In this document: positions 1 to 64,000 of the stretch, one piece after another
Layout of the letters: each line of letters begins with the position of its first letter
Position numbering within the stretch: position 1 is the stretch's first letter
From: Xestospongia bergquistia
Lineage: Eukaryota > Porifera > Demospongiae > Haplosclerida > Petrosiidae
Reading direction: 5' to 3'
Length of the DNA: 64,000 nt
NCBI GenBank assembly: GCA_963965975.1
Contig: OZ014417.1
Location: 7,312,821-7,376,820, forward strand
The notes under the pieces: model-generated
Told to the model about the DNA's origin: nothing
Databases searched by the model: none
What the model saw: only the letters and a program-made list of their open reading frames with translations
Position numbers and translations under genes: made by a program

Positions 1-44
1 TGTCTCAAAAACAATAAGTCCAGCTAGAACATCAGATATACATG
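1..44. repeat. Dispersed direct repeat, copy 1 (upstream of CDK9)
   Basis: The first 44 bases recur almost exactly at 3783-3837, just downstream of the CDK9 gene. The downstream copy carries an 11-base internal duplication of the ccagctaga segment. The two copies are direct repeats about 3.8 kb apart. I see no coding potential, and the function is unknown. The left boundary may lie outside the window. Confidence 0.8.
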
Positions 45-752
45 AATAGAGGTTTTTATCACCTAAAGAAGTAACATTACCACATATACCATTCAAAGTA
101 TTGGATACTTAGTTGTAGTCATAGGACAGTGGGTTGATTATCGAGATAGATAATGACCATTTGTTTTATAGAATAATGAATATAGTTAAAATATATAAAT
201 TCCACAGTTAGGTCTACTTACTATACAACATAGATAGCATTGAAAATAAGTAGTTACTTCAGTGACAAGTCTAATGTTCTCATGTTTCATAATTCAGTTG
301 AAGTCTTGATCTTCTCTTTACAGGATGAAGTTATGTTTAGAAAACAAAAAGAAATAAGGTCATATTTTTTATTGATGGAGTGTTTTCATTAGTTTTATTC
401 CCAAGGAACCTCATGTCAGCAGCTGAGATCATTGAACAGCTTACTAATCGAATGCCATATCTTTTGTAATACAATCATATCTTTACATTATAGTGATAAA
501 CTGTATTAATTACAAACTTCTATCAAATGTGTATACCATACACAAGTAGACCTGAAAGGAAGAAGGGTACCATGGTCGATAAATATTTAGACTGTACTAA
601 CCTCAATTTGTGTCATCCATCTACAACTATGTACAGAAATTGGAATGTAAAAAGCTTAATCCCTTAAAATAACTTACAATACATGTACTTACCTCAATTT
701 GCGTCATTGTCATCATAAAAAGATCACACACAGTCGAGCAATAAACCTGCAA
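45..752. other. Non-coding stretch upstream of the minisatellite
   Basis: I see no gene-like open frame, splice-linked exon or RNA gene here. The sequence is AT-rich and unique by eye. Confidence 0.5.
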
Positions 753-1137
753 TAGTACTGAAATACATTAAGACAATAATACTGAAATACATTAAGACAA
801 TAATACTGAAATACATTAAGACAATAATACTGAAATACATTAAGACAATAATACTGAAATACATTAAGACAATAATACTGAAATACATTAAGACAATAGT
901 ACTGAAATACATTAAGACAATAATACTGAAATACATTAAGACAATAATACTGAAATACATTAAGACAATAATACTGAAATACATTAAGACAATAATACTG
1001 AAATACATTAAGACAATAATACTGAAATACATTAAGACAATAATACTGAAATACATTAAGACAATAATACTGAAATACATTAAGACAATAATACTGAAAT
1101 ACATTAAGACAATAATACTGAAATACATTGAAGATAA
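753..1137. repeat. 24-bp minisatellite, about 16 copies
   Basis: The unit begins aatactgaaatacattaaga and is repeated head to tail with only a few single-base differences (for example at about 898). Because 24 is a multiple of three, the minus strand reads through as an open frame of an 8-residue repeat (MYFSIIVL). I regard that frame as a by-product of the period, not a protein. Confidence 0.95.
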
Positions 1138-1464
1138 TATTCTATAGTACATCTCCTGCAACACTTTATCTCTAAAAAATATACCTCTAATTGTTAAAAT
1201 ACGTAATACTAAACAATACTTTAATTCAGCAGAAACTTCTATAATATTGACAATGTCTAGAATTATATTAGGCATAATAATTCTAAATTCCATAATTAAA
1301 TTATTTACAATGATCTTAGTTGTATAGGTTCTGTGAGCTCATTAGTTCAATCATTTCAAGTGGAGGGCAAAAGTTTGTACAATCCTCTGTAGGAGATAAG
1401 TCTTTCACACCTTCCTTTGTAATTACTCAATGGCACAGTTGTACATATTTTAGAGATAGTGCTA

Positions 1465-1622
1465 AAAAAGTTCAAAACATTTTAAAATGTGCTTTAAAAA
1501 GTGTTAAAAATGTTCAAAACATTTTAAAATGTGATTTAAAAAGTGTTAAAAATGTTCAAAACATTTTAAAATGTGATTTAAAAAGTGTTAAAAAATGTTC
1601 AAAACATTTTAAAATGTGCTAA
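1465..1622. repeat. 42-bp tandem repeat upstream of CDK9
   Basis: Three to four copies of a roughly 42-bp unit contain the palindromic-looking core aacattttaaaatgt. They lie about 140 bp upstream of the CDK9 start codon, so they could lie in or near its promoter. The plus-strand open frame across them is probably spurious. Confidence 0.85.
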
Positions 1623-1760
1623 AATGTGTTACATAACTTCTAGTGCTAAAATGATACTAAAAGTCTTGCTTATGTCCTAAATTTTTTACTGATTGTGCCA
1701 ATCTGGTAACACTGATTCTCCGAAGTGCATTATAACTTTGTCGAAGGTGGAACTCTAGCC

Positions 1761-3587
1761 ATGATGAGCCGCAGTTCAGTTGGACCAGTTCGTGGTTCTG
1801 CCAAATTTCCATATTGTCCAGAAGTCTCTAAATATTTAAAACTAGCTAAAGTTGGTCAAGGAACATTTGGGTAAGTCATGAACGCGAAAGATCTTTTATT
1901 TGAATAGATATAAGTTATCTATAAATTAATTGAATCTCGATATATTTTTAGGGAGGTATTCAAGGCACGAGATCGCGAGACAGGTCGTCTTGTAGCTTTA
2001 AAGAAAGTATGTATGGACAAAGAGAAAAAAGGGGTAAGTATAAACATTATGTTGTATCAGTAATTCTGGCAGTATTTGAATAGCCTTAAATTCTAATTAA
2101 TTTGAAATGTAAATGTATTAATTAATGTTACATTAAAGCATATTTCTATCTGCTAGGACACAATCCAAAGTTTATATAATATCACTTGATGTGGTGACAA
2201 TTCTCTTATACTATAGAGTTAATATTCTTATACTAGAGTTAATATAGTCATGATGTTTGCTCCATGTAGTACACACGACCACATAATGTGGTATAATGTG
2301 GTCTTCCTACCTATAAATACACCTGCACTTGAAAACAGACTAGTTTACAATGAGCATACAACACATGGATGAAGTATAGTGTAATATTTTGAAATATTGT
2401 CTAATAATGGTATCCTGTTTATGACGGTAGTTTGTGCTAACAACATGGACTTATAATTTAATAACTAGTTATAACATAATGAGCTAACCTATTTAGTTTC
2501 CACTAACTGTCAAATGTGTTGTAAGGCACTAGACAAGTACTAATACTTACTATATTGAGGTTACTATAATTATGTACATGTTATTAATAAATTTCCTTAA
2601 TTTTAGTTTCCGATAACAGCATTGAGAGAAATACGTATACTACAGGTACTAAAACACAAAAACATCATCAATTTGGTTGAAGTATGTCATGACAAAGGTA
2701 ACCCTTACTACACACAAAGACACCATTGTTGTTATGATTACATCTTTTCTACAGCTACTCCCTACAGTAGAGACAAAGGGAGCATTTACTTGGTGTTGGA
2801 TTTCTGTGAACACGATTTGGCTGGTCTTCTTGAATGTAAAGAAGTCCATTTCTCTCTGGGTGAAATCAAAAATATTATGCAACAACTCTTTAATGCTCTT
2901 TTTTATATACATGTCAATAACATACTACATCGTGACATGAAGTCATCTAATATTTTGATGACACGTACTGGAGAACTGAAGCTTGCAGACTTCGGACTAG
3001 CTCGTGCATTAAATAAAGGCCCAAATCAACATTACACTAACGGAGTAGTGACATTGTGGTATCGTCCTCCTGAACTCTTATTGGGTGAGCAAAATTATGG
3101 CCCTCCAGTTGATATGTGGAGTGCTGGATGTATTATGGCCGAGATGTGGACTCGACGTCCGATACTGCAAGGAAATACAGAACAAAAACAAATTACTCTT
3201 ATATGTCAATTGTGTGGATCAATTATACCCGAGGAATGGCCAGGAGTTGATAAACTTGAACATTATCAAAAGTTGGAACTGCCAGCTAAAGAGAATAGGA
3301 AAGTACGAGAGCGTCTCCGTCATTTTGTTGAAGATCCTTATGCACTAGATCTCATTGAGAAACTTCTAGTTTTGGATCCAAAAAAAAGAATTGATGCTGA
3401 TGCCGCTTTGGACCATGATTTCTTTTGGAAAGATCCGCTTCCAACAGATCTCACTCGTACTTTATCAGCACTCCGCAGTTCAATGTTTGTAATGCATACT
3501 GGAAGTCATAGACCAGTAGTTGCTCCACGACCTGGTCGACTACCTTCAAACGTGGTAGCCAGTCATCTTCGTGATCGTGTATTTTAA
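1761..3587 (+). CDS. CDK9: Cyclin-dependent kinase 9 (P-TEFb kinase), complete
   Basis: Exons 1761-1870, 1952-2033, 2607-2697 and 2755-3587 join in frame to give 371 aa; human CDK9 has 372. CDK9 with cyclin T forms P-TEFb, which phosphorylates the RNA polymerase II tail, DSIF and NELF to release paused polymerase in the nucleus. Visible motifs in order: Gly-loop GQGTFGEVF, ALKK with the ATP-binding lysine, the family-defining PITALRE helix, hinge DFCEHDLAG, catalytic HRDMK, DFGLA, the T-loop VVTLWYRPPE with its activating threonine, and DPYALDLI near the end of the lobe. The ATG chosen is the first of two tandem ATGs. Intron 3 is only 57 nt, a multiple of three and free of stops. It is spliced here because the family has no insert between the Cys-His-Asp-Lys and SPY-like segments. 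The gene is convergent with the receptor gene downstream. Confidence 0.96.
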
Positions 3588-4264
3588 TTGTCATAGCTGT
3601 TTTTTATCAATTTTATTGTTACTGACATAATAATAATGATATCATTATTAAATCATCAAAAACAAACAAAAGGGAGGGAATGTATTGAGGGATATATATG
3701 TATATAAAAAATTGAGATCATCTTAAAACCCTAATATGAGTTGAAACTATTATTACAGTAAAAGAAGACAACTCTGGTGAATTGTCTCAAAAACAATAAG
3801 TCCAGCTAGAATACCAGCTAGAACATCAGATATACATGGTGTTGACCAATAAGCACTCTTCAAAGTGACACAGAGAGGGCCCGCAATCCCCAAATTTGAG
3901 TCTTTATGTTAAATGATGCTATACAGTAAAAATATACTGCTAATGCAACACACCTTGAATTAATTTCACATTAAAGTATAGCACCATTTCCAGTACTGTA
4001 GTCACTCCTTAAAATAAACTTTAGAACACAAGACATCTAATAATATGTGTAGAGTTATGTTTAATCATTTATAACTTAAAATAGAATTTATTTCAAAAAG
4101 TTAATTAATGGAATCATAGTCAAAGATCACTAATATTGGGCCAACTAAATCACAAAAAATTAATGAGCAACAATATAATTAAGGACAAAAAACTCTACTA
4201 TAAATACGAAAACAATAATAATAATGATTATCGACTAATTCACAAATAAACCTAACAAAAGTAC
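3588..4264. other. Convergent 3' intergenic region
   Basis: This region lies between the CDK9 stop codon and the stop codon of the minus-strand receptor. It holds both 3' UTRs and the second copy of the dispersed repeat (3783-3837). I see no other gene. Confidence 0.7.
3783..3837. repeat. Dispersed direct repeat, copy 2
   Basis: Matches bases 1-44, with an additional 11-base internal duplication. It sits in the 3' region of CDK9. Confidence 0.8.
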
Positions 4265-6373
4265 TTAAAGGTCAGTTTTCTTATCTTCTTCATCTTCCAT
4301 AGCATCCTCATTAGTAAGAACAGTAGTAGACTCAGATTTCTCATCTTTCTCCATCATAGTAGTCGTAACATAGCGAGGCTCTTCAGCAACAGCAGGCTAG
4401 AGAGAAGACAAGGTAAGTAAGTGTATCTGTCTGTATATTAGCATGGTGTGTGCATGCTCACACACACACAAGCATATGTGCGCTGTTTCACTTAATTTAT
4501 TAATCATGTGGATGGATGAATGAAAAATAGGACAAGACTTACATCACTAAGTGGTTGTTTTTCCTCAGAGCTACCTTCAATGTTCTTTGTATCAGTCAAG
4601 TACTTTCCGGATGTATCCAAACCATACTCTTCTTCTTTCTGTGATTGAGTGGTCCTAATTCGCACAGACTGAGAAGCTACTGCATATTTACCAGTACGAC
4701 CAGTAATACGACCTAAGAGAGTAAGCCAGATCTCACGAGTGTCTTCAGTTCGAACCAAAGTTAGAACAAACAGCAAGATAGAGTGGATGATAGCCAAGAA
4801 ACTAAAAATGTATTGGGTTGCAATTGAGCCATCACCAGTAATGTTGGCTTGAGTGCCAACTAAAGCAAAGATCCAGATGACATCAAATACAATTAAAAGA
4901 ATCATTCCAACAAAGAGATGGGTGACAACAGAGTCTTTGCGGACTTGTTTTTCAGCTGTGGTCATTGATGGAGAATGAGTTAGCAAAATAGATATGAGAT
5001 GGAGGATCCAAGTAACAATCGTCAATAAAACAATAGGAATGACATAGCCATAATAGAATGTAGCCTCCTGAGGTCGGCAGCTGAATAAGAGAAAGAGAGA
5101 GAGAGAGAGAGAGAGATCAATTCCTACAACATCTACTAAAACTTACAAAGCATTGTCCACAACATAATACTGATGTCCAGCTGCAGCAGAAATGATAACA
5201 ACCAGTGTAGAAATAACTGTAAAGGAAAGATAAGCAGTAACAGTAACATTAATGGAATCTTTAATGCACTTTACTCACTCAAGTTAGCAATGAGCATGAT
5301 AGAGAAGTAATAACGTGTAAATGGATTAGATCCAATGCCCATTTTAAGTTTAACAAAATAGAACAGTGCTTCAGTGAATAAGAACATAAAGTAGACAATA
5401 CTGAAGAAGTGAAAGAATCCAGAGAATACACCACAGAATCCTGTAATAAAGGGTAAATTACTATAATCTACTATCAGTAGTTCAGTAAGCCCTAGACTAG
5501 TAAATATCAGTACTTACTACAGTGACCTAAGATAGCTACCATTAGACTAGTGAGCATCAGTACTTACTACAGTGACCAGCTACCTTTAGACTAGTGAGCA
5601 TCAGTACTTACTACAGTGACCAGCTACCTTTAGACTAGTGAGCATCAGTACTTACTACAGTGACCTAGGATATAGCTACCATTAGACTAGTGAACATCAG
5701 TACTTACTACAGTGACCTAGGATATAGCTACCATTAGACTAGTGAGCATCAGTACTTACTACAGTGACCTAGGATATAGCTACCATTAGACTAGTGAACA
5801 TCAGTACTTACTACAGTGACCTAGGATATAGCTACCATTAGACTAGTGAACATCACAGTAACCTACTATATATACCATTATACTGATTAGTAAGCTCCAT
5901 ATCAAAGTGACCTAGCTACCATACAGTACCTGTCAGATCAGCAAATGTTGCTGCAGTGGCTATAAAGAATACAACATAGAGAACCAAAAGTGACAAATGA
6001 GATGCAACAAAAATACGTCCTTCAGGACAGTGACGTTGGGAGCTAGAAGAACAAACACAATAGACATTATTACAGAAAGTATGTGCTAGCCATTAGTTTA
6101 TTTTAATACTCATAAATTAACTATCTTTTTTGCTAACTATTCCCCAGATTCTCACAAAATCTCCCAATTATTATAAGAATGGACAGTCTTTAATATAACT
6201 TACGATGATGCAATGTGACTGATAACTGCCAGAACAATGAAGATAAGTGACAGACCCAGACCTACAAACAGGATAACTTGAGCCTCATATTCAAGTTCTT
6301 CAATTAGAGGAGGTGTGGGTGTAGGTGTGGGTGTGGCTGTAGGTGTGGGTGTGGCTGTAGGTGTCTCTACATC
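4265..6373 (-). other. Stalk, seven-transmembrane domain and tail of the receptor
   Basis: Exons: 6204-6373 (Pro/Thr repeat stalk plus TM1 VILFVGLGLSLIFIVLAVIS), 5930-6042 (TM2 SLLVLYVVFFIATAA), 5279-5440 (TM3, CGVFSGFFHFFSIVYFMFLF with the conserved Cys), 5147-5216 (TM4 TLVVIISAAAG), 4543-5080 (partner Cys in CRPQEATFYYG, TM5-TM7, proximal tail) and 4265-4396 (distal tail). Family B2-type TM3 H-F-F is visible. The tail is rich in acidic residues and serine/threonine and ends KKTDL, fitting a class I PDZ ligand (T at -2, L at 0). The Pro/Thr stalk is encoded by a GT-rich tandem repeat at 6308-6363. Confidence 0.95.
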
Positions 6374-9300
6374 CTATATATAATTGACAAATTAAATAGA
6401 ATTTGAGACATTTAAAGTAATATCTTTGACTATACATGAACATTAAAGCAGAGAATACTACATGTAATCTAATGTGGGCTATAGTATTAAGAAGATATTC
6501 CCTTACCTCAATGATAGTAAAGCTGGAGAGATGGTTACATGAACATTGAATAGTTGTGTCATTTGGATTGCTAGTCATAGTACATCCATCAGTGGACCAA
6601 TCTAAATCTAAATGTGAAAATAACAAAAGATTTGTAAACACACAAGAGCAGTGTTTAGTCTAAGCAGGTATTATCCAGTATCAGTATATCAATACTTACT
6701 TGTAATACTCCAAAAGACACAACGAGGTGTACCAGCAACATTTGTATTTCTTTGGAATGATAACTGAATAGAGTCTGACAAACCAGTGACAGTTATACGA
6801 GATCCATTTGAATAGACATCAGCAGATATGACAACACTAACTGTTTGTACTTGATTGGTAGTATTATCTCGTACATATAAATCACTGTCTGTAAAGACAC
6901 CAAATGACACACGAGCTGAGGCAATTGATCTTCCTTGGAACAAAGAGTTTGGCAAAGAGAGAGAGCCACTAGGAGTGGAAGAATCTCCTGACAGAGAATT
7001 GTCATCAAGATCACCATTGCTATTCAATTCTACAGAGAAACTAAGTCCAGTGAAGCTAGATACTTGAACTTGTTGAACTTGTAATGCTAGTTTAGAACGT
7101 GTAAATGTAATATTATCTCCTCCTCCAAGATTGACATTAGCTGCAATATTATCAAGGAAGTCCAAAGCTCTGAAAGAGAATGCATCACACATCAAGTAAA
7201 CGGTATTAGATTTGGAGTTAAAAGATTACATAAATTCCTTCTATGTGCATACTCACATAACAAGCAATGCATGTATCTACAATTGTTGGAAAACCATCTT
7301 ACTTTTGAGGTCCTCCAGTACTTTGCTGACTTCTTTGAAGGGCATCAGAAGGTACATCAAGTAAATTATCAACAGTAGTCAGTAAATCATCTAATATCTG
7401 CATGGAATATAGCGTATAATTATAGAGATGTATATGGAGAGGTTCTTAACTTACATCAGGATTATCAAGTGCATCGTCAGTAAATGTATCCAGTAGATCA
7501 ACAGTAATGCCAACATCAACATCACTGAAAGATGCAGCATTTGATGAAATACTTGATAACCGTTCAGCTGCATCAGAAGTATTGGCCACCTAAATAAAGC
7601 ATAAAATGATAATTCCATTTCTATTATCATATTCTCATTCCATTTGAGATGTCTGTGCTATTGTAAATCCCAAAACACATAGTTATTAGTCTAATCAGTT
7701 TATTAGTTTATAAACATATTTAAATTTCCATGCTATATACTTTGAATCCTAAATGTCTAACACACTCATTTGTCATTCTTAAAATTTCATTACTATCATA
7801 GTCACATTGGCATTCCTATTATTGTGGATAGCCTCAAACCCATTCTCATATACCCTCAATCCCATTCTTAACTTACAGTAGAGAGTTCACAGAGGCTTAT
7901 GGTAGTAGCATCAAATACACACTGAGCAGTATTTGGAGTGGTCCAAGTACCAATTGATGTAAAGTCACCAGTACAACTTCGAGTAGCAAAGGCACCAAAT
8001 GCTCTTGTCTAGAAATGAAAAAGGAACAATTCTTATGAATAAAGAGGAATAATAAGGAATATTTGGAAATACTGTGAACAACTGAGGAATATTACAGATT
8101 AAACAATGGAGAAAGGCTTACAATGTTTCCACATGGACAAGAGATTTGGACATTCTCTCCAATTCCAACTTCAGGCCATGTAATAGTGATAGATGTACCA
8201 GAAAATATCAGTAATGTTTCAGAAAGACATCCATCTGTAAAAAATTAAAGTATAGAACCAGTCCATTGTACATATTAGAGTAAAGGTACTAATTAATGTA
8301 TATATAATACAGTCTGTCCAGTGAAATCTGTTTGACTAGTACATTATTTTGCCCTTAAGATTCAGAAATTATTAATACTACTGACCAAATCTGGCTACAG
8401 GAGAGAAACTGAAAGAAGGATTTGATTGAGCCACTTCAGAGAGAATATTGTCAAGACCACCAGTAATTCCACTTGTATCAGCATCAACAGCAACACGCAT
8501 AGTGAATATAATCTGAAGTCTACAGTAGAGAAGTTGATTATAGACAAGTCATAACACATATACATTGTCTCTCTTTCTCTTACCTAGGAGATGTTAGAGC
8601 ACTGATGTTATAAACTATCACTCCAGGTGACACTTCTTCGTTGAGGAACATATCTCTTGCCTAAAATAAATTCATTCATCATACAATTTTGATAAATTCA
8701 TAAAATATTTCTTGTACTTAATAATAGTTACACATTAGTCTACTAATAATAGAACAGCAAAAAATGTGTGAAAAGTATAACTTACTTGTTCTACAGCATC
8801 TTCTATCGGATTTTGTCTCTTACGACGACTACTTGGATTGATGGTCACATTAGACAAGTATTGTCTTACATCTAGCATCAAAAAATAAAATAAAATAATG
8901 AGCTTAGTAATAGTAATAATATAGTAATATTGTATACCAATCCTTCCTTAACAAGCTATACAATATGAACATTTTGTCAGAATAAGAGAATTTCTCATAG
9001 TTAGGTAGCCATTTGTACAGATTCCAATATTACTCAGTAATTAACATACCTCGAATGGTGACTAAAACATCAGAAGACTGAGCAGTCCCTTCAGAGTTTG
9101 TCGCACGACATCTGTATTGGCCACGGTTATCAGGTATAACTTTCTCAATGACAAGGAAAGGCAGGTTTTGTCCATTTAAAACTTGTCCTTCTTTAAGCCA
9201 TTCTATTCTAGGCTGTGGAGCACCTGTTACTATACAGGTCAAATTGACCAGACTACCAAGCGTGACATTCTGAGGAGTGGGAGGAGTCACAATAGATGGT

Positions 9301-12300
9301 GGTGAATCAACAGTGACTATGGGAGTGAGAGAGAAAATGATAAGAGGAAATTGCTATACTATAATAGCCAGTTGTGTAGCCATACAATACATTATAATGT
9401 GATACATTTCAACATGTACATGTACTTGTAAGTAATATTAATGAAAACACTAAAGTGTCAAATCTTCATCACAGTAGTATAGCTAATCAATTGCAATAAT
9501 TTTAGTTTGATGTACTGCAACTGAGAACTTGTTCAAAAAAATTAGAACAATAGGCAACAGACTTTGTCTCAAACTTTAAAACTATTTTCTGCTTAACAAC
9601 GGAAACAAATTCAAATTTTAATCAAATTTATAGATCATTGTAATTTGTACATACAGTAATTTTGAGCAATCAAGTCTACTGTACTGCCAGTGCTTTTTTA
9701 TCAGAAAAACAGACAGAAATGAACAAAGCAAGTATTGTTATCCTCACCCAAACAAGAGCAGCAAGAGTAAAGTGTTTATTATCATAGTAATATCTCTTAC
9801 CAGATTGATCACAGTTGGTTCCAATAAAGCCAGCAAAACATTCACAATAGTAGCTATTGTCTCCATCAACACAATAACCATTGACACAAGGAGTTTGTTG
9901 AGTATTAGGTGGATTAATGAGACATTCATTACGAACTAACAGAGAAAGAGACAATATAATTTATGTTCTCTTAGTTATAGATGATTATAAACAATACATA
10001 TATAATGAAATATTGACATTATTAACTATAATTCAATTTTCTAAGTATATTTCCTTTTAAGAATACCAACTATAAAATAATAACCATTATATAACAACCT
10101 TACTATAAAGTGATCCCTAACTTAACTGTCAACTTACTTTGTACTGTCACAGTAAAGGAATCAGAGACTGAGGGAAGTACGATGTTAACGGGAGGTACAG
10201 GAGGAGTATGACAAGTATATATACCAGCATCTCCTTGACGAAATTGTTGGATTCTTAGATTGCTAGTGGTAGTATAGAGTAGTGTGGTGGGATTTTGTAT
10301 AGGAGTACTAGTATTGATTTCAACTCCTCCAGATGACACTAACAGTTCATTGTCCTTGAGCCATGTTATTGAGAGCCCTGGGAAACTATTAGCAACTGTA
10401 CAACCAAGAGAAAATGAGTTTCCTTCAATGATTGATGATGTAGAAGGGCGTGTTATAGTAATAGTTGGACGAACTGAAGAAAGAGAGAGAGAGAGAGATG
10501 AATTAAATATCATAGTACTATAGCATCGAAGGAGACTCACCAAACACTGTCAGAGCAGACATGCTAGTGTTAGGAACACCTATATAGTTAGTACCAGTAC
10601 ATCGATAGTATCCCGTATTCTGGAAAATAACATTTGATATGTACAATGTTGTGGTATATTCATAGTTGCCACTGGAAGTAAGATTGGAGACAGTATATTG
10701 TCCACCAGATGTAATACTTCTATTAAGAGATATAAAATACCACTGAACTGATGGAGCTGGATTAGCACGAAAGACACAAGTAAATGAAACATTGGAGTTT
10801 TGTAAGACTGTCACATTTGTTGATGGTTGAACTATTGCTGGAGGGACTGAATAACAGAAACAAAGAGTATAATATTAATCATGGTGGCTTAGAAAACAAG
10901 TCTATTAAATGATATTATTGATAGGGTACAGTTAGAATTATAACTAATAATATTAATGCGTTACTAAATATAGAATACTTACATAATACATTGACAGTCT
11001 CTGTTGTTGTATTAAGAACAGTTCTATTATATCTAAAGTCAGTAATATTGATGATACAAATATACTCTCCATCATCAGACAACAGGAGATTATCAAAATC
11101 CAGTACAACTTGAATAGCATCAGGATGACACACATATTGAGAATCATTATAATAGCATCCTGACCGTGTTAGACTAGTCACATTAATATTATATCGATCA
11201 GGAGTGTTGGTTAGTCTTTGGCCATTTCGATACCAACCAATGGAATTAACAGAGAAGTTACCAACTTGAAGATGTTCAAAATAAGCAGTACAAGTCAGTG
11301 AGAGTGTGTTATCAGGACCAACTATAGCCATACCATCACTCGTACTGTTTAAGAGGACTGCATCAAAAGACAAATGGATAAGAAAAAGATAATATAGATA
11401 AAAGTTAGAATGACCAGTAAAATAACAATACAATGTACATATAGGCCATCAACAAACTCTTTGAAAACCCTCAAACATAGCACACAACTTTGTTCTTTTA
11501 ACATGCTTCAATGTAAAATGTTGCCAATCTTTGCTAAAATAGAGGTAATTTTTATTTACACAAACACACAATGGTACCAATCCTACATGTACATACAATA
11601 GATAGAGACTTTAAAAATACTAATGGCCTCTTGTTGTAAAGTTGGTGAAGTGATTTATAGGCAACATCTATTATTTTACAAAGAGATAGACAAACAGATA
11701 GGACATTACCAATGACTGGTTCACAAGCAACTGCTGCAGCTTGTTGAGAAGTACAAGAGTTGAGTAAATCCCCGTTAATTGGAGTACAATTAGAGAAAGA
11801 GCCCTCGGCTCCATTACATTGTAAACCAGCTAGAACAGGAGGATAGGAGTTGCCACCAAATAAACCAGCTGTCAAATTTTGAGCCACTATAAATGGAATA
11901 AATAAATACTTGTAAATTAAAACAGTAACAGTTGAAAGTAGTAGTCTGTAATAGATTATTTCCATTCATTGCTATTTATTAACATTTTGTACATGTATTT
12001 ATAACATATCATTACATATAGGACAACAAATAATACCAAACATTTTATTAAATCAATTTTAGCAAACTAGCTTGTGGTATTTTAAAGTTCTATCTTTATA
12101 TGTAAACCTCTATTATTTTATAATCCACAAATGGTTTATAGCTCACAGTTTCTGTTAAATCCTGCCAGTGCACATGATACTGCAGCATCTTGTTGATCAA
12201 AGTTAGTACCACAGATAGTTCTCCATTCACCAAAGTAACAAAACTCCACTCTACCAGTATAGTTGTTAGGACCATCTGCTATCCTGACTGTTCCATGTCG

Positions 12301-15300
12301 ACACATACGTGGCACTGTAGAATAGATAAATGAATGAATTGATGGAGGGATTATAGATGAATGGATGAACAGAAGCAATGACATATGTTTTCATTTTCTA
12401 ACTTACCATCTATACAGGACAGGAATACTACACCCCCTTGGCTATCACATGTGTTATTACTCATGGACTGAGTGAAGTTACAATTATCATATTGACTGAA
12501 GATAGGACAAGTGATACTAGTAGCTACTCTTGTATTCATTGGTGTAGTATAGTTAGTAAGAGTACCAACTACAGGTCCAAGAGTATAATCTATAAGATGA
12601 CAAAACAATTAAAACAATTTAGTTTTGTTTCCAGTTGAAATAGACATTTTCTTCTAAATTATTATAATAATGATTTGCTACAATTCCTCTTCTCAGTTAC
12701 AATAACTTTATGGTAGTAGTCAAGACATATTTGATATTTTGTTATTATAGCTAGTCACATTACAATTGCATTAAAACAATGATTCAAACTGCTGATAAAA
12801 GAATTATATTTAGTGTACAACTATATATATATATATATATAATTATTTATAATTATACATGTTACTATTAATTACATATTATATACAATTATACATGTTA
12901 CTATTAATTACCTATTATATATAATTATATATTTTACTATTAATTACCTATTATATATAATTATAGATGTTACTATTAATTACCTATTATATATAACTAT
13001 ATATTTTACTATTAAGCTAACACACTTAGGTGGACAATGCCCCTATAATAACTGACCATAATATCCTGATCTGGTACAAATATAACGTAGGGAAATGTTA
13101 CTAGCACCATCTCTACATATTGGTATGTATTCATTATTATCACAGATCTCAATAAAACCAGATTGGATGTTATTATTGTTTATTCGACCATTTCCACCAG
13201 CAGTGAATGTAAGATCACGTTGATAACAGACATAATCTAAAAAAGAGAATAATAATTAATAATGTAATGTATGGCCCATGAAGTTAAATCTATGGAATGA
13301 TTCAAATACTGTTATATTAAGGAAAAGTATCTTTATTGTTATTTACTAGCTTTATAATGATATGACATTATACATGTGTAATTACACGAGCATTAGATGA
13401 ATTTTGTTATATTGCATAATTTGAACTATATACTGTATTACTACTGATTACTATACTTACTGTTAATACAAGAGATGATACTATTACCACCATATGCAGA
13501 ACAAGTTGTATCATTAGTAATTGTAACATTGCAGTTATCAAGATTACTTCCAGTTATTGGACAAGTGATGTTTGTAATAACATTCTGTCTAGTATTAATG
13601 CCATAGGTTTCTGTGTCACCAAAAATGGGATATGGGAACCCAATATAACTTTGACCACATACACGATTGACAATTGATGGAGCTTTAGGGGAGAGAGAGA
13701 GAGAATCAAATGCTTTTATTATTTTTTAGTAACTCACTTAAAGTATCATTACAGAATGAAGCATAGTATTCTTGTCTGCTACTGACACAAACTTCAGGTC
13801 GACCGATATTAAAAGAAAAGCCCATTGGATTTCTACCATAGCTACTAAATAAGAGCATGTTAGTAGAGTACCCAGGACACCTAGTATTATCTGAGTAAGA
13901 GTGAGTGAGGAGGGAGAATCATAAGAGAGCAAGTATTCGTATCACTTACTTCGACGGCATTGTAATACAACATCCCCTTGTTCATCTACACAGTTTGAAG
14001 CATTAACTGGAACTGCATTGTTAGTACAATCAGATAGTGAATAAGAGTTATTACTACACACAAAGTTAGAGTAGATTCTGTCAGTGTTAGATGACCCATA
14101 CAAAGTGGAATTGTAAGGTAAGAATGTGCCATCTGACGTATAGAGAGAAAAGAGAGATAATTCCTTCATCCATGTATGAAATCATTTTTCCATCCATTTA
14201 TCTTATTGAATACATACTTCTAAAGTTATAGTTAACATCAAAACATGCCAAGTCAGCAAACTGTTGACTCAAACTACTAGTATTACAGACTGAAGTCCAA
14301 CGACTATCAATACACACTTGAAGTAGACCAGACACTAGAGCATCACCATTAGGAAGATAGCTCACTCTTTGATTAATTATACGAGCATTACCACTAGAAC
14401 ATTCTAAAGAAAGAAATACCATGTCAAATTTAATCAATGTTTGTCACTTAGTATGACTAGTAACCAATGTCTTACTTTACTTAGCAACCAATGTCCTATT
14501 CTACTTAATAACTTCTACCTAGTAACCAATGTCCTATTCTACTTAATAACTACTATACACAGTAACCAATGTCCTATTTTACTTAATAATATGAAACTGT
14601 ATCCCTATTAACCAATGTCCTATTTTACTTAATAATATGCAACTGTATACCTATTAACCAATGTCCTAGTAACCAACGTCCTATTTTACTTAATAATATG
14701 CAACTGTATACCTATTAACCAATGTCCTATTTTACTTAATAATATGCAACTGTATACCTATTAACCAATGTCTTAGTAACCAATGTACTAAATAACTTGT
14801 GTTTTACCAAATTAATTACTTACCTTCAATACAGCGTACTACAACTCGTCCACTGGGGCATTGGTCAATAGTAGATACATTATATGTACAACCAGCAAGA
14901 TTATAGCCACTATTGTGACATAAGACATTAGTAAGGACAATACCACTCTCACTCATACTATAACGAGATGACCACGGCACAATGGAATAGTTAGCACCTA
15001 AAAATAGAATATTTCATGTAATAAAAATGTTTGAAATATGATGAGAATTTAACAGAGGACAACAATGGGACAACTTAATTAAAGGAATTTCCTCTTTTTA
15101 GAGAGCCTGGGATATAACTGATATCTTTAATTGTCAAGTGTTGGTTTCACAATTTGTTATACAATTCTAATACCAAGAGACTAATGTATAACAAGAAGTT
15201 ATCTGTGTATCAATCCAAACCTTAAACTTTAGAAAAGTCAATTACATAGTTCATATTAGGTCATAGTTTCTTTGTAAGCTATTATTAAGACTAATAATGC

Positions 15301-18258
15301 ACCAAATGAACTATGATCAATGTACTCCAGATATCGTATCTCTTGTCTAACTATATTTCTAGTACCTGAATACAAGTAGTAGCCTCGATCTTCACATGCA
15401 CGAGTCACTAGAGTAGTAATGTTCAGATAATCAGCACAAATATCAACATAGGTCTCATTGTAACATGCAGTGAGGCGCCCAATGGTCTCTCTACGACTAG
15501 TATAATATCCAATGGAGGAGTAATTACTCAGAGAGACATAATTATTTGAACAGACAGGGGAAGGTGTAGGAACTAAATGAGACATAAAAGGATGGAGGGA
15601 AAAAGAAATAAATAAATGTCAACAGTTATTACCTTCTTACCTCTTCTACATGAGAATATAGCAATACCACCATATGTAGAACAGTCAGCTTGAGTGATAT
15701 TGAATGAGCATGAGCCAATGTAAGTGCTGAAACAAGAAATGTTAGTGACTACATAATCACTGTAGTAAGTAGAATAATCACTAGGACTTCCTAGCAATGT
15801 AGAAAATACTGGCACTGGAGAGAGAGAAAGAAAAAAGAAATTACTTTCCATCTCTCTTACATTAGAGTAAACTGTAATTCTACAGTACATAATGTTATCT
15901 ATTAAATACCTGAACCAGATGAAACCCTATTGCAAAAGAATTGAGCAAATGTGTTGTTATTAATAGCACTCATACACACTGGAGTGTACTGTCTAATTGA
16001 AGGACACACCTCTACACGACCAGTCTCAACATATCCACCATTGTTGAAATAAAAGTAGCTTCTATTACCAAATCGTGCATCATAATTGGAGGAACATGGA
16101 GTAGACGGTATTGGAACTATAGGTAGAAGATAATTGATATCAATTTGGTAACAGTAGAGTATTCTTTATAAGTAAGGAACATTGTATCTATGATGCTCTT
16201 ACCATTTCTGCCAGAACATAGAACAACATAGTCTAGTTCTCCAGTATAACATGATGGAGCAGTAGCAAAATCAGCAGTACAATCATTAGTACTAGTAACA
16301 TATGAAGGACAGCTAAAATTTCTATAGTATGGAGTTCTAGGAGGACTGATCCCATAGAGAGATGAATTAGATGGTAAGAGAGTACCAGCTAGACAATGAG
16401 AGATACAGTTATGAAGACACACACATTAATGTATGGACTTCTAGTAGTAAATAATTCTAATTGTAATACTTACACTGATAGCCTGCATCTCTACAGATAT
16501 AAAATGTGCTATTAGGATTGTTAGATCCATCATTACACAGGGATGCCCAAGACCCAAAAACACAACGTTGTGGAATACCACCAAAAGCACTACTTCCATT
16601 GATCATTGTAGTAAAGTTATTGTATAATCTGAAATCACCATCACGACATACTATCAAAGGGATAGAGTAAGTGTAATGGCATTAGATAGATAGAGAGAGA
16701 GAGAGAGAAGGGGGGGGGGGGGGAAATTTCTACATACTTCTTTGACAGGTGATAGTAGCATAGTCTCCTCCATAATTCTTACAACCCATATTACTAGATA
16801 CAGTAGTATTAGTACAATTGAAGGATTCAGAACAAGTCAGTTGAGTCACTACTGTTGTTACATTTGTGGTATTAGCTAGAGGAGGAGCCATGATACCAGA
16901 AGGTGTCCCAACAAATCCATCTAAGAAACAAGTAACCAATTAATATAAACAAAATAAAAACCATATCATCACATCATCTTGTTAATTTTAAATGATCAAA
17001 GCACAGAGATAATTGTTTGATAAACATCCTCTGCTACTCTTTTAGTAATTATTTTTATATTTTACATTCCATAATAAATCAGTTTTTACATAACAGCTGT
17101 GATATACATGTAGACACTTGATCACTGAATTAATTGTAATACAATTTTAGTATATTATATATGGAGTGCCATGAAATATTGCGGACCATAAAATATTGTG
17201 GTTTCAGTGTTAAAACTATAACAATCATTGGATCATCATACTGAATATTACGTGAATTGTAATAAATTTAATTCAAATATATTGTGATACCATAGTACAT
17301 TCATTAGTTAAAAATATTATTGTTATTTGAAGTTGTTACTTACAAAGGAAACCAAAAAACAAACATATTGTGTTAAGTTCTGCTGGTCCAAATGTTGTTG
17401 AGTTACAAAGAGGGACAAATTCTCCATTAAAACATGTTATGGGACGTCCTGTGAGATAAGAAACATTATTACTAACAGTTGTATTGATGGAATTGCTGAA
17501 ATTGAACTGAAGAGGATAGCAGGAAGGGAGGTCTAAAAGAAAGAATGACAGTAAATAGTTAACTGGAATAAACAATTAAGTTAAACAGACAAAGACTCAA
17601 ACAGTATATGAAGATACAAACTCAAACTACAAACAGAGAACTCATTACAACAAATAAATGGTATATTATAAACAAACAAGGACCTGGTTTAAAACTAAAA
17701 CAAATAATTAATTAATAAATTATAAAAACTCAAAATAAACAAGACAAATAAACTAATATATATATATTATATATTCCCTTACATGTCACACATTGTATTA
17801 CTGCTGGTCCACCATATCCAGAACAACTACTCACAGTATTGACATTATTAGAACATGATGTTAGATTAACAGCACTTGGTGGACAAGTGAAGTTAGAGTA
17901 GTAAACATTGTAGGAATTGTAAGTTTGATTAACATATTGAGTTGTGACAAAACCAACTATAAAAGAAAAGGATAAATAATTAAATGAAGAGATGGTAGAC
18001 AAGGTTGATGAATAGATGGGTAAATAAATGAAGACAAAGGTGTTATATGTTGGTTCAGTCACTTACCATGATGTCCATTATACTGACATATTAGGTTTGC
18101 TTCATGGTCAGTGAAACCATTACCACACACTTGACCATATGCATTGTTTAAACACAACACAACCTGATAGAAAATACTATATTGAGTAGTCTCATATTGA
18201 TAGTCAAGATAGTACAAATTAGTTTGGAATTGTTGACATGGTCGTGGTACTAAGAGAG

Positions 18259-18291
<33 letters not shown>

Positions 18292-19083
18292 TTAATCCTC
18301 CACATTACTAATACAAACTTACAGTTCACACATGTGATAACAGGACTATTAGGAAAGGACTGACAGCCATTGGTACTTGAAGACACCTCACGATTACAAC
18401 TAGAGAGATCATAGTTCAAAACTGGACATGTCAAATTAGATATAACAGTAGTGGCTACACTGTTTACACCAAAGTCAGATGTATTACCAATAATAGGATA
18501 AGGACGACCACCTATAAAGAAATAAAATTGTTAAAATACAATGTGTGTTTATAATTCTATCTATTACTCCAGATAAAAATGATATATACATATAGTAATC
18601 CTATAAATATTATTAATTTAGAGATACTTTTATCTGTTAGTACAGTTTGTAAATGCTCTAGAAATTTTAAATGCATAATAATATAGTTAGTTATATAAAG
18701 TCAATGTCTTCTTTAATTTAATGTAAAGTTTAGAAAAGTCTTCTAATTCTAATCCAATAAATATAATCTGATGTCATTCATTATTTTCTATAACTCAGTT
18801 ATATAGTATTACTAGACTATAGAGCTAGTCAGTATCTATATAGTATACTACACTAACCATAATATCCTTGACTAGAGCCACAGAAAGTCACAGTTTCTGT
18901 TTGATTTAAGTCTGTACAGAATGGAGCATAGCTACCATTTACACATATCTCTGGTCTTCCAATTATAAAATATGTACTGTTAAAATATGTTCCATAGCCT
19001 TGTTCAGCTAAACGAGTGTTATCAGATGAGCAAGAATCTGGTTGAGAAGCTAAAAGCAACAACAAAAAAAACAAAGGTATTAC

Positions 19084-19119
<36 letters not shown>

Positions 19120-20524
19120 TGACATAGAGAGACAAAGAGAGACACAAAAAGAGACAGAGACTTACAAACACAAGTAATAACAGCAGGTCCTCCATTATTA
19201 TTACATCCATTAGTACCAGTAGTCAAATTATAAAAGCAACTATAATCATTCCAAGAGGTTACACCAGAGTTACAAGAAAGGTTGTACACACCAGTAGAAG
19301 TATAGTCGTAACGTAATTGATTCCCTTGACCAAACAAAGCATAAGGATAGCCCACATAACTACTGCCTAGAGAAGCCTGACAGAGAACATTAGCAACTTC
19401 GGCTGTTAGTCCATTATTACAGACATCAGTGTAAGTTCTATTAACACAAACTTGAACATTTCCAATTTGATAAGTAGTTCCATTAGGGTATTGTCCATTG
19501 ACATAGGGAGTTGAATAATAGTTGTCACCAAATCTCACACTAGGAGAATAGCATGTTTCTCTGGATAAAATTGAAGCTAAAAGAAGTTAAAAATAATTGT
19601 TAATCTATATAATTACTGTTCAAATATCTGTTTACTGACTATTCACCTATTAATCTATTTACTTATACACTATTATCCATCCATCAATTCATCCATACCA
19701 TCATAACAATAGAGTACAGCACTGTCCATATTATTAGTACACAATGTATTGTTAAGTTGGATAGAACAAGATGAAGGATCGGAATAAGAGTATTGAGGAC
19801 AAGAGAGATTCAGGTACATACTAGCATTGCTCATACCACCAGAAGGATTACTAGAGATAACACTACCATCTATAAAGAAAGTATCAACATCACTACTTAA
19901 TACAATTGTAGATAAGTATATGATGTTCCTTTATCAACGATATACTAGAAATGTTTTAATATGCACTTACTTGCATAGCCAAATTGTCGGCAAAATATCA
20001 TGGCATCCATCTCTGTGATACTTCCACGACAAACAGAGCCCCATCGTCCTGAATCACAAAATTCTATAAAACCATAAGTTCCTGATGTCCCATTTTCATA
20101 ATAGCTAATAGACGTTTGTGTGAGACGAACTTGACCATAATTTTTGCATTCTATAATATATAAGGTACAATTTGTAATTAATAATACAAATTAGTAGTAG
20201 TACCAAGTAAATGATAAATGTTTACAATATTAACTAATTATGCTTATTATTGTTAATTCTAGTTATAAACTCATACTTAAATTACACAATTTAGGCATTA
20301 GGTTATATAGAGTCTCATCTCTATAATTATATAGTATAGATGTTACCTCCTATACAGTTAACTGTTAAAGGTTGAGCAGTACATTGTCCCATACTGATAG
20401 TTCTATTACAATTGAAAGAAGAGAATCCACCACTCCTGGGATCATTTTGACAGTAATGAAACACAACATTAAGATTAGAGTCGGCTGAAGAGTATATTGT
20501 ATTGTAAGGGATGATTGTGTAGTC

Positions 20525-20559
<35 letters not shown>

Positions 20560-23500
20560 ATGCTAGCAACAATAACAACAATGATATCTTACTTAAGGTA
20601 TAAGAACTTTGACTACTGCAGGCACTACTAGCAAAGTATTCAGAATATGATGTATCACTGCAGACATCAACAAAATTGTTATCAATACAAACTACAACTC
20701 GACCAGTATAGGTAAATGGACCCAGAGGTGACTCATATTGAGAGTAATTAGCTAGAGTAACAGAGCTACCACTACATTCAGTATCAGAGGTTCCTATAAA
20801 ACATATTAAGAAAATGATACATCCAGTAAATTGACATTAGTCCATCTATCTTGTCTGAAGAACCATTCATCATTTCCTTTGTTCAACTATTCTATCAACT
20901 CACTTATCCAACCACTCATTCAATTCAACCATTAAATCATCCAACCATTCATCACTTTATCATCTCTCTTTCTTTCTCATCCACCCAATCATCAATCCAT
21001 CCATCTATAGCCATTCACTTACTCTCAATACAAGTCAGTACAGACTCATCACCATATGAACTACATCCTCCATTACCCATTGTATAGTTACATCCACTAA
21101 TATCATTGGCTTCAGGAGAACAAACAATATTTGTTATTACTTCATTTTCGTATACATAATAGTCTGAGGGCTTTCCAATATATTGACCCCAAAGAACTCG
21201 ATAATTACCTATATATAATAGAATTATATATTATATACAATAGTTATGGGACATTAATGTTCACTAAAGAAGATATACATAATATTGATGAAACATTATT
21301 TATTCACATATCTATGCATGCTACGCCCCACCCCCATGATTGCAAAAGCTATCATTGTTAATTAAAAACTAGAGAACCATTCAGCTAAATCTAGAATTTG
21401 TTTCATGTAAGAACTTATTCTATTGAAGATTAAGGCATATATATTTTTAAAGGTAAAGTCACAAAAATGTCAGCAGACTATGCATTACAAGCACAACTTG
21501 ATGTTAATGGGAGAACATGTAATTTTTACTCACTACAGTTAATTAAACAGTATGTTGGTTAGTAAATAATAATTGTCTTCCTATCAATTCTGGTCCTCAA
21601 TACAACAAAAAGAATACAACAAAAACTGTAATGTGTCTATCTGTTACAAATCAATCAAAGGTGATACAGTATCTGATATACTCATGTAATATCAAAATAT
21701 AAATATTGTTTTTTTTTTTATGTTGGTCAAATTCTCACCAGAAACAGCATTATCACAAACACCATCCAAGGCCTCTGTGTCTGGTAGGGAACCTCCTGTA
21801 GTATTCAATCCTTGGCTACATACTTGATAGAAAGTATCATTGACACAGACCTCTACACGACCAGTTTGTATTGAAGTACCATTGGCAAATGAGAAAGTAC
21901 TAGTGTTACGAAGAGTAAAGAGACCAGCACAAGCCGGAGTGACTAAGGAAGGAAGGTTACATCATAATTTTGAATGCAATACATTTATTTAAAATTCAGA
22001 ATTTAAAGGAGAGCAAAGTTAGGACCATTAATTAGCTAATTAATAATGTTAAGAGATAAATGAAAGTTTGTTTAGGTTAAAATGTCAAATACACTGAGCT
22101 AGACCCTCCCCTTGGCTGATACATGAGAAGGGTCTAGCAAGCATGAAACAGCTTCATTTACTGCAATATATCAGAGAACTAATAACAAAGTTTACTTCCT
22201 ACCACCCACACATATAATCTGAGTAATGAAATCAGATTGGTCAACTTAAATTTAATCAATCGTGATCTTTGCTAGACCCTTCTCATGCATCAGCAAAGAG
22301 GAGGGTATAACTTGTTAGACTAGACACACACACACACTCTCTCTCTCTCTCTTTATATAAATATATTTATCTTACTTCGAGTACAAGTGGCATAGATGAC
22401 AGAATTTTGAGAAGTACATGAGCTGTTAGTAGTATTTGTAGTAGTATTAATATTACACATTGGTAGAAGAGAATAGTTAGATGGACAATTAATGGAATCA
22501 ATGATAGGACCAGTATTTGATCTAAATGTTGTATAATAGGATGATCCATCTAGTAAAAGGAACAAAGAAGATAATTAATTTAACATACAATATAAGAGCA
22601 ATTAATAATATAAGATTAGTAAAACAGATTTGGTAATCAGTAGATTAATCAGTAAAATAAATAATATAATTATGTTCCTGGATGACCCAATCAAATTTTA
22701 AAAATTTATTTCTTTAATATCAATGCTACAGAGTAATGAACATTATATTGATACAAATGTTTAACCTCAGCTGTCAGGCTCAGCATGAAACTCATAAATT
22801 AAATGTACTCTATACACAGAGGGAATTTAAGTTACACATACATAATTTATCACACAGACATGATTATGACAATAATTTATCACACAGACATGATGTATAT
22901 ATATTGTACATATATTTGTACATGTATATTGTAGTCTACAAACTGCAGTGTACAAAGAATATGATATCTAGTTCTTACTGTAATAGTTCAGTTGACGACA
23001 GGTAGCATTCACTACAGCAGTAGCATTGAGATTGGCATCACTGTGACCACATACATAATGATATTCATTGTTATAACAGACCTGGAGATAACCATTAATT
23101 CTTTGGACACGTCCACGGTAATTAATATCGAAGTTGGTATAGTTGGGAAAAAGTCTGACATCTCCATTAGTACAGAATGGAACTGGTGTGACTATAAGGA
23201 TAATAAATATGACATTAGAATAAATAGGTTTGTTGCTATTTACTATATTTGTTTGACTGCATGCAAACACACAGACACACATTCTCTCTCTCTCTCTCTC
23301 TCTCTGAATCTTTTACCTCGTTCACATAGAATGTATAGGGTAGCATTATGAGTACTACAGAGACCATCAGTAGTTGTGTTAATAGAACAATCAGAGAAGG
23401 AGTTAACATTTATAGGACAATTAATGGTATCAATGATGGGATTATTTTGTGGTGAAGAAATAGAATTGTAAGTACCAGCTGAAAAGAAACGAGAAATTAT

Positions 23501-25961
23501 AAAATCAAATTTGTAACTAAAGTTATATGTCCCAAACGTAAAGTTATACTTATAAAAAAGTACAGAAAGATCTACAGTGTTTGTTAAAATTAAATAATTT
23601 GTGTTGGACTAACAATAAACCTTCATCCAATTATTAAACAATAATTTATCAACATAAATCAATAATGTACATTTACTCTCTATAATACAGTAACATTGTT
23701 AAGTATATAACTTACAGCTATAACCTAAGAGTTGACAGGTACTCTGTGTTACATTATATAGATCATAGTTGATTTCACTCTGAGCAGCACACACAAAACG
23801 ATATCGATCATTAGTACATATTCGAAGCAATCCATTAATATACTCAACAAGTCCACGAGAATCAGTTAAGTTATAAGTAGAATTGACATAAAGTTGAATT
23901 TGACCATCACTACATGTTTCTATAGCTACAGAAAGTGATAAAATATGACTCTTTGTGATTTAATATGTCTAACAATGATAAAAAATGACATGATACATTA
24001 TGTCTTATATATTACTCATTATGACACATTATGAGACGTTATAGTCATTATGATTATGACTCATGATGACACAATATGACTCTTAAACATATAATACTTA
24101 CAGTTAAGACATGTTATAATAGTCACATCATCATGAGAAGTACATTCTCCAGTATTTGTAATACCAATACTACAAGAAGATAGATTAGTAGTAGATTGTG
24201 GACAAGAGATAGTGTTAATAATAGTGCCCGGAGAATATGGTCCACTGTTTGGAATAATATAGGCAACTAATAGAGAGAGAATAATACCAATAATATTTAG
24301 TTGTTAATATTGAATATAATTAATATAATACTGATTCTTTACACATTGACTAAAATCAGCCATCTTTTCAATTCTATTGTAATAGGTATGCATATTGCTA
24401 CTAATAATGTAATTTTATATATACATGATGATGTATTCCATATATATTTTATATAATATACATGTGTAATAATAATTATAGCTTTTCCAATTTTCCATGT
24501 ACGTTGGATAAATAACAACACTAACATTATTAATAATAGGAAGAGTACACTTACCATCTCTATATCCCAAGTCAGTACAAACAATTTGTGCAATTGTATT
24601 ATCAATAGAAGCAAAGGTATCATTAGCACAGATACTGTAGTATGTTCCATTATAACACACTTGTAGGTAACCACTGATGCCTTGATATGGAAAGCCATCA
24701 CTAGGAGGAAGTGATGACTGATATTGTATTCTGTACTGGCCATTGTAGGAGCATTCAGATGGTGATGGAGTGGGGGTAGGTGGAGTAGTTGAAACTGAGA
24801 GAGAGACAGAGAGAGGGAAAGAATCAATTATTCACATATTTATACTCTCACTTACTACTTGTACAAGAGATAACGGCATCACCACCATAACTATTACAGC
24901 TATCAGTACTAACAACCATGGCAGTAGCAAAGTTACATGAATAGTATTCGGTACAGTTCAAGGAAATAAGGACTTGTTGAGCATTTGTAGAGTTTCCATA
25001 CATATCTCTAGAACCACCAATAGGATATGTGTAGATAAATCGATCTATGGTAAGAAATCAAATAATAAAAGTAACTAATAATGTCATATTATAATGATAT
25101 TACAATGAACTGCTTTACTAGTTAACTGTTGTTATATGCATGTAATGTACAATTAATACCATTCTTGTTAATTTCCTTTACTATAATAGCTAGATATACT
25201 ACAGTATATATATCAGTAATATTTACTGCTGTATCCATATGAACTGTAGCAGATATATTCAGCTAATGTTTGGTCCAGAGCATCATTACACACTGGAGTA
25301 TAGGTATCATTGATACATACTTCAACACGACCTACAACAACACGGCTACCATTATTGAAATATCCAGAGCCAGTGTTAACAAATCTAGTTTGAGTCCCAA
25401 AACATTGATATGGTTCTGCAGAGTAAGAAAGTCCATGTAAATGCATAAAAATAGTTTCAGTTAAATTTTAAACTACATATAGAAAATATAGATGCTATAG
25501 AATATAGAATAAATATAGAAAGTTGTATAATATAAACTTTAAAGTATCAGATTATAATCTTTTTCCTTAATCCTTTACCTTGTCGACATGTGACTATACC
25601 AGCTCCATCATAATTTTCACAGCCATTACCAGTTTGATATAAACTCTTACAAACACCAAGATTGGAAGCATTCATTGGACAAATATAGTTATATACACCA
25701 TTAGTGGTTAGAGCAGGAAAATAATCAGTTGTTTCATTACCAAACAGTGAATAGTTATAACCTCCTCCAGGATAATTGACTCCACTACATATCTCCATAG
25801 CTTCAAAGAGACCTAGTCTATTTGAACAGATAGCTGCATAAGTGTAGTTTGGAGTACAATATAAAGGATAACCAATATGATATTGAGTGCCATTGGAATA
25901 GGAGATTGTTGCTTGATCATTTAGGGACACTGATTGACTTGAGTAACAGTTATTGTCAACT

Positions 25962-26001
<40 letters not shown>

Positions 26002-29000
26002 TTGTAAACATATGCACATAAAGAGACACACAAATATTATGCCAATTTGTTCATTGTATAGCTAGTATCCATGGAAAGTACATACATATAATACTAATAC
26101 ATTATGGTACATATAACACTAATACATTATGATACATACATATAATACTAATACATTATGGTAATACATATAATACTAATACATTATGGTACATACATAT
26201 AATACCAATACATTATGGTACATATAACACTAATACATTATGATACATACATATAATACTAATACATTATGGTAATACATATAATACTAATACATTATGG
26301 TACATACATATAATACTAATAAATTATGGTAATACATATAATACTAATACATTATGGTACATACATATAATACTAATAAATTATGGTACATATATACAAT
26401 ACCAATATATTATGGTACATATAACACTAATACATTATGGTACATACATATAATGCCATACCTGCAACACATTGTATGATAGCATCAAATTGATGTGAGG
26501 TACATGATGGATCATCAGTAAAATTGTAAGAACAATCACTGAAGGAAGAGAAGTATGAAGGACAGATGACATCAATCAGGACTTGGTCAGCATCACTACT
26601 ACCATATGAAGAATCATATTCAAAGAGCGTACCACCTTAAAGAGGAGAAATATATAGTAAAACTCTGTACATCAAAGCAAAGCTAGTACTAATGACATAT
26701 TGATTTCAGTAAAATCAGTAAAACATAGTTAAACAAATTATATAAGTCAGTATACTAGAAGAGATTAACCACGTGACCTACCAGTGTAACCAAGATCAGA
26801 ACATGCAGCTTGAATACCCATTAGATCTGAGTCTGTCAAATTACTGCCATCATAACATATAGAAGACCATTCTCCATTAACACACACTTCAAAAATACCA
26901 GCAATAGCTAGTGTACCATTACTTAATTGATAGGTATTGTAGTTCAAAATCCTTGCATCACCTTCAGTACATACTGTGTTAAAAAGGAAGAAAACGAAGG
27001 GAGAAAGAGAAAGGAATAGAATAAAAGAGAGGGAGCGAGAGAGGAAGTAAGAGAGAGAAGGAGGGAGTAAGAGAAAGAGGGAGAGAAAGAGGGAGGGAGG
27101 AGGGTAAAAAAGGGAGAGAGCATTATTGTATGTAAAGATCAAAATACTTTTACCTTCTCTACATTGCACAATGACCGGTGTACCACTGCAATTACTGGAG
27201 ATATTATAAGTACAAGAGCCTAAGTAGCCATATGGACAGTCTAAGTTGCTAGCATAGAGTCCACTAGAATTGCTACCATAGAGATCACTATTCCAGGGGA
27301 TGATTGTTGCAATACCTAAAGTTAATAGGATGTAATTACTATTTATGCATCATTGAAGAGACATCCATATATATAATAGTTACAGCAAAGAACATGATGG
27401 TAGACATTGTATTTAATGTTGCTAATGTACAAAATATGCAACATTAGTGTATGTAATGGCATATTTATACTGTAAAGAAAAGATCAACACCTTAAAATAT
27501 CATTTCTATGGAAATTCTATATTATCCATTAATCTCACTGTTTCTGTAGCCAGCATTATTGCAGGCAAGTGTAGTTAACTGTGTGACATTCAAGCTATCA
27601 CTGCAGATATCAACATATTGCCCATTATTGTCACAAGCTTCAAGTCTGAATGTTGTAGTTCGTCTTACAGCATACTCCATAGTAATTTGATAAGATCTTT
27701 GGAAATTACCAGGAATACATTGTTGAGCTAGTAAGAGACAGACAGAGAGAAAGAGAGAGTTATTATAGCTATAACTTGGAATGGTAATTGTGTGTTACTA
27801 ACCATTAATACATGTGACAACTCCATTAAATCCACTAGGACAGGAACTAGATACATTGTAAGAACATTGACTGTCAAAATCAGTGATGTTATCAGGATTA
27901 ATAGGACAAGCAATACTAGTGAATACAATATTATAAGTATAGTTTGTTAAGTTATAATCTTGGAATTGACCAAACCCAGGAGATGAAAATCCACCACCTG
28001 TAGAGAGAATATTGAATACTTTTAATCATCTTAACAATAGAATCATCTATGAAAACATTGTAATTACAGTGTCACTATTATTATTAACAAAAGTTAGGCT
28101 TCTAGTTTTATACTCAAGGGTGTACAAGTGGATAACATACCATTATATCCAGAGCAGAAGTAATTAGCATGATCTTGAGTGATGCCAGACAAACAGATTG
28201 GTCGATAGATATTATTATAACAGACTTGAGGCACAGCCACATTGAGTGAGCCTCCATTGGGCAAATTAAAGTATGCATTATTAGCAAGTCTATAGTCACC
28301 ATCATTAGTACAGTAGTATGGGTTAGCAATAACTAAAGAAAAGAAAAAATGAAAGAACACTAAGTAGTCTCCCATCCTCTAAACAGTCCCATTCAATGTT
28401 GCTTAACATCAATGATAGCCGAGAGGCTAGACCACTTGGCTGTCACTGACCTCCTACAATCCTACGTAAGTCTAATTATTGTGTTATAATAATCTCTTAC
28501 ATCTTCTGCATACTATATATGCATCACCATTAATGTCACATGTACTAGTATCATCCACATCAATGTTACAAGAGCTTAAGCTTGAGTAGCTATCAGTACA
28601 ATTGATGTAATTGATGATAACAGAATCATCCCGCGATCCATAATTTGGTCCCAATATGGCTCCATCTGTGTATGAGCATGTATATGCATGCACAAATGTG
28701 TGCATGTGTGTGTGTGTGTATGTAAGAGAGAGATCAAGAGACAAAGAGAGACAGAGAAAAAGACAATTGATTATTGAAATATCATTAATCAACTAAGCAT
28801 AAAATGTAGTGATGTGTGCAATTCTATTTCACTGTCAACGACTGTCATTACATGAGTCTCTTAATCTAATAAGAGATATATTGTATATTACATGCACAAT
28901 TCTATTTTACTGTCAAAGCCTGTCATTACATGAATGTCTTAATCTAATAAGAAATACATTGTACATTATGTTAATATTAATAACATGTGTTAATTTAGGG

Positions 29001-29813
29001 ATTTTCACTAATACAAGATAAGGATTAAATTTTATATAGTATAGGCTAAAAGTTCATTTCATACATCAGATCAGGTATGTCTCAGAGGTCAAGTTATTAC
29101 ATGTACTAGATCTAACAGATTTAAAATTTTAAACAACATTATAATTGAAAAAATCATCCTATAATTGTTTTTTACTGACTTAGCAGTGAAACACTGACTA
29201 AGTTACATAGATTATATAATTTAGCAGTAGAGTCTACAAGCTATAGGATGCTAGAAAGAATGATCAGTCAACACCCACTGTTGCAACACTCACAGTTAGG
29301 GCTAATAAAATTCATTGGTTACTATATGTATTGTCAGTTAAGTTTTATTTCATTTGTCACTCTCAATTGTCACATAAAAAATATAAAATAACTATAATAC
29401 ATAACATGTAGTTCAAAATCATTATAAATTATTATTTATCATTATTGCCTGGTGCACTGCATATGCCAGGAAGTAAACATGATCGAAATAAAATAAACTA
29501 TAATATAATGTATAGTGAACTATAGTCACTTACCATAGTAGCCTAGATCTCTGCAGGCTCTTTCAGCTACATAATCATCAATATAAACATCAGTACCATT
29601 CAAACACACATTAATAAATGTGTTGTTATAGCACAACTCAAGGAGACCATAAACAATTTCATATGAACCATTTAGTCCAACAACTTCAGTGTCCATCTGA
29701 CGATATTTCAAGTTAACTTGTCCTTTGTAACTGCAATAACTTTGTGAGTTTGCTAGTAGGACATAACTAGTTAATAATAGAGCTATGAGGGTAATCACTA
29801 ATGAACCCTTCAT
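4265..29813 (-). CDS. Giant adhesion GPCR: 23 SRCR, Ig x4, EGF, HormR, GAIN/GPS, 7TM
   Basis: I could chain 64 coding exons from ATG at 29811-29813 to TAA at 4265-4267. Every junction uses GT..AG and keeps phase; the exon sum is 12,636 nt, exactly 4,212 codons (4,211 aa plus stop). The start is supported by a signal peptide (MKGSLVITLIALLLTSYVLL, then Ala-Asn-Ser-Gln before the first SRCR). Order: SRCR 1-23 (to about residue 2896), Ig 1-3, EGF, Ig 4, RRKR site with SEA-like segment, HormR-like, GAIN/GPS (to about 3817), Pro/Thr stalk, seven transmembrane helices, cytoplasmic tail. GAIN/GPS plus 7TM places it firmly in the adhesion GPCR class. The ligand is unknown; SRCR and Ig arrays suggest extracellular recognition. 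Component blocks and exons are listed separately. Alternative: two or more genes; against this, no internal signal peptide or stop interrupts the frame chain. Confidence 0.9.
5492..5873. repeat. 50-60 bp tandem repeat in receptor TM2/TM3 intron
   Basis: About seven copies, recognised by the plus-strand motif cagtacttactacagtgacc. On the sense (minus) strand each copy contains GTAGTAAGTACTG, which resembles a 5' splice site. The array fills most of the intron between exons 5279-5440 and 5930-6042. Confidence 0.9.
6507..7589 (-). other. GAIN domain with intact GPS cleavage site
   Basis: Exons 7455-7589, 7303-7397, 6700-7169 and 6507-6607. The helical part (AERLSSISSNAA..., LDDLLTTVDNLLDV) is followed by the beta part and the GPS: CVFWSITN, WSTDGC, CSCNHLSSF. 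All four GPS cysteines and both tryptophans are present. The HL/S tripeptide supports autoproteolysis between Leu and Ser, giving a tethered agonist starting SSFTIIE. Two AGs compete at the last acceptor (6607 or 6603 region), which changes only a residue or two. Confidence 0.95.
7877..8234 (-). other. Hormone-receptor-like (HormR/HRM) domain
   Basis: Two exons (8122-8234 and 7877-8008) encode DGCLSETLLIF...TITWPEV...ISCPCGNI...FATRSCTGDF...TWTTPNTAQC. The spacing of C-W-CP-C-W-C matches the HormR module that precedes GAIN in many adhesion receptors. Assigned from pattern and position. Confidence 0.65.
8386..8871 (-). other. Furin-type site and SEA-like segment
   Basis: Exons 8786-8871, 8584-8660 and 8386-8519 follow Ig4. 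They carry SSRRKRQNP, a canonical R-x-K-R furin consensus, then IEDAVEQARDMFLNEEV and a beta-rich stretch around LQIIFTMRVAVDAD. SEA-type domains occur at this position in some adhesion GPCRs. The SEA assignment is tentative because no clear GSxxV autocleavage motif is visible; the basic site is directly visible. Confidence 0.55.
9050..11357 (-). other. Ig-Ig-Ig-EGF-Ig block of the receptor
   Basis: Each domain occupies its own exon with phase-1 borders: Ig1 10983-11357, Ig2 10541-10846, Ig3 10138-10473, EGF 9801-9935, Ig4 9050-9316. Ig motifs are clear: cysteine in strand B, Trp in C (SIGWYRNG, PSVQWYF, SITWLKD, RIEWLKEG) and D.G.Y.C in F (DDGEYICI, NTGYYRCTG, DAGIYTCH, NRGQYRCRA). The EGF shows six cysteines ending YYCECFAGFIGTNCD and lacks an obvious calcium-binding DxxE start. 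The symmetric phase-1 exons allow shuffling. I infer that this block forms a stalk between the SRCR array and the cleavage domain. Confidence 0.93.
12820..13018. repeat. AT-rich tandem repeat in SRCR22 intron
   Basis: A (TA)n run is followed by four to five copies of a roughly 38-40 bp unit containing gttactattaatta. It lies between the two exons of SRCR domain 22. Confidence 0.8.
14440..14800. repeat. 45-bp tandem repeat in SRCR19/20 intron
   Basis: Repeated aaccaatgtcctattttact units, six or more imperfect copies, fill the intron between exons 14824-14997 and 14218-14403. I see no coding content. Confidence 0.85.
19166..19576 (-). other. SRCR domain 13 in a single exon
   Basis: A 411-nt exon encodes the whole domain (MRFGDNYYSTPY through GGPAVITCV). 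The sequence that would flank the usual mid-domain intron is fused as ASLGSSYVGYPYALFGQGNQ. Together with domain 5 it is one of only two intronless repeats in the array. Confidence 0.85.
22101..22306. mobile_element. MITE-like inverted repeat in SRCR9/10 intron
   Basis: The arm at 22101-22140 (ending gagaagggtctagcaa) is inverted at about 22267-22306 (starting tttgctagacccttctc), with a spacer of about 125 bp. Length and structure fit a small non-autonomous inverted-repeat element; no transposase is present. Target-site duplications were not resolved. Confidence 0.55.
25579..25959 (-). other. SRCR domain 5 in a single exon
   Basis: Both halves of the domain, from VDNNCYSS to GAGIVTCRQ, lie in one uninterrupted 381-nt exon. 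Most other domains are split by a phase-1 intron after the GYYG-like position. The intron has either been lost here or was never gained. A long (CT)n tract on the sense strand precedes its 3' splice site (plus strand 25968-25999). Confidence 0.85.
26085..26456. repeat. 24-30 bp tandem repeat in SRCR4/5 intron
   Basis: Repeats of acatataatactaatacatt with variable gg/tac linkers, about a dozen copies, end immediately upstream of exon 26462-26635 on the plus strand. On the sense strand they therefore begin next to the 5' splice site. Confidence 0.9.
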
Positions 29814-29925
29814 GGTGAATGAGCTAGGAGAGAGGGAGAGAGAGAGAGATTATTACAACCAGTCTTACATCTTTTTGAGTTTATATCCAATTATAGAAAT
29901 TATAGGGTTTTGTAAATTAACTTAC

Positions 29926-29951
29926 CACTCTTTAAATAAGCAGAAAGTGCT
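29926..29951 (-). other. Probable 26-nt 5' UTR micro-exon of the receptor
   Basis: On the minus strand a strong polypyrimidine tract and AG precede AGCACTTTCTGC, and a GTAAGTT donor follows AAGAGTG. The coding first exon also has its own acceptor just upstream of the ATG (minus-strand ...CTCTCCTAG, exon end near 29823). A transcript must therefore start further upstream. Inferred from splice sites only. Confidence 0.5.
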
Positions 29952-29999
29952 CTACACATAGAAAGTTCAGAAGAAAAAAAGAAAACGACTAACAGGAAA

Positions 30000-32900
30000 A
30001 AATAAAAAAATAAATGGTAAACATTTGCTCAGTACTTGTATACAACATTAAGTTTTAATATTTATTTAATATAGCAAAAGATATATTGTTAAAAATACCA
30101 GAACGTAATATCAATTTAGAATGGGGGAGTTACTACTACACCTTTTCATCATATATATAACAGTATACATAAGTTAATCCATCCCAAATCTGAGGCATTC
30201 TAATAATATTCATTAGTCTCAAGGTCAAATGGCAGCTGGTGTTCGTACACATAATTGATGTAACACACAATGGGTTTATAGTACTCCACCATAACACCTT
30301 ATAATAGTAGTGTTATAAGGAATCTTAACAATCTACTTTACAAAGTAAAATTTAAAGAGAAATGCACTATATCAACATTACAATGACAGCTTACATCCCT
30401 CAAGTAAGCAATGTTGCTGACACCATTAAGTCACAAAATATCAAACCAATATGGAAGTTAACACTACTACCAACTATTGTATACCTTTACCAATCACTGT
30501 TTGATATTCTTTTTTACTCTGATTGCACACAGTATAACAATAAGGTTCAATTTGATTTACCAAATATTTGCTATTGTTATTACTATTGTTACTTACTAAC
30601 ATTTCTATAATCTACTACTACAGTCATTGATCCATTGTATGTAATCTTTCTATTATCTCATGACTGCTAGATAACATATTTGTTAATGCTGTTTTAATTA
30701 TATTTTATTCATGCTAAAAATAAACACTAACTCAATTTTATAACTCTGACTAAGAATAAGCTAGAAAGAAATGCTTTATGCCATGAAAAAGACCTTTCAA
30801 GTCTGAAAGTTAATCAAAAAATTTGAGTGCTAACTATTTAGGTAAGTAGCAAATCATAAATCCATATAAAATGAATTGCATTCTTCACATTCCACCATGA
30901 CCTTATGTCACACATAATTTGCATATTATTAACAAATGCTTATTACAAGTGTTCAATCATTCTTGACATGAATAGAGTATAACTAAAACTAAAACACTTT
31001 TATTTAAGTCTAGTTGTGTTTAGTTAACTAATTATATCTATCTAAAATCATCTGCTGAGAGGACAAGACTAATAATAACTAACTAAAGTTCTGCTAGTTA
31101 TATTGATACATACAGAAAATGAGCCATAATATATTTTGATGATAGAAATGAATAGCTAATTTTGTCAATACTAATCAATAGAATGTAGTAGCACATACAT
31201 ACATACATACATACATAGTAGCAAATATATACATACATACATACATACATATATACATATATACATACATACATACATACATACATAGTAGCACATACAT
31301 ACATACATACATACATAGTAGCACATACATACATACATACATATATACATACATACTCATCATTTACAATATCTGTCAACTAACACTATACAGTAATTTG
31401 GCAGCCATATTGTATCATCTGACTGGTACTATAAAACTAATATTATGATGCTTATAAACTTAAGTCTAAGTTATATTGTTGACCAAACACTTACTGCATG
31501 CACTAATGGAAGGAGGAATTAGCTGAATGAAAATGATATAGAAATAAATGTATTGATGAGTAATACCTATTTGTACATCTATCTAAACATTCAATATAGC
31601 ATATTGCTATTTAAATTAACTAAAATCACATACAATAACTAAAGCACTTTATGCAGGATATAACTAACTAGAATTATTAGGAGCAAAACTAACTAAAAAC
31701 AATCATAAAGAAGCCAAAACTAACTAATACTAACTAAACGTAATCATAAAGAAGTCAAAACTAATTAATACCAAACTAAGGCCAAAAATGACTTATACTA
31801 ACTAAAAGTAAAAAATAACAACAACAAAAACTAGCAAACTACTAACATCTATAGTTAGTGCACGTACTTATTATTACAACATGGAGGATATAATTTGTTT
31901 CAACAAATAAATATTGTCACATTTGAAAATGTTATTAGAATAATCTATAAATGCCATAAGTTACAGCCCTACATTATTAGAACAAGTCCAGGAAGTGCAT
32001 GACAGGTAGAAAGGTAGTGAATATAGTCTTGTTAATAATATTCATGAGCATTAGGAATTCTATTAACACGACTCCTACACACTAATGAATGGATGGATGG
32101 ATGGATGGATGGATGATTGAATCATTGAAAACAAATATACTTGAAAATGAATGTCTATCAATATTGTTCAAACATTATTCATTTATTAAATGAATGACAA
32201 AAAAAGTTGACATGTGCAATAGATTAGGTCTTATCAGTATGAAGACAACTGTTTAGATATCTGGAATTATTTTCACATTCGTAATTAGTGTAAAAGAAAA
32301 AACAATTTATCAATGTTACAGATATTATATTTCACTTGTTACTTTGCTTTCAAAACTAGAATAGCCCACTAAAAATACATACAATAGGTAGCTTTAAATC
32401 ATAAAATATAACTTCAATATACATAACAATATACTCAGCAACATTTAGTGAGAAAATAAATGTTTTATTTGCCAAGGTTAGCATAATCACCAAACTAAGC
32501 CCGACATATGATTACAGATAACATTGTCAGATTTTAGTAAATCACAAAAATTTTAACTCAACAATATTTTCTTGGAAGCAATTTGCCAAATTTAATCCTC
32601 ACTAAATTAACTCATTATAAAATATATATTTAAACTACACAGCTATCAAGACTAGAATTGAGTTGATTACAATTCACCAGTCACAGTCTCAAGAATGCTG
32701 TTTATGATGTTGCTGTGTTATTGGTGTAAACATTAACATTAAAAGTTAAATAATTACTGCATGTTATTGTCATGAGAAAACCGGCATATAAAGTGTCAAT
32801 TGTCAAGAGAGAATACAGGTTGGCAAACGTCTGCTTGTAGGGGACACTTTGAAACCTCTTCAATACATATTTTATGTACACAAAAGTGGGACTAGAACAA

Positions 32901-35319
32901 GTTTTTACTGAATATAAATGATGTAAATAATATAGTATACTTCTCTTCTACTGAAGTTATGATTGCACTACACAAACCCAAGTGCATGTTGTCTGCACTG
33001 AAGCCACCCATTCTTTAGAAATACCCAGCTGTGAATACATGCCTAAAAAGTAGCAGGGTTTTTACCATCTACTAGACTACCAGCCTTCTATGTACGAATA
33101 TTTTGTGTCATACTTCATGCCTTGGGCATGAATATGATATGATAATAATCTTTGTAATAACACAATGATATCATATGCTATCTAAACTAAAGCCACCCAA
33201 TCCTTAGAAAACCCAGCCATGAATATAGGCTTGACAAGTAGCAGGGTTTTTACCATCAATGTGATGACCAGTAATACATTATTCTTTGAGTCAAATGGGC
33301 ACAAACACAGTAATCTTTGTACATTGATTACTTTATTCTTTAGAGAACAAAGTGTCAACTAGTCAAAGTGCATTAACAAAATGAAAGCTACAATTCTAAG
33401 ACATTAAAGCCAAACAGATTGACAATATCATTACATTACAATTATTGCGATACCAATACAGAACACACTGTTACTATCCCTGACTAGTTTGACAGGTATT
33501 TGACATCAATAGACATCGTATGACTACTATAGAAGTTACTACACAAAAAATACCAATCTTGTAATAGTTATGATGTTTCTGTACAGTCAATATTACCAGT
33601 ATTATATAGTATAAAAGTTACTGGGCTGTCAATATCAATATCACATGACAACTAAAGTATATGCTTCCAAAGAATATATTTCTTTTTACGAAGATTTAGT
33701 CTTTGCCATGAGACAATGTGTATACAAATTACAAAATTAATTTAGTAATATAGCAGATAGGAAGCAATCAAAAAAATAGAATCACACGTAAAGTTCTAAT
33801 GGTAATTGTTGTGTTTACAAAAAAATAATATATATACAATATATATATAGTATATATTATTACTTTGTACAGAGGATATTTACAAGTTAAGTAGTATTAT
33901 ATTATTGTAGTAATGTTTCAGTTTTTCTTTTTCACTTTTAGTTGATTATAGTTATATATTGGCCCTTGAACAATGTTTTTAGATGGCCATAGTTAGTTAT
34001 TTCTTGCATTATAAATATTTCAGTTATTGTATGTGGTCTTAGTTATAATGTAGATAAAGTGCTGGGAAGAATCACCTAATGAATAGTCTTAAACTAATAG
34101 ATTATTCAGAATGCTATAGACCAAGTTGTATTGTTTACTAAATAAATCAAACTCTTATTGGATGTATATAACTAGACTAAACTAAAAGGAATTTAGTTTT
34201 AATTATAATTAAATAAAATACCACTATATTACTGACAAAATATTCTTTGTATTTTGATGATATAATAATACCAGTTAAAGAGGATTGTGTGTTACAAAAA
34301 CAAATCTATCACAAAATATTTTGCTCAATTTATGATGTCAATATATAAAGTGTCATGAATGCTCCATGAAAAAACAACCTTCCAATAAGAGACATAAAAT
34401 ACTACTGTAGAACTTCCCTCCACTTAGCTTGTATAATCTCAGGTGATCTGATTGGTCAGGAAATCATAAAGCTTTCTTAGCTATTACCAAAGACATGAAA
34501 CTATACCTGACCTCAATTAGGATCGTGGACCAATATAGAAATTATTAAGGTAATATTAACTTTAGTTTGCATTTAGTTCCCATTAGACAGACCCACATTA
34601 AGGTTAGGGTTAATGTTAGGGTCATTGGGGTCAGGATTAGCAACCAATATAGGAGTATTGAGGCTATGCATCTACTTCTTACGCACCCACTGGCTCAAAT
34701 AAAGCCCTCCCTCTTCACATCTGTACTATGGCTTCATAAGATTTGTTTGTAGACTTCTAAACTTCATGGTTTCAATACTCTTAACCACCAAATCTTACTT
34801 ATATTGAAGTTATAAAACGATTCATGGCAAATTGACCATACAGGATGTGGTGCTTGTGCATGTAACCAGTTACCTAGCAATGTGCCACACAGTTATATTT
34901 TAGTAACCTTATAGGTTTAGGGAATTAAAAACCAGACCAATGAACAAATTTATGTACAAAAGCTGCTGCATCAACTAATATACGATGGTTCATTTAAAAC
35001 CACAAAGAAAATGTGTGGGACACTCACCAATAAGCCTAGCATAGTAATTCTACTCAACACACACACTCTCTCTCTTCCAAACAGCAAACAATTCAAGCCA
35101 TACAAATATATATATATACATAATAAAGTGTCTTAAGGCTGCATTATTGCAATTGAATTTCTAAATTATAATTGCAACTGCGCACGCTAACTTCAGACTA
35201 GTGATATATACAGAATGTAATGGAGAAACAGTAGCTGCAGCCAATAGCAGCTGCTAGTAAAATTGTAGCCCAGCTGCAAACACAGCATAGAAGTACATTT
35301 GTAACTATATCATACTTAC
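30000..35319. other. Long non-coding interval upstream of the receptor coding region
   Basis: I see no convincing exon chain. It holds (TACA)n at 31195-31360, (ATGG)n at about 32086-32115, and a degenerate TTAGGG-like stretch at about 34600-34640. If the 35.3-kb exon belongs to the receptor gene, this is its first intron. Confidence 0.6.
31194..31360. repeat. (TACA)n microsatellite blocks
   Basis: Several interrupted runs of acatacatacat are separated by tagtagc. The minus-strand open frames over it (MYVCMYVC-like) are repeat artefacts. Confidence 0.95.
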
Positions 35320-35430
35320 ATTTCGTGCTTGCTTTTTCGAGCAGACTTGTCTTGTTAGCAGCACTTCACACACCAGAGAAACTTCAAAGGATGAATGAAG
35401 ACTCAGCAACCAGCACTCGCTGTTCTTATA
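35320..35430 (-). promoter_or_regulatory. Candidate promoter and first non-coding exon (minus strand)
   Basis: On the minus strand a TATA-like TATAAGAACA (plus 35421-35430) is followed about 30 nt later by the probable start. The leader ends at a strong donor, CACGAAAT/GTAAGTATG (exon border 35320). There is no ATG-initiated long frame before the donor. It is the nearest upstream candidate partner for the acceptor at 29951, so I infer it is the first exon of the SRCR adhesion GPCR. It could instead begin an unrelated transcript. Confidence 0.4.
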
Positions 35431-36010
35431 TCAGACAGCACGTTTGAGCTACTATTAGCTCCGCCCACAATTATATCAATTAAATTAACTAATAAGTATG
35501 TTAGAAGGATCAATAGCTGGATGGATGGATGGATGGATGGATGAATGGATAAATGGATGAGCGAATAGATAGTTGTATTGATGGATAGATTAAAACCAAT
35601 TAAAGCTAGTCAAATTGACATGGCTGGATACATCAGACTATATTCATGACAATGCTTCATCAGTCCATAGAAACACGTATGAATGAACACTAAATATGTA
35701 ACCAAAAGTGTCTACCATTACTGTACTAGTGTAGCTCTTTATAGAAGTACAAGTTTCACAGAAAGGTATGTTATGTTTGCTATTAAAAAAATTGTACTTC
35801 AACCTGTAGTAATACTAACTTTATTAATAGCTGTCACTTCTATTTTTAGCTGCAAAAGGATTTAGTACTATTTATAGAACATGTGTTGATCACATGGAGA
35901 GTAGTTAACACTTATTCTAATGCTAATGATTATCTCTTGAATGTACTGTATACAGTATAGATTGTAACTATTGTTGCTGTACTACTAGTACATAAGTCTG
36001 TCACTACACA

Positions 36011-37016
36011 TATATAAGTATGAACTATCTATATAAATTGTGTATTATATAATATCATAGGATATTCTAATATAGCTTCGACACATTGTAGGTCTCTAGG
36101 TGAGTAAAATGTAGCAATGAATTTGGCATGGAAATTATTATCATATGTCATCTGTAACCGTCACATGTTGTTATATATGTTACATATATAGGCAAGGAAT
36201 GCATGTGTATGCTTTTGTCTAGATCATCAATTATATACATAGGTGTAGGAACAATTTTCTCATTGGGGGGGCACATATGCAACATTTTAACATTGTTCAG
36301 TTTAACAATGAAGTATTTCAAAAACAACCAAAATAAAACTTTCTGTCGTTTACACTGACAAAAAATTTTGAAATGTTTTTACATAAAATGTTCATCTACA
36401 GGTGTAAATTATATTATGAGGATAGGGATTGAAAAGTGGCTAATCTAAATCAGTTGATTGCGAAACCATCTCACAATATACCAAAAATATTGGGGGGGGG
36501 GGGGCCCACGTGCCCCCTGTTCCTACTCCTATGATATAGGAATATTGTAATAGGTACATAATTATATGTTAAGTGTTGCTAACATAAAATCGTAGTATGA
36601 GATATGACTAAGATGAGGAGAAGTCATCATGAAGAAATATTCTTTTTTGTCTACATCTCATTTTAGCTACTCTCATTTATGTCATTTTGCTTATGCAACT
36701 AAACCCTAAACCCTACAAAGATTATGGGCAAGGCAATACTTGTAGCTAAAATGAGAGTAGGACAAATGAGATGTAGGCAAAGTGAGAAACACCCATTATG
36801 AAATATTTAGTACATTAACAATCGAATTATAATATTTTTGTATATTTATGGTACATGTAGTTAGGATAGCAACAGATGACATATGGTAATTATTTCCATG
36901 CCAAATTCATTGCTACATTTTACTCACCTAAAGACCTACAATGTGTCGAAGCTATATTAGAATATCCTATGATATTATATAATACACAATTTATATAGAT
37001 AGTTCATACTTATATG
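36011..37016. mobile_element. Fold-back element with long inverted terminal repeats
   Basis: The left arm, about 36011-36158 (starting atataagtatgaactatct), is inverted at about 36868-37016 (ending agatagttcatacttatat). Arms of roughly 145 bp match closely. No transposase frame is present, so it fits a non-autonomous fold-back or MITE. A second inverted repeat is nested inside it (36238-36533). Confidence 0.7.
36238..36533. mobile_element. Nested MITE with gtaggaac termini
   Basis: The left end cataggtgtaggaac and the right end gttcctactcctatg are inverted copies. Poly-G blocks lie inside each end (about 36265 and 36492), and gcacgtgcccc-like sequence sits next to the right one. The element is about 296 bp with no coding sequence. 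Its position inside the larger fold-back element implies a later insertion. Confidence 0.6.
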
Positions 37017-38415
37017 TTTAAATGTGGTTTATATAGGTTAATGTAGTTGTAGACAGCTTATTATAGTAATTTTGAGATCATAGTTCCAGCTGGAGTCATT
37101 ATTGAACATTGATACTTTTCCCACACATTTTGCTCACTTGATTGTTCATACATTTCATGACATTAATTAGTTGATCGATGCTTCAATAATACACTTACAT
37201 AATATTCATAATAAGTGATATGCATGCACAAAAGGTAATGAGCTATATAAAAATTTACCTACCTTATCATATTAGTCACAGTTCAATGAGTTTTGACTAC
37301 CACTGAACCACTCACAAGCAAAGTTTGCCATTCATTAAAATGTATAATAATTTTAGTTACAATATCATTATTGTGAGATAAAACTGAAATTGCTTTTATT
37401 AGGCAGACAATAGTACTACCAGTATAGAAATGGCATGATGTTCTTTCTCTTTTTATGTTTAAAACACCTTTACTAAAAAACATTTAGTTATAGATAAATC
37501 ACAAAAATATATCGTTGTTTTCATTGATTATCCTCATCATAGAACATGTGAAAATTACTTAATATTGAATTGTAGAATCCAATTTATTAAATAGCTACAG
37601 CAGGAATAATGTTACTAATTATAGTAAAATTGACATAGTCGTGTCTATTACCTCACACATGTAGCTCATTATTACAACCTCCAACAACAGAATTTTAATT
37701 TCCTAAAGTTGACTTTCTAATCAATATTAATTATATATGCAGTGTGTATGATAAGTCCAACTACTCTTAGTTCACTATATTAATAATATATATATAATAT
37801 ATATAATAATATATGTTATATATAGATAATATATTTTCTTAGTTCAATATATTAATAACAGGTTTCAACAGATAATCAAATGTACTCTAATATTGTGATA
37901 AATAATTATATGTACTAATAATATGTGTTATTTAACAAGAAACAAATGAAAGCCTCTCTCTCTCTCTCTCTCTCTCTCTCTATTAAATTGTAACAGATGA
38001 TTGTCTTATTATACAATAACATTTTAAGATATTATTGAGAGATGTAGTGATAACTTAGACCTACGATCTACGTTAGCTACTACAAATGTAATGTAGATTG
38101 ATTTGTAAAATTGTTTGTGAGCCAACCTACCTCACCTCATTGTAGTATGAAGTAAGTGACAAAATAACAATTTAAAAGTAGTATATTAAGTACTGTTAAA
38201 GGAATGGTATACTTTAATTGGTAAACATTGAAACCTAACTGTATTAATTTAGCCATTTTTACCAATACTTAAAACAGTACTTTTTGATTGTCTATATTTG
38301 TCACATAGTTTATATATTAGCACTATATATATATATGTACGTTATAATATAATATAGATACTAACATGTATATAGCATGATGACCTATCAGTCTATATAT
38401 TAGTTCTAAGACACA

Positions 38416-38419
<4 letters not shown>

Positions 38420-38482
<63 letters not shown>
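38420..38482. repeat. (TA)n microsatellite
   Basis: About 60 bp of uninterrupted TA dinucleotides. Confidence 0.95.
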
Positions 38483-38483
<1 letters not shown>

Positions 38484-38654
38484 GTAGTATCAGTTTTATT
38501 TTATACATAGATATACAATTATGTTTGAATTGTTGTATTATACTTCCTCCACAAGTACATGTACTTCCAAATAGGTATACTTCCATTGGTTATTTATATT
38601 ACTTATCTAGTACTATAGTACCATTCCTAAGCTAGATGACTAATGTCTTTCTCT

Positions 38655-38945
38655 AGTCTGTTAAGCCACAATTATTAGAACTATGTCTTGATATAATCTT
38701 TACATTGGCATATACTAGAAGTACATTCTTGCTACAGCATATACCAACACTATGTCATTGCCTCTACATGAATGAACCATGTCCTAATTCTTGCCTCCTT
38801 CCCTCCAGAACTATGTCTTAGTTCTTGCCCTGGCATGCATCAGAGGCATTTGCCTGAATTATATATATATACCAGAACTATGTCTTAGTTCTTGCCCTAG
38901 CATGCATTTGAGCTATTTACCAGAATTATTTAACAGAACTATGTA
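38655..38945. repeat. Decayed 60-80 bp tandem repeat
   Basis: Diverged units share agaactatgtcttagttctt and a following cttgccc.ggcatgcat block. They lie between the TA tract and VMP1. Confidence 0.65.
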
Positions 38946-39743
38946 AGGAAACATATTATAAGATGGTATGTAAATGAAGGTGATTCTGTCTATGATATTT
39001 GCATCATCATTGAGTTCAATCATTTGCTGTGTCATTGTCTCTGTATTTTCTACACAAGAATTTATGGAATGTGAATTAGTTCTGTTAAAGATTTGGGAGG
39101 AAATGACAGGAACTTGTTGATGTTAATTAACATTAACACTGTTCTAACTAGACAGCAAGATTAAATTCTTCATGTAATTAGCTACTACTCTTAATTGACT
39201 TAAACATGAACTTTGGTATTCAAAAATACTGGCTTTAATTAGTAAGACTGTTTGTGGATATAATATTACTTCATAAAAAAAAAGATTAATATGTCTGTTT
39301 TTGTATAGAATTAGTATTTCTATATACCAGTGTAGGGTACTGGCATTCAGTACATGAGTACAATGTGTTATGCTAATGTACCAATGAAAAGTAACAAGGT
39401 ATCAATAATGATCACACAATGTTTACACAATTGTGATAGCTTTACACCTACTGTATCAATTTGTCTATACATCTGTTACTTACAGCAACAACTCTTTGTG
39501 TGCGATACTCATGGTGGTCACACTTTACTATGCACTGTAGGTAGCTATCAAGTTAGTCAACATTCTGTTCTATGTAGCAAATTGTGCAAAATCAACTTAT
39601 ACACAACTTTTTAATGATGAAATAATCTTTAACAGCTGGATGGGAAACATATTTATAATTTTCAGGCTTAATAATTTTAGAGCACATGTAGACACTTCGG
39701 TCACTCCCCTTTACACGCCTGACTTTATCTTGTCACCTTTTAT

Positions 39744-43247
<3,504 letters not shown>

Positions 43248-43335
43248 TACTCTATGACATAATAATGACATAATAATAATTGTTTAATTATGTACATGAT
43301 AATCATATCAAGCTCAATTGTTAACGTTTTTCTTG

Positions 43336-44059
43336 TTAGTCTCCTTCCTTTTCTTCCTCTTCCACTTCTACATACTCTATTTCATCTTCTTCAACTATTA
43401 CCATTGGCTCTGAGCTATTGGTATAGTGAGTGATATAATATAGGTAATATAGTTAGTAATATAATAATTCTATAATAGGTGATGTTATAATTAAAGAAGT
43501 CATGTCTTTACTACAATATGACTTTAATATAATTATACTTAATTAATTACTATGATTGACAAAATGTATTCTAACAATTAATTGGTATATTAAGAGGTAG
43601 AGCTTAGGAAAGATCGATCATCCTAAATCATTAATAAATTAATAATTATTACATTATTTTAATATTTTTTTCATGTGACAATTACCGTATTGTTTGTGAT
43701 GTCACATCTAGTTCTAGTTCTGGTAGTTCCTCTCCTTCTCTTACTTTACTCAATAATGGTCTAATGATAGGGTCATAGGACTGTTGATGAGACGACGACA
43801 ATGATGTGATATTTGACTCTTGAGAACAACTTGTTCCTCCTATGATACCAGTGAAAAATGGATAAATAAAACCTTTGATCCATTCACTCATTCATTTGTC
43901 CATTCCTAATAGAACAAAATAGATCCATACTAACAGCCACACACCCCATTTTTGCACATGCACCTTGAGGATAGTGAGTTGTTGTTCAGCGGCTCTTTGT
44001 ATTTCTACGAAATGCTTTTCTTCTCTTTTAAGTGTTTCTTTAACTTTCTCTGCCGTCAT
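43336..44059 (-). pseudogene. Small acidic coiled-coil-like gene, unit A (frameshifted)
   Basis: Exons 43964-44059, 43686-43839 and 43336-43414 match the intact B and C copies. The middle exon is 154 nt instead of 167, a net 13-nt loss around 43800. Read from the same ATG the frame shifts and ends at a TGA after roughly 60 residues, before the conserved ELPELELDVTSQTIR and acidic tail. Downstream coding sequence is otherwise well preserved, so the break is recent, or a different start or splice rescues the frame. Confidence 0.65.
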
Positions 44060-44228
44060 ACCTGTTAGTAACGGATACCCTATACCATGTTATAGTTTTA
44101 GTACGTCCCTAAGATTATGAGGCGAAATAAAAGCACTGCAATTGTATATAATAATATATATTTGTTGCTTCACGTCTTCTTTTCAAACATCAGCAGTAAT
44201 AAGTTCTTAGTTACCCGACGAAGAAGAA
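44060..44228. promoter_or_regulatory. Head-to-head spacer (bidirectional promoter), unit A
   Basis: The 169 bp between divergent start codons must hold both promoters and leaders. By eye it is identical to the unit B spacer over its whole length. Confidence 0.65.
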
Positions 44229-45040
44229 ATGGCTGAAGTTGAGACTGCTTTGCGTAAATTATTCGGCAATGAGGTGCTCAAAGGCGATATTGATAAACTC
44301 GGAGGCGACGGAAAAGTGATCGGCGTCTACATGCCCGGGCGTTCGTCTCCAGATAGCAAGGAATTCACATCAAAATTGACTGAACAGTACGAAGAATTCA
44401 AAGAAGTTCATAAAGACAATTTTGAGATCATATTCGTTAGTTCAGATAAAAACGACCTTGATTTTAGGCTTCATTTCGAGACTATGCCTTGGGCTGCACT
44501 ACCTTTTGTGATATGTCAGGAAAAAAAAGTATGCAATCAGAAAATATAATTTAATATTATTTTTTGTTATAATTGCAGCTGTAGGTTTGATTATTAAGTG
44601 AGAGCTCTAACAATAATGATTGTAACAATATAATTTTTACTAAACTAGTTTTCCTTTAAAAGTAGGATCATATTATGCAGTTTAATACATAAATTGGTGT
44701 CCAGTACCTACTTCATTTTTCTTAGCTGTGTACTTTCCACTTAGAAAATCTTAATGTGGACAGACTCTATCTTTGTATCTAGTCTTACAATTTATTTTTT
44801 AGTACATTTACTAAATAATTTATTTTCATTCACATCTCAAATGTGAAATAAATTTATTTCTGTTTTTCTTTCTTGTCATTTTAGACTAAAATTAGCGAAA
44901 AATATAATATATCTGGTTTTCCAGCACTTGTCATTATTAATGGAGCTAACTGTGAACTGTTTAAAAATGATAGACGTTCTATAATCACAGATGTCAATGG
45001 AGAAGGCTTCACATGGTTGATGGAGACTTTGTTAAAGTAG
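44229..45040 (+). CDS. Truncated nucleoredoxin-like protein, unit A, no CxxC
   Basis: Exons 44229-44528 and 44885-45040 give 151 aa: one thioredoxin-like fold. Nucleoredoxins are cytosolic and nuclear thioredoxin-family proteins that regulate partners such as Dishevelled. The active-site loop reads GRSSPDSKEF where unit C has GHWCPPCKQF, so both catalytic cysteines are gone. The frame is otherwise open, with the conserved FVSSDK, TMPWAALPF and GFPALVIINGANC segments. Exon 1 lacks 12 codons relative to unit B. A 25-nt deletion shared with B causes the early TAG after METLLK, and sequence after it still resembles unit C coding DNA. It may be a decoy or binding protein, or a pseudogene that keeps its frame. 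Confidence 0.75.
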
Positions 45041-45387
45041 ACAGCTAGCACTGTAGTACCATATGATGGCATAATGGATTTATTTTGTAATATTAAATAA
45101 TTCATGTGCTATTTCACATCTTTACACTCACTTATTTATCACCTGCATATTGAGGTTCAGTGCTTTATGTATTAAATATTGATAGTTATTAGTAATGTAA
45201 TATTAATTAATCTAAAGATAAATATTGTCAGTACACTTTTAAATTATTTTAGTATTTGACTAATTGTTCCTTTTCATTTAAACAAACTATTATATATTAT
45301 ATTAATATAATAATAACAGATGAATAATTATTGTTTAATTATGTACATTATAGAATCTTATAAAGCTCAATTGTTAGCATTTTCTTG

Positions 45388-46087
45388 TTAGTATTCCTCC
45401 ACTTCTACATACTCTATTTCTTCTTCTTCTTCTTCTTCTTCTTCTTCAACCATTACCACTGGCTCTGAGCTATTGGTATAGTTAATGATATAATATTGGT
45501 GATGTAATTATTAAAGAAGTCATAACAAGTACTTTAATATATACACTTAATGTACTCTTATTGACTATGAACACAAAATGTATTCTAACAATTAATTGGT
45601 ATATTAAGAGGTGGAGCTTAGTGAGGATTGATCTTCCTAAATCATTAATAAATTAATAATTATTACATTATTTTAATTTTTTTTTTCATGTGACAATTAC
45701 CGTATTGTTTGTGATGTCACATCTAGTTCTAGTTCTGGTAGTTTCTCTCCTTCTCTTACTTCACTCAATGATGGTCTAATGATAGGGTCAGAGGACTGTT
45801 GATGAGACAAGGATGACCCTTGACTTTGATGATGTAATATTTGTCTCTCAAGAACAACTTGTTCCTCCTATGATACCAGTGAAAAATGGATAAATAAAAC
45901 CTTTGATCCATTCACTCATTCATTTGTCCATTCCTAATAGAACAAAATGGATCCATACTAACAGCCACACACCCCATTTTTGCACATGCACCTTGAGGAT
46001 AGTGAGTTGTTGTTCAGCGGCTCTTTGTATTTCTACGAAATGCTTTTCTTCTCTTTTAAGTGTTTCTTTAACTTTCTCTGCCGTCAT
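45388..46087 (-). CDS. Small acidic coiled-coil-like protein, unit B
   Basis: Exons 45992-46087, 45701-45867 and 45388-45469 give 345 nt, 114 aa. The N-terminal 32 residues (MTAEKVKETLKREEKHF...) are helix-prone and charged. A Ser/Gln/His-rich middle follows, then GEELPELELDVTSQTIRSEP and a Glu run ending EIEYVEVEEY. I do not recognise the family. The Glu run is encoded by a (TTC)n microsatellite on the plus strand and differs in length between units. It diverges head to head from the nucleoredoxin gene, with 169 bp between start codons, so the two are probably co-transcribed from a bidirectional promoter. Confidence 0.7.
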
Positions 46088-46256
46088 ACCTGTTAGTAAC
46101 GGATACCCTATACCATGTTATAGTTTTAGTACGTCCCTAAGATTATGAGGCGAAATAAAAGCACTGCAATTGTATATAATAATATATATTTGTTGCTTCA
46201 CGTCTTCTTTTCAAACATCAGCAGTAATAAGTTCTTAGTTACCCGACGAAGAAGAA
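46088..46256. promoter_or_regulatory. Head-to-head spacer (bidirectional promoter), unit B
   Basis: Same length as, and apparently identical to, the unit A spacer. Contains a TATA-rich stretch (gtatataataatatatat) about 80 bp before the nucleoredoxin ATG. Confidence 0.65.
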
Positions 46257-47105
46257 ATGGCTGAAGTTAAGACTGCTCGACCTACTTTGCGTGACTTATT
46301 TGGGAATTACGTGCTCAAAGGCGATATGTTGGAGGAGCACATCGACATTGATAAACTCGGAGGCGACGGAAAAGTGATCGGCGTCTACATGCCCGGGCAT
46401 TCGTCTCCAGATAGCAAGGAATTCACAACAAGATTGACTGAACAGTACGAAGAATTCAAAGAAGGTCGGATTCCTGATAAAGACAATTTTGAGATCATAT
46501 TCGTTAGTTCAGATAAAAACGAATTTAATTTTACGCGTCATTTCAAGACTATGCCTTGGGCTGCACTACCTTTTGTGGAATGTGGAAGAAAAGTATGCAA
46601 TCAGAAAATATAATTTAATATTATTTTTTGTTATAATTGCAGCTGTATGTTTGATTATTAAGTGAGAGCTCTAACAATAATGATTGTAGCAATATAATTT
46701 TTACTAAACTAGTTTTCCTTTAAAAATAGGATGCATATTATGCAGTTTAATACATAGATTGGCGTCAAGTACCTACTTCATTTTTCTTAGTTGTGTACTT
46801 TCCACTTAGAAAATCTTAATGTGGACAGACTCCATCTTTGTATCTAGTCTTACAATTTATTTTTTAGTACATTTACTAAATAATTTATTTTCATTCACAT
46901 CTCAAATGTGAAATAAATTTATTTCTGTTCTTCTTTCTTGTCATTTTAGACTAAAATTAGTGAAAAATTTAATATATCTGGTTTTCCAGCACTTGTCATT
47001 ATTAATGGAGCTAACTGTGAACTGTTTAAAAATGATAGACGTTCTATAATCACAGATGTCAATGGAGAAGGCTTCACATGGTTGATGGAGACTTTGTTAA
47101 AGTAG
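46257..47105 (+). CDS. Truncated nucleoredoxin-like protein, unit B, no CxxC
   Basis: Exons 46257-46592 and 46950-47105 give 163 aa. The structure is as in unit A, with the fuller N terminus (RPTLRDLFGNYVLKGDM) seen in unit C. The active site reads GHSSPDSKEF. It carries the same 25-nt deletion and stop as unit A. Exon 2 differs from A by only a few bases, whereas exon 1 differs by many substitutions and in-frame indels. It shares a head-to-head spacer with the unit B acidic gene. Confidence 0.77.
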
Positions 47106-47453
47106 ACAGCTAGCACTGTAGTACCATATGATGGCATAATGGATTTATTTTGTAATATTAAATAATTCATGTGCTATTTCACATCTTTACACTCACTTAT
47201 TTATCACCTGCATATTGAGGTTCAGTGCTTTATGAATTAGATATTGATAGTTATTAGTAATGTAATATTAATTAATCTAAAGATAAATACTGTCAGTACA
47301 CTTTTAAATTTTTTTTAGTATTTGACTAATTGTTCCTTTTCATTTAAACAAACTATTATATATTATATTGATATAATAATAACAGATGAATAATTATTGT
47401 TTAATTATGTACATTATAGAATTTTATAAAGCTCAATTGTTAGCATTTTCTTG

Positions 47454-48207
47454 TTAGTCTTCCTCCACTTCTACATACTCTATTTCTTCTTCTTCTTCTT
47501 CTTCTTCTTCTTCAACCATTACCACTGGCTCTGAGCTATTGGTATAGTTAATGATATAATATTGGTGATGTAATTATTAAAGAAGTCATAACAAATACTT
47601 TAATATATACACTTAATGTACTATTATTGACTATGAACACAAAATGTGTTCTAACTATTAATTGGTATATTAAGAGGTGGAGCTTAATGAGGATTGATCT
47701 TCCTAAATCATTAATAAATTAATAATTATTACATTATTTTAATATTTTTTTCATGTGACAATTACCGTATTGTTTGTGATGTCACATCTAGTTCTAGTTC
47801 TGGTAGTTCCTCTCCTTCTCTTACTTCACTCAATGATGGTCTAATGATAGGGTCAGAGGACTGTTGATGAGACGAGGATGACCCTTGACTTTGATGATGT
47901 AATATTTGTCTCTCAAGAACAACTTGTTCCGCCTATGATACCAGTGAAAAATGGACAGATAAAACAAAATTCATCCATTCATTTATTTATTTGTCCATTC
48001 CTAATACACTAGATATAGTAACAAAAACTAGATGTAAGCAAATATTACAATGGACGAATAGAATAAAATGGATCTATACTAACAGCCACACCCCTTTTTG
48101 CAAATGTCTACCTTGAGGATAGTGAGTTGTTGTTCAGCGGCTCTTTGTATTTCTAAAAGATACTTTTCTTCTCTTTTAAGTGCTTCTTTAACTTTCTCTG
48201 CTGTCAT
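47454..48207 (-). CDS. Small acidic coiled-coil-like protein, unit C
   Basis: Exons 48112-48207, 47766-47932 and 47454-47535 give 114 aa. It is the intact paralogue paired with the full-length nucleoredoxin. The helix-prone start, ELPELELDVTSQTIR core and Glu-rich C terminus (ending VEVEED) are the same as in unit B. The function is unknown. Conservation of a frame of equal length in B and C supports a real protein. Confidence 0.72.
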
Positions 48208-48368
48208 ACCTGTTAGTAACGGATAGCCTGTATCACCTTATGGTTTCAACACGTCCCTAAGATGATTAGTCGAATAAAAACACTATATATATTATATATA
48301 TTTGTTGTTTCACGTCTTCTTCTCTAACATCAGCAGTGACAAGTTCTTGGTAACCTGACGAAGAAGAA
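48208..48368. promoter_or_regulatory. Head-to-head spacer (bidirectional promoter), unit C
   Basis: The 161 bp spacer is homologous to units A and B but with several substitutions and small deletions. It keeps the TATA-rich stretch and the gacgaagaagaaATG context. Confidence 0.65.
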
Positions 48369-50778
48369 ATGGCTGAAGGTGGGACTGTTCGACCTACTTT
48401 GCGTGACTTATTTGGCGATTACGTGCTCAAAGGCGATATGTTGGAGCGCATCGACATTGATAAACTCGGAGGCGACGGAAAAGTGATTGGCGTGTACATG
48501 TCTGGGCATTGGTGTCCACCTTGCAAGCAATTCACACCAATATTGGCTGAATGGTATGATAGATTCAAAGAAGGTCCTAACAGAGACAATTTTGAGATCA
48601 TATTCGTGAGTTCAGATAAAAGTGACGTGGAGTTTATGCGTTATTTCATGACGATGCCTTGGGCTGCACTACCTTTTGCGGAACGAGAAAGAAAAGTATG
48701 TAATCAATTTAATATTATTTTTTGTTATAAGTGCAGCTGTAGGTTTGATTATTAAGTTAGAGATTAACAATAATGATGTAACAGTATAATTTTTACTAAA
48801 CTAGTTTTCCTTTTAATCAATTCATGAATAGGATGCATATCATGCAGTTTAATGCATTGATTGGTGTCTAGTACCTACTTTATTTCTCTTAGTTGTGTAC
48901 TTTGCACTTATAAAATCTTAATATGGACAGTTTAAATCTTTGTATCTTATAATTAATTTCTCTGTACATTTTACTAAATAATTTTTTCATTCATATCTCA
49001 AATGTGAAACAAATTTATTTCCATTTTTCTTTCTTGTCATTTTAGACTATAATTAGCAAAGAATTTAATGTATCTGGTATTCCAGCACTTGTCTTTATTA
49101 ATGGAGCTAACTGTGAACTGATTACAAATGACGGACGTTCCATAGTTACAGAAGATGTCGATGGAGAAGACTTCCCTTGGTTACCCATTCCCATGAAAGA
49201 ACTACTTGATGGAGACTTTGTTAAAGCAGACGGCACTATAGTACCATATGATGACATAAGTGACAATACTTTGGGGATTTTATTTTCAGCTCAATGGGTA
49301 TATAGTTCAAATGATATTTGTAATATTAATTGGATTCATGTGCTATTTCACATCTTTACGCTCATTCATTTATCTTACCTGCTACATATTGTGGTTCAGT
49401 GCTTCATGTGTTAGATATTGATTGTAATTAGTAATATGTATTAACTAATATAGGAACAAATATTTTAACAGCAACAGTAGCACATATAGCTAACTTGCAT
49501 GAAGAAATTGCACACAGATCTTCCTCCTTAGTAAGGCTACGGGTTTCCTGCATAGTAACAATAATGCTATGTTACATAGCTCTTGATGCAATGTCGCTTT
49601 TAAATCATAGGCACATTAACATGTCTTTTTATTTCTATTTTCTATATCCTAGTGTGCTCCTTGCCAGACATTCCAGCCTCAGTTGATAACAGTTTATGAA
49701 GCACTAAAAGCTAAAGGAGAGAAATTTGAAATCATCTTTGCCAGCTCTGATCGCAGTGAAGGAATGTACGAAGATAACATTCAAGAAATGCCATGGCTTC
49801 TTATTCCATTCGATGATCGACGGAGAAAGAAACTGACTCGTGTCTTGAAAGTGGAAGGTAATATCTAAAGATGAGAGTCTATGTATAGACAGTTCATTTG
49901 ATCTATTTCTATAGGTATTCCTACTGTATGTATTATTGGGGCAGACGGTAAAGTTATTAATGAGCAAGCTCGTGATATAATTGAAGATGATCCTGATGGA
50001 GAAGTCAGTTCTATTGGAGATTTATTTTAAGGATATAATAATAGTCAATGACTCATTGATATTGTATAATCCAAAATAGTGTTAATGCTACATTATCACT
50101 AATTGTTCTTAATTTTAGGAGTTTCCCTGGTATCCTAGACCAGTTTCTGAACTAAATGATGAATCTGTGGATCATATTAATGAGTTCCCTTGTGTTATCT
50201 GGCTTACTGGTATGATCTTAGATATAAATACTGTCAATACACTTTTAATTATTTTAGTACTTGACTAATTGTTCCCTACATACTTTTATACATTATATTG
50301 AGGCAATGGCTACTGCTCCAGTACTTGTATATATACTTTGATGTGGAAATAATGCAAAACCATATCACTGTAATTATGTTAATCCTTTTATAGTACAAAT
50401 CATTCTTAAAAGACTTTTTTTAATGATACTACCTTTATTCTATTAGATAAAAGTGATGATCAATTAACTAGGGCTCGTCTCATATTGGAACCAATATCAG
50501 AGGCTTATCATAAGACATTAGATGACAGAAATGCAGCTAAAGCAAGGAAAGAGCTCATACACTTTTATTTTGGGAGTGCTACAAGTGATGATGATGTTGG
50601 AGAACAGTTGCGTCAGTTTGCCGAACTTCCTGATCAGTTGCCATTGGTAGTGATATTGGATGTTCCTAATCAGAGCAAGTACATTTGTAGTAAGAAGATA
50701 CTGACTCAGAAAATAGTGAACGAGTTTCTAAAAGGATATAAAGAAGGAACTTTACCTAAACTTGAACTAGAAATGTGA
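48369..50778 (+). CDS. NXN: Nucleoredoxin, full-length, unit C
   Basis: Exons 48369-48695, 49046-49297, 49653-49857, 49915-50003, 50119-50209 and 50447-50778 give 431 aa (human NXN 435). The first thioredoxin fold has active site WCPPC (GHWCPPCKQF). The second has WCAPC, with the intron falling exactly between the Trp and the first Cys (SAQW/CAPC). The third, C-terminal fold lacks a CxxC. Conserved segments include MPWAALPF, EFPWYPRPV and the C-terminal PLVVILDVPNQSKY. It is a cytosolic oxidoreductase or adaptor by family. It is divergent from the unit C acidic gene and is the likely parent of the truncated A and B copies. Confidence 0.92.
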
Positions 50779-51109
50779 TTTTGTCTTTATTGTGCCAATA
50801 TTTTGATGAACTATTTAAACAAAATGTATTGAAATTTTTTTTGTCTTTAAACCATTCACTATAATTACGGATAAAAAAGTTATAATATAATATTACTAAA
50901 ATATGTTCATTTAAATAGAATATTTTATGATTTAATGCATGAGTTGAAATTGATATATGCTTTAATTTTATAAGGTATATCTTAATGACACTTTAATTGT
51001 AGTATCTTTGACTGTATGACCAATGAAGGTGCTAACAATATTCATGACAGGAAATACAAGGTCAATTTGGTAAATTAATCAGCCCTTGAGTAAACAAACT
51101 AAATGTGTT

Positions 51110-53396
51110 ATGGAGAAGCTTTTCCAAGACGTTGACTGTCTCTGTTGTGGTCGTAAAGACACGAGAACTGATGTTCCTGTAAGTAGTTTAAAAAGAGAAG
51201 ACAAAGTCTTGGGTTTATTTTTCAGTGCTCACTGGTGTCCTCCATGTCGTGTCTTTACACCAAACTTAATAGATTGGTACACAAGATTAAGAGAAGGTGT
51301 TGCTAAAGACAAGCTTGAGATTGTATATATTAGTTTAGATAAAGATGAGAAGACATTTGATGAATACTATGAGACAATGCCTTGGTTAGCTTTACCTTAC
51401 AAGTACAGAGAAAGAGAGGTGAGAAGAATTTATACTATCATATGGTGGGTTATTTTCATGGTATATATAATATTTTCACAATTCTGATTCTCTGTGGCAA
51501 ATATTTTCTCAATTAATATCTTAGTTAATTAAGGTAGTCATAGCAATTGCTTGGTATATATTCCTTCGATTTGAGCCATGAAAATGTCATTTGTGAAAAG
51601 AAATCTTCTCAAATTACCATCCCTTGAAAGTAACTTATATTAATAGTGTGTAGTGCCTTAAAAATTAATGTGTCAATTCTGTGATGTGCATGGATAACGT
51701 AATATCAATAAATAGTTACGTTTTAACATTTATTTCAGGGCCTGACATAATATAATAAAATGATAATTCTATTAAAATTAGCATACAGTGTCTACAATGT
51801 GGATTATTGAGACAGATGAGGTTTATTATACATATAAGGATAATGTTGCAGAGAACAGACAATACCATATATTATATATTCAACATTACTAAATATATAA
51901 CTGTCTTTTTTCTTTAGACTAAGTTAGTTAGGAAGTTTAAAATCTCTGGTATTCCCTCACTGGTTCTCCTTAATGCTCAGACATGTTCAACTATTACTCG
52001 TGATGGTCGTTCTTTTGTTGTTGATAATCCTAATGGAGAGGGGTTTCCATGGCATCCACAAAATATCTTATCATGTTTGACAGGAGAGTTTATTAATAAA
52101 GATGGTGGGTGTATTTCTTGGGACGATATTAAAGAAATTAAAGTGTTGGGATTATATTTTTCAGCTCAATGGGTAAGAGTGGATAAATGGATGGATGGAT
52201 GAGTAGATGGACAGACATCAATGTTGTATTTACATGTAAATTACTTCAATGAATTTAGTCAAAGCATCATGATGTATAGATCTTCTTTTAGTTTTATACC
52301 TTTCTCTCTTTTCCTCTTTAGTGTCAACCTTGTCAATCTTTCACACCACTCTTAATTGAATTTTATCGCAAAATGAATCAAGATCAACAAAAAAGATTTG
52401 AAATCGTCTTTGTAACTTCAGATCGAAGTGAAACAACATTTTATGAATATCTCCCTGATATGCCATGGTTAGCTATACCATTTACTGATGAGAGATGCAA
52501 GAAATTAAAACAACTACTAGAAGTAACAAGTATGTACTTTGTAGTATATTAACATTATTATATTACTCTTGCCTTTGTATTTGTCCTCTTTTTTTATTAA
52601 GGTATTCCTCTCTTAATTTTATTGGATACAACTACTGGTAAAGTTATCACTACTAATGCAAGAACAATGGTTACAGTTGATCCAGAAGGAGAGGTGACTT
52701 ACTGATGATGCAACTGCCAAATATTTCACATACTTTAAATAGCATGATTCTGCATGATTCCAAATTTCCTGATTTTCTCTTTTCTTTTTGACTTTTGGTC
52801 TAGCCTTATAAAATTGAACACAATATTAGATGATATTATTTCTATTTGTATAGGAATTTCCTTGGTATCCTAAAGCATTAGAGCTACTTCATGATGGAGT
52901 TGTGAATGTGGTCAATGATCGTCCTGCTATGGTGTGGTTTACAGGTACAGTATGAACAGATATACATATAGATGAACAGACTAATGTGTATAAGTAGACA
53001 ATGAATGGATGAATGGGATTAGTGGGTGGAAGGATGAAAGTAGTGATCCTATAATTTTAATTTTCACTTATATTTTCCTATTTCTCAGATGGTTCTCCAG
53101 AGCAGTTAGAACAGGCTATACAGTCAATGTCTCCAGTAGCTCAGTTCTATTTTGAACAACACAAAGACAATTTAGATGAAGCTGTGTGTTTTTTCTATGC
53201 TAATGATAGTGATCTCTCTGCTAGTTTGAGAGAAGAAGTTATTAAAATGCCAGAAACATTTCCAACATTAGTTATTGTTGATATACCTGATCAAAAGAAA
53301 TATATCTGTGATACTCCTGAACTAAATGAAGAAGCTGTTAGGAATTTTTTACATTCTTATTCAAATGGTACTCATAAAGCAAAAAGTTTACAGTAG
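51110..53396 (+). CDS. Nucleoredoxin-like protein, diverged paralogue
   Basis: Exons 51110-51418, 51918-52172, 52322-52529, 52602-52693, 52854-52944 and 53089-53396 give 420 aa. The intron positions match unit C, including the split of Trp from the CxxC in fold 2. Active sites are WCPPC (SAHWCPPCRVF) and WCQPC. The N terminus has an extra CLCCG pair just before the first fold. It lacks the duplicated acidic gene and promoter, so it is an older duplicate. The start is taken at the first ATG (MEKLFQDVD); the upstream in-frame sequence begins with TTG and is probably 5' UTR. Confidence 0.88.
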
Positions 53397-53826
53397 TTTA
53401 AATTATATAGTTTTCAAATTATTTTTCTGTATCAATTTTTAAGATTATCTAAACTAAATTATCTGAACTAAATGAAGAAGCTGTTAGTAATTTTTTGTAT
53501 TTTTACATCAATAGCACTTAAAAGGCACAAATTTTACAGTAGTTGTAGTTTTTTATAATTATTATACAATTGCAACCATATAAGTATGTATATTGTATGC
53601 TTTATTTTCAGATACTTTAAATTAGTTAAAATGAAGAGAATATTATTTTTCACATTATTACATAACTTGTAGATGAATGCAATATAAGTGTTAATTAAAA
53701 AAGCAGCAAGTGTGCAATACTAGCAAAAATTGAAGTTGGAACTAGCTAGGCTATAGCAATCAAATTATAGTGGCAATATAGTAATACTAATTGCCAAATT
53801 ACTCTACTTTATTATAGTAGATGTAT
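53397..53826. other. Convergent intergenic region with partial 3' duplication
   Basis: Bases 53460-53545 repeat, with changes, the end of the preceding gene (53318-53395): both contain ctgaactaaatgaagaagct and end ttttacagtagtt. The copy has stops and an in-frame break, so it is a non-coding tail duplication. The rest is AT-rich 3' UTR-like sequence. Confidence 0.65.
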
Positions 53827-56044
53827 CTACAAACATAAACGTTGTTTTTTTTGTTGGTCTTCTTTGTATTTCACTGCATACTTCCAGATCTCAGTGACAT
53901 GTTGAAGTGAAAACTCATTAGGAAACATGTCTTCAAAACTTGGTATCTTCTCCAAATCAAAATAATCACATCCATCAATATAACTATCAATCAATCTGTA
54001 CATTATATGGAGCTAATATCATATAAGATGGTGTTTGTAACTTACGAATCCTCTGCTTCAAACTCTTGTCTATTTTTAACTTGTGTTACAATAAATTCAT
54101 AAAATATCTCCAAGAATTGATCCATATCAAAAGGACCTAATGCTGTCTTTAGTGTTTCTGTTTCCTCTTTTGTTAATTCCTGTTTGAAGGCTTTATTTAT
54201 ATCAGGAAATGGGTCCTGTAAATATCAAAATATTTTAAATGAAAACAATCTGTCTTTCATATTTATAACCTACATCTTTCCTTTTTATTATTTGTTGTGC
54301 TTGTTCAACATTCAAGATTCTCCATAGTGAGATAATGTGAGTTAGTTGACAATGTTCTTCAATCTAAAAAGCAGATGTCAATAATGTCATATTTTTGTAA
54401 GTGCTTCGATTCGTACTGTCTTTGGAAGTTTGCCATCCATTTTAAAGGACACCATATATCGTCTCATCATAGTTTGAGGCTTCCAGTTACCATACTGTAT
54501 AAATCCCATTGCAATATTTACTATGTCAATACAGTCTTGAAGACACTGTTTTCGGAATATCTCATGGATAATGTCATCTCTTTTCCTTTGTGGAAGTGGC
54601 GACTAGTTTAGAAGTATATAGAAATAGTTCTAAAAATGAAAAATTATACCTGTTCTATAGTTTTACGAATCTTTGTAAAAGTAACTGCTTCTAAGACATC
54701 ACTGCAATAAGACATGATAGGAATGTCACAGAAAATAAGAGGTTTTCCTCGAACAAAACGATCCAGAATATGTTTTTCTAAGGCAACATAATCATAAGTC
54801 ACATCTGCTCCATGTCCAGCTTTGAGAGAATATTTGCAATGAGAGAAAATAACATGAGAAAGTTGATGTTCAAATGAGATCATCTGACAATGCTGGATTT
54901 TACTGAGAGGTACTTCATGTTTTCCAGAACTATACAAAAATATACAAGAATATACAGTAATCATTAAAAATTGTTCCTTACATTGATTTCAGTTTCATCT
55001 TCTCCCATGACAAGTCAATGAAGTCATTTTGTAGTCTTGCTAAGTAACGAGCCAGTGCTATACTACATACTCCTTCTCCTTGTTCCATTGGCAGGAAAAA
55101 ACCAAGAGGTTGTTTGATTGTCATCTTTGTAGACACATATTTTTGTGGCACTATGACATCCACTAAATTTATGAAAGAAAATAGCAGTGGCAAGTGATAG
55201 GAACATACTAACTTAAAGTTAATAGTTCACGTTTCACTATGTTCCATGCACAGCAAAATGATTGAGCCCATTTTGTTAGTCTTTGTCTTTGATGCACTGT
55301 TAAAATCAATATGAAATGATATGATGTGATTCAAATACAACGGTCATTTATTTTACATATTGTAGCTGTGCCATCATCAACATATTGTTAATGAGTATTA
55401 TTATGCATGACGCCATACCTTTAGCAAGGTAGTCGTTAATAAACCTTTCTAAACTCATTCTAGCATCATTTTGATCAATACGATGGTGACATATCTCATA
55501 AAGTGATGTCTGTAACTGTACTATATCAGGTAGATACTGCAATGCTGACAATAAAGGGACCTTTATAAGTGGACAACATGCAATTCTGATTTATCATAAT
55601 TAAGATTTAGTATATATACAACCTTTGACAAAAACTTCTGCAAAATAGTGATTCCTGCAACACTTGTGTTATGTTGTAGACTCTGTGCTACATGATCAAT
55701 AGTGACTTGAGGTCGATAGATCCACAAGTGAGGTACTATATCTGTTGATGCTCTCGGTAATGTCTCATAAACCATTTGCTGCATGGTTCTTTCATCTGAA
55801 GTAATGGAGTCACAAAAGATATTTAAAATGTTATTACCTTTCCCTAAATCTTCAATAATACGTTGCCTTCCAATGTGAATATGATCATTAATATCCTGGA
55901 AAAAAATAATATTATATATCATAATAACGTGTTATGAACTTTTGTCATTGGTTTGATGAAAATGTTATCAAAACAAACTTCCCAACTTGAGCGAGCTTGG
56001 CGTGATTGTAAGGAGGTATCAATACCTGTTATGCAGTAAAATAG

Positions 56045-56077
<33 letters not shown>

Positions 56078-59000
56078 AGCTATGGCTCATATATTACACA
56101 TACATTAGATGAAGAAGCATGATGTCATATAGTGGGAACTATTGGTGAACAGCTTTAAAAGTTACATTTGGCAAGCTAAAATTTGAGGATTTACAAAATT
56201 TGTGCTCAAAAATGTAACAATTTTCCCAAAATACCAAAGATAACCCTCACTAATAACTCCTACTATATAGTGCAGATACTTAGATGAATAGGTGGTCATT
56301 TGGACATTGCATACCACTGATATCATCATGTTTCACTGTTAACATGTTGTGGACGAGTGTATGGATAAATAAAACACAATTATCAAAGCTTTGCTGTGTT
56401 GCTCTAGCCAATGTTTGAAGGTCTCTCTCAAGATGGTGCCAGAAAAAGTTCAGTATTTGCTCAGGAGGAACTGGTTCATTTTGTATGGCAGCTTGACTGA
56501 GTTCCTCACATGCTACCTGTAACAAAGATACATATTATTACCACTGTCATAAGTAACATAACCTTATCATTGGAGCTAGCTACCCACACACATAAAGCAT
56601 GAAGTAACAACCTCAAAATACAATTAGAGAGAGGAGAAAGGTCTCTTTCAGGAATGGGATCTGTTGTCCTTAAATCAGGTGGGTCAAGAAAATGGCCCAA
56701 TTTTGTTTCTCCTTTAGAGTCATGGTCATGTCTTTTATAAGTGTTTAATATGCAGTAGCAAATTAAATTGTTTGCCTACTTTTTGACAACTTGGACATTG
56801 CCTTTTCTTTCTTTGTGATGTTTTTCTCCACCTATTAGAGCTCCACAAAAACATTTTGCTTGTCCCCCCCTTTTTATCACTGGATTTCCACACTAAATAT
56901 TTGAAAAATTTAATAAAATAATCATTATTTAGAACTCACATCACCAATAAAGTAGTCATGTCCATTTGGGCATTCTGTATTGATAGATTAATAGTGGCAA
57001 AACAAAGAAATGATATTACTTACTCCAACGAGCTTCACCAGCAGTACCATCAACTACAACATCTATGATATCATCACGCATTGTTGGCCAATACATCTCC
57101 TAAAACAAAGTATAAGTATAGACTGTAGAGATTATATATATATGTAACCCACCTTTGATTTAGCTGTTTGTGTCAATATTGTCACAAATGGAGTAAGTAG
57201 TTTATCATGTGACAGTGCTACTATTACTAAACTATAATGCACTATTATGGCTGTTAGTGCTTCTTGGGTATTATTTTCCCAGGGAGTGAAAATAACTTCA
57301 GATAGTTTTTCAGAACTCTTCTTGATGTTAAAAAGTTGTAACATTGGCAGCTATCAAATCATGAAGTTTAACAACAAATTTACATAATTAATATAACTTA
57401 CACTCTCTTTGCCTAAGACAGTTTGAAAATGATGAATCTCCTAAATTACAGAAAGTGTAAAATAAAACCAGTCCTGTTTTTGACATACTTTTTGCCCTAT
57501 GACTTCTGTACAGTTTGTTTCCAATGTAGTCTTTCTAAACAATGCTAACAGAGCAATGATTTGGTTTAATTTAGGAAAATCCTGTCAAAAATAATGATGT
57601 ACAAGCGTAAAGTACAAACATAAGCTATATTATATTATATTATATTATAATATTATATTATTAACCTTCATTTCATTGGAAAATTGACCTATCCTATAGC
57701 CTGACTTAGAATAGACCCACTTTGCACGTAATACAGTGTAGTCTGGCCCAATAATGACATAATTATCTGTATCCTTAAAAAAATATTAACAAATAATTGT
57801 GTGCTGTTTTACATATACCTTTGATTTTGGTGCAAACCATTCAAATTCAGCTAAATCACCAAGTTGGTATAAATATGGAAATCCATATTGTCTCACTATT
57901 TGCTTTATGAGGAATTCTTTAGGCTCCTTCACTGCACTTTTCTCCACCAAATTTTGAACAGTGTTTTTAAATTTCTGAAGGTTTTCTTTTGTAGCCCTTG
58001 GTAATTTCTCCATTTTATCTGGGTTACAGTAATATTCATAGAATATTTTTGCAGCAAAACACATTCCAAATCGAACTTGTGCAATACATTGCATGAACTC
58101 AACTTGCAATGTCCTTTTGTATTCATTAACAAGGTCTCTATCTCTCAAGACATTTAGTGCTTCAACTAGGCACTTATTTCCCAATTGCAACTGGTCATCT
58201 AAATTATTCTTTGAAGTATTTTGATTATGGAGGCCATCCTGAATATATTAAGTCAAAATACATAGTAATTCTATAATTAACTCACTTCTAATGATTTGAT
58301 TGATAAAAGTATCAGCTCTTGATCATCAGTGACATATTCCTTGCCAAATCTTTTCCCAATGAATCCCTGATAGTTTTGCAACTTTTTCACTAGTTGCTCA
58401 GGACTACAACAACATATTTTAAAACACTAATATGTATTTTAAAAGGCTCACTTGTATTCCAGCAAAAGTTGTAGTAATACTGAACGAGCTAATGGACAAC
58501 TGTGGGCATATTCCTCTTCAAAAAGAAACAAATCTTTATAATCTTCATGTTCTGTGTTTGTCACTATCTCCAGCAGTTTCTTTAAAAATGCATCTGTAGG
58601 CTTCTCAGGAGCAATTTGTGAAAAACAACACTGTGACACTAGCTCCATAAAGAAATTTAAGCAATGTTGTTGGACTTGTTTTAACAATTCATAGTCTTTC
58701 CTATTTGTATAAAATGAGGGAATTGTAACTAACAGTTTTTTCTAATCACAACATTTCAACCTTTTTTCTTCTGGAATTGGGAATTCCATTTCTCGTGATA
58801 TAGGAGTGTTACAAATATGACAACAAGGACCATTATGTTCAAGAGAATCTTGATAACAAGCCTTACAAAACATGTGATTATTATCACAAGGTAAATATAT
58901 CACATCTTTCATGCTGAGATTTAATTTGCAGTCTTGACATTTTGCTGGTTGTTGTCTGTTATGTTTGTGTATAGTGAATAAAAGATCCTTTTATGATAAA

Positions 59001-62000
59001 TTTTTTACTTACATTGGAAGCGTTGACAAAATGCCTTTAATTTGTTTGATGCTTTGCTCAAGTATTTTTGGCTCAGAGAACTTGATATTTTTGAGAAGCT
59101 AGTAACAAAAATGAGTTATCATATTAGATATCTAATCACAACTACTTTAATCATACACTATTATATCTTTTCAAAAACACAAATTTGTTTGTACTCATTT
59201 GCAAATCAGGTGGTAACTGAGAGATGACATGTTCAGCTAACAATGCCACTGCCCCTACTTTCTGCCAGTTTGATCTGTATTTTAAATTGGAATGTAAAGA
59301 AATACTTATAAAATCAAGGTATGTTAACTGTATATATTAATGTACCTTGATTTTATAAGTATTTCTTTACTAGTTTCATCGTGTGACTTTAAGAATAATA
59401 CAGACTCAATAGCATTTTTACAGGAATGGAAGTCTAAGATCCAGTTATACATGCTTTCATTATTCCAGTTCATTTTATCTGGTGACATGTGATCAATAAC
59501 ACATTCAGCTGCTTCAAAATGAAGAATCTGTTGATTTCCAAAGTCTTACACTACTAGGGTATTATAAACATACTAACCAATTGACCAGATGAGAAGAGTT
59601 TCCTTCCTTTTAGTAAACTAGGAAGTTTTGGAAACACTTTAGATAATTCTACAAACCAGAATATTTCTTTTTCCATTAAACCATAAGACCAGTGGACACC
59701 AACTATGGCATTAATTAAAGGAAAAGGTTGTTGTGACAGAATTGCAGGCTCAAAAGTACTGACAAGTATATCCATTACTTTACAAAAAATCTGTAGAAAC
59801 AAAAGTTTAATGCACATTTGCCATAACTTTCTTCTCACCTCATATATACTGTCTATACATGAATCATCAATAGGTAGGACTAGATTTCTGATGAAATCAT
59901 GAAGATAGTGTTGATACAACTCTAATGAAAGTTCTGTAGGAACTACTTCAATGTCTTCATAGAAAGTGAGATTAGTTGTTGTATGTACTAACTCAGTGAA
60001 CGTTTTTCTATTATTGCCTGATTATGTATAATATATCATGAATGGCATAGAATTATAATGCAATCATCACCTTCATTGAGATTGCTCTTTTGAATAGTTT
60101 TACCAATGACAGCTTCAATTTGATCAATCAGTTCCCATGAAAATGGGAACTTACAACAATAGCTCCTTCCTTTAACATTGGTGGCAGAGGCACTAGAAGT
60201 GACGATGTCATTGTAATTAAACTGTAAGAACATTGTGTTGTTAAAAAGGGACAACCATAACTTCTTTATACAAGGGTTGTTATCTCCTCTCAGTAAATCC
60301 AAGTTGCTGTTTTGGTCAATTTGAGAGAGAATATAGGACAGAATACACTGAATGTGAACATCCATTAACTTCTTAATTGAATTCACTAGGGTAAGGTGAG
60401 ATTGCAGCTGATGTCTGTCAAATGCTATATTTACTGCCCATTTGTCAGGATAAATCATAGACTCATCTCTTTCTTTCAAGAGTAATTTCATTCTCATTAA
60501 CAAACAATTAACAAAAGAGATGGAATCTAAAAAAAAATTGCAACATCAATACAATCAAATGTACTAGCTCACCAAAATCACAGTCAAGGGAGACCTTATT
60601 TGATATCAGTTCAAACAGATTATCAATCAGTTTTTCCATATTCTGGCCATGGTATGATTGTACTGTTACAATCTTTTGCACTGCTAGTTGAATGTTGTCT
60701 CTAATCCTTGTAGTAATTTTGAAATCAGAAGGAACTTCATTGTCTTTTTCAATTAAGATGTTAAAAAATAAATGAAAAGGTTCAGAGAGGGCATATTTCA
60801 CTATTTGATCTACTCCTGGTGGGCAGGTTGCATCATCAATGTGAATGGATGTCCATGGTCCTCCTTGAAATGAAGTGAATGCTGTACCACCTGCCACTCG
60901 AGGTAATTGAATAATAAAAATCATATGAGTGACACCAAACTCAGGTTTCTTTGGTCTTCTCATCTCATCTATTAGATGATGTTGAGCACAAGCTATGAGA
61001 TCACTATTCCTTTCATCATAATTGCATTGGATGATCATAAGTTTGTTTTCTGAACTTGATTCGAGCATTTCTCTAGGAAAAATTAAAGAACAAATAAATG
61101 CAACAACAATTAAAGTGGTATACCTGACTTCACTGGAGAAATCTAGTTCTGTATCAAAATCAGAAAGTTGAAAAACATTTATACATTTCTTGGGAAAATT
61201 AAGACCCAATGATAGCTCTGGTATATAATTCCGTGTTAACAAAGGTCCAAAAGTAGTAATCTTTGTTATTAGTATATCAATTAAAATTTAAAAACATTTT
61301 TCTACCTGTATGATTGCTCCATCAGCAAAATTATGTAAATTGTTTTGGAGGTAATCAATTAATGAAAAGTGGTTTTGTTGATCAAAGTAGATGCTGAAAG
61401 CTTGATCTTTAGTTTCTTCATCACACATAGCACTACTAGATCTCAAACGAGCTAAAGCATCCATAGAGGCAGTTTGTAGAAGAATATCCATGCTTTGCTT
61501 GGTCACCTAAAATATTAAAAGTTATACAATCAATTACAATTAATTAATTATTATTATTAGTTATCAATTACACCTCATCATCCTCAGAAGCATTTAATGT
61601 TTGATAAACATGAAGAATAATAGAAGCAGCAGTGTCATCTTGATAACCCACAAATGCATCAGACACAAAAAACCTATAGTATTAAATAGCTCATCAATCA
61701 TAACCAATAAATTATATTTATCCTACCTTTTACCATTGTGTTCAATATTAGCAAATCTCTCTATCCACTTTTGAAGATTTTTGGCCAGAGACTTCTGCTT
61801 TTGTGTCAAAATAGTTTCTGACACAACAAAGTGTTTCTCTAATCGATTGATAAGTGCAATAGGAAATTGTGTAAAGACACGATTCCTCTCAGCTATGATA
61901 ATAAGCCGAAAATTTGGATTAACTCGACACTTAATTCTGTATGATCGTAAACCCAGATCAACATACCGACCAGTAGGTAATTCAGTGTAACATTGGTTGA

Positions 62001-64000
62001 GGACATCATAAAGACTTTCATAGATCTGCTCATAGTTCAGTAGTACTACTGGGTAACCTTTCTCCATATATGCTTTAATCTTGTTGATGTTGACACAAAC
62101 TTGAGTATACTCTGTGTCCTTAGGGAAACTACTGCCATAAAATACATAAAGTGTCTCATCTTTTAACAATTCTGTTTGAAGAATTCTTAATGCTGACTGG
62201 TTCTCTGTCATGAATAGAAGATACCGATTTTCTTGTTTTGGTGCATTTTCTCCATGTTGAATCTTCAAAGGCTTCAAACTATCTTTGATAAGCTCTAGTG
62301 CTTCATTTTCTTTCTCATCCAGTGACACTAGTGAGGCAGGATTTGGAATTTCCTTCAGAGGAGTAACAGTGGGATGCCCACTAAAATTACGAAGAATGGC
62401 ACTTCGATAATCTTCAGGTGAAGGAGGGGCTCCTTTCTCAATACATTTCCAACAAAGCATTTTAATCATTGTGTAAAAGTCTCTTAGACCAAAGAATTCA
62501 CGAACTTCATCTTTCTGATCATCTCTGTACTCTTCTTGTTTAGTACAAATGTTACGATACATTGTAGCTAATGCATCAAATGATTTTGTTAATTCATCTC
62601 TGATTGGAGCTTTGTCAACTATATTAGCAATACCATATGCACTTTTCAGTAGCTCTTTTTGGGCTGGTGGACATCGTGTCACCATAATACCTCGATTCAT
62701 CTTAGCAGGATCCAGAGCCCAATTGGAAATTCCAATAAAAGCAACTCTTTCCTCAGGAGCAATTTCCATTTCATTTGGATTAGTTCCTGCTGTACCATCT
62801 TCAAGATAAGGGTGTAAAACTTTTAATGGTAGGCCTGGAGCATCTTCTGCTAAGCCAATCTCTTCCAAAATAACAACAGAGGCAAATCTTTTGGCATCCT
62901 GACTTTTCTGAAAAACTGTGGCTTCTTTAAAAATTTCTATCAAAGAATCAGTGGTAGAGAACTGATTACATTGATAAGGAAACAGCTGTATTTGTTTAAG
63001 ATTCTTTAACAATTCATTTTTTGAATACTGGCCTTGCATTGAGTTAGCAACAATGGATTTTGCTAGTGACTTTGAGCTACCAGGCTTTCCTACAATAAAC
63101 AGTGGTAGTCTGTTCTCAATACATACCACCATCATAAATACATTCTCACGTAGAGCAGCATTATGTGCAATGTTATGTGGAACATCCATTGCATTTAGAA
63201 AGACTGTTTGAATGCTACAAACAAAAATATGGCAGAGACTCATAAATTACAAAATATGACATCAATATTTGTCATAAAATTACAAATAAACTCCTTTTAA
63301 AATAGAAAATGCATATTTGTTATTTATGTACCTTTTAATTTCATTTTTAAAAATGCTAATTTTTTCATCAACTGTTTCTCCTGGTATATGATATGGATGT
63401 TGAAATTGTGAGACAATTGTTTGAACAAATGTCTGTCTAGCTGTCTTATCTGCTAATCTAACATAATAACAGACACTGATAGAATAAATGAGAGCTCGCA
63501 TGATATCATAAGAATCCTAAAAACAATATGTTGCATAAATGATGTTTAGTATACATTATATTACTTTAATTCTTTTAGTTCTCAATGTTTTTCTGTTTAA
63601 TTCCTCTTTTAAAAAAGTAATTGTGTTAAGTTTTTCCAGGAACCATTTAAAAAATATCATAGCTCGAACTATATCTCGTAAACTCACATATTTACATTCG
63701 TTCTGATTAAACACATGATTAAAAATGAGTTCATACTTAGCTTAGTTACCTTTTGTTCTCTCATATATTTCTGACATACACAAAGGACTTTTACTACTGT
63801 TATTTGTACTTCATCCTTTTTATTAGGAGCAATGAATTGGCAATCAAATAGCTTTAAAATTAATTAAAACTACAATAATGAAAGTATACAAAGCAACTAC
63901 CTGATTGCTGACAATTTTTTTAATGTATTCTTCTTCTGTTGTTCCAGCAACAGATCCAAAGTCATACACAAATTGATACATACTTGGAGGAAGAGGAAGT
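53827..64000 (-). CDS. RNF213: RNF213-type AAA+ E3 ubiquitin ligase (mysterin), 3' part
   Basis: Thirty-eight exons chain in phase from the window edge to TAG at 53827-53829, about 2,612 aa: 63901-64000, 63750-63851, 63565-63702, 63332-63516, 61727-63214, 61574-61673, 61306-61506, 61124-61260, 60573-61072, 60071-60526, 59839-60017, 59578-59790, 59346-59527, 59157-59274, 59013-59098, 58761-58955, 58452-58700, 58286-58403, 57819-58238, 57666-57773, 57489-57581, 57402-57440, 57153-57350, 57024-57099, 56940-56974, 56781-56892, 56563-56711, 56315-56516, 55940-56025, 55623-55895, 55419-55560, 55213-55296, 54982-55162, 54650-54929, 54417-54602, 54274-54363, 54046-54215, 53827-53995. RNF213 proteins are giant dynein-like AAA+ ubiquitin ligases acting at lipid droplets and on intracellular bacteria. 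Landmarks: VGKPGSSKSLAKS, ILEEIGLAEDAPGLPLKVLH, VTHMIFIIQLPRV, FQGGPWTSIHIDD, a RING and an RZ finger. The N-terminal half and first AAA module lie outside the window. One of several RNF213-like paralogues is possible. Confidence 0.92.
56043..56075. repeat. (TA)n microsatellite in RNF213-like intron
   Basis: About 33 bp of TA between exons 55940-56025 and 56315-56516. Confidence 0.9.
56781..56974 (-). other. RZ-type zinc finger of RNF213-like gene
   Basis: Exons 56940-56974 and 56781-56892 join as WKCPNGHDYFIGD/CGNPVI and continue CFCGALIGGEK. This matches the RZ signature CPxGHxYxIGxCG...CxxCxxxIGG of RNF213 and ZNFX1. In human RNF213 the cysteine and histidine here are needed for ubiquitylation of bacterial LPS. 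Confidence 0.93.
58761..59098 (-). other. RING finger of RNF213-like gene
   Basis: Exons 59013-59098 and 58761-58955. Zinc ligands are visible as CQDC, then LPCDNNHMFCKACY, then CCHIC, the C-C-C-H-C-C-C-C RING order. The exon continues ISREMEFPIPEEK. Confidence 0.88.
59294..59370. repeat. Perfect 28-bp inverted repeat spanning an exon-intron border
   Basis: Arms 59294-59321 and 59343-59370 are exact reverse complements with a 21-nt loop. The right arm contains the last 25 coding bases of exon 59346-59527 and its GTA donor, so the pre-mRNA can fold the 5' splice site into a stem. Confidence 0.85.
61727..63214 (-). other. AAA+ module exon of RNF213-like gene
   Basis: A single 1,488-nt exon, by far the largest of the gene, encodes Walker A (FIVGKPGSSKSLAKSIV), Walker B-like SVVILEEIGLAED, the conserved GLPLKVLHPYLEDG, a sensor-like FIGISNWALDPAKMNRG and NPNFRLIIIAERNRVF followed by FPIALINRLEKHF. 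The motifs match the second active AAA unit of vertebrate RNF213. Confidence 0.93.

Follow-up and report, generated by a model that had tools for sequence, protein, structure and literature searches.

The locus analysed here, on the minus strand at positions 4265-29813 of a 64,000-nucleotide stretch of Xestospongia bergquistia DNA (the window), raises the question of whether a long SRCR array and an adhesion GPCR belong to one protein, and what such a protein would do. A dynamic-programming splice model, run three times, returned 68, 67 and 65 exons; the 65-exon run, begun at the ATG at 29813, was then corrected by hand and by eye at exons 35/36, 44, 60, 61, 63 and 64. In the corrected model the CDS measures 12,636 nt and encodes 4,211 aa with a single, terminal stop, and all 63 introns (55-868 bp, median 146) between the 64 exons have GT-AG ends. 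The exon number and the protein length, from signal peptide to stop, are identical to those of the original prediction. The model was partly hand-made with these figures known beforehand; its check came from P0023, one predicted protein of 2,119 aa from a 9.6-kb (9,582 bases) JGI contig, for exons 33-64, and from paralogs of the gene for all exons. It had also been argued that a chain with every junction in phase represents one gene. The exons do join in phase; however, exons 2-49 (n = 48) are phase 1-1 throughout, so any subset of them would do the same, and the in-phase junctions hardly test whether the gene is single.

The domain order (SRCR, Ig, EGF, HormR, GAIN-GPS, 7TM) was derived from the splice model, P0023, the paralogs and a Pfam search run on the 4,211-aa protein cut in three. 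Exon 1 (29534-29813) contains the start codon, a signal peptide (MKGSLVITLIALLLTSYVLLANS) recognised by hydropathy and the first half of SRCR 1; paralogs B and D start with this exon too. The 23-SRCR array occupies exons 1-44 (11710-29813), with 104 N-glycosylation sequons, and consists of 21 exon pairs and two undivided exons, 9 (25579-25959) and 24 (19166-19576). Pfam reported SRCR (PF00530) at E = 4.4e-73 with 9 stretches (242 bits) and at 2.4e-52 with 7 (176 bits; cut-off 26.1 bits), which makes 16 stretches at E ≤ 1 in an array of 23 units; when the units were aligned, all of them (23/23) had exactly eight Cys, in the same eight columns. Hydropathy also revealed a weak extra hydrophobic segment at aa 1969-1987, within an SRCR. 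The array is followed by Ig domains 1-3 (exons 45-47, 10138-11357), an EGF-like domain that aligns in P0023 (exon 48, 9801-9935) and Ig domain 4 (exon 49, 9050-9316), and Pfam found the four expected Ig_3 stretches (E 5.2e-44). Exons 50-52 (8386-8871) carry a furin-type site, RRKR (aa 3385-3388), with counterparts in P0023 (RQRR) and P0021 (RRRR), and a segment of unknown fold which is SEA-like by position only; neither SEA nor GAIN models were among the Pfam families reported for the protein. The EGF match (E 0.0026) and the HRM match in exons 53-54 (7877-8234; E 0.0011, 19.7 bits against a cut-off of 26.2) lie below the curated cut-offs; the putative HormR is in the right place and order, before GAIN.

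The signalling half of the protein was recovered as predicted. The GAIN region (exons 55-58, 6507-7589) ends in a GPS (about 6507-6725; E 2.2e-13, 50.9 bits vs cut-off 22.5) with the intact motif C..W..W..GC..C.C.HL|S, in which S is aa 3811, and exon 58 closes with a Stachel-like SSFTII. Exons 59-63 (4543-6373) encode a Pro/Thr-rich linker, seven hydrophobic TM helices and the start of the tail, as judged from 7tm_2 (E 1e-9, 38.5 bits vs cut-off 20.6), hydropathy and alignment to PDB 21du/7wui; exon 64 (4265-4396) encodes the cytoplasmic tail, which ends in KKTDL (KKTDF in P0023). Two solved receptors, ADGRG6 (E 9.2e-19) and ADGRG2 (E 5.9e-18), aligned with the protein from GAIN to 7TM, and their GPS fell in register with its own. 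S3811 is 39 residues from TM1 (3850), a spacing believed to be longer than usual. With both 7tm_2 and GPS, the predicted protein is an adhesion GPCR (class B2), and its multiple SRCRs beside 7tm_2 make it fit the sponge SRCR adhesion GPCRs.

What would such a receptor do? We somewhat favour, as the overall explanation, a member of a tandem set of adhesion GPCRs that recognises ligands (on microbes, particles or self) through its SRCR array and signals through a tethered agonist. As to the parts, the protein is probably a recognition receptor, and tethered-agonist signalling is a fairly likely mode of action. The sequon-rich array could present a multivalent surface for repetitive ligands, either polymers on the surface of bacteria or the matrix and cell surfaces of sponges, with the Ig and EGF domains as a stalk. 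The GAIN domain would cleave itself at HL|S and the fragments would stay together until engagement of the array, or a pull on it, strips or loosens GAIN, exposing SSFTII, which would dock in the 7TM bundle and activate a G protein. A further non-covalent joint may result if furin cuts at RRKR. A self/non-self or microbe-sensing role, as originally proposed, seems reasonable by analogy with SRCR biology, and that the ligand is a microbe rather than self is conceivable, if somewhat doubtful. Excerpts of two studies describe SRCR and GPCR genes that, in some sponges, react to cues from microbes (PMC6208332, PMC11229196). Against microbe sensing, the LPS-responsive genes of Halichondria panicea, as given in part of PMC8242945, include no GPCR, and GPCRs were down in Dysidea avara according to the same portion of PMC6208332.

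The best-surviving alternative, which we regard as possible though not favoured, is an adhesion, allorecognition or matrix receptor, whose array would bind sponge cells or matrix and whose GPCR would read mechanical tension rather than microbes. The Ig/EGF stalk, HormR and GAIN resemble those of cell-adhesion GPCRs, the best solved match being ADGRG6, and, according to the original prediction, SRCRs occur on a Geodia aggregation receptor. The microbial responses cited above would argue against this reading if they extend to this gene. We consider unlikely a scavenging or uptake receptor, in which the array captures particles and the 7TM part serves chiefly for endocytosis, so that acute signalling through G proteins would be slight. 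Sponges filter-feed on bacteria, the linker between GPS and TM1 is long, and the GPS of P0023 is degraded, with two of its four cysteines lost. In addition, GPCR-driven endocytosis has been proposed, in a passage of PMC6321704, for placozoan lectin-domain adhesion GPCRs. However, GPS and the Stachel-like segment are intact in the window gene (A) and in paralogs B and D, which speaks against an uptake receptor.

Two complete tandem paralogs repeat the order of the window gene, with GT-AG ends and no stop before that of the tail exon: B, with 72 exons, 23 SRCR and 12 Ig (about 5,060 aa), and D, with 113 exons, 42 SRCR and 16 Ig (about 7,817 aa), compared with 23 SRCR and 4 Ig in the window gene. 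D would exceed ADGRV1, the largest human GPCR known to us at about 6,300 aa. Between the paralogs and the window gene dN/dS was 0.23-0.60 in each of six exon groups, which together covered exons 2-59 and 61-63 and used the first copy of every exon, and the gene copies therefore look constrained. Moreover, at least one further, divergent locus (C3) in this genome has the same layout, with an HRM match that, at 20.5 bits, likewise stays below the cut-off. The best explanation is that array length is what varies most among the paralogs, above a nearly constant signalling core, and such an in-frame change of array length between paralogs is apparently new. It is improbable that assembly error inflated the paralogs, namely the repeats of D and the copy C. 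The latter does lie within an exactly adjacent 21.6-kb direct repeat (99.98%) and may be a false duplication, but the repeat units of D differ from one another: its exon-46 copies are 95-98% alike, its five extra SRCR blocks are 36-62% like exons 29-32, and the eight Cys are kept in all 42 SRCR units; the window gene, moreover, is independent of the paralog repeats.

Unequal exchange of the symmetrical phase 1-1 exons could add or remove whole domains in frame. More tentatively, the tandem set may be a germline recognition system that diversifies by in-frame gain and loss of modules above a fixed GAIN-7TM core, like an accordion: nearly all exons for SRCR half-domains and Ig domains are phase 1-1 and would let unequal exchange and gene conversion add or drop modules, and splicing by exon pairs perhaps does so too. 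If so, array length would vary among individuals, as in other allelic recognition systems. A known but little-described class, the SRCR adhesion GPCRs, now has a defined locus in an early-branching animal, a tandem family with a constant signalling core and variable recognition arrays, at which the discrimination of symbionts, food and self by sponges becomes testable.

That one adhesion-GPCR gene carries the 23 SRCRs is very likely in our judgement. P0023 is collinear with window residues 2160-4211 (42% identity, 878 of 2,105 alignment positions) across the junction between SRCR 23 and Ig 1, and paralogs B and D show the same succession of domains, beginning with the signal exon and ending with the tail after the 7TM. 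P0023 has no signal peptide, its first residues being part of a Ser/Thr-rich stretch, and bears on exons 33-64 only. Once the coding length is subtracted, 3.2 kb of its contig remain; the introns of the window gene add up to 5.7 kb over the aligned region, so the source of P0023 is likely an intronless transcript, though a spliced model on DNA is possible. We stop short of near-certainty because P0023 is known as protein only and because a second start is possible: a candidate alternative first exon (11710-11965, minus strand) has an in-frame Met and a hydrophobic stretch (MEIIYYRLLLSTVTVLIYKYLFIPFIVAQ) leading into exon 44, with the same 29 residues in B and D, and may give an array-less form. 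Very improbable, finally, are two genes or products joined only on paper, in which exons 1-44 would encode an SRCR-array protein and exons 45-64 (or a product starting at 11965) a separate Ig/EGF/HormR adhesion GPCR. In favour of this reading, a false fusion among phase 1-1 exons would leave the frame unbroken, and A, B and D share an identical stretch opened by the Met at 11965. Intron 44 holds a second ATG followed by a hydrophobic stretch (11504), which is not in the frame of exon 45, and neighbour gene E starts with the same signal exon and has SRCR blocks, with no GPCR end within the 22 kb or so that were read. However, P0023 crosses the junction as one protein, SRCR directly precedes Ig in B, D and the C3 locus, a start at 11965 would fall in the middle of SRCR 23, and the identity of the stretch says little because the introns of the three genes are very similar throughout.

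The SRCR units themselves were compared with several known groups. Location on two exons, the criterion of group A, applies to 21 of 23 units, and two Cys beyond the six of that group, one N-terminal and one in strand 2, are invariant in all 23. In group B one of the eight Cys comes soon after a 'CRxLG' motif; the window units have eight Cys, yet none of the 23 has a Cys there, where the residues vary and are often GY, and group B was rejected. CD163 was the top profile match to the window SRCRs (E 3.2e-35), and CD163/M130 and DMBT1-type proteins share the tandem arrangement but are not known to carry a 7TM; none of the nine CD163 domains shown has a Cys at the position aligned with the strand-2 Cys, and CD163 has a CRQLGC-like motif where the window units lack that Cys. 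The sponge 'group C' of PMC10855680, in the portion consulted, has the six shared Cys and an extra unpaired one that is missing from group B, on three exons per domain, whereas the window units have two exons and eight Cys, of which one lies close to, or ahead of, the start of the Pfam domain; the strand-2 Cys, present in 23/23 units alongside the N-terminal one, may be the extra Cys of group C. In the loci sampled the two extra Cys occur together, which suggests an intradomain partner for the Cys that this 2024 paper, in the same portion, called unpaired and proposed as a receptor cross-linker.

Among adhesion GPCRs, ADGRG6/GPR126 and ADGRG2 are the best solved sequence matches from GAIN to 7TM, by a search score that is not a phylogeny; the furin site of ADGRG6 likewise precedes HormR-GAIN, and its ectodomain tip is CUB/PTX, unlike that of the window protein. 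The combination of SRCRs with an adhesion GPCR, which had been thought unfamiliar, was already published for Amphimedon in 2014 and for amphioxus in 2008. In an extract of Krishnan et al. 2014 (PMC4302439), Amphimedon queenslandica Aq712029 and Aq715659 are 7tm_2 adhesion GPCRs that, like the window protein, carry several SRCR repeats; they could be partial models of such genes. A figure legend there names Ig, EGF, HRM and GPS too among the domains of sponge adhesion GPCRs, and the extract describes no variation in array length among tandem copies. In amphioxus an SRCR occurs on an adhesion GPCR ectodomain but, in the section seen of Nordstrom et al. 2008 (PMC2246102), is not described as a long array, whereas the window gene has 23. 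The placozoan CTLD adhesion GPCRs, as far as an excerpt of PMC6321704 describes them, likewise place a pattern-recognition domain on a secretin/adhesion 7TM, but that domain is a C-type lectin and not an SRCR.

The gene in the window, predicted to encode an SRCR adhesion GPCR (minus strand, 29813..4265), lies in A+T-rich DNA (27-36% G+C in 2-kb bins) of a 146.5-Mb assembly of 21 contigs (G000), in which the window occupies C7:7312821-7376820. A sponge host would fit the intron-rich genes, the SRCR expansion and the relatives. Starting from the ATG at 29813, a splice model that had been trained on unambiguous exons, and that required a minimum exon length and GT/GC-AG ends, predicted 65 exons. 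After exons 35/36, 44, 60, 61, 63 and 64 had been set by eye by comparing the three frames, the gene comprised 64 exons (12,636 nt, 4,211 aa) with introns of 55-868 bp, all GT-AG, which matches the exon number and protein length of the original prediction. In the joined protein, SRCR, Ig, GPS and 7tm_2 gave strong Pfam matches, whereas the predicted EGF and HRM domains scored under the curated cut-offs. The in-phase junctions are present as well, but exons 2-49 are phase 1-1 throughout, and phase agreement is therefore a weak argument for a single gene. The observation is real and the gene was described correctly. Its SRCR array carries 104 N-glycosylation sequons, its furin-type site is also found in two related proteins, P0023 (a JGI prediction) and P0021 (from EukProt), and its GAIN-to-7TM region is similar to the solved ADGRG6 and ADGRG2.

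Other features of the window were read by eye. These were a CDK9-like kinase gene (1763-3587, plus strand), about 2.3 kb around which has a second copy (97%) beside the left edge of the window; nucleoredoxin/tryparedoxin-like exons in repeated copies, some of which contain WCPPC motifs (44211-53396, plus strand); pieces of a large protein resembling RNF213, with AAA plus RING (54600-63516, minus strand); and a minisatellite of about fifteen 24-base units (756-1130). In vertebrates, the E3 ligase RNF213 has been linked to defence against microbes.

A search of the sponge's own genome, followed by exon-by-exon mapping across 150 kb beside the window, uncovered further copies of the window gene on the same strand of its contig, C7. 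Intact models were obtained for paralog B (G000:C7:7218912-7190752, loci L021-L024), with 72 exons, 23 SRCR and 12 Ig domains (about 5,060 aa), and for paralog D (G000:C7:7300673-7256286, loci L028-L032), with 113 exons, 42 SRCR and 16 Ig domains (about 7,817 aa), the Ig numbers being counted by exon type. Neither model contained a premature stop ahead of the tail exon, the frame of which ends two residues earlier than in the window gene, and the GPS is intact in all three genes. The exon 16-32 block is repeated in D, and a further five blocks there resemble exons 29-32, to which they are 36-62% identical; one exon pair of these blocks scored 39.7 bits against Pfam SRCR. The Ig exon pair 46-47 is present in seven copies in D, five in B and one in the window gene. 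P0023 shares the single pair of the window gene in its alignment, so one pair is likely to be the ancestral number. Within and between B and D the exon-46 copies share 95-98% DNA identity (83-85% to the window gene) and the exon-47 copies 95-100% (85-87%), except for the last exon-47 copy of each array, a separate type that is 80-83% identical to all others and 99% identical between the two arrays. When the window gene was taken as reference and the first copy of each exon was used, dN/dS of B and D was 0.48-0.52 in exons 2-44 (2,754 codons), 0.47-0.52 in the Ig exons, 0.23 in the EGF exon, 0.37 in exons 50-58, 0.30-0.35 in exon 59 and 0.57-0.60 in exons 61-63. Thus, B and D look constrained, and the averaged values do not point to positive selection.

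DNA comparison also revealed a direct repeat at G000:C7:7220014-7263289, the two 21.6-kb copies of which are exactly adjacent and 99.98% identical. One copy contains the 3' end of D, and copy C is a 3' fragment within the repeat; this may reflect a recent duplication or an assembly error. Left of B, gene E (from G000:C7:7185357 leftwards; L021, L035, L034) was mapped with the same signal exon as the window gene, followed by repeated SRCR exon blocks of types 14-15-29-30-31-32-29-30-31-32. No GPCR end was found in the stretch read, which stops short of the 3' end of this gene.

Several observations bear on whether the array and the receptor form one chain or two. In the complete paralogs B and D, exon-by-exon mapping placed the signal-peptide exon first and the 7TM tail last. 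P0023 (2,119 aa, from a JGI contig of 9,582 bases) is collinear with residues 2160-4211 of the window gene, beginning at SRCR 18 and extending to the KKTD[LF] C-terminus, with 878 of 2,105 alignment positions identical and 32 exons of the window gene matched; a signal peptide is absent from this predicted protein. The contig exceeds the coding length by 3.2 kb, whereas introns in the corresponding part of the window gene total 5.7 kb. The contig is likely an intronless transcript, the alternative for P0023, seen as a protein alone, being a spliced gene model. On contig C3, Pfam matches at the divergent locus L036 (G000:C3:8416000-8425999; domains at 8417625 to about 8425700, minus strand) follow within about 8 kb the order of the window gene: SRCR halves, Ig, EGF, Ig, HRM, GPS and 7tm_2. 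This locus is known from domain matches in order; one of the two SRCR halves tested was over the Pfam cut-off and one under, and HRM was sub-threshold. Among the 19 ATGs that a script listed between exons 43 and 45 of the window gene, none runs directly into the exon 45 frame. Against a single chain, reading frames gave one candidate alternative start, an in-frame Met with a hydrophobic stretch before exon 44 (window 11887-11965, minus strand). As Met 11965 reads on through this stretch into exon 44 and, via the exon 44 donor, into exon 45, an array-less form is possible. The start would fall mid-SRCR 23, and the hydrophobic stretch is identical in the window gene, B and D, the introns of which are alike anyway.

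Genome-wide, at least 150 GPS motifs were found, and all 150 scored pass the cut-off, though not every one need be a GPCR; among the matches listed, many lie in clusters on C1, C2, C3, C4, C5, C7, C8, C10 and C15. In Amphimedon, 40 adhesion GPCRs were counted by Krishnan 2014 (PMC4302439). When the best 150 of 163 SRCR matches were used for pairing, at least 12 of the 150 GPS matches listed had an SRCR match on their own strand at most 12 kb upstream; the controls gave one downstream and none upstream on the other strand among the matches listed. Nine of the 12 pairs belong to one C3 cluster (7.92-8.42 Mb, including L036), with the SRCR match 4-8 kb upstream. The window gene is missing from the 12 because its SRCR exons fall outside the best 150, and 12 is therefore a lower bound.

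We propose that the SRCR array would serve multivalent capture, that the receptor would cleave itself at HL|S, that SSFTII would be exposed as a tethered agonist and that G-protein signalling would follow. Against a standard mechanism, 39 Pro/Thr-rich residues separate S3811, the residue after the cleavage point, from TM1, and in the GPS of P0023 two of the four cysteines are missing. A role of the window gene in microbe sensing would fit by analogy with published responses of SRCR and GPCR genes to microbial cues in some sponges (PMC6208332, PMC11229196). However, the LPS-responsive genes of Halichondria panicea included no GPCR in the accessible part of PMC8242945. Self or matrix binding by the array is a possible alternative, as is a role as an uptake receptor.

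The original prediction took an array of 23 SRCR domains on a GPS-cleaved 7TM for a combination not known from well-studied animals, but SRCR domains on an adhesion GPCR are already reported for Amphimedon (PMC4302439) and amphioxus (PMC2246102), and 7tm_2 appears in a table of SRCR-gene domain types (PMC10855680). In the accessible portions of the literature searched, outside which lay most subscription papers and all supplements, we found neither array-length variation among tandem SRCR adhesion GPCRs nor an SRCR GPCR as large as these. Among receptors of a known kind, the window gene is a striking example, and the apparently new feature is the variable arrays on a constant core.

All 23 SRCRs of the window gene have exactly eight cysteines in eight invariant columns, as do 42 of 42 in D and 22 of 23 in B (the remaining one has nine). 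Six of the eight match the group A set; the other two lie at the domain start and in strand 2 (as in RVEVC). We sampled 20 SRCR-rich loci of G000 (L001-L020), picked from the best matches, and the motif scan, confined to domains near the classic SRCR motif, covered 171 domains (136 unique). Among unique domains with the strand-2 cysteine, the N-terminal cysteine was present in 113 and undecidable by rule in 8; by eye, 6 of these 8 have it and 2 are cut or partial. Among those without the strand-2 cysteine, 11 lacked the N-terminal one, 3 were undecidable by rule and 1 has a cysteine that is the last of the preceding domain. Thus, the two cysteines co-occur in the sampled domains, which share descent and are therefore not independent events. 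This pattern suggests that they would form a fourth intradomain disulfide, with the N-terminal partner probably falling near or outside the Pfam boundary. A 2024 survey (PMC10855680) describes a sponge SRCR 'group C' with one extra cysteine that has no internal partner and is proposed to make external bonds, whereas the domains described here have two extra cysteines, occurring together.
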